The notes beneath the pieces were generated by a model. That model had not been told where the DNA came from, searched no databases, and worked only from the letters and a program-made list of their open reading frames with translations. From NCBI RefSeq assembly GCF_007995245.1, contig NZ_VCBA01000001.1, positions 62,001-126,000 on the forward strand: 64,000 bases of DNA, read 5' to 3'. This stretch comes from Tateyamaria sp. syn59. Its GTDB lineage: Bacteria; Pseudomonadota; Alphaproteobacteria; Rhodobacterales; Rhodobacteraceae. The translations under genes were made by a program, and so were the position numbers. Positions within the stretch are counted from its first letter, which is position 1, and every line of letters starts with the position of its first letter. Below are positions 1-64,000 of the stretch, in pieces.

Positions 1-1032
1 GCCGAAGCGTGCAAATTGCAGGCGTGTGGCCGAGTGGCGTTTGGTGATGGTGCCCGCCTGATCCACACGCACGAAGAAGAACGGCACCCCCTTGGCGCCG
101 GGGCGTTGCAATGTCGACAGCCGGTGGCAGACCTGTTCGATCGACGCTCCAAAGCGTGTGGCCAGCTGTTCCAGATCATGGCGCGTGTCCTGGGCGGCTT
201 GCAGAAAGTCCCCGTAGGGCATCAGGGCGGCACCGGCGAAGTAGTTGGCAAGGCCGATCTTGGCGATGGCGCGGGCCTCTTCCGTTTGGAACCGGGCGAG
301 GTCGAGCGTCGCCTCCAGCAACTTGTCCTGCCGCAGGAGGGCAACTTGCAAAAGCAATTGGAAGGTCTGGCTTTGCTGGCTTGCGCGATGCGACAGAACC
401 AGGGACTGGCTGTCTGGATCGTAGCGGCGCAGCGTGTCGGTGTCGTCGAACATGACCTCGACCCCGGCCTTGGCCAGTGCGGCCACAGCGGCGACGCGAA
501 TGCTTTGGTGGTGCCCTTCGGCGCGCGCGAAATGCTCGGCGGCGCGGTCAACCGCGTCGATGTAGTTGTCGCAGTAGTGGAAAAAATCACGCACCTCTTC
601 CCACGGACTGGGACGCGCGCGGGCGTCTTCGCGCCCCAGCGCCTCGTCTAGGGATGCGAGCCTTTCGTGGGTTTGCCGGTAGGCGCGGTGCAATTCGAGG
701 AACGCGTGCGCGAGCGCAGGAGCGTTTGATGCGGCCAATCGCAGGTCGGCCATGGGAGGCATATCGCTTGAAAAGACCGGGTCGGCCAGTGCCTCGCGCA
801 TGTCAGAGACGATCCGTTCGCCGTCTCCCGAACTGAGTTCGGTAACATCCAGCCCAAACTCCTGCGCCAGCGACAGAACCACCGTCGTGCTGACGGGTCT
901 GTTGTTGTTCTCCATCTGGTTCAGATAGGGCAGGGATATGCCCAACTTGGCCGCGAAATCCTTCTGCGTGAGGCCGACGCGGGTGCGTACCTCGCGCAGC
1001 TTGGCGCCTGCGTAGAGTTTTGGGGTGGCCAT
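1..1032 (-). CDS. pccR: Short-chain fatty acyl-CoA regulator PccR (3' end off window)
   Basis: Cytoplasmic transcription regulator, read right to left and running off the left edge with no stop, so the C-terminus is missing (344 codons present). Residues about 10-65 form an XRE-type helix-turn-helix (LTQKDFAAKLGIS, then YLNQMENNNRP). The rest resembles the ScfR/RamB region thought to sense acyl-CoA. In Rhodobacter sphaeroides the homologue PccR controls propionyl-CoA carboxylase, and pccB lies nearby here, separated by one transporter gene. TTTGCAA repeats just upstream suggest autoregulation. The ATG at 1032 gives an in-frame product that begins typically (MATPKLYAGAKLREVR). Function is inferred from homology and neighbours. 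Confidence 0.88.
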   Translation of the reverse strand, partial: MATPKLYAGAKLREVRTRVGLTQKDFAAKLGISLPYLNQMENNNRPVSTTVVLSLAQEFGLDVTELSSGDGERIVSDMREALADPVFSSDMPPMADLRLAASNAPALAHAFLELHRAYRQTHERLASLDEALGREDARARPSPWEEVRDFFHYCDNYIDAVDRAAEHFARAEGHHQSIRVAAVAALAKAGVEVMFDDTDTLRRYDPDSQSLVLSHRASQQSQTFQLLLQVALLRQDKLLEATLDLARFQTEEARAIAKIGLANYFAGAALMPYGDFLQAAQDTRHDLEQLATRFGASIEQVCHRLSTLQRPGAKGVPFFFVRVDQAGTITKRHSATRLQFARFG

Positions 1033-1043
1033 GGCAGTCTGTC

Positions 1044-1081
1044 TTTGCAGTTTTGCAGTGGCGCGACACTAGGTTTGCAAA
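1044..1081. promoter_or_regulatory. Putative PccR operator upstream of pccR
   Basis: TTTGCAG occurs at 1044-1050 and 1052-1058, and a perfect TTTGCAAA at 1074-1081, within 50 nt of the pccR start. The published PccR site in R. sphaeroides is built from TTTGCAAA half-sites. The match is by eye and the spacing here differs, so autoregulatory binding is an inference. Confidence 0.5.
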
Positions 1082-1097
1082 GCTGCCAGCGCAAGGG

Positions 1098-2315
1098 TTA
1101 AGCCACGGCGAGCCTGCGTTCGCGTCGGTAGACCGCGCCGATGGCAAGCAGCGCACAGACCGCAGTGATGCACATGATGTAGAGGAGGGGGTAGGCGCCT
1201 GTTTCAGGCGTGAGGAGGAAGCCCGCCAGCGCCGACAATGCAGCGCCGCCGCCGATCATGATTGCGCCGCCGAGGCCCGAGGCCGTGCCCGCCAGATGCG
1301 GACGCACCGACAGCATCCCCGCGGTGGCGTTCGGGATCACCAGACCGTTGCCTAGCCCGACGAAGGTCATCATGCCGAAGAAGGACAGTGGCGTGCCCAT
1401 GCCTGCGAAGAAGATGCCCAGCGACAGGAATGTACCGAACGCATTTGCGATGGAACCCCAGAGCACGAGACGGTTCACGCCAAACCTGGTCGCATACCGT
1501 CCGCTTAGCCCGTTTCCAATAAAGTATCCCACAGCCGGAGCGCCGAAGAAGAAGCCGAGCACCGCGGGGGTCATACCGAAGACCTCGGTACCCACGAAAG
1601 GCGCACCGCCCAGATATGCGAAAAACGCGCCGGAGCAGAAGGCTGCCGCTAGCGAATAGCCCCAGAAACGTGGCGAGCGCAGGAGTTCGGGGTATTCCTT
1701 GAACTGACCGATCAGCGATTTGGACGATGGTTGGGCGGTTTCGCCAACATCCTTATGGACGAGCCACAGGAGCAGGGCGCCGGTTATAAAGAAGAACCAG
1801 AAGACAGACTTCCATCCCAGCCCTTCGTCCAGCAGGCCGCCGAAGAAGGGCGAGATCATCGGCACGACCGCCATGCCCATTGTGACGTATCCGATCATGG
1901 AGGCCGAGTGATCCTGGTCGTAGAGGTCGCGAATGATTGCGCGGCTCAACACCATCGCGACGGCGATTACCGCTTGGCACATACGGAAGAACAGAAAGAC
2001 TTCCGCGTTGGGCGCGACGATGCAGCCCAAGGTTGCCAGCATGAAAAGCACGATGCCCCACATCAGCACTTTGCGGCGTCCGAGGTTATCGGAGATGGGT
2101 CCAATGATGGTCTGCATAATGGCCGAGACGGCAAGGTAAAGGGCCACGGACAACTGCATGAGCCTGTATTCCGTGTCGAAATACGACGTCATGTTTGGCA
2201 AGCTTGGCAGAAACATGTTCATAACCATCGCCGACACTCCGGCCAGGAGGATCAGGGTGATGATATGTGGCGGGGTCGTGCGGTCCAGAAAGCGGACCTT
2301 GGGCGGCGCTTGCAT
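1098..2315 (-). CDS. Bcr/CflA-family MFS drug-resistance transporter
   Basis: Inner-membrane major facilitator of 405 aa with about 12 hydrophobic segments, beginning with a short basic N-terminus followed by LILLAGVSAMVMNMFLPSLP, the usual first helix of Bcr/CflA multidrug exporters. The loop DNLGRRKVLMWG matches the family motif between helices 2 and 3. The ATG at 2315 is preferred over an in-frame ATG 129 nt upstream because the longer version adds a non-membrane leader that would cover the putative operator. It lies between pccR and pccB and is divergent from pccB. The substrate is unknown; any link to propionate metabolism is positional only. Confidence 0.85.
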   Translation of the reverse strand: MQAPPKVRFLDRTTPPHIITLILLAGVSAMVMNMFLPSLPNMTSYFDTEYRLMQLSVALYLAVSAIMQTIIGPISDNLGRRKVLMWGIVLFMLATLGCIVAPNAEVFLFFRMCQAVIAVAMVLSRAIIRDLYDQDHSASMIGYVTMGMAVVPMISPFFGGLLDEGLGWKSVFWFFFITGALLLWLVHKDVGETAQPSSKSLIGQFKEYPELLRSPRFWGYSLAAAFCSGAFFAYLGGAPFVGTEVFGMTPAVLGFFFGAPAVGYFIGNGLSGRYATRFGVNRLVLWGSIANAFGTFLSLGIFFAGMGTPLSFFGMMTFVGLGNGLVIPNATAGMLSVRPHLAGTASGLGGAIMIGGGAALSALAGFLLTPETGAYPLLYIMCITAVCALLAIGAVYRRERRLAVA

Positions 2316-2376
2316 GACGCAGAGGTATGCTGGGTCTATTACACTGTCCAGTGCAGTGGCGCACGCATCGGTATGC

Positions 2377-2460
2377 TTTGCGAATTTGCAATTTGCATTA
2401 TTGTTGATGAATAGGATTTGCAAATATTCCGATTGACACTTCATCTTGGCCTATTTGCAC
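2377..2460. promoter_or_regulatory. Putative PccR operator cluster upstream of pccB
   Basis: The divergent gap between the transporter and pccB holds TTTGCGAA (2377-2384), TTTGCAA (2385-2391), TTTGCAT (2392-2398), a palindromic ATTTGCAAAT (2416-2425) and TTTGCAC (2454-2460). A TTGACA that could act as a -35 lies at 2433-2438, with no convincing -10 at standard spacing. Repeated TTTGCAA half-sites are the known signature of PccR binding. Confidence 0.6.
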
Positions 2461-2495
2461 TTGTATAAGCCAAACAAACCACCAGCGGGGACAGC

Positions 2496-4028
2496 ATGAA
2501 AGATATTCTGACCGAATTGGAATCGCGGCGCGCGGATGCGCGTCTTGGCGGCGGGCAAAAGCGCATTGATGCGCAGCACGGGCGCGGCAAGCTGACCGCA
2601 CGGGAGCGTATTGATCTGCTGCTTGACGAAGGATCGTTCGAAGAATTCGACATGTTCGTCAGCCACCGCTGCACCGACTTCGGGATGGAACAGCAGAAAC
2701 CCGCCGGTGACGGTGTTGTCACCGGCTGGGGCACGATCAACGGGCGGCAAGTCTATGTGTTCTCTCAGGACTTCACAGTGCTTGGCGGGTCCGTGTCGGC
2801 CACACACGCCGCCAAGATCTGCAAAATCATGGACAAGGCGGTCGAGAACGGCGCGCCAGTCATCGGTATCAACGATTCCGGTGGTGCGCGTATTCAGGAG
2901 GGGGTCGATAGCCTTGCTGGTTACGGTGAGGTGTTCCAGCGCAACATTATGGCGTCCGGCGTGGTGCCGCAGATTTCCGTCATCATGGGGCCGTGCGCCG
3001 GTGGCGCGGTGTATTCCCCGGCGATGACCGACTTCATCTTTATGGTCAAAGATAGCTCCTACATGTTCGTGACGGGGCCGGATGTTGTGAAAACCGTGAC
3101 CAACGAACAGGTCACGGCCGAGGAATTGGGTGGCGCGTCCACTCACACCAAGAAGTCGTCGGTGGCGGATGCGGCATTTAACAACGATGTGGAGGCGCTG
3201 GCTGAGGTCCGTCGCCTCGTCGACTTCCTGCCGCTCAACAACCGAGAGAAGCCGCCCGTCCGCCCCTTCTTTGACGAGCCGGACCGCATCGAATCCAGCC
3301 TCGATACGCTGGTCCCGGAAAATGCAAACACGCCCTATGACATGAAAGAACTCATCGTGAAAATCGCCGATGAGGGCGATTTTTATGAGCTGCAAGAAGA
3401 GTTCGCGAAGAACATCATCACCGGTTTCATCCGCCTTGAGGGGCGTACAGTGGGTGTGGTCGCGAACCAGCCCATGGTGCTCGCGGGCGTGCTGGACATC
3501 GACAGCGCGCGCAAGGCGGCACGTTTTGTGCGGTTCTGCGACTGTTTCGACATTCCGATCCTGACCTTGGTCGATGTGCCTGGTTTCCTGCCCGGCACCA
3601 CGCAGGAGTATGGCGGTGTGATCAAACACGGGGCCAAGCTACTCTATGCCTATGGCGAGGCGACCGTGCCGAAGGTCACGGTGATCACGCGCAAGGCATA
3701 CGGCGGGGCCTATGTTGTGATGGCGTCCAAGCACCTGGCCGCAGATTTCAACTACGCCTGGCCGACATCCGAGATTGCCGTGATGGGGGCGAAAGGCGCG
3801 ACCGAGATCATCCACCGCGCCGATCTGGGTGATGCGGAAAAGACGGCGCAGCACACCAAGGATTACGAAGACCGCTTTGCCAATCCGTTCGTGGCCGCAG
3901 AGCGCGGGTTCATCGACGAGGTGATCCAGCCTCGCTCGACCCGGAAAAGGGTCAGCCGTGCCTTTGCGTCGCTGCGCAACAAGAAGACCCCGATGCCGTG
4001 GAAGAAACACGATAACATCCCGCTCTAG
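2496..4028 (+). CDS. pccB: Propionyl-CoA carboxylase beta chain (carboxyltransferase)
   Basis: 510 aa, the usual PccB length. It transfers CO2 from carboxybiotin on PccA to propionyl-CoA, giving (S)-methylmalonyl-CoA in the cytoplasm. The N-terminal half has [21 protein letters not shown] and [12 protein letters not shown]; the C-terminal half has the second crotonase-like carboxyltransferase domain with [15 protein letters not shown] and [10 protein letters not shown]. The start at 2496 follows GGGGACAG. It is the first gene of a rightward run that continues through several small genes before pccA, and it lies behind the TTTGCAA repeats, so propionyl-CoA-responsive control by PccR is likely. 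Confidence 0.97.
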
Positions 4029-4081
4029 ATCTGAGGGAACGGCCATGCCCGTTGCTGCGTTCGCTCCGAAAGGAGCATCAC

Positions 4082-4345
4082 ATGACAGCCGACCACGGAC
4101 CGTCCATCAAGGACGAAGAGACGTACGAAGCGCTGCGGGAGCAGGGCGCATCGAAACAGAAGGCCGCGCGCATCGCGAATGCGCAGGCCAACGACGACCA
4201 AGACCCATCGGCCAAGGGGGGCAAGCAGCCGCCTTACGAGGATTGGACGAAAGATGCGCTCTACGCGCGCGCTCGGGAACTGGACGTGCAAGGTCGGTCC
4301 GATATGACCAAGGACGCGTTGATCAAGGCGCTGCGCAACACCTGA
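4082..4345 (+). CDS. Small Rho-N/SAP-like protein (DUF7218 type)
   Basis: 87-aa charged soluble protein. The N-terminal part (GPSIKDEETYEALREQGASK) is typical of short proteins annotated as DUF7218. The C-terminal part (WTKDALYARARELDVQG) looks like a Rho termination factor N-terminal or SAP-like helix-extended-helix fold that may bind nucleic acid. The ATG at 4082 is chosen because AAAGGAG sits 5-11 nt upstream; an in-frame TTG 30 nt earlier has no such site. It lies between pccB and a cupin gene, in the same direction. The actual role is unknown. Confidence 0.8.
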   Translation: MTADHGPSIKDEETYEALREQGASKQKAARIANAQANDDQDPSAKGGKQPPYEDWTKDALYARARELDVQGRSDMTKDALIKALRNT

Positions 4346-4349
4346 TCTT

Positions 4350-4760
4350 GTGCGGGGTCAACTCGTGACCCTGTGGAAGAACCAAGCGTTTACGATTGCT
4401 CATGCCGATGCGGGCGCCTTCGAAAGCGCCGGATTGCGGCCGTTTTTCGAGTATCGTCAGCTTGGCATCGCCGAAGCGACGAATGGCGCATACGGCGCCC
4501 ATGTAATCCGCGCCGTGCCTGGCATGGAAAGTCTGGGCACCTGGCATTCTCATGACCTCGAGTTTCAGATGGTCTATGTCACCCGAGGCTGGGTGGTCTT
4601 CGAATATGAAGGGCAGGGTGAACACGTATTGCGTGCAGGGTCATGTGTTCTACAACCCCCTGGGATTGTGCATCGTGAAGTTCGGCATGCCGAAGACCTC
4701 GAATTGATCGAAATCACCTCACCTGCCACCTTTACAACGCAAGAAGAAGATGCACGATGA
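4350..4760 (+). CDS. Cupin-domain protein
   Basis: Single-domain cupin of about 136 aa. Cupin motif 1 is visible as GTWHSHDLEFQMVYVTRG (H-x-H and E as likely metal ligands) and motif 2 as LQPPGIVHREV (P-P-G and H). Such small beta-barrels bind a divalent metal and serve as enzymes or sensors; the substrate cannot be told. The start is a GTG at 4350, or more probably the GTG at 4365, which has GGGG 8 nt upstream. It follows the Rho-N-like gene by 4 nt and overlaps the next gene, so the genes are probably cotranscribed in the pcc cluster. Confidence 0.8.
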   Translation: MRGQLVTLWKNQAFTIAHADAGAFESAGLRPFFEYRQLGIAEATNGAYGAHVIRAVPGMESLGTWHSHDLEFQMVYVTRGWVVFEYEGQGEHVLRAGSCVLQPPGIVHREVRHAEDLELIEITSPATFTTQEEDAR

Positions 4761-5245
4761 AAAGTGGCAGGCAGCATACGATGCCGAATGGAACAGTGCG
4801 ACGGGTTATCACCGCACGCACAGCAGCCCCGGAGGGAGGAGCCCGGACCTGGAGACGGGGATGGGGCCGGGGCTGCCTTCCGGTTCTGATGTTGGCCGCG
4901 TCCCCGATATTTGCGCAAGAGGTGCCTTCGGGCCAACAGGTGACGCTTTCGGAAGTGCTGGTGGATGAGGTCGGGGCGGAACGCTGGCTGCGTTTCCGGT
5001 TTCTGGCACCCGACATAGCACGGGACGGCGGCACCGTGAGCTACGCCGAGGCCGAACAGGACTTCCAATCGCTCTGTGATGATTTTGCGTTATCATACAT
5101 CGCCAGCTTCGAGTTGAGCGCAGACGTCGTCGTCATTTCGTTCATGGACCGGCCGGTGCCTTTCGGCACGCCTGATCCGGATGCGACACAGTTTTTCGAG
5201 GCGTTCCGCCCCGGCCCTGACGGGTGCGAGTGGGAGGAGTTGTGA
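4757..5245 (+). CDS. Exported hypothetical protein (DUF6497-like)
   Basis: 162 aa as read from 4757. The arginine-rich N-terminus leads into a hydrophobic stretch and a likely signal-peptidase site (CLPVLMLAASPIFAQE), so the mature protein is probably periplasmic. The mature part has two Cys (near DFQSLCDDF and PDGCEWEE) that could form a disulfide. It overlaps the cupin gene by a few bases. The true start is uncertain: an in-frame ATG 24 nt downstream is possible and no good ribosome site decides. It resembles Rhodobacterales proteins labelled DUF6497; no function is known. Confidence 0.65.
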   Translation: MKSGRQHTMPNGTVRRVITARTAAPEGGARTWRRGWGRGCLPVLMLAASPIFAQEVPSGQQVTLSEVLVDEVGAERWLRFRFLAPDIARDGGTVSYAEAEQDFQSLCDDFALSYIASFELSADVVVISFMDRPVPFGTPDPDATQFFEAFRPGPDGCEWEEL

Positions 5246-5423
5246 TGTTTCAGCGGAAAATCGCATATGCGTCTTTGCGGCCACAACATGTGCAAGCCTG
5301 TCGGCACCCGTATCTTTCGGGGCGAAAATCACGTATACGCTCGCCAAGGGGTCCCCACGGCCCCGAGACCTCGCATCAGGCGCGTTGTATCGCGTGCCTG
5401 CAAGTTGAATACAGGAGAGACAG

Positions 5424-5567
5424 ATGTCGAAGAGCATCAAAGTGTTGGGCATGGTTAGCCTCATGGTTCTGGTCGCAGCATGCGCCCGTGACAACAACGA
5501 AGAGTTCGTCGTTGTTGAGCCTGAACCCATCAGCACAGAGCCGGTCCACACGGGCAAGTTCAAGTAA
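5424..5567 (+). CDS. Small lipoprotein, 47 aa
   Basis: ATG at 5424 preceded by AGGAGAGAC (Shine-Dalgarno at about 5412-5418). The product starts MSKSIKVLGMVSLMVLVAAC, a textbook lipoprotein signal peptide with lipobox VAAC (Cys20), and leaves a 28-residue acidic tail ending HTGKFK. It would be cleaved, lipidated and probably moved to the outer membrane by Lol. It lies in the pccB-pccA interval and is followed at once by a strong hairpin. Function unknown. The gene is short enough to be missed by many gene callers. Confidence 0.75.
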   Translation: MSKSIKVLGMVSLMVLVAACARDNNEEFVVVEPEPISTEPVHTGKFK

Positions 5568-5572
5568 TTCTA

Positions 5573-5598
5573 CAGGGCGGGCGGTTCAGCCCGCCCTG
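5573..5598 (+). terminator. Perfect 10-bp hairpin after the small lipoprotein
   Basis: CAGGGCGGGC (5573-5582) pairs perfectly with GCCCGCCCTG (5589-5598) around a 6-nt loop, starting 5 nt after the lipoprotein stop. There is no T-tract, so it is not a standard intrinsic terminator; it may attenuate, stabilise or mark an mRNA end. Confidence 0.5.
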
Positions 5599-5624
5599 AC
5601 ACCCCTCACCGCGGGGGGCAGCGT

Positions 5625-5981
5625 ATGCTGAAACATCGCGGTTTCCCCGGTCGGCTGACCGGCACGGATTTCCAATTCACAATTCGCCGTCCGAACCCGA
5701 AAGGGGTGACACCGCTCCAGCGGCGCGAACGGTTTGCCGACCGCAAACCGGCGGACCGTCGAGCAGATGCGGCCTTTATGACGGCCTTGTGGGCCCACTT
5801 TGGCACCGATCCGTTTGAACGCGGCAACCTCGATGCCGGGCGCTTGTCCTGGCTGTTTGGTCGCGAGGTGGTTCCCGCGACGGATCCCTTCGATCCCGCT
5901 GATTACGAAGCACTTTTGCAGATTGATGAAAATGTGGCGCGGATGTCCTTCCCGGAAGCGTTTGAGGAGGGGCGGGAATGA
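5625..5981 (+). CDS. Conserved hypothetical protein
   Basis: 118 aa, soluble, basic in the first half (MLKHRGFPGRLTGTDFQFT, then many Arg) and acidic at the end (PFDPADYEALLQIDENVARM). No signal peptide, membrane segment or recognised motif. ATG at 5625; GCGGGGGG lies upstream. It sits in the same direction between the lipoprotein hairpin and a strong terminator at 6167, so it is probably the last gene of the pccB transcript. Function not recognised. Confidence 0.6.
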   Translation: MLKHRGFPGRLTGTDFQFTIRRPNPKGVTPLQRRERFADRKPADRRADAAFMTALWAHFGTDPFERGNLDAGRLSWLFGREVVPATDPFDPADYEALLQIDENVARMSFPEAFEEGRE

Positions 5982-6390
5982 CTTACGCGTCCGCTATCGG
6001 CGCTTTTTTGCCGGTCGATTCCCGCATGCGGCGAAACATGGCTTATTCCCGCCGGTCGGGAAACTTGCCCTTTGTGCGTGCTGAAAAACCGTGCGACCGT
6101 TGCTCATCAGCGTCGCTTCCCCAGGTTATCTGCGGCGCTGTGTACCATTTCCGTACCCCTTCCCCTGGTGGGCAGCAGATGTCGAAAGCCATCATGCTGC
6201 CCACCTTTTTTTTCGTCCTGCACCGTTGGCTTTGCGCGACCGGTCGCGGTCCCAGTTGGGTCCTGCAAAGCGTTATGTGCATCGGACGCGTCGGGCCTTC
6301 GGCTGGGGACCAGCAAGGATACTGCAAGGAACGAATGATTGACCTTGGCGTTTGTTACCCGACACGGACGTCAAATAAAGGAAGATCAAA
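5982..6390 (+). other. 409-nt gap between the pccB-side and pccA-side genes
   Basis: No convincing gene. An open frame beginning ATG at 5978 runs through the whole gap and across the next gene, but its product is rich in Arg/Ser/Pro/Cys, looks like no family and would cross a strong terminator, so it is not called. The gap holds the terminator at 6167-6213. The roughly 180 nt before the terminator could be a 3' UTR or a small RNA. Confidence 0.5.
6167..6213 (+). terminator. Strong intrinsic terminator splitting the pcc locus
   Basis: GGTGGGCAGCA (6167-6177) pairs perfectly with TGCTGCCCACC (6195-6205). The stem continues with GATG (6178-6181) against CATC (6190-6193) across a single bulged A, and eight T follow (6206-6213). 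It would end transcription from the pccB side, so pccA and the lipoprotein before it need their own promoter. Confidence 0.85.
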
Positions 6391-6594
6391 ATGCGTATCA
6401 AATTCGCAATTCTCGCCACCGCAGCAGCCTTCGGACTTGCAGCCTGCGGTGACACGGTGGGTGAGCAGGCCGTTCTGGGCGGTGCCGTTGGCGGCGTTGG
6501 CTCTGCCGCATTGGGCGGCAACGCTGTCGCGGGTGCAGCCGTGGGTGCAGGCGCCAATGTCCTTTACTGCGAAGCCAATCCCGGCAGATGCTAA
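6391..6594 (+). CDS. Small glycine-rich lipoprotein
   Basis: 67 aa. The signal peptide ends in a clear lipobox (FGLAACGD). The mature part is a Gly/Ala-rich hydrophobic repeat (GGAVGGVGSAALGGNAVAGA), similar to the glycine-zipper segments of small envelope lipoproteins, and ends YCEANPGRC with two Cys. AAGGAAGATC upstream is a fair ribosome site. It directly precedes pccA by about 105 nt and follows the strong terminator, so it may be first in the pccA transcript. Envelope location is likely; role unknown. Confidence 0.75.
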   Translation: MRIKFAILATAAAFGLAACGDTVGEQAVLGGAVGGVGSAALGGNAVAGAAVGAGANVLYCEANPGRC

Positions 6595-6699
6595 TTCTCT
6601 GACGCGCCGCGCGCGCGTTTTTCAGTCACACGCGAAACGCCGTCTTGCTTTCGGGCAGGGCGGTGTTTTGCGTTTCAAGACCCCAAGAAGTGAGGCCCT

Positions 6700-8718
6700 A
6701 TGTTCAACAAGATCCTGATCGCCAACCGGGGGGAGATCGCTTGCCGCGTCATCAAGACGGCGCGCAAGATGGGCATCCCCACCGTCGCAATTTACTCCGA
6801 CGCCGATGCCAAGGCGCTGCATGTGCAGATGGCGGACGAAGCGATCCATATCGGGCCGCCGCCCGCCAACCAGTCCTACATTGTCATCGACAAGGTAATG
6901 GATGCGATCAAGCAGTCTGGCGCGCAGGCCGTGCACCCCGGCTATGGTTTTTTGTCGGAAAACGCGAAGTTTGCCGAGGCGCTTGAAGCGGCCGGCGTCG
7001 CCTTTGTCGGCCCGCCCAAGGGCGCCATCGAGTCGATGGGCGACAAAATCACCTCTAAGAAAATCGCGCAGGACGCAGGCGTCAGCACGGTGCCCGGTTA
7101 CATGGGCCTGATCGAAGACGCGGACGAGGCTGTGAAAATCTCGACCGAGATTGGCTATCCTGTGATGCTGAAAGCCTCTGCCGGGGGCGGCGGTAAGGGT
7201 ATGCGCATCGCGTGGAACGACGAAGAGGCGCGTGAGGGCTTCCAGTCGTCTAAGAACGAGGCGGCCAACAGCTTTGGTGACGACCGTATCTTTATCGAGA
7301 AATTCGTCACCCAGCCCCGCCACATCGAAATCCAGGTCCTTTGCGACAGCCATGGCAACGGCATCTATCTGGGCGAGCGCGAATGTTCGATCCAGCGTCG
7401 GAACCAGAAAGTGGTTGAGGAAGCGCCGTCGCCTTTCCTGGATGAAGCGACCCGCAAAGCTATGGGCGAGCAGGCGGTCGCTCTAGCCAAGGCCGTTGGG
7501 TATGCCAGCGCAGGTACAGTCGAGTTCATCGTCGATGGGGACAAGAACTTCTATTTCCTCGAAATGAACACACGCCTGCAGGTGGAACACCCGGTGACCG
7601 AACTGATCACTGGCGTCGACCTTGTCGAGCAGATGATCCTTGTCGCTGCGGGCGAAAAGTTGTCGATCACCCAGGACGATGTGAAGCTGAACGGCTGGGC
7701 CATCGAAAACCGGCTTTATGCCGAGGACCCGTATCGCGGCTTCCTGCCGTCGATTGGCCGTTTGACCCGTTATCGTCCCCCGGCCGAAACCGAAAGCTAC
7801 AGTCCCGGCGTGACGCCGGAAAGCATTGTTATCCGTAACGATACCGGCGTCTACGAAGGCGGCGAGATCAGCATGTATTACGACCCGATGATCGCCAAGC
7901 TCTGCACATGGGGGCCGGACCGCGCGGCGGCGATCGAAGCGATGCGCGTGGCGCTCGACAGTTTTGAGGTCGAGGGGATTGGCCACAACCTGCCGTTCCT
8001 GAGCGCTGTGATGGACCATCCCAAATTTATCTCAGGCGATATGACCACGGCCTTCATCGCCGAAGAGTACCCGGAAGGGTTCGAAGGGGTCGATCTGGCC
8101 GAGGATGATCTGCGCCGCGTGGCGGCTGCATGTGCCGCGATGCACCGTGTTGCCGAAATCCGCCGTGCGCGCGTGTCGGGCCGTATGGACAACCATGAAC
8201 GCAAGGTTGGCAAGGACTGGAACGTCACTTTGCAGGCCCAGTCGTATGACGTTGTGGTCAATGCCGATCAAGACGGCGCGACGGTGTCTTTTAACGGTAC
8301 AGCAATGCGCGTTGCAGGTGATTGGACGCCGGGGGATCAGCTGGCTGAGATGACCGTGGATGGCGCACCGCTTGTGCTGAAGGTTGGCAAGGTGTCGGGC
8401 GGGTTCCGCATCCGCACCCGTGGCGCTGACTTAAAAGTCCATGTGCGCTCGCCGCGGCAGGCCGAACTGGCGCGCCTGATGCCAGAGAAGCTGCCGCCCG
8501 ACACTTCCAAGATGCTGCTTTGCCCTATGCCCGGTCTGGTCGTGAAGATCGACGTGGCCGAAGGCGACGAGGTGCAGGAGGGGCAGGCGCTTTGCACCAT
8601 CGAGGCGATGAAGATGGAGAACATCCTGCGCGCCGAGAAGAAGGGCATCGTGTCCAAGATCAACGCGGGCGCGGGCGACAGTCTGGCCGTCGATGACGTG
8701 ATCATGGAATTCGAGTGA
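6700..8718 (+). CDS. pccA: Propionyl-CoA carboxylase alpha chain (biotin carboxylase + BCCP)
   Basis: 672 aa, full length. The N-terminal biotin carboxylase domain (about 1-450) begins KILIANRGEIACRVIKTARK and carries the glycine-rich ATP loop ASAGGGGKGMRIAW and the EMNTRLQVEHPVTE signature. A linker (BT) region follows, then a C-terminal biotinyl domain with the biotin attachment site AMKM (Lys near 638). It carboxylates biotin with ATP and bicarbonate and works with PccB as an alpha6beta6 complex. It lies 2.7 kb downstream of pccB, separated by small genes and a strong terminator, so the two subunits may be separately transcribed. Confidence 0.97.
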   Translation: MFNKILIANRGEIACRVIKTARKMGIPTVAIYSDADAKALHVQMADEAIHIGPPPANQSYIVIDKVMDAIKQSGAQAVHPGYGFLSENAKFAEALEAAGVAFVGPPKGAIESMGDKITSKKIAQDAGVSTVPGYMGLIEDADEAVKISTEIGYPVMLKASAGGGGKGMRIAWNDEEAREGFQSSKNEAANSFGDDRIFIEKFVTQPRHIEIQVLCDSHGNGIYLGERECSIQRRNQKVVEEAPSPFLDEATRKAMGEQAVALAKAVGYASAGTVEFIVDGDKNFYFLEMNTRLQVEHPVTELITGVDLVEQMILVAAGEKLSITQDDVKLNGWAIENRLYAEDPYRGFLPSIGRLTRYRPPAETESYSPGVTPESIVIRNDTGVYEGGEISMYYDPMIAKLCTWGPDRAAAIEAMRVALDSFEVEGIGHNLPFLSAVMDHPKFISGDMTTAFIAEEYPEGFEGVDLAEDDLRRVAAACAAMHRVAEIRRARVSGRMDNHERKVGKDWNVTLQAQSYDVVVNADQDGATVSFNGTAMRVAGDWTPGDQLAEMTVDGAPLVLKVGKVSGGFRIRTRGADLKVHVRSPRQAELARLMPEKLPPDTSKMLLCPMPGLVVKIDVAEGDEVQEGQALCTIEAMKMENILRAEKKGIVSKINAGAGDSLAVDDVIMEFE

Positions 8719-9302
8719 GTACCACCCGTCATATCCTTGACGGGTTTGCAGCCGTTGATCCCCGCATCTGGCAGGCTGTCATTGCGGGGCTCTTCGTGGC
8801 TGTGGGGTGGATCGTCAACGGTTGGCAAAACCGCCGTGACGCGGCCCGGCTGCGGCGCGAACAGCGCGAGGATGTGCAGCGCGCGCTCGTGGCCGAAATC
8901 AAGCATTACCTTGAAGTGCTGGAAGGTGAGGACCTGAATGCGGCGTGGGAGGCCATGCAACCGCGTATTGCCAATGGCTACGTGCCGTTTCTACCGACCG
9001 AATACAACGACATGGTTTTTCAGTCAGTGCTGGAGAACATCCACATCCTGCCGAAGGAAGTGATTGATCCGGTGGTGAAATACTATTCCCAGCTGAACGC
9101 GATCGAAGTCCAGATTGCCGACTCACGCCTCAAGCCGTTTGTCGAAGGTACAGACGAGGCTAGCCGCAAGCGGCGCGAAATAGCATATTTTCAGTATTTG
9201 CAGATGAAACAGCGCGCGCGCACATATGCTGTCGAGGCGCTCGCGCAATTGGGGGGCGACCCGGCTGTCAGTAGCCCGGGCTCGGCCCGTTCCGACCAGT
9301 GA
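8715..9302 (+). CDS. Membrane-anchored coiled-coil hypothetical protein
   Basis: 195 aa. One N-terminal membrane helix (IWQAVIAGLFVAVGWIVNGW) is followed by a charged coiled-coil-like stretch (RRDAARLRREQREDVQRAL) and a helical cytoplasmic domain. The GTG start at 8715 overlaps the pccA stop by 4 nt, so it is probably translationally coupled to pccA. No enzyme motif is visible; similar proteins are annotated as hypothetical. A link to carboxylase function is only positional. Confidence 0.75.
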   Translation: MSTTRHILDGFAAVDPRIWQAVIAGLFVAVGWIVNGWQNRRDAARLRREQREDVQRALVAEIKHYLEVLEGEDLNAAWEAMQPRIANGYVPFLPTEYNDMVFQSVLENIHILPKEVIDPVVKYYSQLNAIEVQIADSRLKPFVEGTDEASRKRREIAYFQYLQMKQRARTYAVEALAQLGGDPAVSSPGSARSDQ

Positions 9303-9462
9303 CGGGGGTGGTACGTTTGGGTGTATCCGACATATCCGTCTCCTTTTCTGTGAGATGGCGCATGCCATCGCGCTGCGTGTCAAACATAGGTGATCTACCT
9401 GTTTTTCACAAGCGCTGGATGACGGTTAGCGCGCAAACGTTAACGCGTCGTGACGCGACCGT

Positions 9463-9912
9463 TCAGCTGTCTTGCCTGCGGCGTTCACGAATTTCGCGCT
9501 GTCGAATGGGCATCTTGTCGATAGAGCGTGTGATCTCGCGCACATCCCAAGGGAACGGCTTGCGCAATTTCACGCCGCCATCCTTGCCGACAAGCACCAA
9601 CATGAAGCCCCGAGGCCGGAATGTGAGCCGCAGATCGCTATCGACGGAAGGGTCCGTGTCGGTCAACACGATCACGTCCCGTTCGGCCAATTCGTCCGCG
9701 CGTGCTTCGAGAAAGTCCATCTGCTGCGCGAAATTCGGGTCGTTCGGGCTGTCGGCAAACACGATGATCGGCCGTTTTTCCCAGACAAGTTCATTCAAAT
9801 CCGGCACATTACCGGTCACAAAGATGGAAGACCCCGGTGCATCATCGCTTGCTGCAGCGACCACGGAACCGCCGAAAAGTCCAACCAGAACAATGGGTAG
9901 TAGCTGTTTCAT
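9463..9912 (-). CDS. DUF4174-family exported protein
   Basis: 149 aa with an N-terminal signal sequence (MKQLLPIVLVGLFGGSVVAA) and a mature thioredoxin-like part lacking CxxC: RPIIVFADSPNDPNFAQQMD, then LTFRPRGFMLVLVGKDGGVK, typical of DUF4174. ATG at 9912 is chosen because AGGAGGG lies just upstream; a longer reading frame to 9975 lacks one. It is transcribed against the pcc genes. It is probably periplasmic; function unknown. Confidence 0.8.
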   Translation of the reverse strand: MKQLLPIVLVGLFGGSVVAAASDDAPGSSIFVTGNVPDLNELVWEKRPIIVFADSPNDPNFAQQMDFLEARADELAERDVIVLTDTDPSVDSDLRLTFRPRGFMLVLVGKDGGVKLRKPFPWDVREITRSIDKMPIRQREIRERRRQDS

Positions 9913-10078
9913 CTGCCCTCCTGCTGAAATCAATGTAGCGGCTTTTTCTCCAATTGCGACGGCTGCTCTGCTCAATTTTAGTTTTAATCGCTCTGCAAGG
10001 CTTTGCGTGCGAGCCCTTAACCAAGTGTGTCGGTCCCATTCGGGGCACTTGACGCGCGTGGCAAGGGATCACAGTCGT

Positions 10079-11020
10079 ATGCAAGTCATTCTGCACCTCG
10101 GTGCGCATCGTACCGGAACAACGTCTTTTCAGGCCTATGTCCGGCGGAATTCGGATTTTATGCGGGCGCGTCGCATCGGCTTTTGGGGGCCACTTCGGAC
10201 CCGCAAAGGTTTGTTTGCCGGTATCCAGCCAACCCTTACCGCGACGCCGCCTGCTGCAAGGCGGGCGCGGGGACGTATCCAGTTTCATCTGGACAAGGCT
10301 GAGCGGAACGGGGCCAAATCGCTTCTCATTTCCGATGAAAACATGATCGGCACAATGCGTTTGAACATGCGTCGGCGGTCACTCTATGCCGATGTGGGTG
10401 AACGCATGGCCCGGTATGCGGCGGCCTTCGACGGGCGCATCGACACGGTTGTTCTGTCCGTGCGGTCGCTGAACCACTACTGGACTTCGGTGGCGGCGTA
10501 TTTGGTCTCGCGTGGGCACCAGGTGCCGGAACCGGAGCATTTGTTGCGCATCGCGTTCGGGCCGCGCACATGGCGCGATGTGGTCGCCGATGTCGCCTGT
10601 GCAGTGCCCGGTGCGCGCATCGTTGTCGTGCCGTTTGAACGCACGGCAGGTCGGCCGGACGCGATGTTTCGCGGTGCAACTAGGTGGCACGGGCCAAGTA
10701 GCGCCTCGGAAACCTGGCTGAACCGCTCGCCCGGCGTGACGGAACTGCGCGATTTGCTCACCGAACGCGGTGATGATGCTGACCTGATTTCCGGTGCCAC
10801 GGATCGCTGGACACCGTTCGATCCCGCCGCAAGCGCAGCCATGCGCGAGGCGTACCTGGACGACATGCACTGGCTGACCGCCGGTGCAGATGGACTTGCA
10901 AAACTGACAGAGGATTTGGGCCAGAGAGGAGCGGGGCAAACCCTGCCGCATGGTCCGCTGACAAGAGGACATGGATATGACGAACAAGAAAGACGAGTGG
11001 CAGAGCCTCGCGGAGGGTGA
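10079..11020 (+). CDS. Sulfotransferase-like protein
   Basis: 313 aa. The N-terminus [20 protein letters not shown] matches the beta strand and phosphate-binding loop that grips PAPS in sulfotransferases. Further on, [20 protein letters not shown] resembles the second 3'-phosphate-binding region. ATG at 10079 is preferred because a longer frame starting at 9299 has a low-complexity, non-homologous leader antisense to DUF4174. Its last 44 nt overlap the mutase gene in another frame, unusually long for this locus. The acceptor substrate is unknown. Confidence 0.75.
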
Positions 11021-13100
11021 GCTGCGCGGTCGCCCGGTCGAGGATCTGACCTGGAATACGCTGGAGGGGATCGACGTCGCGCCGATCTACACCGCTGACG
11101 ATCTGGAAGGTGTGGATCACCTGGGCACCATTGCGGGCGAGGCGCCGTTTACCCGCGGTGTGAAGGCCACGATGTACGCGGGCCGTCCCTGGACGATCCG
11201 TCAATACGCAGGCTTTTCCACAGCCGAAGAATCCAACGCCTTCTATCGCCGCGCCCTGGATGCGGGCCAACAGGGGGTGTCAGTCGCCTTCGATCTGGCC
11301 ACGCACCGTGGATATGACAGTGATCACGAACGGGTCGTTGGTGATGTTGGCAAGGCGGGCGTCGCCATCGACAGTGTTGAGGACATGAAGATCCTGTTCG
11401 ACGGTATCCCGCTCGACAAGGTGTCTGTGTCGATGACCATGAATGGGGCAGTGATCCCGATCCTCGCCAATTTCATCGTCGCGGGTGAAGAACAGGGGGT
11501 GGATAAGGCGCAACTGTCCGGCACGATCCAGAACGACATCCTCAAGGAGTTCATGGTTCGCAACACCTACATTTACCCGCCCGAACCTTCGATGCGGATT
11601 ATCGCGGACATCATCGAATACACCTCGAACGAGATGCCGAAGTTCAACAGCATCTCGATCAGCGGTTATCACATGCAGGAAGCGGGGGCGAACCTGGTGC
11701 AGGAGCTTGCATTCACTCTCGCTGACGGGCGCGAATATGTGCGCGCCGCCATTGCGCGCGGCATGGACGTGGACAAGTTTGCCGGGCGGCTGTCCTTCTT
11801 CTTTGCCATCGGCATGAACTTCTTCATGGAAGCGGCCAAGTTGCGTGCCGCACGTCTCCTCTGGCACCGCATCATGTCCGAGTTTGAGCCGAAGAACCCG
11901 AAATCCATGATGCTGCGCACCCATTGCCAGACCAGCGGTGTGAGCCTTCAGGAACAGGACCCCTACAACAACATCGTCCGCACCGCGTTCGAAGCGATGA
12001 GCGCGGTGCTGGGCGGCACGCAATCGCTGCACACCAACAGCTTTGACGAGGCCATCGCGCTGCCCACGCAATTCTCAAGCCGCATCGCGCGTAATACGCA
12101 GCTGATCCTGCAGAACGAAACGGGCGTCACCAATGTGGTCGACCCGCTCGCGGGCTCCTACTACGTCGAAAAACTGACCCACGATCTGGCCGAGGAAGCC
12201 TGGAAGCTGATCGAAGAGGTCGAGGAGATGGGCGGCATGACCAAGGCCGTCGGCTCCGGCATGCCCAAACTGCGGATCGAGGAGGCCGCGGCACGTCGTC
12301 AAGCGATGATCGACAAGGGTGACGAGGTGATCGTCGGCGTCAACAAGTTCCGGCTCGAGAAAGAGGACGAGATCGACATACTCGATATCGACAACGCTGC
12401 TGTCCGTGACAGCCAGATCGCGCGATTGACCCGGATCCGGGCCGAACGGGACGAAAATGCCTGCCAGGCGGCCCTTGATGCGCTCAGCGCCGTCGCAGCC
12501 GCAGACGGCAACTTGTTGGAGGCTGCGGTAAACGCGGCGCGGGCACGTGCAACGGTGGGAGAGATCAGCATGGCCATGGAAAAAGAGTTCGGTCGCCACC
12601 GGGCAGAGGTAAAGACGCTCGCCGGCGTGTATGGCGCAGCCTACGAGGGCGACGAAGGGTTCGCCGCAATCCAGAAGTCGGTTGAGAATTTCGCAGAAGC
12701 CGAAGGTCGCCGTCCCCGCATGCTGGTGGTCAAGATGGGGCAGGACGGTCACGACCGAGGGGCCAAGGTCATCGCGACAGCCTTTGCCGATATCGGGTTT
12801 GACGTGGACGTGGGCCCGCTGTTCCAGACCCCGGCCGAGGCCGCCCAGGATGCCGTCGACAACGATGTCCATGTGATCGGCATTTCGTCTCAGGCGGCGG
12901 GTCACAAGACGCTGGCACCACAACTGGTGCAGGCGCTGAAAGAGGCGGATGCCGAGGATATCATCGTCATCTGCGGCGGTGTCATTCCGCAGCAGGATTA
13001 CCAGTTTCTATATGATGCCGGGGTCAAGGCAATCTTTGGACCGGGAACCAACATTCCAGATGCCGCGCAAGAGATCCTGTCGATCCTGCGGTCTGCGTAA
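10977..13100 (+). CDS. scpA: Methylmalonyl-CoA mutase
   Basis: 707 aa, the single-polypeptide form. It converts (R)-methylmalonyl-CoA to succinyl-CoA using adenosylcobalamin. The N-terminal TIM barrel carries [20 protein letters not shown] and the substrate-site motif [19 protein letters not shown]. The C-terminal B12 domain has the DxHxxG cobalamin-binding motif ([12 protein letters not shown], His near residue 592). ATG at 10977 has AGAGGA 7 nt upstream; an ATG 6 nt earlier is too close to it. It completes the propionyl-CoA to succinyl-CoA route with pccA and pccB; no epimerase gene is seen here. Confidence 0.97.
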
Positions 13101-13110
13101 AAAGAACAGG

Positions 13111-13139
13111 GGCCGCGCGTGAGGCGCGGCCTTTCTTTC
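13111..13139 (+). terminator. Intrinsic terminator after the mutase gene
   Basis: GGCCGCGC (13111-13118) pairs with GCGCGGCC (13124-13131) around a 5-nt loop and is followed by TTTCTTTC. It lies 10 nt after the mutase stop and marks the right end of the propionyl-CoA locus. Confidence 0.8.
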
Positions 13140-13307
13140 GATGGCGCTGCTCATCGCCTTCGCACTGCGTGTTTCTGGACGTGCGTACGTGTTTTGAACT
13201 GAGCGTTATTTTGCGCGCCTTGGCCTCTTCAATTTCAAGCGATGCACTGCGATACTTCACCGACGGCGGAAGAGCGCGCCGGTGCATTGCATGTTATTGG
13301 AAAGCTG

Positions 13308-13916
13308 ATGTTATTTGACCATCTGGTTGTCGGCGGGCGAACGCTTGAAGCCGCGCGTGCGCATGTAGAAGAGGCCCTGGGCGTGCAGATGCAGCCGGGC
13401 GGGGAACATGCGGTTTTTCAGACCCATAACGCACTAATGGGGTTGGAGGATGGGCTGTACCTGGAAGCGATTGCACCGAACCCGAATGTGCCCGAACCCA
13501 CCCGTCCTCGCTGGTATGATCTCGACCGGTTCGAGGGTCTTGCACGGCTGTCAAACTGGGCCTGCGCGGTCACGGACATGGACAACGCGCTTGATGAAAT
13601 GCCAGAGGGCGCGGGTGCGCCTGTGGCTATGCGTCGTGGCAACCTGTCGTGGCGGATGGCCGTGTCCAAAGACGGCACGACGCCGTTCGACAATCTGTGG
13701 CCGGCACTCATTGAATGGCCAACAGGCGTGCACCCCGCGCGGCAACTCGTCCCAACCGGTGTCCGTCTGCGCCGGTTCACCGTATCGCATCCGGATGGCG
13801 ACGCCCTGGCCGCTGCACTTGAACAGCATTTCGCTGATGACCGGGTGTTGATTGAAACTGGTCCGGTCGGGCTTCATGCGCAGTTCGACACGCCACACGG
13901 GCTCCGCAGCCTATGA
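13308..13916 (+). CDS. VOC-family (glyoxalase-like) protein
   Basis: 202 aa. It starts MLFDHLVVGGRTLEAARAHV, the opening of glyoxalase-like domain proteins of the VOC superfamily (PF13468 type), and contains a metal-ligand-like GLEDGLYLEAIAPN strand. ATG at 13308 is preceded by GGAAAG; a longer frame from 13242 has no ribosome site. The stop overlaps the following acetyltransferase start (ATGA), so the pair is cotranscribed. Substrate unknown. Confidence 0.8.
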   Translation: MLFDHLVVGGRTLEAARAHVEEALGVQMQPGGEHAVFQTHNALMGLEDGLYLEAIAPNPNVPEPTRPRWYDLDRFEGLARLSNWACAVTDMDNALDEMPEGAGAPVAMRRGNLSWRMAVSKDGTTPFDNLWPALIEWPTGVHPARQLVPTGVRLRRFTVSHPDGDALAAALEQHFADDRVLIETGPVGLHAQFDTPHGLRSL

Positions 13917-14416
13917 TACGTGCCGCCACGCCAGATGATGCCGGGTGGATCGCCGACATCTGGAACGATGTGATCTTGCACACGCAGATCACATTTACCA
14001 CCACACCTAAACGGCGGAGTGACGTCGAAGATTTGATCGATACACGCGCCGTTCTGGTTCTGCCGGATCAGGGCGGCTTTGCCACATACGGCCCGTTCCG
14101 GGGTGGGCCAGGCTACGCTGCAACGGTTGAACATACGATATTGTTGGCCCCGCGCGCGCACAGACGCGGCCAGGGGCGCGCACTATTGTCAGCGCTGGAA
14201 GACCGCGCAGATGCCGAGGGGCATCATGTGATGGTCGCAGGGATCAGCGGCACAAACGCCGCCGCCATCGCCTTCCATACGGCGGTGGGGTTCAGAAAGG
14301 TTGCCCACATGCCCGAGGTTGGGCGCAAGGATGGCATGTGGCTTGATCTGATCCTCATGCAGAAAAAACTCGGTTTTGCAGCAAGCGCTGACGCGGCGCC
14401 TCAAGATAGGATATAG
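13913..14416 (+). CDS. GNAT N-acetyltransferase
   Basis: 167 aa GNAT fold. The acetyl-CoA loop is seen as RAHRRGQGRALLSALEDRA (R-x-x-G-x-G/A), followed by GTNAAAIAFHTAVGFRKVAH, the late strand/helix typical of phosphinothricin acetyltransferase-like members. The order and spacing resemble the PAT/Bar group, but substrate specificity cannot be read from sequence. It overlaps the VOC gene by 4 nt and is 9 nt ahead of the TerB-DnaJ gene. Confidence 0.85.
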   Translation: MIRAATPDDAGWIADIWNDVILHTQITFTTTPKRRSDVEDLIDTRAVLVLPDQGGFATYGPFRGGPGYAATVEHTILLAPRAHRRGQGRALLSALEDRADAEGHHVMVAGISGTNAAAIAFHTAVGFRKVAHMPEVGRKDGMWLDLILMQKKLGFAASADAAPQDRI

Positions 14417-14425
14417 GGTGTGACC

Positions 14426-15106
14426 ATGTCCCTTTGGGCTCGCATATCTGATGCGCTTGCTGCTCTGACCGCTGGCGAAAGCCTGACGGACATCTTTGAC
14501 AAGCTGCGCGCGCCGCCCGAACGCAGCGTGGCCTTTGCCATTGCCGTCATCGGACTTGGCGCCAAGATGGCCAAGGCCGACGGACAAGTCACGCGCGATG
14601 AGGTGACAGCCTTTCGCGAAGTGTTCCATATCGCGGCCAAGGATGAGGCGGGTGCGGCCAAGGTATTCAACCTCGCCCGGCAGGATGTCGCGGGATTCGA
14701 GGAATACGCGACCCGTATCCACGCAATGTTCGCAAGCCAGCCCGAGACCCTGACCGACCTAATCGAGGGGCTGTTTCACATCGCTATGGCAGATGGGTTC
14801 TACCACCCGAATGAGGATGCGTTCCTTGAGGAAGTGGCGCATATCTTCAACATTTCGGATGTGGATTTCCGGGCCTTGCGCGCCCGCTTTGTGCCGGATG
14901 CCACACCGGATCCGTATTCCGTCCTTGGGGTCGATCCGGCATTGGACTTGAACGACCTCCGCATGGCCTGGCGCAAGCTTGTACGCGAAAACCACCCCGA
15001 CGCGATGATGGCCCGCGGCGTGCCGGAAGAGGCCGTGCGCCTGGCCGAGAAGCGGATGATTGACATCAACCGCGCCTGGGAAGAGATCTTGAGCACGCGA
15101 AGCTGA
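14426..15106 (+). CDS. TerB-DnaJ (DjlA-like) co-chaperone
   Basis: 226 aa. An N-terminal TerB-like helical domain (about 35-150, with GAKMAKADGQVTRDEV) is joined to a C-terminal J domain (about 160-225) that keeps the HPD motif (RENHPDAMMARG). This matches DjlA-type proteins, which stimulate DnaK ATPase. Unlike E. coli DjlA there is no obvious N-terminal membrane helix. ATG at 14426 has AGGG 7 nt upstream; the GTG at 14420 is only one base from it. The stop overlaps the next start by 1 nt. Confidence 0.88.
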   Translation: MSLWARISDALAALTAGESLTDIFDKLRAPPERSVAFAIAVIGLGAKMAKADGQVTRDEVTAFREVFHIAAKDEAGAAKVFNLARQDVAGFEEYATRIHAMFASQPETLTDLIEGLFHIAMADGFYHPNEDAFLEEVAHIFNISDVDFRALRARFVPDATPDPYSVLGVDPALDLNDLRMAWRKLVRENHPDAMMARGVPEEAVRLAEKRMIDINRAWEEILSTRS

Positions 15107-16107
15107 TGCGCATCGCCACCTACAATGTCGAATGGATGAACAGCCTGTTTGATGATGACGGGGCTGTGCTTGACGACGGTGAGTGGTCATCGCGCCATGA
15201 CGTGACGCGGGCCGCGCAGCTTGGGGCCTTGCGCACGGTCTTCCGCGCGATGGATGCAGATGCGGTGATGGTCATCGAAGCGCCGGACACCAGCCGCAGC
15301 CGCGATACAGTGCGCGCGCTCGAAAGCTTTGCGCGTTTTGCCGACCTGCGCGCCGACCGTGCGGTCATCGGGTTTTCAAACGACACCCAGCAAGAGATCG
15401 CGCTGCTGTACGATCCGGACGTGCTGACTGTCACCCATGCCCCACAGGCGCATCCTACGGCCCCCCGTTTTGATGGCAGTTTCCGCATTGATCTGGATGT
15501 TGATGCCACAGAAGACAAAGTGGTGTTTTCCAAACCACCGTTGGAAGTGTTGGTGGAGACGTCAAACGGTACGATGCTTCGCATGATCGGCGCGCATCTG
15601 AAATCCAAAGCCCCCCATGGCGCGCGCGATCGAGACGAGGTCATGCGCATCTCGATCGCGAACCGCCGCAAACAATTGGCGCAGGCGATCTGGCTGCGGG
15701 CACGTGTTGACGCCGTGCTGGCGGATGCCGATCCGCTGATCGTGCTGGGGGACCTCAATGACGGTCCTGGGCTGGACGAATACGAACACCTGTTCGGCCG
15801 CTCTTCGGTCGAGATCATTCTTGGCACTGGTGACAAAGCGCTGTTTGACCCCCACGCGCGGCAGGCTTTGCAACGCCGCTTGGGTGCGACACCGACCACA
15901 GCACGGTTCTGGATCAGGCCCGAACAGCGTTTCCTGCAAGCGCTGCTTGACTACATCATGGTGTCGCCGGATCTGGCTGCGCTGGCGCCCACCTGGCGCA
16001 TCTGGCACCCGCTTGATGATCCGCAGTGCTGGGCCGACGCGGACTTGCGCGATGCGCTGGTGACCGCTTCGGATCATTTTCCAGTCAGCTTGGATATTGC
16101 GCTATGA
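15106..16107 (+). CDS. Endonuclease/exonuclease/phosphatase-family protein
   Basis: 333 aa. Starts MRIATYNVEWMNSLF (active-site N of the family near residue 8). It has VIEAPD (metal-binding E), MIGAHLKSK (catalytic H), VLGDLNDGPGLDE (D and N) and ends with SDHFPVSLD (catalytic SDH). All key positions of the EEP superfamily are present, so it should be a metal-dependent phosphodiesterase or nuclease. No signal peptide is seen. It overlaps the TerB-DnaJ stop as TGATG. Substrate unknown. Confidence 0.88.
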   Translation: MRIATYNVEWMNSLFDDDGAVLDDGEWSSRHDVTRAAQLGALRTVFRAMDADAVMVIEAPDTSRSRDTVRALESFARFADLRADRAVIGFSNDTQQEIALLYDPDVLTVTHAPQAHPTAPRFDGSFRIDLDVDATEDKVVFSKPPLEVLVETSNGTMLRMIGAHLKSKAPHGARDRDEVMRISIANRRKQLAQAIWLRARVDAVLADADPLIVLGDLNDGPGLDEYEHLFGRSSVEIILGTGDKALFDPHARQALQRRLGATPTTARFWIRPEQRFLQALLDYIMVSPDLAALAPTWRIWHPLDDPQCWADADLRDALVTASDHFPVSLDIAL

Positions 16108-16114
16108 TGCCCAT

Positions 16115-16489
16115 ATGGATGCTATGAAACCGGTTTTAGCAGCAATGTGTGTTGCGGCCCTCGCGGCGCCCGCCGCCGCGCAAGAGGCCGAAGAAGAGCG
16201 CGGCCTGTCGCTGATGGAACGCGGCGCGCAGATGCTGATGGAAGGTCTGATGCGCGAGATGGAACCCGCGATGGACGGGTTGCAGGGTATGGCCGAAGAC
16301 GTCGGACCAGCACTTCGTGACTTTGCGGCGCAGATGGGTCCGGCGCTCCGCGATCTGATGCAAGAGGTCGAAGACTGGAGTGTCTATCACCCGCCTGAGA
16401 TGCTGGAGAATGGCGACATCATCATTCGCCGCAAAACGCCGCAAGAGCAGCAAAATGCACCGGATCCCGATGCGCAGATCGACATCTAG
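16115..16489 (+). CDS. Exported Met/Glu-rich hypothetical protein
   Basis: About 124 aa with a signal peptide (PVLAAMCVAALAAPAAAQEA) and an amphipathic mature part rich in Met, Leu and Glu (MERGAQMLMEGLMREMEPAM). Similar Rhodobacteraceae proteins are sometimes labelled AAA+ family, but no Walker motif is present, so that name would be wrong. Starts at 16115 or 16124 are both possible. It overlaps the nuclease gene or abuts it, and its stop overlaps the convergent ppx stop by 4 nt. Function unknown. Confidence 0.65.
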   Translation: MDAMKPVLAAMCVAALAAPAAAQEAEEERGLSLMERGAQMLMEGLMREMEPAMDGLQGMAEDVGPALRDFAAQMGPALRDLMQEVEDWSVYHPPEMLENGDIIIRRKTPQEQQNAPDPDAQIDI

Positions 16490-18036
16490 TGCCGCCGCTT
16501 CTTGACCGTGACCTGCGCGTTCAGCGAACCTGCCAGCGAGTTCAATCGCGCCTCTGCGACTTCCCCAAAGAGCGGCATGGCGTCAGGTGACAGGTGCAGT
16601 TCCAATTCACGCTTCTTTGGAAACCAGCGGAACTCCCCACGTTCCGCATCCTTCTCCATCCACAGCATGGCGCCAAACCGCATGGCCTTGCCCAGTATCT
16701 CGGCATCCCGCTGTGTCTTTTCGTCGATCAGATCGTACAACTCTTCGAAATGCGTGCCCTCGCGTTTGTTGGTGTAGCGGTGCAAGAGAGCGAGGCCGAG
16801 GAAGATGCGTTCGGAGTGTTTCAGCCCGCCAAGATTGGCGCGCGTCGCGTTGTCAAAACAGACCTCGGCCCGGTAGTCGGGATGCGCGCGCCAACTGACG
16901 TCATGCAAAAGGCACGCGGCCTTGATCAAACGCTTGCGCTGTTCTGGCGCTGATTTGAACAGCGGTTCGATGAACTGGTACAGTAGTTTGCCAAACCCGG
17001 GCATGCGCGCGTCCTTGGCCTCGGCAAAGCGGCACGCTTCGATCAATGGGTCACGGTCGCGCAGGCGCTGGGGCATCTGTTCATAAAGCATCCCTTCGCG
17101 GATGCCATAGCTCGACACCGCGATGTCTTTGGGGCGGAAGGTCTTGACCAGACGCCACAGAACTTCCGCCGCGAGGGGGACCAGGGCCATACGGGCAGAC
17201 GAGATGCCGCAAGCGCCCCGCAGGGCCTCGTGATCGTCGTGTTCCTGAATGAACTTTGCGGTGCGCTGGACCGATTGCGGCGTCATTCGATATTCGTGCA
17301 GCACATGCAGCGGGTAGCCGCGGCGGTGCATGTCGACCCGCGCAATGGCGCGCCAGGACCCACCGACAAGGAACAGGCGGTCGCGTTGCGTGCCCATTTC
17401 TCCCTGCAACTGCTCCATCACCGTCTTGATATGGGCGCGGCGCCCTTTCTTGCCGCCCTTGACGGTCTGCAGTTTCAGGGGCCCCAGATCAGAGGTGACC
17501 CTGCGACCGACCTCACCATCGGAAATCTCCGCCAATTCCATCGAAGAACCGCCAATGTCGCAGACAAGGCCGTAAGAGCCGGGCCAGCCCAGCAAGACGC
17601 CCTGCGCCGACAACCGCGCCTCTTCCCGCCCGTCGATGACACGGACGTTCAGCCCGGTTTCACGTAACACGTCCGAGCGGAATTCCAGCCCGTCGCTTGC
17701 GTCCCGAACCGCAGCGGTTGCCACGACAGACAGATCCGACAGGCCCATCCCCTCGGCCAGGCGTTGAAATCGCGTCAGCGCATTTAATGCGCGTCCCCGT
17801 CCTTCGGGGTTCAGGTGACCCGTGTCGGACAGGCCCGCGCCCAGGGCGCACATGATCTTTTCATTGTAGAAATAAGCGGGTGAGCGTGCAGCACCGTCAA
17901 ACACCACCAACCGGACGGAGTTCGATCCCACATCGACAACGCCAACGCGCGACAATGCACGAGCTGAAGGATCTTCGAACAGCGGCTTGCCAAAAAGGCT
18001 CCCGTCGCCGGTCTGTGGCGAAAGCGATACGTTCAT
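16486..18036 (-). CDS. ppx: Exopolyphosphatase / Ppx-GppA phosphatase
   Basis: 516 aa. It carries the acetate kinase/Hsp70-type ATPase-fold motifs: GVVDVGSNSVRLVVFDG near residues 32-48 and LVCDIGGSSMELAEIS near 155-170. A C-terminal HD-like helical domain follows (AACLLHDVSWRAHPDY). It removes terminal phosphates from polyphosphate or acts on (p)ppGpp. It lies 131 nt downstream of ppk1 in the same direction, so synthesis and breakdown of polyphosphate are encoded together. Confidence 0.93.
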   Translation of the reverse strand: MNVSLSPQTGDGSLFGKPLFEDPSARALSRVGVVDVGSNSVRLVVFDGAARSPAYFYNEKIMCALGAGLSDTGHLNPEGRGRALNALTRFQRLAEGMGLSDLSVVATAAVRDASDGLEFRSDVLRETGLNVRVIDGREEARLSAQGVLLGWPGSYGLVCDIGGSSMELAEISDGEVGRRVTSDLGPLKLQTVKGGKKGRRAHIKTVMEQLQGEMGTQRDRLFLVGGSWRAIARVDMHRRGYPLHVLHEYRMTPQSVQRTAKFIQEHDDHEALRGACGISSARMALVPLAAEVLWRLVKTFRPKDIAVSSYGIREGMLYEQMPQRLRDRDPLIEACRFAEAKDARMPGFGKLLYQFIEPLFKSAPEQRKRLIKAACLLHDVSWRAHPDYRAEVCFDNATRANLGGLKHSERIFLGLALLHRYTNKREGTHFEELYDLIDEKTQRDAEILGKAMRFGAMLWMEKDAERGEFRWFPKKRELELHLSPDAMPLFGEVAEARLNSLAGSLNAQVTVKKRRH

Positions 18037-18167
18037 GGGGTCCCCGCACTGCGCACTTGGCCCCTTTGATGGACTAGCGCGTAAGTTGGGTCAATGACGG
18101 CGTCGGCCTGGTGGTTCCGTTTCGGCTTGCGCCGAAAGGCGCCCGCCCGCCGACCCGATTGCGGCAC

Positions 18168-20336
18168 CTAGTCCTCAGTATGTGTGAGTTTGGGCACATC
18201 CGCGGCGCCAGCAGACCCGCGCCCCGACAGCGACGGGTTCTCCATGAAAAAGCGGTGGCAGTTGAAGGCGAATTTACCTTCTGCCACATTCGGACGGGAA
18301 AACGTGCCCTCGGGCGCCATCACCCAGCTTTGCGCCACGTCGGCCAGGTTGGCCGCCATCACCTGGCTGACGATCTGCGCCTTGACGGTGTTGTTTTCAA
18401 TTTCGACCAGGGTTTCGACCCGCCGGTTCAGGTTGCGTCCCATCCAGTCAGCCGAGGAGATGAAAACACGCGCCTTTTTCGATGGCAGCCCCTGACCGTT
18501 GCCGAAGCAGACGATGCGGCTGTGTTCCAGGAACCGCCCGACGATGGATTTAACCCGGATGTTGTCGGACAGGCCCTTGATGCCCGGCCTCAGCCCACAG
18601 ATGCCGCGGATCACCAGGCTGATCTTTACCCCAGCCTGGCTGGCCACGTAGAGCGCGTCAATCACCTCGCTGTCGATCAGCGAATTCATCTTGGCCCAAA
18701 TCTCTGCCGGTTTTCCAGCGCGCGCGTGTTCAGCCTCTGCCGCTATCATGTCGAGCAGCCGAGGCTTCAGCGTCGTCGGAGAGATGGCAAGGTTGTCGAG
18801 CCCTTCGGGCGGGGCGTAGCCGGACAGGTAGTTGAAGACCTTGGTGGCATCGCGCCCCAGCTTCGGATCGCAGGTGAATAGCGACAGGTCGGTGTAAATG
18901 CGCGCTGTGATCGGGTGGTAGTTGCCGGTACCGTAGTGCGTGTAGGTGACCAGCTCCTTTCCCTCGCGCCGCACAACCGTGCTGATCTTTGCATGCGTCT
19001 TGAGGTCGAGAAAACCGTAGACAACATGCGCGCCTGCGCGCTCCAGCCGTCGGGACTGCCGAATGTTGGCAGCCTCGTCAAAGCGGGCTTTCAACTCGAC
19101 AAGCGCGGTGACCGACTTGCCGTCCTCGGCGGCCTCGCACAGCGCCTCGACGATGGGGGAGTTTTTGGAGGTGCGGTACAGCGTCTGCTTGATCGCAACC
19201 ACGTTCGGATCGCGCGCCGCCTGCTGGAGGAAACGGACGACCATGTCGAATGTCTCGTATGGGTGGTGTAGAAGCATGTCCTTCTGGCGGATGGCAGCCA
19301 GCATATCGCCATCAAAGTCGGTGACCCGTTCGGGCACACGCGGGGTGAAGGACGGCCAGAGAAGGTCGGGCCGGTCATCCAGCACCAACTCGCCCAGATC
19401 GGCCATGCCCAGCATGCCGTCCATTTCAATCACCTCGGCCTCGCTCACGGCCAGCTCTTCCATGATGACGGATTTCAGGGCCTTCGGTGCGCCCGCCGAG
19501 TGGGTCAGGCGCACGACCTCGCCGCGGCGGCGACGTTTCAGGGCGACCTCGAATTCGCGCACGAGGTCTTCGGCCTCTTCCTCAACCTCGAGATCGCTGT
19601 CGCGCAGCACGCGAAAGCCGAAATGGGCCTTCAGCTTATAGCCGGGAAACAGGCTGGGGATGTGCAGGATCAGAAGCTCTTCGAGTGGCAGGAAGCGGTG
19701 TCCGGGGCCGGGCAGGGCGACGAAACGGTCAATCTGCGCCGGGATCGGCAAGAGCGCTTGCAAGGGCCGTTTGTCCTTGGACCGTTCCAGTTGCAGCGCG
19801 AGCGCGTAGCCGGTGTTCGGGATAAACGGGAATGGATGCGCAGGGTCGATAGCCAGTGGCGACAAGACGGCAAAGACACGATTCAGGAACACTTCGGCCA
19901 GATGTGCGGTGTCTTCGTCAGTCAGGTCCTTGGCGGTCAGGACAGAGATCCCTTCTGCCTCCATCGCAGCCTTGAGGTCTGACAGCACCTCGGTCTGCCG
20001 CTGGATCAGGCGGCGGGCGTTTTCGTCAATTAGCACCAACTGTTCGGCGGGCGTCAGCCCGTCGGCCGCCGGCGTTGTGTTGCCCGCGATGGCCAGTTCG
20101 CGCAGGCCCGCGACGCGCACAGTATAAAACTCGTCGAGGTTCCCCGCGCTGATCGACACAAAACGCAGTCGTTCCAGCAAGGGCACGCGCGGGTTCTCGG
20201 CTTCTTCCAAGACCCTCCAGTTGAAACCCAGCCAGCTGAGTTCGCGGTTGAAGAACCGGCCCGAGCTGCTGGTGTCGAGGTCAGGAAGCGGTGTGGGCGC
20301 GGGAAAGTCCGAGCCAAGAAAGTCAGCATTTGTCAT
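18168..20336 (-). CDS. ppk1: Polyphosphate kinase 1
   Basis: 722 aa. Makes polyphosphate from ATP, reversibly. The N domain has FFNRELSWLGFNWRVLEE; the catalytic core has the phosphorylated-His segment LKTHAKISTVVRREG and the second conserved region THYGTGNYHPITARIYTD. The start is ATG at 20336 (MTNADFLGSD); an upstream in-frame extension runs into the hda gene and is non-homologous. It lies 52 nt after hda and ahead of ppx. Confidence 0.95.
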   Translation of the reverse strand: MTNADFLGSDFPAPTPLPDLDTSSSGRFFNRELSWLGFNWRVLEEAENPRVPLLERLRFVSISAGNLDEFYTVRVAGLRELAIAGNTTPAADGLTPAEQLVLIDENARRLIQRQTEVLSDLKAAMEAEGISVLTAKDLTDEDTAHLAEVFLNRVFAVLSPLAIDPAHPFPFIPNTGYALALQLERSKDKRPLQALLPIPAQIDRFVALPGPGHRFLPLEELLILHIPSLFPGYKLKAHFGFRVLRDSDLEVEEEAEDLVREFEVALKRRRRGEVVRLTHSAGAPKALKSVIMEELAVSEAEVIEMDGMLGMADLGELVLDDRPDLLWPSFTPRVPERVTDFDGDMLAAIRQKDMLLHHPYETFDMVVRFLQQAARDPNVVAIKQTLYRTSKNSPIVEALCEAAEDGKSVTALVELKARFDEAANIRQSRRLERAGAHVVYGFLDLKTHAKISTVVRREGKELVTYTHYGTGNYHPITARIYTDLSLFTCDPKLGRDATKVFNYLSGYAPPEGLDNLAISPTTLKPRLLDMIAAEAEHARAGKPAEIWAKMNSLIDSEVIDALYVASQAGVKISLVIRGICGLRPGIKGLSDNIRVKSIVGRFLEHSRIVCFGNGQGLPSKKARVFISSADWMGRNLNRRVETLVEIENNTVKAQIVSQVMAANLADVAQSWVMAPEGTFSRPNVAEGKFAFNCHRFFMENPSLSGRGSAGAADVPKLTHTED

Positions 20337-20388
20337 GCGCGGCTTATGTCTGTGGGGTGTAAACGTTGAGTGACAACTATCCGCCGGA

Positions 20389-21060
20389 TCACCGGGGATT
20401 GTCCAGACATGCGGCGGCAAGTGACCGTGTGATAGGCTTTTTCTGCGCAAGACTGCGCGCATCAATGGCAGCCACCACTGTCCGCGCTGTGGCAAAGCTG
20501 CGTTCCATATGGGTGACAAGGTAGGGGATCACATCCGGGCGCGGTGTGAGCTGCCTGTCCGCAAACAGCTTGGCCAGAACGGCGGCCAGCAAGGTGTCAT
20601 CGGGGGCATCGAGGGCCGCGTGCCCCGCCGCATCCACGCGGCTTTGAAGATCGGGCAGGCTGAGACGCCAGAGGTTCGGTGCATGTTCACCGGTCATCAG
20701 CAACGGATGGCCCGCGGTCTGCAACGCATTGTGGATGTGAAACAGCGCCGTTTGGCAGGCATTGTTCTGTGCAATCCGGTCCACGTCCTCGACCGCGAGG
20801 GGGGCGTCGAACAACGTGTCGGGTGACGTCTCTTCCAGTGTCTCCGCGCCTACGATCCGGGCACCACTGTCTGCAGCCCAGACATGGGCCAGATGGGTCT
20901 TGCCCGCGCCCGATGGCCCGGTCAGCGCCAGCTTGCCGTTGGGCCACGACCGCCAGGCATCTACCATTGACAGGGCAACGGCATTCGAGGGGGCAACAAG
21001 GAAGTCGTCCCGCCCCAGTGCCACGCGCACCGGAAGGTCAAAGCCAAGCTGCTGGGCCAT
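20389..21060 (-). CDS. hda: DnaA-like regulatory ATPase HdaA/Hda
   Basis: 223 aa, a DnaA AAA+ domain without DnaA's N- or C-terminal DNA-binding parts. The extreme N-terminus QQLGFDLP (3-10) fits the beta-clamp-binding motif of Hda proteins. Walker A is GPSGAGKT (48-55); Walker B is LAVEDVDR. With the clamp it promotes DnaA-ATP hydrolysis (RIDA) and limits re-initiation. It is 2 nt downstream of the AI-2E permease stop and leads into ppk1, a gene order common in alphaproteobacteria. Confidence 0.9.
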   Translation of the reverse strand: MAQQLGFDLPVRVALGRDDFLVAPSNAVALSMVDAWRSWPNGKLALTGPSGAGKTHLAHVWAADSGARIVGAETLEETSPDTLFDAPLAVEDVDRIAQNNACQTALFHIHNALQTAGHPLLMTGEHAPNLWRLSLPDLQSRVDAAGHAALDAPDDTLLAAVLAKLFADRQLTPRPDVIPYLVTHMERSFATARTVVAAIDARSLAQKKPITRSLAAACLDNPR

Positions 21061-21062
21061 GA

Positions 21063-22175
21063 TCAGTCCTCGGCCCCGGTCTCAGAGTGGCTTTGGTGTT
21101 CGGGCGCTGCTGCTTCGGTCTGATCCGAAATCCCGGTGTACAAGCGGCTGCTTTGGTATTGTTCGATGACGAAACGCACGATCACCCCAAGGGCAGCGGC
21201 CATCGGTACGGCCACCAACATACCGACAAATCCGAACAGCGCGCCAAAGACCGACAGGGCCAGGATCAGCCAGACGGGATGCAGCCCAACGCTGTTACCG
21301 ACGAGTTTAGGGGTCAGAAAGTTGCCTTCAGCAATCTGACCAACCTGAAAAACGACGGCGACGGCCACGATCCACCACCACTCACCCCAGAACTGGAACA
21401 GCGCCAGCCCGATGGCCAGCAAGCCGCCGACGATCGCGCCCACGTAAGGAATGAAGGTCAAAAGACCTGCCACAAACCCGACGACAAGGCCGAATTGCAG
21501 CCCGATCAGCATGAGCGCGATAGCGTAGTACGTGCCCAGGATCAGGCACACGGTGCCCATGCCACGGATGAAGCCCGCGAGGGTCTTGTCCACGTCCTTG
21601 GCAAGGCGCCTGATCACAGGGGCGTGGTCGCGGGGCAGCAGGTCATCGACCCGCGCAGTCATACGGTCCCAGTCGAGCAGCAGATAGACCGCGACAACCG
21701 GCACGATCACGAACAGCACGATAATGTTGATGAGGCTCGCCGCCGACGTGAGCGCCGTTTCAAGCAACTGCCCGCCACGTTCAGAGATTGTCTGGCCCAG
21801 CGAATTGATCGTCTGCCGCACGGTCGAGCCTTCGTCCAGTAGGCTAGGAAACCGTTCGGTCAGGAAGGCGCTCAGGTCGCGCGCAAACTGGGGCGTGGCG
21901 CCAAAGAGCTGGACCGCCTGTTCGACGAGGGTTGGAATGACCAACAACGCCACGATGACGAACACGATGATGGCGCTGATGGTGATGATGCCCGTGGCCA
22001 GTCCACGGCTGCACCCGTGCGCCTCCAGCCAATCTGCGACGGGATCCAGGAAATAGGCGATGGCCGCCCCCAGGAAGAAAGGCAAGAGCTGGTCGCCCAA
22101 GGCGTAGAGCAGCAGAAAAAAGACCGCTGCCGCGATCCCCCAATACTTGAACTGTTTGCGGACGGGCAGGGCCAT
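21063..22175 (-). CDS. AI-2E-family transporter (PerM/YdiK type)
   Basis: 370 aa integral membrane protein. Two N-terminal hydrophobic segments (WGIAAAVFFLLLYALGDQ, then FLGAAIAYFLDPVADWL) and about six further ones, with the typical GLLTFIPYVGAIVGGLLA and TPKLVGNSVGLHPVW signatures of the family. The cytoplasmic C-terminus is short and acidic. ATG at 22175 begins MALPVRKQFKYWG; an extension to 22247 is unlikely. The family includes the AI-2 exporter TqsA and Na+/H+ antiporters, so the substrate is open. Probably cotranscribed with hda. Confidence 0.88.
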   Translation of the reverse strand: MALPVRKQFKYWGIAAAVFFLLLYALGDQLLPFFLGAAIAYFLDPVADWLEAHGCSRGLATGIITISAIIVFVIVALLVIPTLVEQAVQLFGATPQFARDLSAFLTERFPSLLDEGSTVRQTINSLGQTISERGGQLLETALTSAASLINIIVLFVIVPVVAVYLLLDWDRMTARVDDLLPRDHAPVIRRLAKDVDKTLAGFIRGMGTVCLILGTYYAIALMLIGLQFGLVVGFVAGLLTFIPYVGAIVGGLLAIGLALFQFWGEWWWIVAVAVVFQVGQIAEGNFLTPKLVGNSVGLHPVWLILALSVFGALFGFVGMLVAVPMAAALGVIVRFVIEQYQSSRLYTGISDQTEAAAPEHQSHSETGAED

Positions 22176-22443
22176 GAACGTTCCGTTGCTAGTGTTGCGC
22201 CTAGAGATGCGGGGTTTTGGCCGCAGCTTCAAGGGTCTTGGTGTCACGCCCTAACCCCGATGAGCGCTTACGCGCACGACATTTTTTAGGGGCATCGCCA
22301 TTGTCTCTCGGACCAATGGCGTTCCAATAGCGATCCCCGTCGCTGACGCGACTCACCGGGATTTTTCTAAAACAGAGAAGGGGACGTTGCGGGCGTTTGG
22401 GCTTTGTCCTAATCAGGGCGAAATGTTGTGAGGGAGCGCATAG

Positions 22444-23781
22444 ATGCGTTTGAGCCGTTATTTTCTGCCCGTGCTGAAGGAAAACCCGAGCGAGGCGCAG
22501 ATCGTCAGCCACCGTTTGATGCTGCGCGCAGGCATGATCAAGCAAGCGAGTGCGGGGATTTATTCCTGGCTGCCGCTGGGCTTCAAGGTGCTGCGCAAGC
22601 TGGAAAACATCGTGCATGAGGAGCAGGTGCGCGCGGGCCATATCCCGATGCTGATGCCGACGCTGCAATCGGCGGATCTCTGGCGCGAAAGCGGGCGCTA
22701 TGACGACTACGGCCAGGAGATGCTGCGCATCAAGGACCGGCATGACCGCGACATGCTGTTCGGTCCTACGAACGAAGAGCTGATCACCGACATCTTCCGC
22801 GCCCATGTGGGCAGCTACAAGGACCTGCCGCTGACGCTCTATCATATCCAGTGGAAGTTCCGGGACGAGATCCGTCCGCGCTTTGGCGTGATGCGCGGCC
22901 GCGAGTTCTTTATGAAGGACGGCTATAACTTTGACCTGACGAAAGAGGATGCACTGCACGCCTACAACCGTCACCTTGTCAGCTACCTGCGCACCTATGA
23001 GCGGATGGGCTTGCAGGCCATTCCGATGCGCGCGGATGGAGGACCAATCGGCGGCGATTACACCCACGAATTCCTCGTGCTGGCCGAAACGGGCGAGAGC
23101 GAGGTGTTCTATGACAGTGCTGTCACGGACCTGACCTTTGGCGATCGCGACATCGACTATGACAGTGTCGATCAGTGCCGGGCGGTACTGGAAGAGTTCA
23201 CCTCGAAATACGCTCGCACGGACGAAACCCACGACGAGGCGCTGTTCAACGACATCCCGGAAGAACGCCGCCGCGTGGCGCGTGGCATCGAGGTCGGGCA
23301 GATCTTCTATTTCGGGACCAAGTATTCCGAAGCGATGAACGCCGTCGTCCAGGGCCCGGATGGCAAGCAGGTTCCGGTCCACATGGGCAGCCACGGCATC
23401 GGTGTCAGCCGCCTGATGGGTGCTATCATCGAGGCGAGCCATGACGACAAGGGCATCATCTGGCCCGAGGGCGTTACACCCTATCATTGTGGGATTGTGA
23501 ACCTGAAACAGGGCGACGAAGAAGCGGACGCCGCCTGCGATGCGCTCTATTCCAGTCTGACGACGCTGGGGCTTGAGCCGCTCTACGACGACCGGAACGA
23601 AAGGGCAGGGGGTAAGTTCGCCACAATGGACCTGATTGGCCTGCCCTGGCGCATCACGGTCGGGCCGCGTGGGTTGAAGAACGGCGTGGTCGAACTGACC
23701 TCACGCCGCACCGGCGAAAGCGAGGAACTGCCGCCCGAGGCAGCGGTGCAAAAAGTGGCGGAGATCTACGCGGAGTTGTGA
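22444..23781 (+). CDS. proS: Prolyl-tRNA synthetase (short alphaproteobacterial type)
   Basis: 445 aa. Class II motif 2 is [18 protein letters not shown] and motif 3 is [27 protein letters not shown] is also typical. At this length it lacks the INS editing domain found in E. coli ProS, as is normal in alphaproteobacteria, where a free-standing editing protein does that job. GAGGGAG sits upstream of the ATG at 22444. The 268-nt gap before it holds no gene I recognise. Confidence 0.96.
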
Positions 23782-23788
23782 TAACCTG

Positions 23789-24796
23789 ATGGCAATGCAG
23801 GCGTTTTTCAGATCGGCTCTATGCGCGGTGATCTTGTCCGCGCCGACGATACCACACGCGGGCGAAGACCCGTCCGCGGTGCATCAGGCTTTGGAAAGCG
23901 CCTTCGTCGACTGGCTGGGCGCCAACGAAACCAGCGGCCTGATCGGCGCGATTGTCCTCGATACGAACGGCGAGTGGCAGGCCTATCGCCGCATCGCACG
24001 CGCAGATTCAACAGCAACGGTGGCAGAGTTGGCGAGCGTGTCCAAATCCATCACCGCCGTCTGCATGATGGACCTTGTGGACGACGGCCTTGCCGACTGG
24101 TCCAACCCGCTGCACAACTTCGTTGAGCCTGCGCCGGATGTCACCTTGGGCGAACTGGTCACGCACACGTCCGGGATAGGGCCGGATGTCACCCAGATCG
24201 CGATGCTGGGTTGGTTGGGCCAGACGGCCGGTGACAGCGGCCATTTCAGCCGCCAAGTGCTGGACCTGGTGAACGCGCGGGGGGAGCCAACCGGCCAGCG
24301 CGGCCAATACGCCTACAACAACGAAAACTACGCGATCCTCGGGTTGGTGATCGAAACCATCACCGGCCAGCCGTTCTTTGAGGTCTGTGCCGAGCGGCTG
24401 AACCTGCCATCCAGCATTCAGCCCGGCCCCGAAAGCGGTGTGTTCCAGCCCTGGGGTGGCCTTGTATCGGACGTAGATGGCTACTTGCAGTTCATGCAGA
24501 CGCATTTCGGGGCAGGCAGCCGCATCGCCTCCGATCCCTTTGCTCTGCCGCACGTGGTTCTGGGCGGCGGTGCGTACTACGGCATGGGTATGGTGTTTCG
24601 CCCGTTCCGCGACAGCTACAACTTTTGGCACTTCGGTGCTCTGTGCTTTCCCAAGCGGCTGCGCACCGGCAGCTTTGCTGTGATGTGGGAAGGCAAGGTG
24701 AGCGCGCTCGCCATGTATGACGCGTGCGTTGACGACAAGGCTATGGGTAATCTGGACGCGGTGCTCAGCGCTGCTGTCTATGGAGATTGGCCGTGA
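23789..24796 (+). CDS. Exported serine hydrolase, beta-lactamase class C-like
   Basis: 335 aa with a signal peptide ending near IPHAGEDP. The catalytic SxxK is SVSK (83-86) within LASVSKSITAVCMM, and the YxN motif is YNN (176-178). The third KTG-like motif is not clear. This fits the family of class C beta-lactamases, esterases and D-Ala peptidases; no antibiotic-resistance role should be assumed. Starts at 23789 or 23795 are both possible. It follows proS by 7 nt and overlaps the next gene by 4 nt. Confidence 0.8.
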   Translation: MAMQAFFRSALCAVILSAPTIPHAGEDPSAVHQALESAFVDWLGANETSGLIGAIVLDTNGEWQAYRRIARADSTATVAELASVSKSITAVCMMDLVDDGLADWSNPLHNFVEPAPDVTLGELVTHTSGIGPDVTQIAMLGWLGQTAGDSGHFSRQVLDLVNARGEPTGQRGQYAYNNENYAILGLVIETITGQPFFEVCAERLNLPSSIQPGPESGVFQPWGGLVSDVDGYLQFMQTHFGAGSRIASDPFALPHVVLGGGAYYGMGMVFRPFRDSYNFWHFGALCFPKRLRTGSFAVMWEGKVSALAMYDACVDDKAMGNLDAVLSAAVYGDWP

Positions 24797-25299
24797 TCTT
24801 TCGCGCCATCGTGCTGGCGGGCGGTCTTTTGGGCGGTGCCATGGCGTCGCAATTCCCCGAGTTCTCCCAGCAGTACCAGCAAAGGCTCGGCGGCGCAGTC
24901 GATGCGCTGGGCGAGGTGGTCGCCGATTTCGACGCATCGGCGCAGGCGGCGGGCCTGACCCGTGACGCGGCCCTGGCCCAGATGCAGGGCACCGACTTTC
25001 TGGACCGCAGGCGCACCGACATGACGCGCACCTTCGACCGGTACACGCGATTGCGCACCGACCTTGAAACGCTTGCAACCGCCGGTCCCTTCATGCGCGT
25101 CTATCACGCGGCCCACTCGACGGACACAGAAGTGGCAAGCGCCGCACTCAGCGCCTTCAAACCCGCGATACCGCTGACGCTGGCGGGGGCAATCTTTGCC
25201 GGGGCGGGTTTTCTCACAGGTGCTGCGGCCTTGTCGCTGTTGCTTAAACTCCTGCTCTGGCCCCTGACAGGGTGGCGACAGACCGCGCGCGGGACTTGA
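24793..25299 (+). CDS. DUF2937-family membrane protein
   Basis: 168 aa. An N-terminal hydrophobic segment (FRAIVLAGGLLGGAMASQ) is followed by a long helical periplasmic part (EFSQQYQQRLGGAVDALGEV) and two closely spaced C-terminal hydrophobic segments (LTLAGAIFAGAGFLTGAA and ALSLLLKLLLWPL). That layout is characteristic of DUF2937. GTG at 24793 overlaps the hydrolase stop as GTGA. Function unknown. Confidence 0.8.
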   Translation: MIFRAIVLAGGLLGGAMASQFPEFSQQYQQRLGGAVDALGEVVADFDASAQAAGLTRDAALAQMQGTDFLDRRRTDMTRTFDRYTRLRTDLETLATAGPFMRVYHAAHSTDTEVASAALSAFKPAIPLTLAGAIFAGAGFLTGAAALSLLLKLLLWPLTGWRQTARGT

Positions 25300-25350
25300 C
25301 CTTGACCCCTGACCCGGCCACATCTCACCAAGCCCGAGCAGGAGCCGTAA

Positions 25351-26637
25351 ATGGCCAAACAGACAGCCCCTTTTGCCCCGTTTGAGTGGATGATCGCATG
25401 GCGCTACCTACGTGCCCGCCGGGCGGAGGGCGGGGTTAGCACTATGACCTGGATCAGCCTGATCGGCATTACGCTGGCCGTCTTTGCCCTGATCGCCACG
25501 CTGGCCGTGCGCTCGGGCTTTCGGGCGGAATTCGTCGACACGATCCTGGGCGCAAACGCCCACGTCACAGTCTACAATATCGGCGAAGTGACCGAGACGG
25601 GGAGCATCAACCGCACCATCTCCGACTACGATGCGCTCGCTGCATCACTGGCCGAGGTACCGGGTGTCGTCCGCACCGCGCCCCTCGTGCGCGGTCAGGT
25701 CATGGCCAATCTGCGCAGCCGCAACGCAGGCGTGCAGGTGTTCGGGATGAGCGCCGAAAACCTCGCCGGACTGCCCCGCATCGCGGACCCGGAAACGTCA
25801 CAGGGCGACATCGCGCGCTTTGAACAGGGCGTCGCCATTGGCTCGGGCGTCGCGCAGGAACTGGGCGCGCAGGTGGGCGACCGGATAAAGCTCATCTCGC
25901 CCAACGGTGTACGCACCGCCCTTGGCACCAGCCCGCGCATCAATGCCTATGAGGTGACATACATCTTCTCTGCAGGCCGCTATGACATAGACCGCGTGCG
26001 CGTTTATCTGCCGCTGGCCGAGGCACAGAGCTTTTTCAACCGCGAGGGCGTCGTGGACGAGATCGAGGTGATGGTGGACGAGCCTGAATCCATCGACCAA
26101 TACCTGCCGGGCCTTCTGCAAAACGCGGGCGAACGCGGGCAGGTCTGGACATGGAAAGACGCCTCAGGCGGCTTTCTCCGCGCGCTCGAGGTCGAGGACA
26201 ATATCATGTTCATCATCCTGTCGATCCTTGTGCTGGTCGCGGCGATGAACATCGTCTCGGGCCTGATCATGCTGGTCAAGAACAAGGGGCGCGACATCGG
26301 CATCCTGCGCACCATGGGCCTGACCGAAGGGTCGGTCCTGCGCGTCTTCTTCATCTGTGGATCGTTCACCGGGATTATTGGAACGGCCATGGGCGTGATC
26401 CTCGGCTGCCTTTTTGCGATCTACATCGACCCGCTCTTTGCACTAGTGAACCAGATCATGGGCGGCGGCGTGTGGGACCCGTCAATTCGCGGTATCTACG
26501 CCCTGCCAGCCGAGTTGCACCTGCGCGACGTTCTCAGTGCCGTCGCCCTGTCGCTCGGCCTGTCCTTCGTCGTCACGATCTTTCCCGCGCGCCGCGCCGC
26601 CCGCATGAACCCGGTGGAGGCGCTGCGCTATGAGTGA
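25351..26637 (+). CDS. lolC: Lipoprotein-releasing ABC permease (LolC/LolE family)
   Basis: 428 aa. Short cytoplasmic N-terminus with [17 protein letters not shown] (the LolC/E opening), one membrane helix, a large periplasmic MacB-like domain (about 50-270) and three C-terminal helices forming the FtsX-type core ([20 protein letters not shown]). It extracts mature lipoproteins from the inner membrane and passes them to LolA. AGGAG lies 8 nt before the ATG. Only one permease is encoded next to lolD, so the exporter may use it as a homodimer. Confidence 0.92.
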
Positions 26638-27328
26638 CGCGGTCCTGTCCCTTTCTGGGATCACCAAATCCTACAACAAAGGGTTGCCTGGGCAGGTGGA
26701 CGTGCTGCGCGGCGTTGACCTTCAGGTCCAGCGCGGAGAAGTCGTGGCCCTCGTCGCCCCCTCCGGCGCGGGCAAGTCCACGCTCCTGCACATCGCCGGT
26801 CTGCTCGACACGCCCGACGCAGGCACGGTCACGCTGCACGGCCAGAACCTCACCGGCCAATCCGACCGGCGCCGCACGCTTGCGCGCCGGGCCGAGGTCG
26901 GGTTCATCTACCAATTCCACCACTTGCTGCCTGAGTTTACGGCCCTGGAAAACATCGCGCTGCCGCAACTGGCCGCGGGCACGTCGCGCACCGACGCAGA
27001 CGCGCGCGCGCTGGACCTGCTGGAAAAGGTCGGCGTCGGCCACCGCGCAACACACCGGCCAGCCGAACTGTCCGGGGGCGAACAACAGCGTGTCGCCTTT
27101 TGCCGCGCCCTTGCCAACGGCCCGGCGTTGCTCCTCGCGGATGAGCCCACAGGCAACCTCGACCCGGCCACATCTGACCAGGTCTTTGACGCGCTGATGG
27201 GCCTTGTCCGGGACACCGGGCTGTCGGCTCTTATCGCCACGCACAACCTCGATCTTGCCCAACGCATGGACCGCACCGTCCGGTTGGATGCGGGTTTTCT
27301 GGCGTCCGAAACATCAGCGCCCGCTTGA
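26630..27328 (+). CDS. lolD: Lipoprotein-releasing ABC ATPase LolD
   Basis: 232 aa ABC ATPase. Walker A is APSGAGKST, the Q-loop region is [17 protein letters not shown] (the LolD/MacB subgroup), the signature is [16 protein letters not shown] and Walker B is [12 protein letters not shown]. It powers the adjacent LolC/E permease. It overlaps the permease gene by 8 nt, so translation is probably coupled. The several lipoproteins predicted in this window would be clients of the system. Confidence 0.95.
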
Positions 27329-27391
27329 CGCCTGCGATTGGGTTTGGTCTGTCTTGACCTCGCAGTATTGGCTGCGGGGGACAGAACGACG

Positions 27392-28378
27392 ATGACGGCA
27401 ATCACACAGGCCGAGATTGAACGCACCGTGCAGGCGGCCCTGATGGCGCACGGGGCCGGCGCTTTCCCTGCGGCCGAGGTTGCCCGTGCCGTCGCACAGG
27501 CCGAGGCGCTCGGGAACCGGATCTGCGGTCTCTACTACCTCGAAAGCTACTGCCAGCAGCTTCAGACAGGCCGGGTGAAGGGCGACGTCATCCCCGTCGT
27601 GTCCGCACCCCGCCCGGCGACGGTCTATGTGGATGCGCTCATGGGCTTTGCGCAGCCCGCCTTTGCCTACGGGCTTGCTCCCGCCCTTGACGCCGCACGG
27701 CAATACGGTATCGCCAGCCTCGCCGTCGGTCACGCACATACCTGTACGGCGCTTGGCTACTTCACCGAACAGATCGCGCGGGCGGGCATCATCGGCTTGG
27801 GCATGACCAACGCTTCGCCCATCGTGGCACCCCCAGGCGGCAAGACCCGGATGATCGGCACCAACCCGATTGCGTTTTCTGTCCCCGACGGCGACGGCGG
27901 GCTGGCGATGCAGTTCGACCAATCCACCACGACCGTGGCACTGGGCAAGATCACCATGGCCAAGGCCGCCGGGCAATCGATCCCCGAAGGCTGGGCCGTC
28001 GATACTGACGGCAACCCGACGACAGACCCCGAAGCCGCTCTTGCCGGATCGTTGGTCTCCACCGGCGGGCCCAAGGGCTGGGGTTTTGGCCTCATGGCCG
28101 AACTGCTGACGGCGGGCCTGACGGGCGGTGTCCTTAGCCGCGATGTCAAACCACTCAAGGCGCCCGAGGGGCCGCCGCATGACTTGGGCCAATACTACAT
28201 CCTCATCGACCCCAGCGCGTCTGGCGCCTTCATGGACCGGTTGGAGCAGTTCAAAACCTACCTGGCCGAAGACACCGTAGGCCGGATGCCGGGCCAGATG
28301 CGCGATCCCACTGACCCGGTGGACGTCGATCCCGCTGCCTGGGCGCAAGCGCAAGCGCTTGCAGGTATCGACACCTAA
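27392..28378 (+). CDS. Ldh-family NAD(P)-dependent oxidoreductase
   Basis: 328 aa of the malate/L-sulfolactate/piperideine-carboxylate reductase family, unrelated to classical Rossmann LDH. Family landmarks are VGHAHTCTALGYFTEQIARA (catalytic His region), NASPIVAPPGGKTRMIGTNP (the most conserved stretch) and GPKGWGFGLMAELLTAGL. The start is ATG at 27392 (MTAITQAEIERT). The exact substrate, 2-oxoacid or cyclic imine, cannot be told. Its stop overlaps the convergent DMT gene by 4 nt. Confidence 0.88.
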   Translation: MTAITQAEIERTVQAALMAHGAGAFPAAEVARAVAQAEALGNRICGLYYLESYCQQLQTGRVKGDVIPVVSAPRPATVYVDALMGFAQPAFAYGLAPALDAARQYGIASLAVGHAHTCTALGYFTEQIARAGIIGLGMTNASPIVAPPGGKTRMIGTNPIAFSVPDGDGGLAMQFDQSTTTVALGKITMAKAAGQSIPEGWAVDTDGNPTTDPEAALAGSLVSTGGPKGWGFGLMAELLTAGLTGGVLSRDVKPLKAPEGPPHDLGQYYILIDPSASGAFMDRLEQFKTYLAEDTVGRMPGQMRDPTDPVDVDPAAWAQAQALAGIDT

Positions 28379-28809
28379 GCCAATTGCGTTAGCCACACTC
28401 CTGCAGCCATCAGGGCAATCCCGCCCATCCGTGTCGCACTCAGCGCCGTGGCCTGCGCGCCAAACAGGCCGAAATGGTCAATCGCCGCGGCCGAGATCAA
28501 CTGCCCCAGCAGCACGAAAAACACCGCATTGCCCACCCCGAAATGCGGCGCGATGTAGGTGATGCTGAGGACGTAGAACGCAATCAGCACACCCGCGAGC
28601 AGCAGGTGCTTCGGCGCGGACGCAATCTTGGACAACCCCTGCGCGCCGGTCAGGACGAAGACGGTGGCCGCCGTACCAAAGGCGATGATGAACAGCACCG
28701 TGGCGGCTGCGGCGGGGCTCCCCACGCGCGTGCCAAGGGCGGCGTTCAACGCGGCAAGGATCGGAATGCCGATCCCGGCCAGCAGCATGATCAGGGCGTA
28801 TTGGGCCAT
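28375..28809 (-). CDS. DMT-superfamily small transporter (DUF606/YdcZ type)
   Basis: 144 aa, about five hydrophobic helices (ALIMLLAGIGIPILAALNAA, TVLFIIAFGTAATVFVLTG, LLAGVLIAFYVLSITYIAPH, AVFFVLLGQLISAAAIDHF, MGGIALMAAGVWL). Length and FGVGNAVFFVLLGQLISA match DUF606 proteins of the drug/metabolite transporter superfamily, which probably work as dimers. AGGAATTCC precedes the ATG. Substrate unknown. Confidence 0.85.
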   Translation of the reverse strand: MAQYALIMLLAGIGIPILAALNAALGTRVGSPAAAATVLFIIAFGTAATVFVLTGAQGLSKIASAPKHLLLAGVLIAFYVLSITYIAPHFGVGNAVFFVLLGQLISAAAIDHFGLFGAQATALSATRMGGIALMAAGVWLTQLA

Positions 28810-28833
28810 GGAATTCCTCCGGGTGGTGATGGC

Positions 28834-29514
28834 TCAGCTGCAGATGCCGTTCACCTGTACCCCGTCCCACGGCAGAAGCACGTCGCTCTGGCGGGACTGG
28901 GGCAGGGGGGCCACGGGCATCGACTGCGAAATCAGGGCGTGCAGGCGATGCGTCCGCTCGCCCTGCGGATCAAGGGCACGACAGCACACGAACTCCTCCA
29001 CGATGGAGCCCTGCTGTTCAAAGCCGAAGTCCAGGAACCGGCGGTTCTCAGACACGTCAAACAGGTACGGATCATCACTGATCCGATGCTCGCGGGCTGC
29101 GCGCAGCGGGGAATACCCGGTCACCTCCCGGTTCTGCCACTGCCAGACGTGGGTCAGCTCGTGGGCCAGCAGCATGGCGGCGATAAGGTTGATCTCACCC
29201 GGATAGTCGGGAACGTAGTCGTCCAGATACCAGTCCTTGTCGAACAGCACGGTCTGCCACAGCGCCACGGCGGCCGGCTTGGCGGTGACAATGTCGGTGG
29301 TGGGCGGCGGCAGGATCTTCTCCCGACAGGTCGTGCGCGGCCGCGCCTTGCGCTTGAAGGTCACAGCGCGGGTCGGCGCACCATCCACCAGACGCACACG
29401 GTCGTGGTTCAACTGATCGCCATGGATCGCGCTGGCAAAGGCGCGCTCGGCATCCGTCATGGGGCGACCGCAAGCGGCCAGCAGCGTCAGGATCAAAAGG
29501 GCGCGCAAGATCAT
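28834..29514 (-). CDS. Lipoprotein with HExxH zinc-protease-like motif
   Basis: 226 aa. N-terminal lipobox LLAAC (Cys15) in MILRALLILTLLAACGRP. The central segment MLLAHELTHVWQWQNREV contains HELTH, an HExxH zinc-binding motif set in a helix as in gluzincin/DUF4157-like peptidases. A downstream Glu in SIVEEFVCC could be the third ligand. Several Cys (TTCREK, VCCRAL, GICS) may pair. It may be a periplasmic or outer-membrane metallopeptidase, or a non-catalytic relative. The gene stands alone on this strand. Confidence 0.75.
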   Translation of the reverse strand: MILRALLILTLLAACGRPMTDAERAFASAIHGDQLNHDRVRLVDGAPTRAVTFKRKARPRTTCREKILPPPTTDIVTAKPAAVALWQTVLFDKDWYLDDYVPDYPGEINLIAAMLLAHELTHVWQWQNREVTGYSPLRAAREHRISDDPYLFDVSENRRFLDFGFEQQGSIVEEFVCCRALDPQGERTHRLHALISQSMPVAPLPQSRQSDVLLPWDGVQVNGICS

Positions 29515-29735
29515 GGCCGCAGTAGGGGCCAGATCGGGACGGGGATCAAGACACGAAAGCGCGTTTATGCTCGCGCAGGTGTCGCAACCCCGTGATCAGA
29601 GGTGATGGATGCGGGGGTGTTTGTGTCAACGGGGCGCCCCCACGTCTTTACCATCATCGCGGAAACACCTTCCGCGGACCGCACCGCAGGCCACCACTCA
29701 CGGGTTCCCGGCCTGCCTGGAAAGGAGAAGATGAG

Positions 29736-29816
29736 ATGGCAAAAGTCATTGTGCCGACCCTGTTCGGCTTCGCCAGCCTGATGAGCCTGTGGGCCATCGT
29801 CGGCGTTACGATCTGA
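29736..29816 (+). CDS. 26-aa membrane peptide
   Basis: ATG at 29736 with AAAGGAGAAG directly upstream (29721-29730), one of the best ribosome sites in the window. The product is MAKVIVPTLFGFASLMSLWA followed by IVGVTI: a basic residue and then one hydrophobic helix through to the C-terminus, so it should sit in the inner membrane. About 220 nt of otherwise gene-free DNA precede it, and a G/C hairpin-like stretch follows (29827-29853). Function unknown; conservation was not tested. Confidence 0.6.
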   Translation: MAKVIVPTLFGFASLMSLWAIVGVTI

Positions 29817-29945
29817 TGGGGTTCGCCCCCGGTTGTCTGGACGTCCCGGGGGTGATCAGCGCGGCGGAGGGCCCTTTTCGTTTGTCCCCCCTTAACGAGT
29901 ATGTCCCCCGCCGCCTTTGACACGCCCCGAAGATGCCCCGCTTTG

Positions 29946-29964
29946 GTAAACGCTCGTTAACCAT
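29946..29964 (+). promoter_or_regulatory. CtrA-like box, GTAA-N7-TTAACCAT
   Basis: GTAA (29946-29949), seven bases, then TTAACCAT (29957-29964). The CtrA consensus in alphaproteobacteria is TTAA-N7-TTAAC with TTAACCAT as a common extended half; the first half differs by one base. It lies about 60 nt upstream of an intrinsic terminator with no gene between. Confidence 0.5.
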
Positions 29965-30049
29965 TCGAGAGGCATACAGTGGCAACACGGGCCACGTTGG
30001 CCCGGCTGATTAGCGAGTACCGGCGGAGGCGAAAGCCTCCGTCTTTTTT
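29965..30049 (+). ncRNA. Candidate small RNA between CtrA-like box and terminator
   Basis: About 85 nt between the CtrA-like box and a strong intrinsic terminator, with no upstream gene on this strand except the 26-aa peptide 150 nt away. A GTG-started frame (GTG at 29979) reads through the terminator and looks like no protein. This is inferred only from promoter-like and terminator-like signals. Confidence 0.3.
30024..30049 (+). terminator. Intrinsic terminator
   Basis: CGGAGGC (30024-30030), GAAA tetraloop, GCCTCCG (30035-30041), then TCTTTTTT. Classical rho-independent layout on the plus strand. Confidence 0.8.
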
Positions 30050-30226
30050 CAGCGTAGGGCGAAGCCGTGCGCGTCGCCCGGCAGCGTATCAAGCGTCAGC
30101 TTGCTGGCGCGTAGCCTGACAGCGTATCGCACAGTGATGCGCGAGACGGTGCATAGCGATGCGCGAGAGGGTTCGTGCCAATGGGCGAAACGCTATTTAC
30201 AGGCACCTTTCGAATTGAACACCAAA

Positions 30227-30286
30227 GGGCGGAATCAAGGCCACAGGCCGCCGCCCCATCGCCGGGCCGCCCCCCGGCACGGCGAT
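30227..30286. repeat. 60-nt double-hairpin repeat, copy A
   Basis: Hairpin 1: GGGCGG (30227-30232), AATCAA, GGCC-ACA-GGCC (30239-30249), G, CCGCCC (30251-30256). Hairpin 2: 30258-30286, ATCGCCG with CGGCGAT outside, GCCG with CGGC inside, loop CCCCC. A second copy of exactly the same length lies at 48989-49048 and differs by paired changes in the stems. Confidence 0.8.
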
Positions 30287-30401
30287 ATGGTTGATGTCTG
30301 CGCGTCGCTCAGATCGAAGATGTACCTGGCAACCATATAGCACTGCTGCGGAGAGGCCGGATCGCCGCACCGCGGCCCGTCAGCCACGTGGTTGAAGCCG
30401 C

Positions 30402-30689
30402 TCACTTTGGGATTTCATGTTTGCCAATTAGACCGTCGTCTTCTTGGCTTCGAAATCTCGCAAGCTGCTCCTGCGTTCGTTCTTTCATGACATTTGCGTC
30501 GAAACCGTCATGGAAAGTCCGAGAGTCAGCGTTTGCATTTATTCTTGCAGGTACTTGGAACCCTAAAGCGCTTTCGAGCACTTGCCGCATTGCCTCACTG
30601 CGGGAGCAGTTCCATTCGAAGGCTTTCTCGTCCAGTGCCTTTATCACTTCTTCGCTTAACGTAACTGACATGCGTCCACTTTTTTTCAT
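30402..30689 (-). CDS. Ribbon-helix-helix protein (CopG/Arc-like)
   Basis: 95 aa. The N-terminus RMSVTLSEEVIKALDEKAFE followed by CSRSEAMRQVLESALG has the beta strand and two helices of a ribbon-helix-helix DNA-binding domain, residues about 5-48. The remainder is charged and probably disordered. It starts 2 nt after the stop of an upstream 58-aa membrane protein, with AAGGAAGGTAGGG as ribosome site, so the two form an operon. Base composition is clearly more AT-rich than the surroundings. It could be an autoregulator or antitoxin-like protein; no toxin motif is seen in its partner. Confidence 0.75.
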   Translation of the reverse strand: MKKSGRMSVTLSEEVIKALDEKAFEWNCSRSEAMRQVLESALGFQVPARINANADSRTFHDGFDANVMKERTQEQLARFRSQEDDGLIGKHEIPK

Positions 30690-30691
30690 CC

Positions 30692-30868
30692 CTACCTTCC
30701 TTTAAACACAAGTTGGATTAGGGCCACCAAAGCCGACGTTCCAAAAAACAGCATCCCTAATTGTGCCATGGGACTACCTCCAAGAGGTAAGAAACTGGCC
30801 GCAACAAGCTCATCCGCAATCGTCAAAAGCATTGCAATTGATGTAGTAAAAACCAAACTAAACTGCAT
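30692..30868 (-). CDS. 58-aa membrane protein upstream of the RHH gene
   Basis: ATG at 30868 with TTAGAGG just upstream; stop TAG at 30694-30692. Starts MQFSLVFTTSIAMLLTIADE and ends in FKGR. Two hydrophobic segments (about 2-17 and 35-54, MAQLGMLFFGTSALVALIQL) are separated by a short loop with LPLGGSP, suggesting a hairpin-like two-helix membrane protein. It is directly coupled to the ribbon-helix-helix gene and has a CtrA-like box about 45 nt upstream. AT-rich compared with neighbours. Function unknown; a holin-like or toxin-like role is speculation. Confidence 0.6.
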   Translation of the reverse strand: MQFSLVFTTSIAMLLTIADELVAASFLPLGGSPMAQLGMLFFGTSALVALIQLVFKGR

Positions 30869-30911
30869 CCTCTAACTCCCATTTGCCTTTGGAATCAGGC
30901 TAGGACGAAAA

Positions 30912-30928
30912 GGTTAACCACACGTTAC
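30912..30928 (-). promoter_or_regulatory. CtrA-like box upstream of the small operon
   Basis: On the minus strand this reads GTAA, CGTGTGG, TTAACC: the same GTAA-N7-TTAACC form as the box at 29946. It ends about 44 nt before the ATG of the 58-aa protein, where a CtrA-activated promoter would place it. Confidence 0.5.
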
Positions 30929-31080
30929 CTTATGCACCACTTTGGACGCACCACCTTAAGTTGAGATAGTCTAGGGCCAGGACATGCTCTATCTTTATGA
31001 AAAAATAAATTTCTTCTTCTGTGTTTAAAAGCCGGCAATCAAAGCGTTAGATTGAGTGTTCTCTACGAGTGGGAGCTCAC

Positions 31081-33036
31081 TCAAACATCCAACTCCTCCA
31101 CAAACCGCGCGTTCTCTTGGATGTATTGAAACCGCATCTCCGGCTTCTTGCCCATCAAACGCTCGACCAGGTCGCCGGTCTCGCCCGGTTCATCCTCGTC
31201 AATCGACACTCGGATCAGCTTGCGTGTCGCGGGGTTCATGGTGGTGTCTTTCAGGTCCTTCGCGTCCATCTCGCCCAGACCCTTGAAGCGGGACACGTCG
31301 ATCTTGCCCTTGCCGCCCAGACCGCTCTCCAGCATCGTGTTCTTCTCGATCTCATCAAGGCAATAGACACGCCGGGCCCCCTGCGTCAGCCTGAACAGGG
31401 GCGGACAGGCGAGGTACAGGTGCCCCGCATCAATCATGGGCCGCATCTGGGTGTAGAAAAACGTCATCAAAAGGGCTGCGATATGCGCGCCGTCCACGTC
31501 GGCGTCGGTCATGATGATGACCTTGTCATAGCGCAGATCATCCAGATTGAACTTCGCCCCCAGCCCCACGCCAAGCGCCTGAGTCAGATCGGAAATCTCG
31601 GCATTCGAGCCCAGTTTGGACGAGGCCGCGCCCAACACGTTCAGGATCTTGCCGCGCAGTGGCAGAAGGGCTTGTGTTTTGCGGTCCCGCGCCATCTTGG
31701 CCGATCCGCCCGCAGAATCTCCTTCGACAATGAATAATTCCGTACGGTCCCGTGTTGAAGAAGAGCAGTCCACCAATTTGCCGGGAAGCCGTAGTTTCTT
31801 AGTGGCGGATTTGCGTTGTGTTTCCTTCTCGGCCCTCCTGCGCAGCCGTTCCTCGGCGCGCAGGACCAGAAAATCAAGGATGGCCCCGGCAGATTTGGTG
31901 TCGGCGGCCAGCCAGTTGTCAAAGTGGTCGCGGACCGAGTTCTCGACCATCCGCTGCGCCTCGACCGTGGCGAGCCGGTCCTTGGTCTGGCCCACGAATT
32001 CAGGCTCGCGGATAAAGCAGGACACCAGCGCACCGGCCCCGGTGGTCAGGTCTTCGCGCGTGATGGTGCTGGCCTTCTTGTTGTTCACCAACTCGCCATA
32101 GGCCTTGATCCCCTTCAGGATCGCGGCCCAGAACCCGGCCTCGTGCGTGCCGCCCTCGGGCGTGGGTACGGTGTTACAATAGCTCTGGATGAACCCGTCG
32201 CGCGACGGCGTCCAGTTGATCGCCCATTCGACCTTGCCCGGCACCTGGAACTTCTCGAACGACACCGACCCGGCAAAGGGGGCTTGCGAATAGGTGGTGG
32301 CCCCGCCCAACGCCTCGGTAAGGTAGTCGGACAGACCGCCGGGAAAGTGGAACGTCGCCTCGCGCGGTGTCTCGCCATCGTCGATGCCGGACTTCCAGCG
32401 GATTTCCACGCCTGAGAACAGATAGGCCTTCGACCGTGCCATCTTGAACAGGCGGGCAGGCTTCAGCTTGAGCGACCCAAAGATCTCCGCATCCGGGTGA
32501 AAGGTGACAGCCGTGCCGCGCCGGTTGGGCGCTGCGCCTACCTTCTCCAGCTTTCTCTGAGGCACGCCCCGCGCGAACTCCATCGCATACAACTCGCGAT
32601 TCCGCGCCACCTCGACCCGGAGATGGTCCGACAGGGCGTTCACGACGGAAGACCCAACCCCGTGCAGACCACCCGACGTCTCGTAACTGTCGCCCGAAAA
32701 CTTGCCGCCCGCGTTCAGCGTGCAGAAAATGATCTCAAGCGCCGACTTCGACGGATCTTTCGGGTGCGGATCGGTGGGAATGCCACGCCCATTGTCGCGC
32801 ACCGACACATGGCCGTTCTCGTGCAGCTCAACCTCGATCCACGTGGCATGCCCCGCGACCGCCTCGTCCATCGAGTTGTCGATGATCTCGGCCACCATGT
32901 GGTGCAGCGCGCGGTCATCCTTGCCCCCGATATACATGCCGGGGCGCAGGCGCACGTGCTCCATATCCTCCAACACCTGGATCGAGGATGCGTCATAGTC
33001 GGAAGACTTGGGTGTCCCGCTCAGAAGGTCGGTCAT
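31081..33036 (-). CDS. parE: DNA topoisomerase IV subunit B
   Basis: 651 aa. GHKL ATPase motifs are EIIDNSMDEAVAG and DNGRGIPTD, with TSGGLHGVGSSVVNALSD as the ATP lid. The Toprim part has EGDSAGGSAKMARDR and IIMTDADVDGAHIAALL. It pairs with ParC to decatenate chromosomes. ATG at 33036 gives MTDLLSGTPKSSDYDAS; a 10-codon upstream extension is unlikely. Assigned ParE rather than GyrB because of its length and the absence of the GyrB insert; ParC is not in the window. Confidence 0.92.
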   Translation of the reverse strand: MTDLLSGTPKSSDYDASSIQVLEDMEHVRLRPGMYIGGKDDRALHHMVAEIIDNSMDEAVAGHATWIEVELHENGHVSVRDNGRGIPTDPHPKDPSKSALEIIFCTLNAGGKFSGDSYETSGGLHGVGSSVVNALSDHLRVEVARNRELYAMEFARGVPQRKLEKVGAAPNRRGTAVTFHPDAEIFGSLKLKPARLFKMARSKAYLFSGVEIRWKSGIDDGETPREATFHFPGGLSDYLTEALGGATTYSQAPFAGSVSFEKFQVPGKVEWAINWTPSRDGFIQSYCNTVPTPEGGTHEAGFWAAILKGIKAYGELVNNKKASTITREDLTTGAGALVSCFIREPEFVGQTKDRLATVEAQRMVENSVRDHFDNWLAADTKSAGAILDFLVLRAEERLRRRAEKETQRKSATKKLRLPGKLVDCSSSTRDRTELFIVEGDSAGGSAKMARDRKTQALLPLRGKILNVLGAASSKLGSNAEISDLTQALGVGLGAKFNLDDLRYDKVIIMTDADVDGAHIAALLMTFFYTQMRPMIDAGHLYLACPPLFRLTQGARRVYCLDEIEKNTMLESGLGGKGKIDVSRFKGLGEMDAKDLKDTTMNPATRKLIRVSIDEDEPGETGDLVERLMGKKPEMRFQYIQENARFVEELDV

Positions 33037-33099
33037 GGCAGCTGCTCTTTGTTGATTGGCGGCCACTATGCCAGAGCGGATCAGACGGGGGAAGAGTGA

Positions 33100-33783
33100 T
33101 CAGGCAGGCCAGTGGGTGCCAAGCACGCCCGCTGCCTGCTGAGCGGTCACCATCTCCTGATACCGGTCCATCTGGTGATCAAAACGCAGGAACCTGCGCT
33201 CTCCTTCACCGGCATGCACCTCGCCCAGATGCTGAAAGCTCGAGGGCAGGTCGCAGACCTTGTCGTCGTTGCGGTTCAGGCACAGGCATTTCGAGGCGGG
33301 CGCCGGTTGCACGATCCCCCGCGTCACGCGCGGCGCGGCAAAGGCGATGCCCGGCACATCATGGGTGCGCACAAGGATCTGCGTGGCCGCGGCGCCCAGC
33401 GAATGACCGACGATGTACTTCGGACGGTAGCCCTTCACCTGCATCCAGTCAGCGATCACCTTGGCATGTCGCATAAACCCTTGGTGCCAGATCACGTCAT
33501 GTGCCCCCCACTTGTCGGTCAATTCGTCATTCAGGCGGTACTTCTTGCCACCGAAATTCAGAACCCGCAGGTTGAACTTCATGTAGTCGGCCACCGAATT
33601 CGACCCGGGGATCAGTAGGATATTCTGTTTCAGAAACACGGCCTGAACGTGGTTTTTGTTCAGCTTGTCCTTCACATGCGCATCCAGCGATGTTCTGGGC
33701 GGGCGGCGCTTGAACAAAAGGTATGAGGCTTCGACCATCTTGGCCGCTCGTGCGATTTCGTATCTATGGGTCACTGAAAACAT
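33100..33783 (-). CDS. Class 3 lipase-like alpha/beta hydrolase
   Basis: 227 aa, no signal peptide. The nucleophile elbow is VGHSLGAAAT (Ser128), as in class 3 lipases, and IAFAAPRVTRG follows, also typical. A likely catalytic Asp lies in NRNDDKVCDLP and a His in RFDHQMD. The gene starts at the ATG at 33783, after an AT-rich spacer. Substrate unknown; cytoplasmic location is inferred. Confidence 0.75.
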   Translation of the reverse strand: MFSVTHRYEIARAAKMVEASYLLFKRRPPRTSLDAHVKDKLNKNHVQAVFLKQNILLIPGSNSVADYMKFNLRVLNFGGKKYRLNDELTDKWGAHDVIWHQGFMRHAKVIADWMQVKGYRPKYIVGHSLGAAATQILVRTHDVPGIAFAAPRVTRGIVQPAPASKCLCLNRNDDKVCDLPSSFQHLGEVHAGEGERRFLRFDHQMDRYQEMVTAQQAAGVLGTHWPA

Positions 33784-33846
33784 CCGTCATTTAAAAATAT
33801 GCACGCGACTATGGCGCGAACAAACGGGTCTGTGAAGCCTGCTGGT

Positions 33847-34713
33847 CTAAGCCAGCCAATTCCGAACGATGCTGGCAACCTCGCCCGGTTTCTGATGCAG
33901 CAGCCAATGATCTGCGCCATCCACATGCGCGCGGGTCAATGCGGGGGCAAATTCTTCCAGTCCTTCTGTCGACACGGGCAGCAACGCAGTGTCCCCGTCG
34001 GCCCAGACCAGAAGGTGAGGACAGCGCACCTGCAACCGGTCCAGTGGCAGGTCTGGCATGGGGACTGGGACACCGGGATCCGCCACGATCAAGGGTGAGG
34101 CGCGATACCAGTTGATCATGCCCTTCAACCCCGATTGGCGCCATACGGCCTTGTAGGCGTATAGCCGTTCGCCATGCAGCCACGACATGTCCATCTCGGC
34201 GGAAAACAGGCTCAGCAACTTGCTAAAGTCGTCCGCAGCCAAGGCATCCTCTGATCCCGGACTGCGCAGGAAGTTGATGTATTGCGACGCCTCAGATTGT
34301 GCGCCGCCCGCAGCCATGGCGCGTTGGAACGGCACCGGGTGCACGCCATTGGCAATGATCAGATAGGACACCAGGTCAGGGCGGAACATGGCGAGGGCAT
34401 AGGCGACAGATGCACCCCAATCATGACCCATGACGATGACAGGCCCTGCGTCGCCGATGAGGTCGGCCATGTCACTGACCAGCTTTGATGTGGCATAGGC
34501 TCCAACATCATCCGGTGCATAACTTGCGCCATATCCGCGCTGATCTGGGGCAACACAGTGATACGTATCGGCCAGGCGCTTTGCGACCTCGTCCCATGCA
34601 CCACCGTATTCGGGAAACCCGTGCAGCATCAGCAGCATCGGCAACCCCGGATCACCCCAACTGCGGATCGTGAATGCGTGCCCGCCCAAATTCCGGGTGC
34701 TGACCTGCATCAT
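33847..34713 (-). CDS. Alpha/beta hydrolase, epoxide-hydrolase-like
   Basis: 288 aa. HGFPEYGGAW (31-40) is the oxyanion-hole HGxP motif, DQRGYGAS the following loop, and GHDWGASVAYA puts Asp98 as nucleophile, the sign of epoxide hydrolases and haloalkane dehalogenases rather than esterases. The acid is likely in WADGDTALLP and the base in DGADHWLLHQKPGE. ATG at 34713 overlaps the stop of the upstream secreted hydrolase, so the two are cotranscribed. Substrate unknown. Confidence 0.85.
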   Translation of the reverse strand: MMQVSTRNLGGHAFTIRSWGDPGLPMLLMLHGFPEYGGAWDEVAKRLADTYHCVAPDQRGYGASYAPDDVGAYATSKLVSDMADLIGDAGPVIVMGHDWGASVAYALAMFRPDLVSYLIIANGVHPVPFQRAMAAGGAQSEASQYINFLRSPGSEDALAADDFSKLLSLFSAEMDMSWLHGERLYAYKAVWRQSGLKGMINWYRASPLIVADPGVPVPMPDLPLDRLQVRCPHLLVWADGDTALLPVSTEGLEEFAPALTRAHVDGADHWLLHQKPGEVASIVRNWLA

Positions 34714-35999
34714 TGCCCTTGCGGCAACGTCTCGAACCGCAGGCCTTTGGCCGTCCGGGGCGCAAAGCCACGCCAATAGGTATGATCCTCGGTCGGTGTG
34801 CCCGCGTCATCCAGCGCCACGATCCCGTCCGCGGCGTTTGGCACCAGCTCAAGGTATTCGGCTTTCTCGCTGTCAGATTTTAAGTGCAGGCCGAAAAAGG
34901 CCGTCGCGAAGTGCTGGGCGATGTTGTTCATGCGCGTCGTGTCCCACACCGCATCGGCATAATGCTCGAACGGCACAAACTCGAGGCCCTCAACCGGCTC
35001 CCAGCTTTCCTTGGGCGCGGGCATGGGGGCAGCGGCGTTGTGGTTGGCATAGTCAAATGTCAGCAAATGCCGGTCCGTCCCTGCGGCACCGGTGAAAAAG
35101 GCGCGCATCGCACCATAGACAGACACATCGTCATCGCTGCCTGCCATGAACAGGGTTGGCACCCGCAGGTCGGCCACGCCGCTTGCGTCCCAGAACCCTG
35201 CGTTGTTGCCCCAGGGGCCCACAGCGATGATGGCCTTGACCCTGCTGTCCATCAACGCCTCATGGCTTTCGGATTGCTCAAGATGTGCCTCAAGCAATCC
35301 GTTGGGCGCGCCCCAGCTGAACTCGGTTGAGGCTTGCGTCACGCCCGCCCCGCCAAAGATCAGCGCACCATAGCCCCCCATCGAATAGCCGATGACGCCT
35401 GTATTGTTGGCATCAATGATATCGCCGATCGGGCCGGTCAGCCCCGCCATGTGATCCAGGACAAAGGCCTGGTCCAAGGGGCGGTTGTAGAGGGTCGAGC
35501 CAAAGGCCGCCTGATCCGAATACAGGCTGTCCGTATGATCAATCGAAACGGTGACATAGCCTTTTGAGGCAAGATTCTCGCCCAGATGGCTCATCAGGTA
35601 GCGGTTGCCGGGATAGCCGTGGCTGATGATCACCAGAGGAAAGCGTGTGCCTGTCGCGGGTGGGGCGTCGCGGGCGGCACGACCGGTCAATGTCACTTCG
35701 GATGTGCCGTCGCGCAACATGGCGGTGTATGTTCCACCCTGCGCGGTGCCTTCTGCCGCCGGATACCACACCTCAAGCGTCAAGGGCCGGTCATACCTCG
35801 GAATGACACCTTCCGACACGTTCAGCACATCAACGCTGTCGGGCATTGCAACCTCAAGCGTTTGCACCCCGATGGGCAAGGGGCCATAGGGTGCCAGCTC
35901 GGGTGCGTCAGGTCGGATCTGATCAATCGGATTGCCCGACGCAGCAGCGCCTGCCAACGTCGCAACAACGGCCAGACCAGTGGCGCGGGGGATGGTCAT
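34710..35999 (-). CDS. Exported alpha/beta hydrolase (PAF-acetylhydrolase/dienelactone-like)
   Basis: 429 aa with a signal peptide (ATGLAVVATLAGAAASGNPI). VIISHGYPGNRYLMS is the oxyanion region and IGYSMGGYGALIF gives Ser206 as nucleophile. The layout, with an N-terminal beta region including LEVWYPAAEG, matches plasma PAF-acetylhydrolase-like bacterial esterases. ATG at 35999 has AAAGGAAAT upstream, better than the ATG 18 nt before. It is first in a two-gene unit with the epoxide-hydrolase-like gene. Probably periplasmic esterase. Confidence 0.82.
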   Translation of the reverse strand: MTIPRATGLAVVATLAGAAASGNPIDQIRPDAPELAPYGPLPIGVQTLEVAMPDSVDVLNVSEGVIPRYDRPLTLEVWYPAAEGTAQGGTYTAMLRDGTSEVTLTGRAARDAPPATGTRFPLVIISHGYPGNRYLMSHLGENLASKGYVTVSIDHTDSLYSDQAAFGSTLYNRPLDQAFVLDHMAGLTGPIGDIIDANNTGVIGYSMGGYGALIFGGAGVTQASTEFSWGAPNGLLEAHLEQSESHEALMDSRVKAIIAVGPWGNNAGFWDASGVADLRVPTLFMAGSDDDVSVYGAMRAFFTGAAGTDRHLLTFDYANHNAAAPMPAPKESWEPVEGLEFVPFEHYADAVWDTTRMNNIAQHFATAFFGLHLKSDSEKAEYLELVPNAADGIVALDDAGTPTEDHTYWRGFAPRTAKGLRFETLPQGQ

Positions 36000-36186
36000 T
36001 GGAATTTCCTTTGGCAAGATTCAACCTATGGTAACATACCAATCAACTATAGCGCCACTTTGACAGAGCTATTTTCGAGTGCAAGCAATGTCTTGCGCTA
36101 AAAGCCAGGGGGGTGGGGCAGCGCAGCTTTGCCCAGATGCCGAAACGGGGTTGAGGCTGCATGCACCTGCCCCTAAATCTGGACGC

Positions 36187-36822
36187 ATGCGTTTAAGTCG
36201 TTCCCTTGCCCTCGCCACGGCTCTCGCCTTGCCTGCAACGATGTCGGCGGCGCACCCCCACGTCTTCGTCGATACAAAGCTGCGTGTCGTGGTTGCCGAC
36301 GACGGCAGTTTTGAGGGGTTAGAGGTGCAGTGGACCTATGACGACTTCTATTCCCTGCTTCTGCTGACCGACTATGGCATGGACAATGACGGCGACGGTC
36401 AGCTCACCGACAGCGAGCTCAAGCGGCTCGACGGGTTCGACCTGCAATGGATACCGGGGTTCGAAGGCGACAGCTATGCGCTGCTGGAAGGCACGCCGGT
36501 CAAACTGGGTAAACCGCAGGGGCGCGGCGTGTCCGTTGATGCCGGTCGCATCACTACAGTACACTTTCGGCCCGCCAAGGCATCTGCGGACGGGCTGGTG
36601 CTCAAGGCATATGACCCGACCTTCTATACGGCGTATGACCTGATCGGACCGGTCGCTGTCGATGGGCCCTGCGATGCAGCGATCCAGCCAGCCGACCTTG
36701 ATGCCGCCTACACGCTGGTCGAAGAACTGCTCTACGCCACGCCAGCCGCAGAGGTTGAGGCGGCCTATCCCGAAGTGGGCGAAGCGTTCGCCGATACGGT
36801 CACGCTCTCATGCTCTGGCTGA
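36187..36822 (+). CDS. DUF1007 periplasmic protein with an EF-hand loop
   Basis: 211 aa. Signal peptide (SLALATALALPATMSAA), then AHPHVFVDTKL, the hallmark start of mature DUF1007 proteins with a His-x-His that may bind metal. Residues 66-77 (DNDGDGQLTDSE) are a canonical EF-hand calcium loop, with D66, D68, D70, Q72, T74 and E77 at the ligand positions. ATG at 36187. It overlaps the NicO transporter gene by 13 nt; DUF1007 plus NicO is a common pairing linked to transition-metal transport. Confidence 0.85.
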   Translation: MRLSRSLALATALALPATMSAAHPHVFVDTKLRVVVADDGSFEGLEVQWTYDDFYSLLLLTDYGMDNDGDGQLTDSELKRLDGFDLQWIPGFEGDSYALLEGTPVKLGKPQGRGVSVDAGRITTVHFRPAKASADGLVLKAYDPTFYTAYDLIGPVAVDGPCDAAIQPADLDAAYTLVEELLYATPAAEVEAAYPEVGEAFADTVTLSCSG

Positions 36823-37700
36823 GGATCGGCGTCGCTCTTTGCATCGGCGGCGCAGTTTTGTGGCTGTTTGGGTTCGGTGGTTTGGCGGACATTGGCCAGT
36901 GGGCGGCGATCCAACAACGCGACACCCAGAACGCCCTCGCGGGTAGCTTGCGCGCGGTGCGCGCCGGTGACCCCGGAGCCTGGCTGGCGCTGATGGGGCT
37001 GTGCGCCGCCTATGGCTTTTTCCACGCGGCAGGGCCGGGGCATGGCAAGCTTGTTATAGGCGGTTACGGCGCGGCGGAGCGGGTCACGGCCCGGCGACTG
37101 TCCGTGCTGGCCGTGGCGTCGTCTTTGGCGCAGGCCTTGATGGCGATCCTTCTCGTGGCGCTTGGCGCCTTCGTGTTGGGCTGGGGGCGCAGTGAAATGA
37201 CGGACACCGCAGACCGTATCCTCGCACCGGCAAGCTATATCGCGATCGCGCTTGTCGGCTTGTGGTTGGTGGTGCGCGGCCTGCGGCGCACCCGTGGCGC
37301 TGCGGTCCACGTGCATCACATTGATGAAGACGGTCACTGCAGCAGCTGCGGCCATGCGCATGCGCCCAGTCCCGCACAGGCGGCGGCGGTGACATCCTGG
37401 CAGGACGCGGCGGCCATCATCGGTTCAATCGCGATCCGCCCCTGCACCGGCGCGGTGTTTCTCCTGATCTTGTGTTTCGGGCTAGGTATCCCGTGGGCGG
37501 GTATCGCAGGCGCCTTGGTCATGGGCCTCGGCACGGCCAGCGTTACGGTTCTGGTGGCACTTGCCGCAGTGGGCGCGCGCCAGTCCGTGCTGGCGGGCTG
37601 GTCGGGGGCCGGAGCGGTCCGGGCCATGGGCGTGATCGAGGTGGCCGCAGGCGCCCTGATCGCCCTGATCGCCACTGCGCTCGTCCTTCCGCTTCTCTGA
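36810..37700 (+). CDS. NicO-family nickel/cobalt transporter
   Basis: 296 aa, about six membrane helices. HAAGPGHGKLVIGGYG is the conserved H-x-x-GPGHGK motif of NicO proteins. A cytoplasmic or periplasmic loop is rich in metal ligands (VHVHHIDEDGHCSSCGHAHA), as in RcnA-type exporters. IAIRPCTGAVFLLILCFGLG is the second conserved helix region. The metal and direction cannot be told; the DUF1007 partner gene upstream overlaps it. Confidence 0.87.
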   Translation: MLWLRIGVALCIGGAVLWLFGFGGLADIGQWAAIQQRDTQNALAGSLRAVRAGDPGAWLALMGLCAAYGFFHAAGPGHGKLVIGGYGAAERVTARRLSVLAVASSLAQALMAILLVALGAFVLGWGRSEMTDTADRILAPASYIAIALVGLWLVVRGLRRTRGAAVHVHHIDEDGHCSSCGHAHAPSPAQAAAVTSWQDAAAIIGSIAIRPCTGAVFLLILCFGLGIPWAGIAGALVMGLGTASVTVLVALAAVGARQSVLAGWSGAGAVRAMGVIEVAAGALIALIATALVLPLL

Positions 37701-37781
37701 GCATTACGCCACGGGCAGTATCCCATCACCCGCATCACGCGAGGTCTTCACTTGCTCAAAAAGCAGGCGTAAGGGTGGGGT

Positions 37782-39170
37782 ATGTCCACAACACAGATGT
37801 CATATCTGGCCCACGCACGTGCGGTCCTTGTCCTCGGTCTGCCACTCATCGGCGGGCATCTGGGGCAGGTGGCCATCGGCGTGACGGATACGGTCATGCT
37901 GGGCTGGTACGGGGTCGAAGAACTTGCAGCCCTCGGCGTCGCAGGCAGCCTGTTCTTCGTGATGTTCCTGATGGGCTCGGGCTTTGCCTGGGCGGTGATG
38001 CCCATGGTTGCTTCCTTCCACGCTGAAGGGGACGAGACGAACCTGCGGCGCGCGACGCGCATGGGGCTCTGGCTGAGCCTTGGCTTTGCGGTGTGCGCCT
38101 TGCCGGTGATGCTGATGGCCGAACAGGTGCTGCTTGCACTTGGGCAGACGGATCAGGTCGCAAAGCTGGGGGCGGAGTATCTTTCCATCGCAGGCTGGGG
38201 GATCGTGCCCGCGCTCTTGGTGATGACGATCAAAAGCTATCTCGCGGCACTGGAGCGGACACAGATCGTGCTCTGGATCACGCTTGCCGCGGCTGTTGCA
38301 AATGCGCTTGCGAACTACGCCTTTATCTTCGGCAACTGGGGGGCGCCGACATGGGGCATCGCGGGGGCGGCGGTGGCGTCCCTTCTGACCCAGTTCGTGA
38401 TGCTGGCAGGCATCGTTGGTTACGCCCTGATCGCGCTGCCACAACACCAGCTGTTCAAGCGCTTCTGGCGCCCCGACTGGGAGATGCTGGGCCGGGTCTT
38501 CCGCCTCGGCTGGCCGATCGGGCTGACCAACCTCAGCGAAGTCGGGCTCTTTGCTGCCTCCGCCTTCATGATGGGCTGGCTGGGAACGATCCCGCTGGCG
38601 GCGCACAACATCGCGCTGCAATTGGCCTCGATCACCTTCATGGTGCATCTGGGTCTCAGCAACGTGGCGACCATCCGGGCAGGCAATGCCTATGGGCGCG
38701 GAGACCTTGACCACATGTTGCGCGGCGCGCGCACCGTGATCGTGATGAGCCTCGCCATGGCACTTGCGACGATCGTCCTTTTCATCGCACTACCCGAGCC
38801 GCTGATTTCGCTGTTCATGGAGCGGGACGAGCCCGCACGCGACCAGATCCTGGAAATCGGGATCGTCCTTCTGGCCCTCGCAGCCCTCTTCCAGCTTGTG
38901 GACGGGGCACAGGTCATCGCACTCGGGCTCTTGCGCGGGGTACAGGATACGACGGTGCCGATGGTTCTGGCGGCGGTATCCTATTGGCTGGTCGGTATGC
39001 CTGCATCCTACGTGCTGGGCTTCGTGCTGGGCTGGGAAGGGGTGGGTGTCTGGCTCGGCTTGGTCTTTGGCCTCGCCTGCGCAGGTGTTGCGCTGATGAT
39101 CCGCTTCTGGACCGTGTCCGTGCCCAGGCTGCGCGGCCCGGTCGGACCGGGCGCTGTTCCCGCCCCCTAA
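37782..39170 (+). CDS. MATE-family multidrug efflux protein
   Basis: 462 aa, about 12 membrane helices in two homologous halves. The first helices (VLVLGLPLIGGHLGQVAIGV, then DTVMLGWYGVEELAALGVAG) are typical of NorM-type MATE proteins. The second half starts near MLGRVFRLGWPIGLTNLSEV. It should export cationic compounds using an ion gradient. AGGGTGGGG precedes the ATG. No regulator is adjacent. Confidence 0.9.
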   Translation: MSTTQMSYLAHARAVLVLGLPLIGGHLGQVAIGVTDTVMLGWYGVEELAALGVAGSLFFVMFLMGSGFAWAVMPMVASFHAEGDETNLRRATRMGLWLSLGFAVCALPVMLMAEQVLLALGQTDQVAKLGAEYLSIAGWGIVPALLVMTIKSYLAALERTQIVLWITLAAAVANALANYAFIFGNWGAPTWGIAGAAVASLLTQFVMLAGIVGYALIALPQHQLFKRFWRPDWEMLGRVFRLGWPIGLTNLSEVGLFAASAFMMGWLGTIPLAAHNIALQLASITFMVHLGLSNVATIRAGNAYGRGDLDHMLRGARTVIVMSLAMALATIVLFIALPEPLISLFMERDEPARDQILEIGIVLLALAALFQLVDGAQVIALGLLRGVQDTTVPMVLAAVSYWLVGMPASYVLGFVLGWEGVGVWLGLVFGLACAGVALMIRFWTVSVPRLRGPVGPGAVPAP

Positions 39171-39173
39171 AGA

Positions 39174-39191
39174 GGGGCGGAAAGACGCCCC
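39174..39191 (-). terminator. Short hairpin between convergent genes
   Basis: GGGGCG (39174-39179) pairs with CGCCCC (39186-39191) around a 6-nt loop. On the minus strand the hairpin is followed by TCTTTAG, so it could end the leftward aspartate-aminotransferase transcript. Confidence 0.4.
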
Positions 39192-39204
39192 GCCCGCCGT
39201 CCCG

Positions 39205-39606
39205 TCAGCCCTTGATCAACCGGTCCGCCTTTTTGCGCACCAGCACCGACCGCAGGTCGTGCATGGCCAGCAGCAGCGCATCGGTCACATTCTCCAACTG
39301 ATCATCTGTAGCCCGGCTTTGTGCCCATTGGGTCGTCAGGTTCAGATAGTCCACCGCCCGGTGAATGTCGTCGATGTCACGATGGGCCAGCACGTCTGCG
39401 CGCTCTTCCATCCACGCTTCGATCCGCGTCAGATCCTCTGGCGACAGGGTCCTGTCGCCATGGGGCTTGATCTCTCCATTGCGGATATTGATGACCGCGA
39501 TCTGGTCCATCTCGATCCGACGCTGCCGGTTTTCGGTATCGACCCGGAACACGGCCGCCCCGTTTTCGCGCACACGGAAATAATAGTCAGGAAGCTCCGC
39601 GCCCAT
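39205..39606 (-). CDS. Conserved hypothetical protein
   Basis: 133 aa, soluble and charged. The N-terminus is MGAELPDYYFRVRENGAAVF; a segment IAVINIRNGEIKPHGDRTLS follows, and the C-terminal half is helical (LLLAMHDLRSVLVRKKADRL). No signal peptide or known catalytic motif. ATG at 39606 begins 13 nt after the aminotransferase stop, so it is probably translated from the same message. Function not recognised. Confidence 0.7.
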   Translation of the reverse strand: MGAELPDYYFRVRENGAAVFRVDTENRQRRIEMDQIAVINIRNGEIKPHGDRTLSPEDLTRIEAWMEERADVLAHRDIDDIHRAVDYLNLTTQWAQSRATDDQLENVTDALLLAMHDLRSVLVRKKADRLIKG

Positions 39607-39619
39607 ATACCAACCCTCG

Positions 39620-40837
<1,218 letters not shown>

Positions 40838-40913
40838 CTAGCGCGGTATCCAGCCCCTCATAGGCGGCAGCCCCCGCGCAATCAAGCGCCAGGACCACGA
40901 AGGAGAAGACCAC

Positions 40914-41312
40914 ATGGACGATCTGCAGGACTGGTACAGCGCCGATGCGGCAACCTTTGGCGACCGTGTGGCAGGCGCGCGCGAGCAGGCAGGCATGACG
41001 CAAAAGCAGCTCGCCAAGCGGCTGGGCGTGCGTCTGGCGACCCTGCGGTCGTGGGAAGACGACCTGAGCGAGCCGCGCGCCAACCGCCTGTCGATGATGG
41101 CCGGGCTGCTGAACGTGTCCATGATGTGGTTGATCAACGGCGAAGGCGAAGGGCTGGACGCACCGATAGAGGAAGAGCCGCTGACCGCAGACATGCGCGA
41201 CCTGCTGACCGAAGTGCGCGACATGCGCTCGGACATGCTGGCGCGGGCCGAGCAGCTGGGCCGTCTGGAAAAGAAACTCCGCGCCGCGATGCAGGCCCCC
41301 GCCGATGTCTGA
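40914..41312 (+). CDS. XRE-family helix-turn-helix regulator
   Basis: 132 aa. A Cro/C1-type HTH lies at about residues 18-70: AREQAGMTQKQLAKRLGVRL followed by LRSWEDDLSEPRANRLSMMA. The C-terminal third is a helical segment (MRDLLTEVRDMRSDML) that may form a coiled coil. AAGGAGAAG precedes the ATG. It overlaps sdhE by 8 nt, so it is cotranscribed with that assembly factor. Target genes unknown. Confidence 0.87.
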   Translation: MDDLQDWYSADAATFGDRVAGAREQAGMTQKQLAKRLGVRLATLRSWEDDLSEPRANRLSMMAGLLNVSMMWLINGEGEGLDAPIEEEPLTADMRDLLTEVRDMRSDMLARAEQLGRLEKKLRAAMQAPADV

Positions 41313-41571
41313 GGAACTGCGCGAACACCGCCTCAAGCGGCTGCACATGCGTTCCATGCGCCGCGGGATCAAGGAAATGGACCTGATCCTGTCAGCCTAT
41401 GCTGGCCGTCATCTGGCGGACATGACAGATGCCGAGCTGGATACCTATGACGCGATGCTGAACGAAAACGATCAGGATTTGTATCGCTGGGTCACGGGAC
41501 AAGAGGCGCCTCCGGCCCGTATCGCGGCCCTGATCGAAGACGTCTCACGCACGTTTCAGCCCGAAAAATAA
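41305..41571 (+). CDS. sdhE: Succinate dehydrogenase flavinylation factor SdhE
   Basis: 88 aa, the family's usual size. The RGxxE motif is RGIKE (20-24) within MRRGIKEMDLILSAYA, required for covalent FAD attachment to SdhA; DLYRWVTGQEAPP near the end is also typical. A small cytoplasmic helical-bundle protein. It overlaps the HTH gene by 8 nt. No sdh structural genes are in the window. Confidence 0.92.
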   Translation: MSEELREHRLKRLHMRSMRRGIKEMDLILSAYAGRHLADMTDAELDTYDAMLNENDQDLYRWVTGQEAPPARIAALIEDVSRTFQPEK

Positions 41572-41649
41572 GGGCTCTGCGGCATTTAACTGAATATTTC
41601 CGAATCATCCGCATTTTCTGGGCTGAGCAGATCAGGTCGGAGAAGACGG

Positions 41650-42171
41650 ATGAGCATTCAGGACCCCATTGGCCAGGTCCCCGGGGTGGCCGAACGAAAC
41701 GCAGCGAACGCGGGCTTCATGGTCGGGTATCTTGAGGCGCTGTCGCTGGTGGAGCGGTTGCACCGGCTGCTGCTCGACGTCATCAAGGACGAATTCGAAC
41801 GTGTCGGCGTGCTGGAAATCAACGCAGTTCAGGCGCTCCTCCTGTTCAACATCGGCGACAACGAGGTGACGGCAGGCGAGCTGAAAAGCCGCGGCTACTA
41901 CCAGGGCTCCAACGTCAGCTACAACCTCAAGAAGCTGGTCGAAATGGGTTACATGCACCACCAGCGGTGCGAGATTGACCGCCGCTCGGTCCGGGTCAAG
42001 CTGACCGACAAGGGGCGCAAGATCCGCGACGTGGTGAACGAGCTGTTCCTGCGCCACGCCGAAGGGCTGCAATCCAAGGGTGTGCTCGGCCCCGAAGGGA
42101 TCATCGACATTACCGCGTCGCTCAAGCGGATGGAACGGTACTGGACCGACCAGATCCGGTACATCTACTGA
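41650..42171 (+). CDS. MarR-type winged-helix regulator, LdtR-like
   Basis: 173 aa. The winged helix spans about 50-140: VQALLLFNIGDNEVTAGELK, recognition helix around YYQGSNVSYNLKKLVEMGY, wing around RSVRVKLTDKGRK. The overall sequence resembles LdtR of Liberibacter and Sinorhizobium, which controls an L,D-transpeptidase and stress genes. GGAG lies upstream of the ATG. It stands between sdhE and convergent DUF1194 genes; no transpeptidase is nearby. Confidence 0.82.
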   Translation: MSIQDPIGQVPGVAERNAANAGFMVGYLEALSLVERLHRLLLDVIKDEFERVGVLEINAVQALLLFNIGDNEVTAGELKSRGYYQGSNVSYNLKKLVEMGYMHHQRCEIDRRSVRVKLTDKGRKIRDVVNELFLRHAEGLQSKGVLGPEGIIDITASLKRMERYWTDQIRYIY

Positions 42172-42174
42172 CGA

Positions 42175-42945
42175 CTACTTGGATGACTGCGCGCCATCAG
42201 GCGCGGGGGTCGCATCGGGAAACCGGGGCAGGGGGCCCTTGCCCAGAATAAGTGTCTCCAACTCGCGCTCCAGCTTGCGGGCCATGGCGGCGGCATAGTC
42301 CTCAAACCCCAGCGCAGTCTCCACAAAGCTGTCAGAGCCGACAATGACATTGTTCTGGAAATAGGCCGAGAGTTCCGAAATCTCCGCCTGCCGTGCATCA
42401 CCAAAGCTGGGTGCATCCGCGCCAATGACCAGCGCATTGATGGTGATGCCCGTGGCCTCCACCTCCGGCTTTACATCCACGGGCCGGATGCCCAGGTTCG
42501 ACTTCCCATCGCCGGAAATGTCCAGGGTCAGCTTCCAGCAATCCCTCCGCTCCATGAGATGCGCCACACCCTCGCGCATGGCCAGACCCAGCGCGGTCCC
42601 AGGACTGGCCAGCCGCCGCTCGGTCGCGCGCAAATGTCCGATCACGGCGTCCAGAGCCGATGCGCTGTCAATGGCCGTCCAGGGCAGGATGACGGCAGGG
42701 TCTTCGGGCCCGCTCCACTCGTAGACCAGCAGATGCACCGGCGCTGATGGCATCTGCAACAGGGCCTGCCGCACGCGGCCGCTGTCCAGCGCCTCGGCCA
42801 GCCCGTCCATCTGCAATTGGTATTCCAGCGCGTCAACCGACCCCGACACATCCAGCCCCAGCGCCAACGCCTGCCGACAGGCCCCCTGCGCGCTGGCACC
42901 GATCATCCCCGCACAACAGGCCATGATCAGCGCTGCCGCCCTCAT
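42175..42945 (-). CDS. DUF1194 exported von Willebrand-A protein, second of a pair
   Basis: 256 aa with a signal peptide (ALIMACCAGMIGASAQGA). LALGLDVSGSVD is the metal-ion-dependent adhesion site (DxSxS) of a vWA domain. The central ISGDGKSNLG and FEDYAAAMARKLERELE near the end match DUF1194. Its start overlaps the preceding paralogue's stop by 4 nt. It is probably a periplasmic metal-dependent binding protein of unknown partner. Confidence 0.83.
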   Translation of the reverse strand: MRAAALIMACCAGMIGASAQGACRQALALGLDVSGSVDALEYQLQMDGLAEALDSGRVRQALLQMPSAPVHLLVYEWSGPEDPAVILPWTAIDSASALDAVIGHLRATERRLASPGTALGLAMREGVAHLMERRDCWKLTLDISGDGKSNLGIRPVDVKPEVEATGITINALVIGADAPSFGDARQAEISELSAYFQNNVIVGSDSFVETALGFEDYAAAMARKLERELETLILGKGPLPRFPDATPAPDGAQSSK

Positions 42946-43670
42946 CCGCCGCGCTGTCCGGTGTCGAGGCTGCCAATGATGGGCGGTGTCAACTCACGCT
43001 CCAGCTTCCGGCGCATCGCGCGCTGGTAATCTTCAAACCCCTGGGCCACTTCCAGAAATGCTCCGGGCCCGCGCAACACTTCGCGCTCATAGAACTCGAT
43101 CAGCATGGTTTCGGACGTGAACTCGGCAGCGTTCACCACCAGTCCGTTCACCGTCACCTCATCAAAGGGAAACTCGCGATAGGCCAGTTGCGGCCCAAAC
43201 CCTTCGTTGTTCTGCCCGTCGCCCGCCATGTCGATGGTGCGATACAGACACTCCGGCGCGCGCCCCAGCATCTCTGCCCCAAAGCCCAGTGCATAGCCCA
43301 TGGCCGTGGGAAACTCATTATGCGACCGCTTGCTCGCGGCGACAGTCTCCGCCGCGTCCAACAATGCCGCAGGGCTGTCGATCAGCGTCCAGTCCAACAC
43401 CACTTCCTGATTGTACCGGCCCGACCACTCGTACACGGCCAAGGCCACCGGATCATCGGTGGCAAAGAACGCGGCCCGCACCTCTGGCGCGGTCAGCGCC
43501 GCGACCAGACCGCCGCGCTGCAACTGGTCTTCTGTCGCATCGACCGAAGACGACACGTCCAGCGCCAAAAGCAGCGCCAACCTGCACGCCGCGGCAGGGG
43601 ATGCCGCGACGCACAAGGCCAAACAGACCGCAGGTCTTACCAATGGCCCGTGTTTTCCATGCTCGCCCAT
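42942..43670 (-). CDS. DUF1194 exported von Willebrand-A protein, first of a pair
   Basis: About 242 aa. The hydrophobic leader VCLALCVAASPAAAC may be a plain signal peptide. LLLALDVSSSVDATEDQL carries the DxSxS MIDAS, and IDMAGDGQNNEGFGP parallels the paralogue next to it. The two share layout and the FEDYxxAMRRKLEREL end, so they arose by tandem duplication. The start overlaps the gloA gene by 34 nt; a TTG at 43643 would reduce this and is possible. Confidence 0.8.
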   Translation of the reverse strand: MGEHGKHGPLVRPAVCLALCVAASPAAACRLALLLALDVSSSVDATEDQLQRGGLVAALTAPEVRAAFFATDDPVALAVYEWSGRYNQEVVLDWTLIDSPAALLDAAETVAASKRSHNEFPTAMGYALGFGAEMLGRAPECLYRTIDMAGDGQNNEGFGPQLAYREFPFDEVTVNGLVVNAAEFTSETMLIEFYEREVLRGPGAFLEVAQGFEDYQRAMRRKLERELTPPIIGSLDTGQRGG

Positions 43671-44065
43671 GGCTCTTGCGCGGGCAGGGCATCACCTGCT
43701 TGCAACAACTCGATCGAGACGTTGTCGGGCGACCGGACAAAGGCCATGTGCCCGTCGCGCGGCGGACGGTTGATGGTCACACCATTGTCCATAAGGTGCT
43801 GACACATCTCGTAAATATTGTCGACGCGGTAGGCGAGGTGACCAAAATGCCGACTGTCGCTGGGCAACTCATCATCGCCATCCCAGTTGTACGTCAGCTC
43901 GACAGGACATTCCGGCTGGTCCGGCGGTGCCATGAAGATTAGGGAAAACCGCCCGCCCTCGCTGTCGTGGCGGCGCGTCTCTTCGAGGCCCAACAGCTTG
44001 TAAAATGCCATTGAGGCATCAAGGTCCTTCACGCGGACCATTGTGTGCAAATAGGTCAAAGCCAT
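43637..44065 (-). CDS. gloA: Lactoylglutathione lyase (glyoxalase I)
   Basis: 142 aa VOC metalloenzyme. The four metal ligands of E. coli GlxI are all present: His7 (LHTMVRV), Glu56 (VELTYNWD), His76 (HFGHLAYRV) and Glu119 (SIELLQ). It isomerises the methylglyoxal-glutathione hemithioacetal. ATG at 44065 (MALTYLHTMVRV) is preferred over an ATG 18 nt upstream. It could be confused with methylmalonyl-CoA epimerase, but the ligand spacing and VELTYNW favour glyoxalase I. Confidence 0.88.
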   Translation of the reverse strand: MALTYLHTMVRVKDLDASMAFYKLLGLEETRRHDSEGGRFSLIFMAPPDQPECPVELTYNWDGDDELPSDSRHFGHLAYRVDNIYEMCQHLMDNGVTINRPPRDGHMAFVRSPDNVSIELLQAGDALPAQEPWASMENTGHW

Positions 44066-44136
44066 GTGGGCGGTCTCCGTCAAACAGTGAATGTTGACGC
44101 TAACCTAGCATAGCCCCCGGCGGGTACCAGCGGCTC

Positions 44137-45519
44137 TCAGAACTTTGATTGAATGCCTACCGAGATCGTTGTCTCGTCAATCTCGAACCGGTTCACGTTG
44201 GACGTCCTGCGCCCCGTACGCAGACGCACAGTCGGGGCAAACCCGGCAAAGTCGTAATCCTTGAAGAACAATGACACGTCGCCATAGAGGCTTTCATCCT
44301 GCCGGCCGCCTTCGACGGTGCGCACAAGCCGGTATTCGTCGTATTCGGTGTGGCCAAGAGTCAGTCCAGTCGAAATTTCCACCGGCCCTAATTGCTTGCC
44401 AAACGTGTAGCTCGCCCGCACGCTCGCTGTCTGGTACGCGGCGTTCACGAAATCGCCCTGGATGTCCTGAACCGTCAGGCCAATGCTGAACCTGTCGCCG
44501 CCGTCCAGCTTGTGGCTGTACGTGGCCCCCAACGTCAACACATCCAAATCGCGCAGACTGGTCGCTGTGGAAAAACGTTTCTCGACACCGCCGCGCAGGG
44601 TCAGGCGGCTTGCATCACCCACGGTCAGGCTCCGGCTCAGCGACAGCTTTGCAAAATCGTAAGACCGCTCACCCCCCGACCAGCTTGCGCCAAGGGCGCC
44701 TCCCACCGTTACAAAGTGACCAGGCGCTCCAAGCGCGATCAGATGTTCAATGCCGGTTTCTACATAGGTGGACCCGAAATCGCTGTTGCGCAGATCCGGC
44801 ACACTGGCTTGCGCCTCATCGCTCAGGTCAACGCGCCGCGTATACAGGCGCCCCGTCGCGGTCGTTCGGCTTTTTTGGCCTTGCGCCAGGCGATATTGCA
44901 ATTGCACGTCCATGGTCCCGACTGTTCCGTCCAAGGCGCGTGAACTGGGCCGGAACACTCCCAGCGTCGGCACGTCGTTGACCACCTCAAGCACATTGTC
45001 GGTGCCGTTATTGACGTTGTCGGATGGGGCGACTGAGAAGTTGATGTTGAACCGAAGCGGGTTGGCGGCCCTGACGCGACCGTAGTCCTGAGCCAGCGCT
45101 TTTTCCTGCGCGTCCGTGTCTGCATGTGTCGCGGCCAGACGCAGCCAGCCTTGAGAGACGGTGGGGCGGTCCTGCTGAAACGCGACGCTTGCCGCGGTGC
45201 GTGCCGCGCCAAATTTTTCTGTGCGTGTATCGCTGTATTTGTAGGACAGGCGTGCTGCCGCCCGCGCTAGCTTCGGATCGTTCAACCGCGAATGCGCCGC
45301 AGCCAGGACGCCGTAGGCATAGGCATCCTCTGGATCTGCGCGCACAAGCACCATCGCGACATCACGCGCCAGATCAAACCGCCCTGCATAGAGTGCCTGA
45401 CGCGCCAGAATGCGCGCTTCGTCCAGATTGAAGGTCCGGTTGCCGTCAGATTGCTGTGGATCCGTTGCCCCTGCCGACGCCCATAGGGTCAGCAGGGCAC
45501 CAATAAGCGCGCGTTTCAT
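44137..45519 (-). CDS. Slam-like outer-membrane lipoprotein translocator (DUF560)
   Basis: 460 aa. Signal peptide (LIGALLTLWASAGA), an N-terminal TPR-like region (about 28-135, with ARILARQALYAGRFDLARDV) and a C-terminal beta-barrel region (about 155-460) with alternating aromatic strands that ends in ISVGIQSKF, the terminal Phe typical of BamA-assembled barrels. This layout matches surface lipoprotein assembly modifiers. It directly follows a lipoprotein gene with a TbpB-like barrel domain, the usual Slam substrate, 6 nt apart. Confidence 0.8.
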   Translation of the reverse strand: MKRALIGALLTLWASAGATDPQQSDGNRTFNLDEARILARQALYAGRFDLARDVAMVLVRADPEDAYAYGVLAAAHSRLNDPKLARAAARLSYKYSDTRTEKFGAARTAASVAFQQDRPTVSQGWLRLAATHADTDAQEKALAQDYGRVRAANPLRFNINFSVAPSDNVNNGTDNVLEVVNDVPTLGVFRPSSRALDGTVGTMDVQLQYRLAQGQKSRTTATGRLYTRRVDLSDEAQASVPDLRNSDFGSTYVETGIEHLIALGAPGHFVTVGGALGASWSGGERSYDFAKLSLSRSLTVGDASRLTLRGGVEKRFSTATSLRDLDVLTLGATYSHKLDGGDRFSIGLTVQDIQGDFVNAAYQTASVRASYTFGKQLGPVEISTGLTLGHTEYDEYRLVRTVEGGRQDESLYGDVSLFFKDYDFAGFAPTVRLRTGRRTSNVNRFEIDETTISVGIQSKF

Positions 45520-45525
45520 CCGCCC

Positions 45526-46521
45526 TTACGGCTGCAGCGCGTTCACGCAGACCGGGTCAGTGTCCGCGGCCGTACACAGATCAAGGACAAACACACCACG
45601 CTCGATTTCGTTGTCAAAGGTTTCCAGAACGTCCGTCACTTCGGTGCCGCCCGCCATGAACTGGCCCTCGCTGCCCCCGATGACGCCAGCAAAGTCGCCA
45701 ATGTCGGCCCGTTCAGTCGAGCCGGGGAAGGCCGGATCTCTCGTATCCACTTCGATGTTTCCGCTGAACGTGCCCTCGCCGGTGAGGGTGCCGTCCACCA
45801 GCACAATGTCCTGCATGTCGAAGTTTCCGCCGCTTGTGACGGCAGTCCGGTTATAGATTTCGCCCTCGACCGACATGTCGTTGAGGTCGACGTTCACAAA
45901 CATCAGGCCACGTACATAAGCCGCCTGGTTCGGCGTGTTGACATCCGGGTCAATGCCCGGTGTCGGGAAAATGTCGGTACGAGGGCCGTCCAAGTTCAAA
46001 CCCGCAGCGTAGTTGCCATAATAGGTGACGTCGAACCGGCTTTCCGGCGCGGTCGGCGCAACATAGTCGCCCGTCCTGTCAAAATAGACGCCGCCGAAAA
46101 ATGTGTTGAACTGGGGACCGGTCAAAACCACCCCCGCCTGCACACCGTCACGGCTTGCCACGAAAGCCGTGGCATGGCGGCCCAGCGGATCGTTCTGGCC
46201 GGTAAATGTCTCGTACCCGTCGACAAAGCTGGTGGCCACGTGCCGGTACTCGTTGACCAGCGGGACACCATCCTGGCTAAGGCCCGTGACCGTCAGCGTG
46301 TTCGTCGCCGCGTCAAAGCTGATGCTTTCCAGATCGCTCGCGATGGCTTCCGGCACGGCCAGTGGGTTCGTTGGCGTGGTTGGCTCCGTCGGCGTCGTGG
46401 GATCAACCGGGGCCGTCGGTGCACCACCGGCATCCGCGTCGTCCGTTGAAGTAAAGGGGTTACCGTCCCCGCACGCCGCCAAAAGCGCGGCAAGCGCAAG
46501 CACTGCTGCTGTCCGTGTCAT
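45526..46521 (-). CDS. TbpB-like surface lipoprotein, likely Slam substrate
   Basis: 331 aa. Signal peptide with lipobox LLAACG (Cys17), then a Thr/Pro-rich linker (PTAPVDPTTPTEPTTPTNPL), then a beta-rich domain. The C-terminal part has LTGEGTFSGNIEVDTRD and GDFAGVIGGSEGQFMAGG, typical of the eight-stranded TbpB/HpuA-type barrel recognised by Slam. Two Cys near the C-terminus may pair. It is first in a two-gene operon with the translocator. The ligand is unknown. Some databases call such proteins thymidylate synthase, a spill-over from the adjacent thyX. Confidence 0.78.
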   Translation of the reverse strand: MTRTAAVLALAALLAACGDGNPFTSTDDADAGGAPTAPVDPTTPTEPTTPTNPLAVPEAIASDLESISFDAATNTLTVTGLSQDGVPLVNEYRHVATSFVDGYETFTGQNDPLGRHATAFVASRDGVQAGVVLTGPQFNTFFGGVYFDRTGDYVAPTAPESRFDVTYYGNYAAGLNLDGPRTDIFPTPGIDPDVNTPNQAAYVRGLMFVNVDLNDMSVEGEIYNRTAVTSGGNFDMQDIVLVDGTLTGEGTFSGNIEVDTRDPAFPGSTERADIGDFAGVIGGSEGQFMAGGTEVTDVLETFDNEIERGVFVLDLCTAADTDPVCVNALQP

Positions 46522-46729
46522 GCCTGAAAACCTTTGCGGTCTATTTTACTGCCTCTTTTGTAGAAAGAATCCGCCGTAACCCCCGAAAAGTCAACGCTTT
46601 CGTATGGACGACGATTCGCGCGGGCCAAGAACCGTTGCCAAAAAACGACCCTTATATAGCGGTTCTCATAGGTGCATCCCCAAGATAAGGTATAGGCCTG
46701 ACAGATTCTGTGGATAAAGGACGCGCCCC

Positions 46730-47641
46730 ATGCCGCTCAGCCCCGAACAACAGTCCGAAATCGACGCCCTGCGCGCCCAATCCACCCAAACGCTCCGTGC
46801 CACCGTCCCGGGGATGGAGGCGCATCTGTATAAGGCGCGCGAGGTCCTCGACCACGGCTTTGTCCGCGTTATCGACTACATGGGCGACGACGCCGCCATC
46901 TGCCAGGCCGCGCGGGTCAGCTACGGCAAGGGCACCAAGTCGGTCCAGAATGACGAAGGGCTGATCCGCTACCTCATGCGCCACTGGCACTCGACGCCCT
47001 TCGAGATGTGCGAGATCAAGCTGCACGTCAAACTCCCCGTCTTCGTCGCCCGCCAGTGGATCCGCCACCGCACCGCCAACGTAAACGAATACTCCGCCCG
47101 CTACTCGATCCTCGACCGCGAATTCTATATCCCGGCCGAGGACGCACTCGCTGCTCAATCGGTCGTCAACAACCAGGGCAGGGGCGAAGCACTCACTGGC
47201 GACGAGGCGCAGCGCGTCCTCAACTACCTGCGCGACGACGCCATGCGCTGCTACGACCATTATGAAGAGATGATTTCACAGGACGGCCAACAGGGGCTGG
47301 CCCGAGAGCTCGCCCGCATGAACCTGCCCGCCAATGTCTACACCCAATGGTATTGGAAAGTGGACCTGCACAACCTCTTCCACTTCCTCCGCCTGCGGGC
47401 CGATGCCCACGCCCAATACGAAATCCGCGTCTATGCCGATGCGATCTGCGAAATGGTCAAGGATTGGGTGCCCGCGGCCTACAAAGCGTTCGAGGATTAC
47501 CGGATGGGCGGCGCGACACTTTCAGCCACAGCCCTTGCGTGTATTCAGCGGATGTTGAAAGGTGAAGAGGTAACGCAAGAGAATTCCGGCATGTCCAAGG
47601 GAGAATGGCGGGAGTTTATGGGGGTTATTAGTGGGAAATGA
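46730..47641 (+). CDS. thyX: Flavin-dependent thymidylate synthase
   Basis: 303 aa. The ThyX signature [11 protein letters not shown] (112-122, RHR-x7-S) is intact and followed by [11 protein letters not shown]. It methylates dUMP to dTMP with FAD and methylene-tetrahydrofolate. ATAAAGGA lies upstream of the ATG at a somewhat long distance. It is divergent from the Slam operon. Its last 11 nt overlap the start of an AT-rich gene of different composition. Confidence 0.95.
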
Positions 47642-48989
47642 CTTAGTACCGGTGAGCCGTGACGATTGTTTTGAGCTTAAAGTCTTGGTGGACGATAAAG
47701 GCCACTATACAATCGAAGTTGACTTTTTTGACGCCTTTGATCAATCGCCCACCGCGGACGAGGTTTTAGCAACGCTTTCTAAAGAAGATTTACTGTTCGC
47801 CGATTTTGACAAGTTGCTCGATCTTTGGGTTTCGACGTCAATGGGTTTCTTTCAAGCCTTTCCTCGGCTTACAAGCGAAGCTTTTACGAGTGCGAATAAA
47901 GAGTCTAGCGCGGCGCTAATGGGGTTCGCCAATTCTGTTGCTTCTGAGATCTCTGAGGTTAAAACCAACGGAGACGTCGTAACGCGATATCTGATTCCAA
48001 ACGAGTGGCTGATCGCAACAGCTGGACGATTGGGTGCTTCAGTAGAAATTCTTAAGTCTGCCCATCTACTACGCCGCTCTTCGCTCAGCGCTCTCGTCGC
48101 CGAGTATGAAGTTTTTCTCAGACAACTCTTACTGCTGGTGTCTCAAGTTCAGCCACAAGCGTTTGTTTCTGAAACAGAAACGATATCGATGTCTGAGATA
48201 GCCCGTCATAGTAGTTTTGAGGATCTCAAAAGATCGGTAATTGACCAGAAAATCGATCAGCTTCTTCAACAAAAGAATCACGTTGAACAACTCGAATGGA
48301 TCGAAAAAAAGTTCGGGGTGAACCTTACCTCCGACAAAGCAATCATTTCCCAGTTTAACGAAGTATGCCAGCGGCGCCACCTTATCATTCATAACGGTGC
48401 GGTTGTAAATCAGAGGTATCTGGATAGCTGCGGTATTCTGGGGCACAAGATTGATGATCTGGAGCCTATTGGTGCAGAGTTGCGTGTTTCTGCAAAGTAT
48501 CTCCGGAGAGCAACAGCTAGGCTATTTTTAGTAGGCTACTTTACGGCGCATATATTGATGCAAAAGGTTTCACCATCTATTGTCCCAGTCTCGTTTAGCA
48601 ACATTATTGAAAATTCGCACGGTTTTTTGACAGCCGGCTTAACTAAAATGGCCCGTAGAGTTTGTGAGTTTGCCCTTGCTTCTAATGCGGACCGACCGCG
48701 TGTAACTGACGCAACTTTGACTATTAATCTTGCTCTGAGTTTCTATCTTCAAAGCAACGGCACGGGAGCAAAAGACCCAGGTGTAGAGAGTTCGTTAAAC
48801 AGGTATGACTGGTCTGACACTTCACCTTTGTATCGGCTAGCGCTGGCCTGCTTGCGGGAAGACTATGAAAACTTGTCAGCCTTGACTGAAGCGGCCAAAA
48901 ATGAAGGTCTGACCAAAGTCGAAGCGCAGACATGGATCATATTTTTGAATGTCCGCGACCGACAGGATTTTTCGAAGCACTTTGAATAG
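47631..48989 (+). CDS. AT-rich protein with HEPN-like R-x4-H motif
   Basis: 452 aa, soluble, unlike its neighbours in base and codon use (many A/T-ending codons), suggesting horizontal transfer. Residues 244-264 ([20 protein letters not shown]) contain R249-x4-H254 in a helix, the catalytic motif of HEPN ribonucleases, in a context like RiboL-PSP/MAE_28990-type HEPN domains. The N-terminal 180 residues and the C-terminal helical region match nothing I recognise. The GTG at 47631 overlaps thyX by 11 nt; a GTG at 47652 is an alternative. It is followed directly by a structured repeat. Confidence 0.6.
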
Positions 48990-49048
48990 CACGGAATCAA
49001 GGCCAAAGGCCGCCGTGCCAGCGCCGGACCGCCCCCCGGGCCGGCGCT
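48989..49048. repeat. 60-nt double-hairpin repeat, copy B
   Basis: Starts on the stop codon of the HEPN-like gene. Hairpin 1: GCACGG (48989-48994), AATCAA, GGCC-AAA-GGCC (49001-49011), G, CCGTGC (49013-49018). Hairpin 2: AGCGCCGG (49020-49027) with CCGGCGCT (49041-49048), inner CCG/CGG, loop CCCCC. Same length and layout as copy A at 30227. Confidence 0.8.
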
Positions 49049-49131
49049 ACATCACCACCAGCGCACCGCCCCACCAAACTCGACAAACGATCACCATAAA
49101 CCGCGCCGCAGCCCCGTCGCTGCGCCAACCC

Positions 49132-49275
49132 GCGGCCCGGCGCTGCCCCGGCTCCGCGCTTTGAACACGCGCCCCGGGGCTCCGCCCGTTCGCATCTCAA
49201 ACCGTCCCCCAGACGGTTTGCCGCTGTGCGGACCGATGCTCACCCCAGCGGCCCGGCGCTGTCCCGGCTCCGCGC
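49132..49275. repeat. 28-nt direct repeat pair
   Basis: Positions 49132-49159 and 49248-49275 are identical at 27 of 28 bases (C versus T at the fifteenth). Both are GC-rich and read GCGGCCCGGCGCTG at the start and CCCGGCTCCGCGC at the end. They flank 88 nt that include a perfect hairpin. Confidence 0.75.
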
Positions 49276-49291
49276 ACAATCGAAACGTCGA

Positions 49292-49361
49292 ATGGCGGGA
49301 TGAAATCCCGCCCTACCGCGGTGCGCGAAAGGGGCCGTAGGGCGGGGTTTCACCCCGCCAT
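49292..49361. repeat. Inverted pair of 25-nt hairpin elements
   Basis: 49292-49316 and the reverse complement of 49337-49361 match at 23 of 25 bases. Each is itself a hairpin (GGCGGGAT-GAA-ATCCCGCC; GGCGGGGT-TTC-ACCCCGCC). The two differences fall on the two partners of one base pair (A-T versus G-C), so pairing is kept. The arrangement resembles a REP/BIME-type doublet. Confidence 0.75.
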
Positions 49362-49416
49362 CTTGCTTCCCGGTCCAACGCCGACGCCCCGCAAAATGCA
49401 CCAACCTAGTGTACGT

Positions 49417-49449
49417 CCTGTGCACGGGTTGTGCACACCTTGTGCATCG
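49417..49449. repeat. Three 11-nt iterons with core YTGTGCAY
   Basis: CTGTGCAC begins at 49418, TTGTGCAC at 49429 and TTGTGCAT at 49440: exactly 11-nt spacing, one helical turn. It lies 130 nt upstream of a small secreted-protein gene. It could be a protein-binding array; the middle copy resembles a DnaA box only weakly. Confidence 0.55.
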
Positions 49450-49580
49450 CCCAAATCGCCGGATCTGACGCGCGGTCGGACGAACTCATCACCACATTAG
49501 AAACAAATCGTGAAGGGATTGTACGGCGCAGTCTCCGGAAATCTATCCACAGCCCGTCATAAAACTGTTACGCTTAGTTC

Positions 49581-49859
49581 ATGCTTCGTTCAGCCGCCAT
49601 ATTGACCCTTCTGGCCACGCCCATTTCGGCCAATCCCATCGCGGAAATCCTCTGCGCGCCCACCAAACAGATGCAGCAAAAGCTGGAACAGCAGTTCCAT
49701 TCCGCCCGCACGGCTAGCGGAATGCGCAGCCCCGATCAGATGATGGAAGTGTGGACGGATCAGCGCGGTGATTGGGCCATGGTGGTGCGCTACGCCAGCG
49801 GCACCTCATGTATCGTTGCGATGGGAGAGCATTGGGAAGAAACGGAAAATCCGACCTAG
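49581..49859 (+). CDS. Small exported hypothetical protein
   Basis: 92 aa. Signal peptide (MLRSAAILTLLATPISANP). The mature part contains EILCAPTKQMQQKLEQQFHS and WAMVVRYASGTSCIVAMGEH, with two Cys that could pair. Length and pattern match small periplasmic proteins of Rhodobacteraceae with no assigned role. ATG at 49581. Its stop overlaps the convergent neighbour by 4 nt. Confidence 0.7.
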   Translation: MLRSAAILTLLATPISANPIAEILCAPTKQMQQKLEQQFHSARTASGMRSPDQMMEVWTDQRGDWAMVVRYASGTSCIVAMGEHWEETENPT

Positions 49860-50095
49860 CGCGTCGCGCGGTCCCGCAATTGGGCGACCAGCGCACCGTT
49901 CTCATCTTCCCACATTTTCCAGGCCCGATACCCTTCGATCTGCGCCTGCGGTCCGGTCAGATCACCCGCAAAATGCGCCTTGACCGCGTGGTAATGCCCC
50001 ATGCATCGCGCCCATTCGGACGGGGACGGAAACTGGGTTTCGGCAGACACCTCGCACGCGTAATACAGGGCCAACAGTCGCATCAGTTCGGTCAT
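49856..50095 (-). CDS. Small hypothetical protein
   Basis: 79 aa, soluble. Reads MTELMRLLALYYACEVSAET, then WARCMGHYHAVKAHFAG and YRAWKMWEDENGALVAQLRD. Two Cys and three His in the middle, no known metal motif pattern. Starts at the ATG at 50095; the gene is convergent with the small exported-protein gene. Function not recognised. Confidence 0.65.
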   Translation of the reverse strand: MTELMRLLALYYACEVSAETQFPSPSEWARCMGHYHAVKAHFAGDLTGPQAQIEGYRAWKMWEDENGALVAQLRDRATR

Positions 50096-50288
50096 CTCAG
50101 GCGCCGTTCCTTCGAAAATCTGTTTCCAGCCTAGTCATAATTCCGCAAAATTTGAGTAAATCATGCGTGCGCAGGCTGCAAAATTCAAAAATTCTGGACT
50201 TGAGCCCATGTCGCAGGCATCGTTCCGGCAGGTATCATCGGCGTTTCGTTCATAGATGTCGTGGTGCGTTGAGAGAACGAGGGAAAAT

Positions 50289-50576
50289 ATGCCATTCACA
50301 AAAGTGATTACAGCAGCAGCGCTTTTTGCACTTCTCGGCAACGGTGCGGCACTTGCACAAGGCCATAACGGCCCGAAGATTTATGCTTATCATAGCCAGC
50401 ACAACTTCTGTCCTGCAGGGTTGCAACCTGTGACGATGGATGGCGTGATCTGCTGTGGACGTCCCAATCAGAACATCACTTACCAACAGGCGCTGGCCCA
50501 TCCTGTGAAAAAGCGTGTGCGCCACGTGCGTCAAAGCAGCTGCCCTGTCGGGACCAAAGGCTGCACTTTCGACTGA
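50289..50576 (+). CDS. Small exported Cys-rich protein
   Basis: 95 aa. Signal peptide (VITAAALFALLGNGAALAQG), mature part with five Cys (HNFCPAGLQPVTMDGVICCG, then QSSCPVGTKGCTFD), so disulfides in the periplasm are likely. GAGGGA lies upstream of the ATG at 50289; an in-frame ATG 33 nt earlier has no ribosome site. Followed by an intrinsic terminator, so it is a one-gene unit. Function unknown. Confidence 0.75.
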   Translation: MPFTKVITAAALFALLGNGAALAQGHNGPKIYAYHSQHNFCPAGLQPVTMDGVICCGRPNQNITYQQALAHPVKKRVRHVRQSSCPVGTKGCTFD

Positions 50577-50595
50577 TAAGATCGCAGCTTGATCA

Positions 50596-50630
50596 AGCGG
50601 CGCAGGATGACGTGTCATGCGCCGCTTTGT
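50596..50630 (+). terminator. Hairpin terminator between convergent genes
   Basis: AGCGGCGC (50596-50603) pairs with GCGCCGCT (50619-50626); ATGAC and GTCAT extend it inside across a 3-nt bulge; TTGT follows. It lies between the exported Cys-rich protein and cspA and may serve both strands. Confidence 0.65.
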
Positions 50631-50644
50631 CGTGTGGGGGGGCG

Positions 50645-50851
50645 CTAAAGCAGTTTCAGATCGCCTGCCATCTGGCGCCCATCGCGACCTTCAAGCAGTT
50701 CAAAACTGACTTTCTGATTGTCGGCCAAGCCGGTCAGCCCTGACCGCTCAACCGCTGAAATATGAACAAAAACGTCTTTGCCGCCCTCATCCGGGGCGAT
50801 AAACCCGTAGCCTTTCGTGGTGTTGAACCACTTCACGGTGCCAGTTGGCAT
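50645..50851 (-). CDS. cspA: Cold-shock-domain protein
   Basis: 68 aa single cold-shock domain. Starts TGTVKWFNTTKGYGFIAPDE, including RNP1 (KGYGFI); RNP2 is DVFVHIS. Binds single-stranded RNA or DNA as an RNA chaperone. Normal length for the family. The AGGAGGCACGGG before the ATG is a strong ribosome site. Whether it is cold-induced cannot be judged. Confidence 0.95.
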   Translation of the reverse strand: MPTGTVKWFNTTKGYGFIAPDEGGKDVFVHISAVERSGLTGLADNQKVSFELLEGRDGRQMAGDLKLL

Positions 50852-51035
50852 GTTCCCGTGCCTCCTTTACCTTGCAGTCTCCCCCGCGTCGGTCCTTCGG
50901 GCAGGGGCCTTGTGCGACGCAGTCAAAACGACTGAGCGCTCACTCAGAGATTGCCCTCAGGACGGGAAAATCAAGGTTGGGCCTCGCATTCCGCGCGAGA
51001 TGCCGCTTAATTCAACGCAAAAGTGAGGTCGAGAT

Positions 51036-51353
51036 ATGGAAATATACGGATTGAAAACATGCGACACCTGCCGCAAGGCCATCAAGGCATTGCCAGATGC
51101 GCAGTTTGTGGATGTGCGGGCCGATGGCGTACCTGCCGATGTGATGGACGCAGCACTCGCCACCTTTGGGGATGCGCTGGTCAACACACGGTCAACGACG
51201 TGGCGCGGGCTGTCCGAGGAAGAGCGCAAGGGCGCTCCGAAAGACTTGCTGGCGGCGCACCCGACATTGATGAAACGGCCGCTGATTGCGGCCAACGGGA
51301 GCTTGCACCTTGGTTGGACCAAGGACGTGCAAGCGGCCCTAGGGGTGGCTTAG
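51036..51353 (+). CDS. ArsC/Spx-family thioredoxin-fold protein
   Basis: 105 aa. MEIYGLKTCDTCRKAIKAL has a CxxC in the position of the ArsC catalytic Cys, and LMKRPLIAANGSLHLGW is the family's conserved RPL loop. Closer to YffB/Spx-like members than to true arsenate reductases, because no other ars gene is near. Cytoplasmic. Its stop overlaps the convergent DoxX gene by 4 nt. Confidence 0.87.
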   Translation: MEIYGLKTCDTCRKAIKALPDAQFVDVRADGVPADVMDAALATFGDALVNTRSTTWRGLSEEERKGAPKDLLAAHPTLMKRPLIAANGSLHLGWTKDVQAALGVA

Positions 51354-51913
51354 GCGGCGGCTGGCGCAGGTTTGGGGGCAAGGGCCCGATCAAACGAGAT
51401 CGGCCCGGCCCCTTTGACCACCAGAAGCAACAGCAGGAACACCCACAGCGCGCGCTGGTCCATGATCAGGCTGTTTGAGGGGGCATCGAACCACGCCCCC
51501 AACACCAGCGCGTCGTCCCATTTGCCGTGGCCGTTCAGGTCGGTCAGCGATTGCACAACGATAAACCCGATCATGCCCAGTGACGCGAGCCGCGTCAGCA
51601 GGCCAATGATGATCAGAAGGGGCAGAACAAACTCTGCCACAGTGCCCGCAGTCACCACCGCCCAATGATAAAAGCCCAGTTGCGTGACGTCGTAGCCGAC
51701 ATTCTCCATCACCTTGGGAAAGATCTGGGCATAGGCCCCCAGCGACGGTTGGAAGATGCCAAAGATGCCGTCACCCAGCTTGGTCATGCCCGACACCCAG
51801 AAATACACCGCCAAAACAGCGGCGAACAGGAAACGGGCGAGGGTTGGCAACAGCCAGTCCGCGCGTTCAAGCGGGCCAAAGATCGCGTCATGCAGGCGGG
51901 ATAGGGCAGTCAT
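51350..51913 (-). CDS. DoxX-family membrane protein of the bufferin operon
   Basis: 187 aa, about four membrane helices (LARFLFAAVLAVYFWVSGMT, WAVVTAGTVAEFVLPLLIII, RLASLGMIGFIVVQSLTDL, LWVFLLLLLVVKGAGPI). FVLPLLIIIGLLTRLAS is typical of DoxX/SURF4-like proteins. AAAGGAC precedes the ATG. It is the last gene of bufA-bufB-bufC-doxX, 3 nt after bufC, an arrangement seen in bufferin clusters. Its function there is not settled. Confidence 0.85.
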   Translation of the reverse strand: MTALSRLHDAIFGPLERADWLLPTLARFLFAAVLAVYFWVSGMTKLGDGIFGIFQPSLGAYAQIFPKVMENVGYDVTQLGFYHWAVVTAGTVAEFVLPLLIIIGLLTRLASLGMIGFIVVQSLTDLNGHGKWDDALVLGAWFDAPSNSLIMDQRALWVFLLLLLVVKGAGPISFDRALAPKPAPAAA

Positions 51914-51916
51914 GGT

Positions 51917-52675
51917 TCAGTCCTTTGGAGTGGAGATGTCAGTCAGGGCGTTCTGCTGGATCAGAAGGGTCAGCAGCGGCCCAAGGTCGAATTCGGCGTC
52001 GTGCGCGGTCGCCGCATCCACGGCTTTTTCCAGCGGTGCGTTCTCAACAATCGCCTGCAGCCAAGCGGCCTGGGCGAGTGTGAGGGCATGAGGCTCGGGG
52101 TCAAACGCGGCCCGTGTCACGAGGACCGGTTGAGCAATGCCACGCGGCTTTGGCGCGTCCGCTTGAGTGTTGTACCGCCAGATGTCGTGAATGGGCCACC
52201 GGGAATGGACCAACTGAACGGCCGGTGAGAGGTGTAACCGTGTTTGCATCAGAACATCCGGTGCAAGCGCGCCCAGCCGGGCCGGATCCAGAGCCGTACT
52301 GTCCGCCGCATGATATGCGCGGCGCAAGGCCAGTTCGAGGCGCGCGACATCCTGCAGATACGCGATATGCGCAAGCGGTTCGAAGTCGTCGAGGAAGGCT
52401 GGCAAGGCCTCACCATAGTGCATCATCAGCGGTGATGTCGGTGGATGTGCGCGGGCAAAGAGCCGGGCAAGTTGATCAAAGTTCTGATCACCCAAAAGCT
52501 TGCACAAAACCGGAAACCCGGTGCGCAAGGCGTCGATCAATGCGACCGTGACATTGTTGCGATAGACGGCAAAGCGGCGGCTGGTCGGCTCACCCTTTGG
52601 ATCGGTCAGTCCATCCGGCACGGCGCGCGCTGGGTCAAGCAATGCGGCGCGAAACTCGGCTTGCGTGGTGGTCAT
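51917..52675 (-). CDS. bufC: BufC-like MNIO partner protein (DUF2063)
   Basis: 252 aa. The N-terminal DUF2063 domain is clear: TQAEFRAALLDPARAVPDGL, then RFAVYRNNVTVALIDALRTG and FPVLCKLLGDQNFDQLARLF. In bufferin and related clusters this protein presents the precursor to the MNIO enzyme. ATG at 52675 (MTTTQAEF) is preferred; the longer frame adds a non-homologous Pro-rich leader antisense to bufB. It overlaps or abuts bufB and doxX closely. Confidence 0.87.
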   Translation of the reverse strand: MTTTQAEFRAALLDPARAVPDGLTDPKGEPTSRRFAVYRNNVTVALIDALRTGFPVLCKLLGDQNFDQLARLFARAHPPTSPLMMHYGEALPAFLDDFEPLAHIAYLQDVARLELALRRAYHAADSTALDPARLGALAPDVLMQTRLHLSPAVQLVHSRWPIHDIWRYNTQADAPKPRGIAQPVLVTRAAFDPEPHALTLAQAAWLQAIVENAPLEKAVDAATAHDAEFDLGPLLTLLIQQNALTDISTPKD

Positions 52676-52679
52676 TGCG

Positions 52680-53540
52680 TCACCCGGCGGGCACAGAGGC
52701 CAAGGCACTGGCAGCACGCTCGGCCTCGGCCCGCAGGGTGGGCCAGTTGGGTACATCGTTGTCCCATTCGACCAGCACAGGTGCGGGTCCCGTCCCAGCA
52801 AGCGCGTGGTCGAGCAAAGCCCAGACAGGTTCCGCCGCCTCGCGTCCGTGGCTGTCGATCAGCAGCGGCGCGCCGTGGTCGTCTTCATCCTCATCATGCC
52901 CGCCCACGTGGATTTCTCCAACAGCGGCAAGAGGATAAGCGTCGAGATATGATTGCGGCGTGTAGTCGAGATTGGTGGCGGAGATGAACACGTTGTTCAC
53001 ATCCAGCAGCAGACCGCAGCCGGTGCGGCGCACCAGTTCGGCCAGAAAATCAGTTTCGGACCAAGTGCTTTCAGCAAAGGCCAGATAGCTTGACGGGTTC
53101 TCAAGCAGCATCCGGCGGCCCAGAACCTCCTGCACCTCGTCAATATGGTCAGCCACGCGGGTCAGGGTCGCGTCGGTGTAGGGCAGGGGAAGCAGATCAT
53201 CGAGAAACTCGGCCCCGTGCGTTGACCAGGCCAAATGTTCGGAAAAGCTGGCGGGTTCCAGCCAGGCCACCAGATGCTTCAATCGGCCCAGATGGTCCGG
53301 ATCAAGGCGGCCTTCACCGCCGATCGACAGACCCACGCCATGGACCGAAATGGCGAAATCCTCGCGCAGTGCGCGCAGTTGGGCATGCGGGCGACCGCCA
53401 TCGCCCATGTAGTTTTCCGCGTGTACTTCCAGCCACTTCACCGGACCGGGCGCTTCGCGCAGGTCGGCAAAATGCTGGGCCTTGTATCCCACACCGGGGG
53501 CTGCGGGCAGACGGGGCGGTGTCAGTGTCGCATCCAGCAT
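52680..53540 (-). CDS. bufB: BufB-like MNIO enzyme (DUF692)
   Basis: 286 aa TIM-barrel multinuclear non-heme iron oxidative enzyme. Likely iron ligands are spread as in the family: LEVHAENYM (H40/E42/N43), [39 protein letters not shown] and VLVEWDND. It should oxidise cysteines of the precursor BufA to metal-binding heterocycle/thioamide groups. ATG at 53540 ([10 protein letters not shown]) has AAAGGG upstream. Next in the operon after bufA, 79 nt away. Confidence 0.9.
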
Positions 53541-53619
53541 GTCGGACCCTTTGAAGCAGTGGGATTTGGTAGGGGGCGCCGGACCCACCGAGGTCCGGCG
53601 CAAGCGTGTGACGCGCGCC

Positions 53620-53928
53620 TTATGCGGAGGGCAGGTCGCGGTCCAGCTCTTCAAGCGAGCCCTGACGTGCGGTGCCGTCTGCCATGGCAGGCAGCTCGAT
53701 CTCGGCGCAGGTGCCGGCGTCAACCAGTGTCCAGGCGTTGCCCTGGTAGTCGACGGTCGATGTGCCCGCGCATGTGGTGCCTGGGCCTGCGGCGCAATCG
53801 TTCTCACCTGCCAGCGAAATGCCATAGCATTTCTCTTTACCGGCGGCCTCGGCTGATGTGGCCGAGTGGGCCGTCATGGCAGCTGCAACGGCGCCGATAA
53901 TTGCAACGGATTTCATGGTCTTCGACAT
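53620..53928 (-). CDS. bufA1: Bufferin-type metallophore precursor (DUF2282)
   Basis: 102 aa. Signal peptide ([20 protein letters not shown]), then the DUF2282 core with four Cys at 34, 45, 53 and 74: [31 protein letters not shown] and GTCAEIELP. In the bufferins described from Caulobacter these Cys are modified by BufB and bind copper in the periplasm, lowering its toxicity. The last 25 residues are acidic. First gene of the operon; GGAAGTTGAAG precedes the ATG. Confidence 0.9.
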
Positions 53929-54120
53929 CTTCAACTTCCCTTTCGGATATCGGTTTCTGTGCGTTCGTGAGCCATACATAAGATGGCTTCGCGGCAAGTT
54001 ACCACTCACGAGGTGGTGTGTCACAGACCCGTTATCAGATGTCAGAAGATGGGCCGAAATCCCCTTGGATTCCGGCCAATTGTTGCAGTCTGCTGCATCT
54101 TTTGTTGCAAAAACTGATGT

Positions 54121-56079
54121 TTATCGCAGGTCTGGCGGTGTTGCGTCTTTACCGAGTTGTGCAGCAACGTCGGTCAGTGGTTGCACGCTGGTCTGCTTTT
54201 CGCCGAGGCGGCGCACGGACACGGTCTTTTCCTCAACCTCGCGCGCTCCAACAGCGAGGATGACAGGCACCTTGCCCACCGAGTGTTCGCGGACCTTGTA
54301 GTTGATCTTTTCATTGCGGATATCGGCCTCGGCCCGCACGCCTGCTGCGCGCAAGGTCTCCACGACCTCTGCGACGTAGTCATCCGCTTCCGAGGTGATG
54401 GAGGCTACGACGACCTGACGCGGCGCGAGCCAGAAGGGCAGCCTGCCTGCGTGTTCTTCGATCAGGATGCCAATGAACCGTTCGAACGACCCAAGGCAGG
54501 CGCGGTGCAGCATCACCGGCCGATGTTTCGCCCCGTCCGCGCCGATATAGGTCGCGTCCAGACGTTCCGGCAGCACGAAATCCACTTGGAAAGTACCGCA
54601 TTGCCAGTCCCGGCCAATCGCATCGGTCAGCACGAACTCCAGCTTCGGGCCGTAAAACGCGCCTTCACCCGGGTTCAACTCGGGCTCTACCCCGGCTGCC
54701 CGTGTTGCGGTCAGCAGGGCCTCTTCAGCCTTGTCCCAAGTCTCGTCTGATCCGGCGCGGGTCTCTGGCCGGTCCGAGAACTTGATCGAAAAGTCTTCGA
54801 ACCCGAGATCCTTATAGATCTCGGTCAGGAACCCGATGAACCGCGCGCATTCGCTGCCGATCTGGCTTTCCTCGGCAAAGATGTGGCCATCATCCTGCGC
54901 GAAGCCGCGCACACGCATGATCCCATGCAGCGCGCCCGACGGCTCGTACCGGGCGCAGGACCCGAATTCGGCCATACGCAACGGCAGGTCGCGGTACGAC
55001 TTCAGTCCGTGCTTGAAGATTTCAACATGGCACGGGCAGTTCATAGGCTTCAGCGCGTTGATCGCCTTTTCGCGTGCGTTGTCCTCGTCCACTTCGACAA
55101 TGAACATGTTTTCCTGGTACTTTTCCCAATGCCCGGACTTTTCCCACAGGTTCCGGTTCACCACTTGCGGGGTGTTCACCTCGACATAGCCGCCTGCATG
55201 CTGCTTGCGGCGCATATAGTCTTGCAGTTGCGTGTAAATGGTCCAGCCGTTCGGGTGCCAAAACACCTGACCGGGAGCCTCTTCCTGCATGTGAAACAGG
55301 TCCATTTCACGGCCCAGCTTGCGGTGGTCGCGCTTGGCGGCCTCTTCCAGCATGTTCAGGTGCGCGCGCAGCTTTTCCTTGCCGGTGAAGGCCACGCCAT
55401 AAATGCGCTGCAACATCGCGCGGTTTGAGTCCCCGCGCCAATACGCGCCTGCGATGGACATCAGTTTAAACGCATCCCCCGGCACCTGTCCTGTGTGCTG
55501 CAGGTGCGGGCCCCGGCAAAGATCCTGCCAGTCGCCATGCCAATACATGCGCAGCGGCTCGTCGCCCGGAATGCTCTCGATCAGTTCAACTTTGTATGGC
55601 TCGCCCCGGTCTTCGTAGTACTTGATCGCCACATCGCGGTCCCACACCTCCGTCCGCACGGGATCGCGCTTGTTGATGATCTCTTTCATCTTCTTTTCGA
55701 TTAGGCCGAGGTCCTCGGGAGTAAAGGGCTCTTCCCGGTCGAAGTCGTAGTACCAACCATGCTCGATCACCGGGCCGATGGTGACCTTGGTGTCGGGCCA
55801 GATCTCCTGCACGGCGCGGGCCATGATGTGGGCGAGGTCGTGGCGCACGAGCTCATTGGCTTGCGCTTCGTCCTGCATGGTGTGGATGGCGACCGTTGCG
55901 TCGCCCACAATGGGCCACTGCAAATCCCAGTGCTGACCGTCCACGGTCGCGCTGATCGCTTTCTTGGACAGGCTCTTGGAAATGCTCTCTGCAACGGCAG
56001 CGGGGGTCACGCCTACATCATAGGCGCGTGCATTGCCGTCGGGAAAGGTAAGGGAAATCTGGTGCTGATCCTTGGCCAT
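54121..56079 (-). CDS. thrS: Threonyl-tRNA synthetase
   Basis: 652 aa, full length: N-terminal TGS domain ([20 protein letters not shown]), editing domain with the HxxxH-type motif ([16 protein letters not shown]), class II catalytic core ([20 protein letters not shown], Zn-binding Cys) with motif 2 [20 protein letters not shown], and anticodon domain starting [19 protein letters not shown]. Starts at the ATG at 56079. Monocistronic as far as can be seen. Confidence 0.97.
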
Positions 56080-56166
56080 ATCGGCATCCTCGTCAGTTTG
56101 GCGCCCACGGAACGCCCGGTTGCTAGGGTATGTGTACCGGCGCTTTGACAGGCGCAGCGGCGTCCG

Positions 56167-57330
56167 TCAAGCGGTCTGTGCAATCGGCGCGCGTTTGATC
56201 GACACGGTGAGATGCAACAGCGCCAGTGCCGATCCGATCCCGGCAGCGAGACCGATATAGATAACGCCAAATTTGTCGATGACCCATCCGCCCAATGCGG
56301 AACCCACGGCCGCGCCGACATAGATAGCCGCTGCATTCAGCGCGAGGACAACAGGGGCCTGCGCTCCGGCCAGCCCGATCAGACGCATCTGTTGCCCCGC
56401 CATAAACGCCCAGCCCGACGTGGCCCATCCCAGCGCGAGCAGGATGACCGCAAGGTCCGATTGTGGGAGAAGCGAAAACATGGGCATGAGCACGATCTGA
56501 CAAAGACACAGCAGCGTTAGCGTCTTTGCCCATCCGATGCGATCCGCCATCATGCCACCTGCGATGTTGCCGATGACCGCACCCACACCAAAGATGGCCA
56601 GCACCAGCGTGACGCCGTCGCGGCCATAGCCCATGGTTTCGCTCAGAAGCGGCGCGATGTAGGTGTAAAGGATGTAGATGGCCCCCAGAAATGTCCCCGT
56701 AAACAGCACGGCCAGCATCATCCGCCCGTTGCGCAGCACGCCACCAAGATCGCGCAGGGACACGGGCTGAAAGCTCAGCCCCTTGGGCACAAAGATCCAG
56801 ACCAGGGCGATAGCAGGCAGGGCGAGCGCCACGACCACCCAGAAGGCCCACCGCCACCCAAAGGTATAAGCGATCCAACTGCCCGCCGGCACGCCCACGA
56901 CCTGGGCCAGCGTCAACCCGAAAAAGACCGCCGCCAGCACGCGCGCGCGCATCTCGACGGGGTAAAGCGCTGCAGCCACTGCTGCCGCGACAGGCGTGAA
57001 CATGCCCGCACCTGCGGCTGCCATAACGCGCGCGATGCTCAGGACCACCATATTGGGCGCAAGCGCCGACAACAGCGCTGCAGCAAGGAACACGGACAGA
57101 CCAAACGCCAACACGCGGCGCCGACCGACAGCGCCCGTGAGCGACACCAGCACCGGGGACAAAATTGCATATCCGAGCGCATACGCAGTCATCAACACGC
57201 CTGCTGACGCAGGCGAGATCGCAAAATCCGCGCCCAGCGGTTCCAGCACGCCCACAACGACAAAGCCCCCAACCCCGATCAGGAAGTTGCAGGCGGACAG
57301 GATGGGGATCAGCAAGCGCGGTGGGTTCAT
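56167..57330 (-). CDS. MFS transporter, AraJ/CynX-like drug/sugar efflux type
   Basis: 387 aa, 12 predicted helices. The first helix is LIPILSACNFLIGVGGFVVV, followed by SAGVLMTAYALGYAILSPVL, and the loop GAVGRRRVLAFGLSVFL matches MFS motif A. The GIPAGSWIAYTFGWRWAFWV-like region (here VGVPAGSWIAYTFGWRWAFW) is motif C of the drug:H+ antiporter-1 group. ATG at 57330 preferred. Substrate unknown. Confidence 0.87.
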   Translation of the reverse strand: MNPPRLLIPILSACNFLIGVGGFVVVGVLEPLGADFAISPASAGVLMTAYALGYAILSPVLVSLTGAVGRRRVLAFGLSVFLAAALLSALAPNMVVLSIARVMAAAGAGMFTPVAAAVAAALYPVEMRARVLAAVFFGLTLAQVVGVPAGSWIAYTFGWRWAFWVVVALALPAIALVWIFVPKGLSFQPVSLRDLGGVLRNGRMMLAVLFTGTFLGAIYILYTYIAPLLSETMGYGRDGVTLVLAIFGVGAVIGNIAGGMMADRIGWAKTLTLLCLCQIVLMPMFSLLPQSDLAVILLALGWATSGWAFMAGQQMRLIGLAGAQAPVVLALNAAAIYVGAAVGSALGGWVIDKFGVIYIGLAAGIGSALALLHLTVSIKRAPIAQTA

Positions 57331-57501
57331 AGCCCGGTTATGGCGCATATTGAGGCAGCTTCAATGCAGCATACAAAGGCATGCCGAAAAAACGACAGAA
57401 ACACGTGAAAAACCGACCTTTTGCACTGGACGGGAGGCGACGAATCCGTGATTACAAAGATGTTCACTATCGGAAACTTCTGATCGCAAGAGGAACGCGC
57501 A

Positions 57502-57714
57502 GTGCCCAAGTACAACAAGACGTTTGAATTGTCCGTTGAAGACCTGGACCTGATCGAGGATGCGCTGCGCGCGTCCAAAAACGCAGCCATCAATGATGAT
57601 CTCGCTTCGAAAGCGGCGAATGACAATGTGCGCCAGATCCACGATCTGCTGGGGCGGCTCCACAATCAAAAGACATTCTACCGCCCCGCCAAGGGGCCTT
57701 ATGTTGGCGGCTGA
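57502..57714 (+). CDS. Small conserved hypothetical protein
   Basis: 70 aa. GTG start at 57502 with AAGAGGAAC upstream. Reads MPKYNKTFELSVEDLDLIED, then ALRASKNAA, then NVRQIHDLLGRLHNQKTFYR: a short strand followed by two amphipathic helices. No membrane segment. It is divergent from the MFS gene and its end overlaps the convergent GNAT gene by 16 nt. Function unknown. Confidence 0.7.
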   Translation: MPKYNKTFELSVEDLDLIEDALRASKNAAINDDLASKAANDNVRQIHDLLGRLHNQKTFYRPAKGPYVGG

Positions 57715-58163
57715 ACCAGTTTCAGACTGAAGCGCGGGCCTGACCCGCTTCGGCGCAGGAAACCGCTGCGCTCGTAAAATCGCATGGCCTTATGATTTTC
57801 GGGATGCGTTCCGACGGTCATGAAGCGGCACTGTTGCGCCTCACACTCGTCCCGACAGCCTTGCACCAGCGCGGCACCGACACCGTTTCCGCGCGCATCT
57901 CGGGCCACAAACAAATGGTGCATGTCCATGCCGCGCGCCCCAAACTGCAGCTGCGCCATGGGCAAAAGCGCTGCGTATCCCACCAGTTGCGACCCTGCAT
58001 CGGCCACCAGCACCGTCATCCAGGGGCGGTCGCCCAGCACATCGCGGGCCAGCGTGTCCGCGTCTATGTTCGGCGCGTCGTCATGGCAGGCGGCGAGCCC
58101 CTTGATCATTGTTACGACCTGCGGGACGTCCGCTGCCGTCATCTTACGTATGTGTATGGGCAT
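57699..58163 (-). CDS. GNAT N-acetyltransferase
   Basis: 154 aa. MPIHIRKMTAADVPQVVTMI is the usual GNAT opening; the acetyl-CoA loop is RDARGNGVGAALVQGCRDEC (R-x-x-G-x-G/A); GTHPENHKAMRFYERSGFLR is the late helix. ATG at 58163 is preferred over a longer frame that reads back through the terminator. Substrate unknown. Confidence 0.87.
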   Translation of the reverse strand: MPIHIRKMTAADVPQVVTMIKGLAACHDDAPNIDADTLARDVLGDRPWMTVLVADAGSQLVGYAALLPMAQLQFGARGMDMHHLFVARDARGNGVGAALVQGCRDECEAQQCRFMTVGTHPENHKAMRFYERSGFLRRSGSGPRFSLKLVQPPT

Positions 58164-58210
58164 CTCTGCCGTCTCCTTTTGAACGCGCCGCGTTCGGGAA
58201 GGCAGGGAGA

Positions 58211-58232
58211 AAAGCCGCTCGAACGCGGCTTT
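58211..58232 (-). terminator. Terminator after the MAPEG gene
   Basis: AAAGCCGC (58211-58218) pairs perfectly with GCGGCTTT (58225-58232), loop 6 nt; on the minus strand it ends in TTTTCTCC. It lies 4 nt past the 23-codon frame below and separates it from the GNAT gene. Confidence 0.7.
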
Positions 58233-58236
58233 GGTG

Positions 58237-58308
58237 TTATGCAGACACACCAAAAGCACGCAGGGTATGCGTGCCAAAGTAATACCAGTGTGTCATGCGG
58301 TTGTTCAT
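58237..58308 (-). CDS. Possible 23-aa peptide
   Basis: ATG at 58308 preceded by GAGTAGG, stop TAA at 58239-58237, just before a terminator. Reads MNNRMTHWYYFGTHTLRAFG then VSA: aromatic, weakly hydrophobic, not a clear membrane helix. It sits between the MAPEG stop and the terminator, so it would be transcribed with MAPEG. Evidence is only the ribosome site and placement. Confidence 0.3.
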   Translation of the reverse strand: MNNRMTHWYYFGTHTLRAFGVSA

Positions 58309-58358
58309 ACGCCTACTCAAACCGGCAAAGCCGCGCCCGTCAAGGGCGCGGGCCGGCA

Positions 58359-58775
58359 TCAAGCCGCAAAAAGCGCCCAACCCATGAGCAGGCAACACAC
58401 CCAACCGCCGGTAAAGATCAGCGGTCGGGCGGGAAAGCCCGCCGCGCCAGTGATGTAGCCGACCGCATGTGCGATCCGCAGCAGCAGAAAGGCGATGCTG
58501 GCCCACAGCGTAAGCGCCGTAAAACCGTCTACACGATCCACCAGCAGAACCAGCACGGCAAATGGCGCCGATTGCTCCAGCAGGTTCAGATGCGCCCGGT
58601 ATGCCCGACGCACCCACGGGCGGTGCACATTCGGGTCGGGCGGGAGGACAAAGCCGTCAGGCGCATCAGCCGGGATCGATCCCTTGGGGGCGGTGTTCAC
58701 GCCGACGATGTACGGAATCCAGAGGGACGCCGCCATCAGCGCGAGGATGCCCAGAACACCAAGTTCGGTCGCCAT
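58359..58775 (-). CDS. MAPEG-family membrane protein
   Basis: 138 aa, four predicted helices. NVHRPWVRRAYRAHLNLLEQ then SAPFAVLVLLVDRVDGFTAL is the conserved MAPEG helix pair with the E(N)xxE-like polar face, and HAVGYITGAAGFPARPLIF closes the family pattern. MAPEG proteins include microsomal glutathione transferases; the bacterial members are mostly uncharacterised. It is 3 nt downstream of the ArsR-SRPBCC gene's end in the opposite sense of gene order, both leftward. Confidence 0.85.
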   Translation of the reverse strand: MATELGVLGILALMAASLWIPYIVGVNTAPKGSIPADAPDGFVLPPDPNVHRPWVRRAYRAHLNLLEQSAPFAVLVLLVDRVDGFTALTLWASIAFLLLRIAHAVGYITGAAGFPARPLIFTGGWVCCLLMGWALFAA

Positions 58776-58778
58776 GAG

Positions 58779-59552
58779 TTACGCCTCCGCCTGATCCATG
58801 GGGCCGATATGGGCGTCTTCGCCGGTCTCAAGCCAGGTTTTCAGGCCCGCCGCCCAGCGCACCCAGCCATCGGCCACGCCTTCACCGGGCACGGCGGGTT
58901 CGCCTAAGTCGTAATGTTCGACGGTCAGGCGGACAAAATCACCCTCGGGACGCATCAAATACACCACGCGGCTGGCCGGGATCTCGGTTGTGGGGTCCCA
59001 ATGCGGCTCAAACGTCCATTCCTGGCGGCTTTTGGGGTCCGATGACAGCAGCCGGTTGGTCAACATGGGCGAGCCATCGGGAAAGTGCATGGTGATGGCA
59101 TCCCCTTGGCGCGTCGCCTTGCTGCAAATGAAGTGGTAGTGCGGTACCGCATTTTCATCGAGCAGCACGTCCCACAGCCGGTCTTGGGTGGTCTTGATAT
59201 ATGTCTCCATCACGAAATCGGGTTTGGACATTTCGGGGTCTCCTTCGTCTTCAAGCTGATGTTTGAGGTCGAGTACCGCTCGGGCCGCAGGTTTGACCCG
59301 GTAGGGGTCGATCCAACGGTCAATCGCTTCCTGCAGTGGCAGGGCGTTGAGGTAGTGGTGCTTGAAGCGCCCCACCTTTTTCGTGGTGATCAGCCCGGCC
59401 TCTTCCAGCACGCCCAGATGCTTCATGACCCCGAAGCGGGTCATGTCGAGCAGCCCCTCCAAGTCTTGCAAGGTCTGACCGTCGCGGTCCCGCAAGCTGT
59501 CGAGCAGTTTGCGGCGGGCGGGGTCGGACAAGGCTTTGAACAGATCATCCAT
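58779..59552 (-). CDS. ArsR HTH fused to SRPBCC (AHSA1-like) domain
   Basis: 257 aa. Residues about 1-95 are an ArsR-type winged helix: MDDLFKALSDPARRKLLDSL, then MTRFGVMKHLGVLEEAGLI as recognition helix. Residues about 110-245 are a START-like SRPBCC domain (FVMETYIKTTQDRLWDVLLD) as in AHSA1/polyketide-cyclase-like proteins that bind hydrophobic ligands. The fusion suggests a one-component sensor. ATG at 59552; the longer frame to 59702 is unlikely. It lies just upstream of the MAPEG gene in the same direction. Confidence 0.85.
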   Translation of the reverse strand: MDDLFKALSDPARRKLLDSLRDRDGQTLQDLEGLLDMTRFGVMKHLGVLEEAGLITTKKVGRFKHHYLNALPLQEAIDRWIDPYRVKPAARAVLDLKHQLEDEGDPEMSKPDFVMETYIKTTQDRLWDVLLDENAVPHYHFICSKATRQGDAITMHFPDGSPMLTNRLLSSDPKSRQEWTFEPHWDPTTEIPASRVVYLMRPEGDFVRLTVEHYDLGEPAVPGEGVADGWVRWAAGLKTWLETGEDAHIGPMDQAEA

Positions 59553-59674
59553 CCAATCCTTATATGTGATTAAATAGTCACGTGACAATATGGTAACGTA
59601 TAGAATTTGCAGCGACCGGGATGGACAGTCGCCAGATGCTTGCGGATGATCCTCCAAAACGCGGGAGGGTGGAC

Positions 59675-60427
59675 ATGAGTGAACCGGACTATCTTGAGAC
59701 ACCGCAGGGGCGGCGGCTGGCCTATCACTGGACAGACGGGACGGGGCCGTGCGTCGTGTTTCTGGGTGGTCTGAAATCAGACATGGAAGGGACTAAGGCC
59801 ATCCATCTCGAAGCATGGTGCCGGGCGCAGGGTCGCGCCTTTCTTCGGTTCGACTATTCAGGCCACGGTGAAAGCTCCGGCACATTCGAAGAAGGATGCA
59901 TCGGCGACTGGGCTGAAGACACAGCGCACGCTCTGAACACGCTCACAACCGGCAAGCTAGTCGTCGTTGGCAGTTCCATGGGGGGGTGGCAATCGCTGCT
60001 TTATGCCCGCGCGCATCCGGACCGGGTCGCGGGCCTCGTCACAATCGCAGCAGCCCCCGACTTTACCGAAGACGGCTATTGGGCCAGCTTCACCGACGCA
60101 CAAAAGGCCGAGCTGGAGGCCAAGGGCCAGATCGCCATGCCCTCGGACTACATGGAGCCTTACATCATCACCAAGCGGCTGATCGAAGATGGGCGCAACA
60201 AGCTGGTCCTGCGCAGCCCTTTGTCGCTGCCGTTTCCCGTGCGCGCGTTGCAAGGCACCGCGGACACTGCCGTCAGTACCGAAACGGCCATCCGTCTCCT
60301 GAACCACGCTGACAGCCCCGACATGCGGCTGACACTGGTCAAGGACGCCGACCACCGCTTTTCCGACGACACATGCCTGCGCCTGATCAAAAAGGCGGTG
60401 ACAGAGGTGAGCGGTCTGGGAAGGTGA
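59675..60427 (+). CDS. Alpha/beta hydrolase
   Basis: 250 aa, no signal peptide. FLGGLKSDMEGTKAIHLEAW is the oxyanion loop, FDYSGHGESSG the next conserved loop and VGSSMGGWQSLLYA the nucleophile elbow (Ser). The acid is probably in LQGTADTAVS and the base in KDADHRFSDD. The GGLKSDM signature resembles ABHD10-like thioesterases/hydrolases. ATG at 59675 follows GGGAGGGTGG. It starts a rightward run of four genes. Confidence 0.82.
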   Translation: MSEPDYLETPQGRRLAYHWTDGTGPCVVFLGGLKSDMEGTKAIHLEAWCRAQGRAFLRFDYSGHGESSGTFEEGCIGDWAEDTAHALNTLTTGKLVVVGSSMGGWQSLLYARAHPDRVAGLVTIAAAPDFTEDGYWASFTDAQKAELEAKGQIAMPSDYMEPYIITKRLIEDGRNKLVLRSPLSLPFPVRALQGTADTAVSTETAIRLLNHADSPDMRLTLVKDADHRFSDDTCLRLIKKAVTEVSGLGR

Positions 60428-60499
60428 CGTCGCGTTTTGTTGGCGCTGGCGGTGAATTTGGACAAGGTGGCGCGCACACGGACCGGGGGAGGGGACGAT

Positions 60500-61846
60500 A
60501 TGGCGCTGTCACGCGGGCAAAAAGCGGGCTGGGGCCTTGCCGATATGGGCATTGTGGTCTTTGTAGTGGTCAAGCAACTGCTGGTGCTGGCCTTTCTCAC
60601 CTCGGTCCTCGGAGTACCAGTCGGCCTCGCAGGTGCCATCACCACCGGAATCCTCGCCTTCGACATCATCACTGATCCGCTCATCGGCTATTTGTCGGAT
60701 AACACGCAAACCCGTTGGGGTCGCCGCGCACCCTGGATGATCGTGGGCGCCGTGGTGATGACTGCAGGCACAGTCGCCATGTTCATGTCGCCCTCGACCG
60801 GCACGTCCGGTGCCATGTGGGTCGCCGTGTTTTTCGTCGTGGCCACCATCGGCTTTACCATGGTCGTTATTCCCTATGGCGCCACGGCAGGTGAGATGAC
60901 GCAAGACCCGCGCGAACGCTCTGCCATGACAGGCTGGCGCATGGCCTTTGCCTCGATCGGTATCCTGATCGGTGGCGCACTGATCCCCGGCCTCGCCCAA
61001 GGCAACGGCTATGATGGGGCTATGTTGATCGCTGCCCCGCTGATCGTTTTGCCGATCTGGGCGTCGGTCTGGTTCACGCGCAGGGCTCCTCGGATCACGC
61101 AGCGCAGCGAGGTTGGCTTGCTGGCTTCCCTGGGCCTCGTCCTGTCGAACCCTGCCTTTGCAACGCTTGTGGCGCTATACGGCGTGATGACACTGGCCGT
61201 CGCCACGATCACAGCCGGTCTGCCCTTCGCTGCGCTATACCTGGTGCAAGACACGGGCGACACGTTGCTGAGCGCCGCGGCCCAGGCGCTGTCGATGCTT
61301 TCACTGCTTTTTGCCGCCTTCGTAGCGGGTGCAATTCTCAGCCAGGTCATCTGGGTGCTGGTCTCCGGACGTCTTGGCAAACTGTTCGCGCTGATCCTCG
61401 GTCTCGCCCTCTACATCGCGCTCCTAACGACGCTCTACACCTTCCTGCCCAGTACCAGTGCGACGGTGATGGCGGGCATGTTCGTTCTGGCGGGTATGAC
61501 GAACGGCGCCTACCAGCAGATCCCCTGGGCTATGTTCCCGGACCTGATGGACGTGACGCGGCGTGAAACGGGGGCCGCAATCGAGGGGGCCTTCTCCGCC
61601 ATCTGGATCTTTGGCCAAAAGGTCGCCAACGCCATTGCGCCACTGTTTCTGGGGCTTGTCTTGTCTGCCTATGGCTGGGAGGAAACGACCGAAGGCTTTA
61701 CCGATCAGACCGATGCAGCCATCGGCGCCCTGCGCGTGTCAATTACGCTGCTGCCCGCGTTGATCATGGCTGTGTCGATCCTGGGCCTCCTGCTGATCTA
61801 CCGCCCTCGCGCGCGCGCCCTGCTCGGAGCCGACCATGCCCTTTGA
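60500..61846 (+). CDS. GPH-family (glycoside/cation symporter) MFS transporter
   Basis: 448 aa, 12 predicted helices. ITDPLIGYLSDNTQTRWGRR is the diagnostic D-x-x-x-G-x-x-S/A-D-x-T-x-x-x-x-GRR motif of the MelB/GPH family, and YQQIPWAMFPDLMDVTRRET is the second-half counterpart. GGGAGGGGAC precedes the ATG at 60500; an in-frame ATG 63 nt upstream is less likely. It overlaps the next hydrolase gene by 11 nt. The substrate may be a sugar, nucleoside or other polar solute. Confidence 0.87.
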   Translation: MALSRGQKAGWGLADMGIVVFVVVKQLLVLAFLTSVLGVPVGLAGAITTGILAFDIITDPLIGYLSDNTQTRWGRRAPWMIVGAVVMTAGTVAMFMSPSTGTSGAMWVAVFFVVATIGFTMVVIPYGATAGEMTQDPRERSAMTGWRMAFASIGILIGGALIPGLAQGNGYDGAMLIAAPLIVLPIWASVWFTRRAPRITQRSEVGLLASLGLVLSNPAFATLVALYGVMTLAVATITAGLPFAALYLVQDTGDTLLSAAAQALSMLSLLFAAFVAGAILSQVIWVLVSGRLGKLFALILGLALYIALLTTLYTFLPSTSATVMAGMFVLAGMTNGAYQQIPWAMFPDLMDVTRRETGAAIEGAFSAIWIFGQKVANAIAPLFLGLVLSAYGWEETTEGFTDQTDAAIGALRVSITLLPALIMAVSILGLLLIYRPRARALLGADHAL

Positions 61847-62717
61847 CCCTGCATCCATCGGCCCAGACATCGACGTCTATTTCGCTGACGCCGAAGCACG
61901 GTTCGCCGATATCAAACCCGGCACGGAAAAGCGCGTCGTCTGGGCTTCTGCCCCCGGAACGCGCACGGACTGGGTCGTCGTCTACATCCACGGCTTCTCT
62001 GCAACATCCGAAGAAATCCGTCCCGTCCCGGACCGCATTGCAGCTGATCTTGGTGCAAACCTCGTCTTCACCCGGCTGGCGGGTCATGGGCGCGCGCCCG
62101 ACGCCATGGCTGAAGCAACAGCCGACGCCTGGACCGACGACGTCACGGAAGCGCTGACGGCGGCACGTGCGGTGGGCGACAGGATTATCGTGATCAGCAC
62201 CTCGACCGGTGGCACCATCGTGACGGCGCTGTCTCAAAACACAGCAGTGATGGAAGACGTCGCCGGTTTCATTTTCGTCGCCCCAAACTACGGCATCAAC
62301 AACCCGCTGGCACCCCTGCTGAAATGGCCGCTGGCACGGCACTGGCTGCCCTGGATCGGTGGCAAGCGGCGTACATTCGTTGCGCGCAGCGAACGGCATG
62401 CGGCCTTCTGGACGCTCGACTACCCAAGCGTCGCGGTCATGCCGATGGTGCCGCTGATCGACCAAGTGCACGCGCTTGATCATGCCAAACAAACCATACC
62501 GGCGCTGTTCTGGTACGCGGAACAAGACAACATCGTCCTGTCTGACCGGACCAAAACCATCGCCGCCAAATGGGGCGCACCAACCAAAACAGTCCACCCG
62601 GTGATGACACCGCAGGACGATATCGAAAGCCATGTGGTCGTCGGCGACATCCTATCCCCGGGGCAGACGGAAACTGCGGTCACTGGCATGTGCGACTGGA
62701 TCAGGGGGCTCGACTGA
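61836..62717 (+). CDS. Alpha/beta hydrolase, lysophospholipase-like
   Basis: 293 aa, no signal peptide. VVYIHGFSATSEEIRPVPDR is the oxyanion region, FTRLAGHGRAPDAMAEATAD the following loop, VISTSTGGTIVTAL the nucleophile elbow (S-T-S-T-G, Ser in the middle) and YAEQDNIVLSDRT the acid. The base is likely the His in DDIESHVVVGD. It overlaps the transporter gene by 11 nt and the next gene by 1 nt, so the three form one operon. Confidence 0.82.
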   Translation: MPFDPASIGPDIDVYFADAEARFADIKPGTEKRVVWASAPGTRTDWVVVYIHGFSATSEEIRPVPDRIAADLGANLVFTRLAGHGRAPDAMAEATADAWTDDVTEALTAARAVGDRIIVISTSTGGTIVTALSQNTAVMEDVAGFIFVAPNYGINNPLAPLLKWPLARHWLPWIGGKRRTFVARSERHAAFWTLDYPSVAVMPMVPLIDQVHALDHAKQTIPALFWYAEQDNIVLSDRTKTIAAKWGAPTKTVHPVMTPQDDIESHVVVGDILSPGQTETAVTGMCDWIRGLD

Positions 62718-63349
62718 TGCGACGTCCGGGCAGCATGTGGAGCCTTGAAAACCTCGGGCGCGTCCGGCTGTCGAAACACTTCTACATGCGCGACTTTCTT
62801 TATTCGGAAATCGGCAACTACCACCAGATCCAGAACCTGCCGCGCGACCCCGACCTAGCCATCGCCAACGGCTCGCAACTCTGCACCCAACTGCTCGACC
62901 CGCTCGAAGAAACCTTCGGTCGGCTCGCTATCCGCTCCGGCTACCGCTCGCCGGAGCTCAACCAATACGGCAATGACAACAAGCTGAACTGTGCCCGCAA
63001 CGACAACCCCATCGAATGCCACATCTGGGACTGGGGCGATGGGGACAAGTCCATCGCAGGCACGTCACTCGCCATCCCGTGGTTCACGGACCAGTACGAA
63101 CAGGGGCGTGACTGGCAGGACCTCGCGTGGTGGATCCACGACCACTTGCCTTACTCCGCCATGTGGTTCTTTCCCAAACTCTGCGCCTTCAACCTTGATT
63201 GGCGGCCCGTCCCGCAGCGCATGATCGGCAGCTACATCGCGCCCAAGGGCCTGTTGCTGCGGCGAAGGGAAGAACCGACCGAAGCACCGGAACAACGCCA
63301 AGCACGATATGCTGATTTCCCACCGTTCCGAGGAATCGCATACCCCTGA
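62717..63349 (+). CDS. M15-like peptidase-domain protein
   Basis: 210 aa. VRLSKHFYMRDFLYSEIGNY and LAIRSGYRSPELNQYG are the two opening segments seen in peptidase M15/YcbK-like (DD-carboxypeptidase fold) proteins. CHIWDWGD may carry the next His/Asp ligands, and WIHDHLPYSAMWFFPKLCAF follows. No signal peptide is visible, which is odd for a wall enzyme. ATG at 62717 shares a base with the upstream TGA. Catalysis is not proven. Confidence 0.65.
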   Translation: MRRPGSMWSLENLGRVRLSKHFYMRDFLYSEIGNYHQIQNLPRDPDLAIANGSQLCTQLLDPLEETFGRLAIRSGYRSPELNQYGNDNKLNCARNDNPIECHIWDWGDGDKSIAGTSLAIPWFTDQYEQGRDWQDLAWWIHDHLPYSAMWFFPKLCAFNLDWRPVPQRMIGSYIAPKGLLLRRREEPTEAPEQRQARYADFPPFRGIAYP

Positions 63350-63472
63350 TGCGGTGGCCGCGATCCGCGCAGTGTCAATAGCTATACTTCCCCACAACAT
63401 TTGGTTTGTGAGTTGACTGCCGCCAGCAAAATAAGGGATTTTGCCGCCCAATAGAACCTGGGGGAACAGGCA

Positions 63473-64000
63473 ATGAAACGATTCTTGGGGGCGGTGGCGC
63501 TGGTGCTGGCGGCAACTGCGACCACTGTGGCAGCGCAGGCCTGCGGCGGGGTGTATACGGTGAAACGGGGTGACAGCCTGTCTCTTATCGCCGACCAACA
63601 GTACAAGAACGCGTCTACCTGGACCGAAGTGCATCGCAACAACGTATCGGTCATTGGCGAGAACCCGAATTCTATACGCGCTGGTATGGAGTTGCGATTG
63701 GGCTGCATCGACGGCCTGCCAAAGGGCCTGCCAGGCGGGGCTGCAGTTGTGGCAACCACCGCCGAAGCCAAGCCAACGCGTCGCAAGCTGGAGCAGTCGA
63801 TCAACATCGTCACGGCGGGTGACTTCGCCCCCTTCACCGATCAGGCGCTTGAAAATGAGGGGCTGATCACGGACGTCGTACGCACCGCCATGCAAAGTTC
63901 GCAATCAGCGAACAACTACAAGGTGCACTGGGTCAACGACTGGTCCTCGCATCTCGATCCGCTGATGACCAACGCCATGATGGACATGGCCTTTCCCTGG
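63473..64000 (+). CDS. LysM-plus-solute-binding-domain protein (3' end off window)
   Basis: 176 codons present, running off the right edge. Signal peptide (LGAVALVLAATATTVAAQA), then a LysM domain (about 24-75: GVYTVKRGDSLSLIADQQYK, NPNSIRAGMELRLGC), a short linker, and the beginning of a type 3 periplasmic solute-binding domain (SINIVTAGDFAPFTDQALEN, then VHWVNDWSSHLDPLMTNAMM). GGGGGAAC precedes the ATG. A peptidoglycan-bound binding protein is implied. The remaining C-terminus is not visible. Confidence 0.8.
   Translation, partial: MKRFLGAVALVLAATATTVAAQACGGVYTVKRGDSLSLIADQQYKNASTWTEVHRNNVSVIGENPNSIRAGMELRLGCIDGLPKGLPGGAAVVATTAEAKPTRRKLEQSINIVTAGDFAPFTDQALENEGLITDVVRTAMQSSQSANNYKVHWVNDWSSHLDPLMTNAMMDMAFPW

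Follow-up and report, generated by a model that had tools for sequence, protein, structure and literature searches.

The REP doublets known best occur in genomes that have their own RAYT transposase and a fixed tag. The MITEs derived from DDE insertion sequences are short and non-coding, with inverted ends and many copies, and the attC sites of integrons are imperfect palindromes beside the 3' ends of genes, with gene turnover alongside. Among the REP repeats themselves, Table 1 of PMC3733652 gives no transposase association for the CGTC families. The element described here comes from a stretch of DNA of 64,000 nucleotides (the window), in which a preliminary description had reported two copies of a 60-nt double hairpin with compensatory stem changes and had taken selection for structure, as RNA or as cruciform DNA, to be the simplest reading. 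On the evidence from the window and from related genomes, we consider it likely that these copies belong to a non-coding DNA element, palindromic and dispersed in Rhodobacteraceae, which works in the manner of a REP doublet (REPIN/BIME).

The two copies and the whole element

Both 60-nt copies were found on the + strand, at 30227-30286 and 48989-49048, with the letters, loops and layout that had been claimed for them. Stem 1 is GGGCGG/CCGCCC in the first copy and GCACGG/CCGTGC in the second, stem 2 has a T-A pair replaced by G-C, and the motifs AATCAA, GGCC-ACA/AAA-GGCC and CCCCC are kept in both. In copy 1 the head hairpin (GGGCGG-AATCAA-GGCC-ACA-GGCC-G-CCGCCC) is followed by the left palindrome; in copy 2 the first base is also the last base of the TAG stop codon of the upstream gene. 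The double hairpin is thus real, but it is only the left part of the unit. Shared sequence continues for ~100 nt beyond the second hairpin in a third copy of the same genome, in 30 loci of the family and in at least 119 contig stretches, and the whole element measures ~165 nt. Copy 1 accordingly extends over 30227-30393 on the + strand, with left part, spacer and right palindrome (model span 30223-30393, 136.3 bits), its final ~15 nt looking degenerate, and copy 2 extends over 48989-49153 on the same strand and ends in CCCCGGCT (model span 48985-49153, 105.5 bits). A weak match at 49232-49269 (+ strand, 13.6 bits, E 0.076) is a possible right-end fragment of a further copy. The two copies are beyond chance, given model E-values of 7e-29 and 4e-22, obtained with both copies among the 60 rows from which the covariance model was built, and given a strict core pattern, which misses divergent copies, in 51 of 295 family genomes (at most 93 copies, in G126) with the reversed pattern in none of the 295.

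The anatomy of the element was read from an alignment of 60 copies, made up of the two window copies and 58 of the 70 full-length copies found by pattern, the 58 being picked by length and by mutual similarity below 90%. The left half runs NNNCGG, AATCAA, GGCC-GNA-GGCC, GCCGNNC, arm 1 (ATCGCCGGGCCG), CCCCC and arm 2, and the right half consists of a spacer of ~75 nt with GGACTTGGC and ATAAAG, followed by arm 3, arm 4 and NNNCGGCT. The left palindrome is formed by the foot GCCGNNC together with the hairpin ATCGCC..GGCGAT, and in the alignment arms 3 and 4, together with the right end, repeat the foot and arms 1 and 2 in inverted orientation. As the aligned copies had been selected for GGAATCAAGGCC, the invariance of those letters is by construction. 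The motif AATCAA lies within the first 26 letters in 136 of 151 distinct long model-found copies (loci L004-L152), a biased sample in that most of those loci had been fetched by that word. Copies from the genus itself, found by the model alone, mostly keep ATCAA and have shorter upper stems, such as GCC-GAA-GGC.

The head, a hairpin on one side only with AATCAA as a bulge, is the least ordinary feature of the element, with variable letters that covary with the foot and recur at the right end. In 51 of 60 copies the complement inside the element is identical to the left word, and the same six letters stand at both element ends in 41 of 59 (2000 shuffles gave 29.3 on average and 39 at most), although only 8 of the 26 copies with letters other than GCG at either end agree end to end. 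This agreement is both the basis and the limit of a reading that we regard as quite unlikely, in which the element would represent a distinct class of mobile hairpin DNA with a circular single-stranded form, moved by an unrecognised enzyme, inserting at gene ends and serving as a family-wide site of accessory-gene exchange. Since the NNNCGG word recurs at both ends with its complement inside, ends joined into a circle would set the head hairpin directly on the long stem, as a dumbbell.

Short forms with head, one hairpin and right end occur at L041 4515-4580, L059 3242-3312 and L343 28507-28661, and those in L041 and L059 look like internal deletions. At the site of the L343 short form, a sister plasmid carries the long form. 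Coding in the spacer was set aside by eye, as insertions and deletions break the frame. No version of the element with an open reading frame between its ends, as an autonomous form would have, was seen in 17 partial copies, of which the first 261 bases each were read by eye, a view that would have missed a long insert. Some copies in L024, L037 and L060 are flanked by a further repeat, TTTGGCCTGGAGCGGAC-like on one side and inverse on the other, as judged by eye.

Covariation and alternative folds

In the 60 aligned copies the two claimed local hairpins comprise 22 pairs, with 94.7% of 1317 cells paired and two-sided changes in 12 pairs. Stem changes that are mostly unpaired, which would have refuted the preliminary description, were thus not what the copies showed. 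A long-range fold comprises 29 pairs, with 90.2% of 1732 cells paired and two-sided changes in 19, and reaches a score of 0.245 compared to 0.171 for the local hairpins. Two-sided changes in this many pairs, together with the finding that each fold beats 500 of 500 shuffles and all six slides, support selection for, or concerted upkeep of, paired structure. The original structural reading is supported in part, with DNA as a better fit than RNA.

The second hairpin fared less well as the preferred fold. Its outer pairs hold well, but its inner part pairs better with the far right end of the element: position 8 of arm 1 pairs with arm 2 in 36 of 59 copies and with arm 4 in 57, and position 9 does so in 46 and 55, respectively. 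RNAalifold, run without structure input, also chose the long-range fold. The second hairpin of the 60-nt unit may thus be an alternative fold. For the outer columns of arm 1, arm 2 is a better partner than arm 4, so that the long hairpin cannot be the sole fold either, and the data speak for two alternative folds rather than one. Pairing between arms 3 and 4 is poor (509 of 720 cells). Both palindromes can join end to end as one hairpin or can fold separately; for REPINs, the legend to a figure in PMC3116915 likewise proposes two folds, a hairpin and a 'clover'. As long as only part of a unit is known, covariation between two copies may suggest the wrong hairpin.

Distribution, insertion sites and neighbouring genes

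Of the three occurrences of GGAATCAAGGCC in the genome (4.57 Mb), two lie in the window. The covariance-model search brought up the further copies that the preliminary description had expected, with 11 at E<1e-11 in the same genome (8 of them outside the model rows) and 2-27 at E<=1e-6 in 17 of 19 congeners, the other two having none. In the contig scan that gave the at least 119 stretches, the titles read as Rhodobacteraceae or Rhodobacterales, with Enemella as the one exception. The contig of Enemella evansiae TN21-6 (L097) carries a long copy and is named like Salipiger records, so this copy may be contamination. One copy used as a query matched 96 plasmid records from three genera. Carriage by phages was set aside, as another copy gave 0 matches in 50,697 phage records. 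Nothing on this element was found in the literature, closed journals and supplements aside, and the papers that matched five element words are, by title, all on animals.

Comparison of orthologous sites shows that congeners differ in the presence and orientation of the element. Sets with common flanks reach seven species, and many copies, being orthologous across species, are old. At the L161 locus the element lies between two convergent genes in six species, and in eight congeners that lack it the distance between these anchors is shorter by 168-184 bp, so that the insert is the element and little else (the search of 17 congeners returned 3 of the six carriers, the 8 empty sites, 5 one-sided matches and 1 unmatched genome). 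In another orthologous gap, four genomes (G000, G301, G295 and G298) carry the element in one orientation and three (G305, G300 and G240) in the opposite one, G296 has a decayed remnant, and G297, G303, G308, G302 and G310 are without it; this search covered 19 congeners, of which six more matched on one side only and one was unmatched. No transposition was observed, and no target duplication was seen at the compared loci, where the empty sites are those of other species and not base-exact, and two plasmid searches showed no clean empty site in the best 25 of 98 and the best 25 of 95 records. Neighbouring copies less than 600 bp apart are direct in 14 of 14 pairs from 12 loci (one pair involves a 30-nt fragment), and in one further tandem case the flanks are repeated along with the element. 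Three direct copies in a row were observed at L117 5722-6329 and at L036 5603-6313. Many copies contain other palindromes, nested mostly in arm 1 or the arm 1-2 loop as judged by eye; 37 of 250 model-found rows are at least 186 nt long, some of these being orthologous and a few long for other reasons.

Gene context was called with a home-made codon-usage gene caller for 153 pattern-found copies, of which 117 were assessable, 33 lacking a called gene on one side and 3 overlapping called genes. These copies, which are not independent as many lie in the same genome, occupy 70 convergent, 42 co-directional and 5 divergent gaps, compared to 33, 214 and 113 among 360 control gaps from the same loci (P 1.5e-27), and dropping three duplicated copies altered none of the 117. 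The element is therefore intergenic, near 3' ends and rare in divergent gaps. Its position at gene 3' ends, together with the strong covariation and a minimum free energy of -100 kcal/mol for one copy folded as RNA, is what an RNA element would show, either as a stabiliser of mRNA 3' ends or as a small RNA with a selected fold, and RNA roles are argued for REP-type repeats in passages of PMC3733652. Such a role is nevertheless improbable, as orientation within co-directional gaps is neutral (22:20 by strand), a single orthologous gap holds the element in either orientation or not at all, and a predicted terminator separates the stop codon from the element at 37 of the 167 gene ends that could be assessed, compared to 41 of 269 control ends (30 of 197 flanking ends lay too close to the element). 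Wobble pairs are also rare. The inner long-range helix has 3 among its 401 standard pairs, whereas 26 tRNAs of the same loci have 11 among 181 in their acceptor stems; expressed as one-sided to two-sided changes this contrast is small (3:75 and 8:68), so the scarcity of wobble is support and not proof. The whole window gave 0 matches to Rfam families at gathering cut-offs. Relaxing the threshold to E<=5 in four loci brought up no family that covers the element; a sub-threshold sX6 match overlaps its last 5 nt in L158. A role as intrinsic terminator was not supported, since among 152 long copies a GC hairpin with a T run was scored in only 18 on the + strand and 22 on the - strand. Neutral orientation, convergent sites, few wobble pairs, differences in presence and orientation, nested palindromes and the missing Rfam match favour, at the level of sequence, what would be a dispersed DNA element rather than an RNA.

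Some orthologous copies border slots of species-specific, often AT-rich genes. To the right of copy 1 a variable slot holds an AT-rich ribbon-helix-helix (CopG-type) gene at 30402-30689 (- strand), and an AT-rich gene at 47631-48989 (+ strand), with a HEPN_RiboL-PSP match below the curated cut-off, ends in the stop codon that abuts copy 2; both are neighbours outside the element. That the copies lie beside AT-rich genes holds for both in the window (GC 0.46-0.48 vs 0.61 for the window) and is only a weak tendency over all copies. The mean GC drop in the family is 0.012-0.019 within 470 bp to the right and 0.015 within 150 bp to the left, and in the genus 16-19% of flanking 300-bp stretches are below 52% GC compared to 6% of 120 distant stretches. 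With so small an effect, AT-rich neighbours were discarded as a rule.

The element and its left flank are common to seven species at the copy 1 locus. The slot that separates the element there from a gene of the gyrase B family has 43-53% GC, and in it only G297 and G298 show nucleotide similarity beside the element. At a second locus, which from its letters we take to be that of rpmJ, five species share the element and the right flank, and the left stretch differs in each. In addition, the gene content of two conspecific Pseudosulfitobacter plasmids is different at seven junctions, and a copy adjoins four of these, the genes concerned including HipA, RelBE twice and others. Differing sequence abutting the same ancestral copy at two loci, and these plasmid differences, would be expected if the element were an integron-like, attC-like recombination site and accessory genes arrived as a gene with its palindromic site. 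We hold this to be very improbable, as variable genes are found to the left and to the right of the element and in both directions, the two plasmids have RelBE pairs beside copies that are no more than 75% alike, and arrays of alternating genes and sites were not noticed in passing. Gene turnover beside copies may reflect homologous exchange through dispersed copies, or it may reflect mere tolerance of convergent gaps as safe places. Separately, L255 1568-3145 and L290 1814-3401, from two congeners, have ~1.5 kb in common at 96% identity (98% over ~1 kb), beginning at an element copy to the left of which the flanks are unrelated; this is probably a recent exchange, the edge of which lies at the element or close to it.

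Mobilisation and comparison with known systems

No mobilising enzyme was identified in searches with Y1_Tnp (PF01797, RAYT-type) and HTH_Tnp_1. Y1_Tnp has no match in the genome of the window or in the genomes with 49 and 22 copies, and it is not associated with the element, being present in 6 of 51 genomes with the strict pattern compared to 24 of 244 without. The genome with the most copies, G126, does have one intact Y1_Tnp match, so that genome may harbour a REP-type mobiliser. A GTAG-type REP dimer (GGCGGGATGAAATCCCGCCCTAC ... GTAGGGCGGGGTTTCACCCCGCC) was observed at 49294-49359, ~140 bp to the right of copy 2, although the genome is without a Y1 transposase match. HTH_Tnp_1, of the IS3 type, does not track copy number in 14 genomes; as a candidate it was rejected, the highest numbers of matches (11 each) belonging to G310 and G302, with 0 and 2 element copies.

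These searches bear on the alternative that the element is a MITE, a non-autonomous derivative of a classical DDE insertion sequence with ends GCCGCGC-ATCGCC.. that was moved by the transposase of that sequence. The inverted ends (in 70 copies the ungapped match score has a median of 17, with 21 in the best rows listed), copy numbers of up to 93 per genome and insertion polymorphism agree with such an origin, and yet it is unlikely. A head of 23 nt lies outside the inverted repeats, with its AATCAA intact in 136 of the 151 long model-found copies, biased as that sample is; no target duplication was seen, the empty sites being from other species; and HTH_Tnp_1 is unlinked to copy number. By its left end the element is not a classical MITE.

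As a REP-like DNA element, copies could have spread as non-autonomous units by means of a trans-acting enzyme that recognised them either as folded single strands or as inverted repeats, and that many present hosts may lack. They would be tolerated where they are least harmful, in the gaps between convergent genes, and may act, through their dispersed homology, as crossover points for swaps of accessory genes. This well-bounded doublet is widespread in an important marine group, without a REP tag and not tracking RAYT-type genes, which raises the question of what enzyme is responsible for the spread of such repeats. Slots that differ in toxin-antitoxin and other accessory genes are marked by some of the copies, making the element a usable landmark for gene exchange in roseobacters.

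With MITEs the element shares small size, absence of coding, inverted ends and many copies, but its inverted repeats end 23 nt before the left boundary, no target duplication was seen, and no parent was found in the little that was searched (HTH_Tnp_1, 14 genomes). With attC sites it shares an imperfect palindrome beside gene 3' ends and gene turnover, but it has variable genes on either side and in both directions. Like the GTAG and CGTC REPs of PMC3733652, it is a dimer with a spacer in the range of 20-100 nt and prefers convergent and co-directional gaps near 3' ends; unlike them, it has a foot GCCGNNC whose variable letters covary with the head, and in the 60-copy alignment neither tag stands at this foot. 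We file the element beside the REPINs and not within them, because that tag is absent and Y1 transposases are not associated with it, though the 93-copy genome has one. It differs from the REPIN/BIME units of PMC3116915 in this missing association with RAYT-type transposases, in its length of ~165 nt and in an extra head hairpin on one side only, and it resembles them in having two inverted palindromes with a spacer that are able to form one hairpin, in its alternative folds as a long hairpin or as separate hairpins, in its intergenic position, in direct tandem clusters that include the flanks and in insertions in or beside existing copies.
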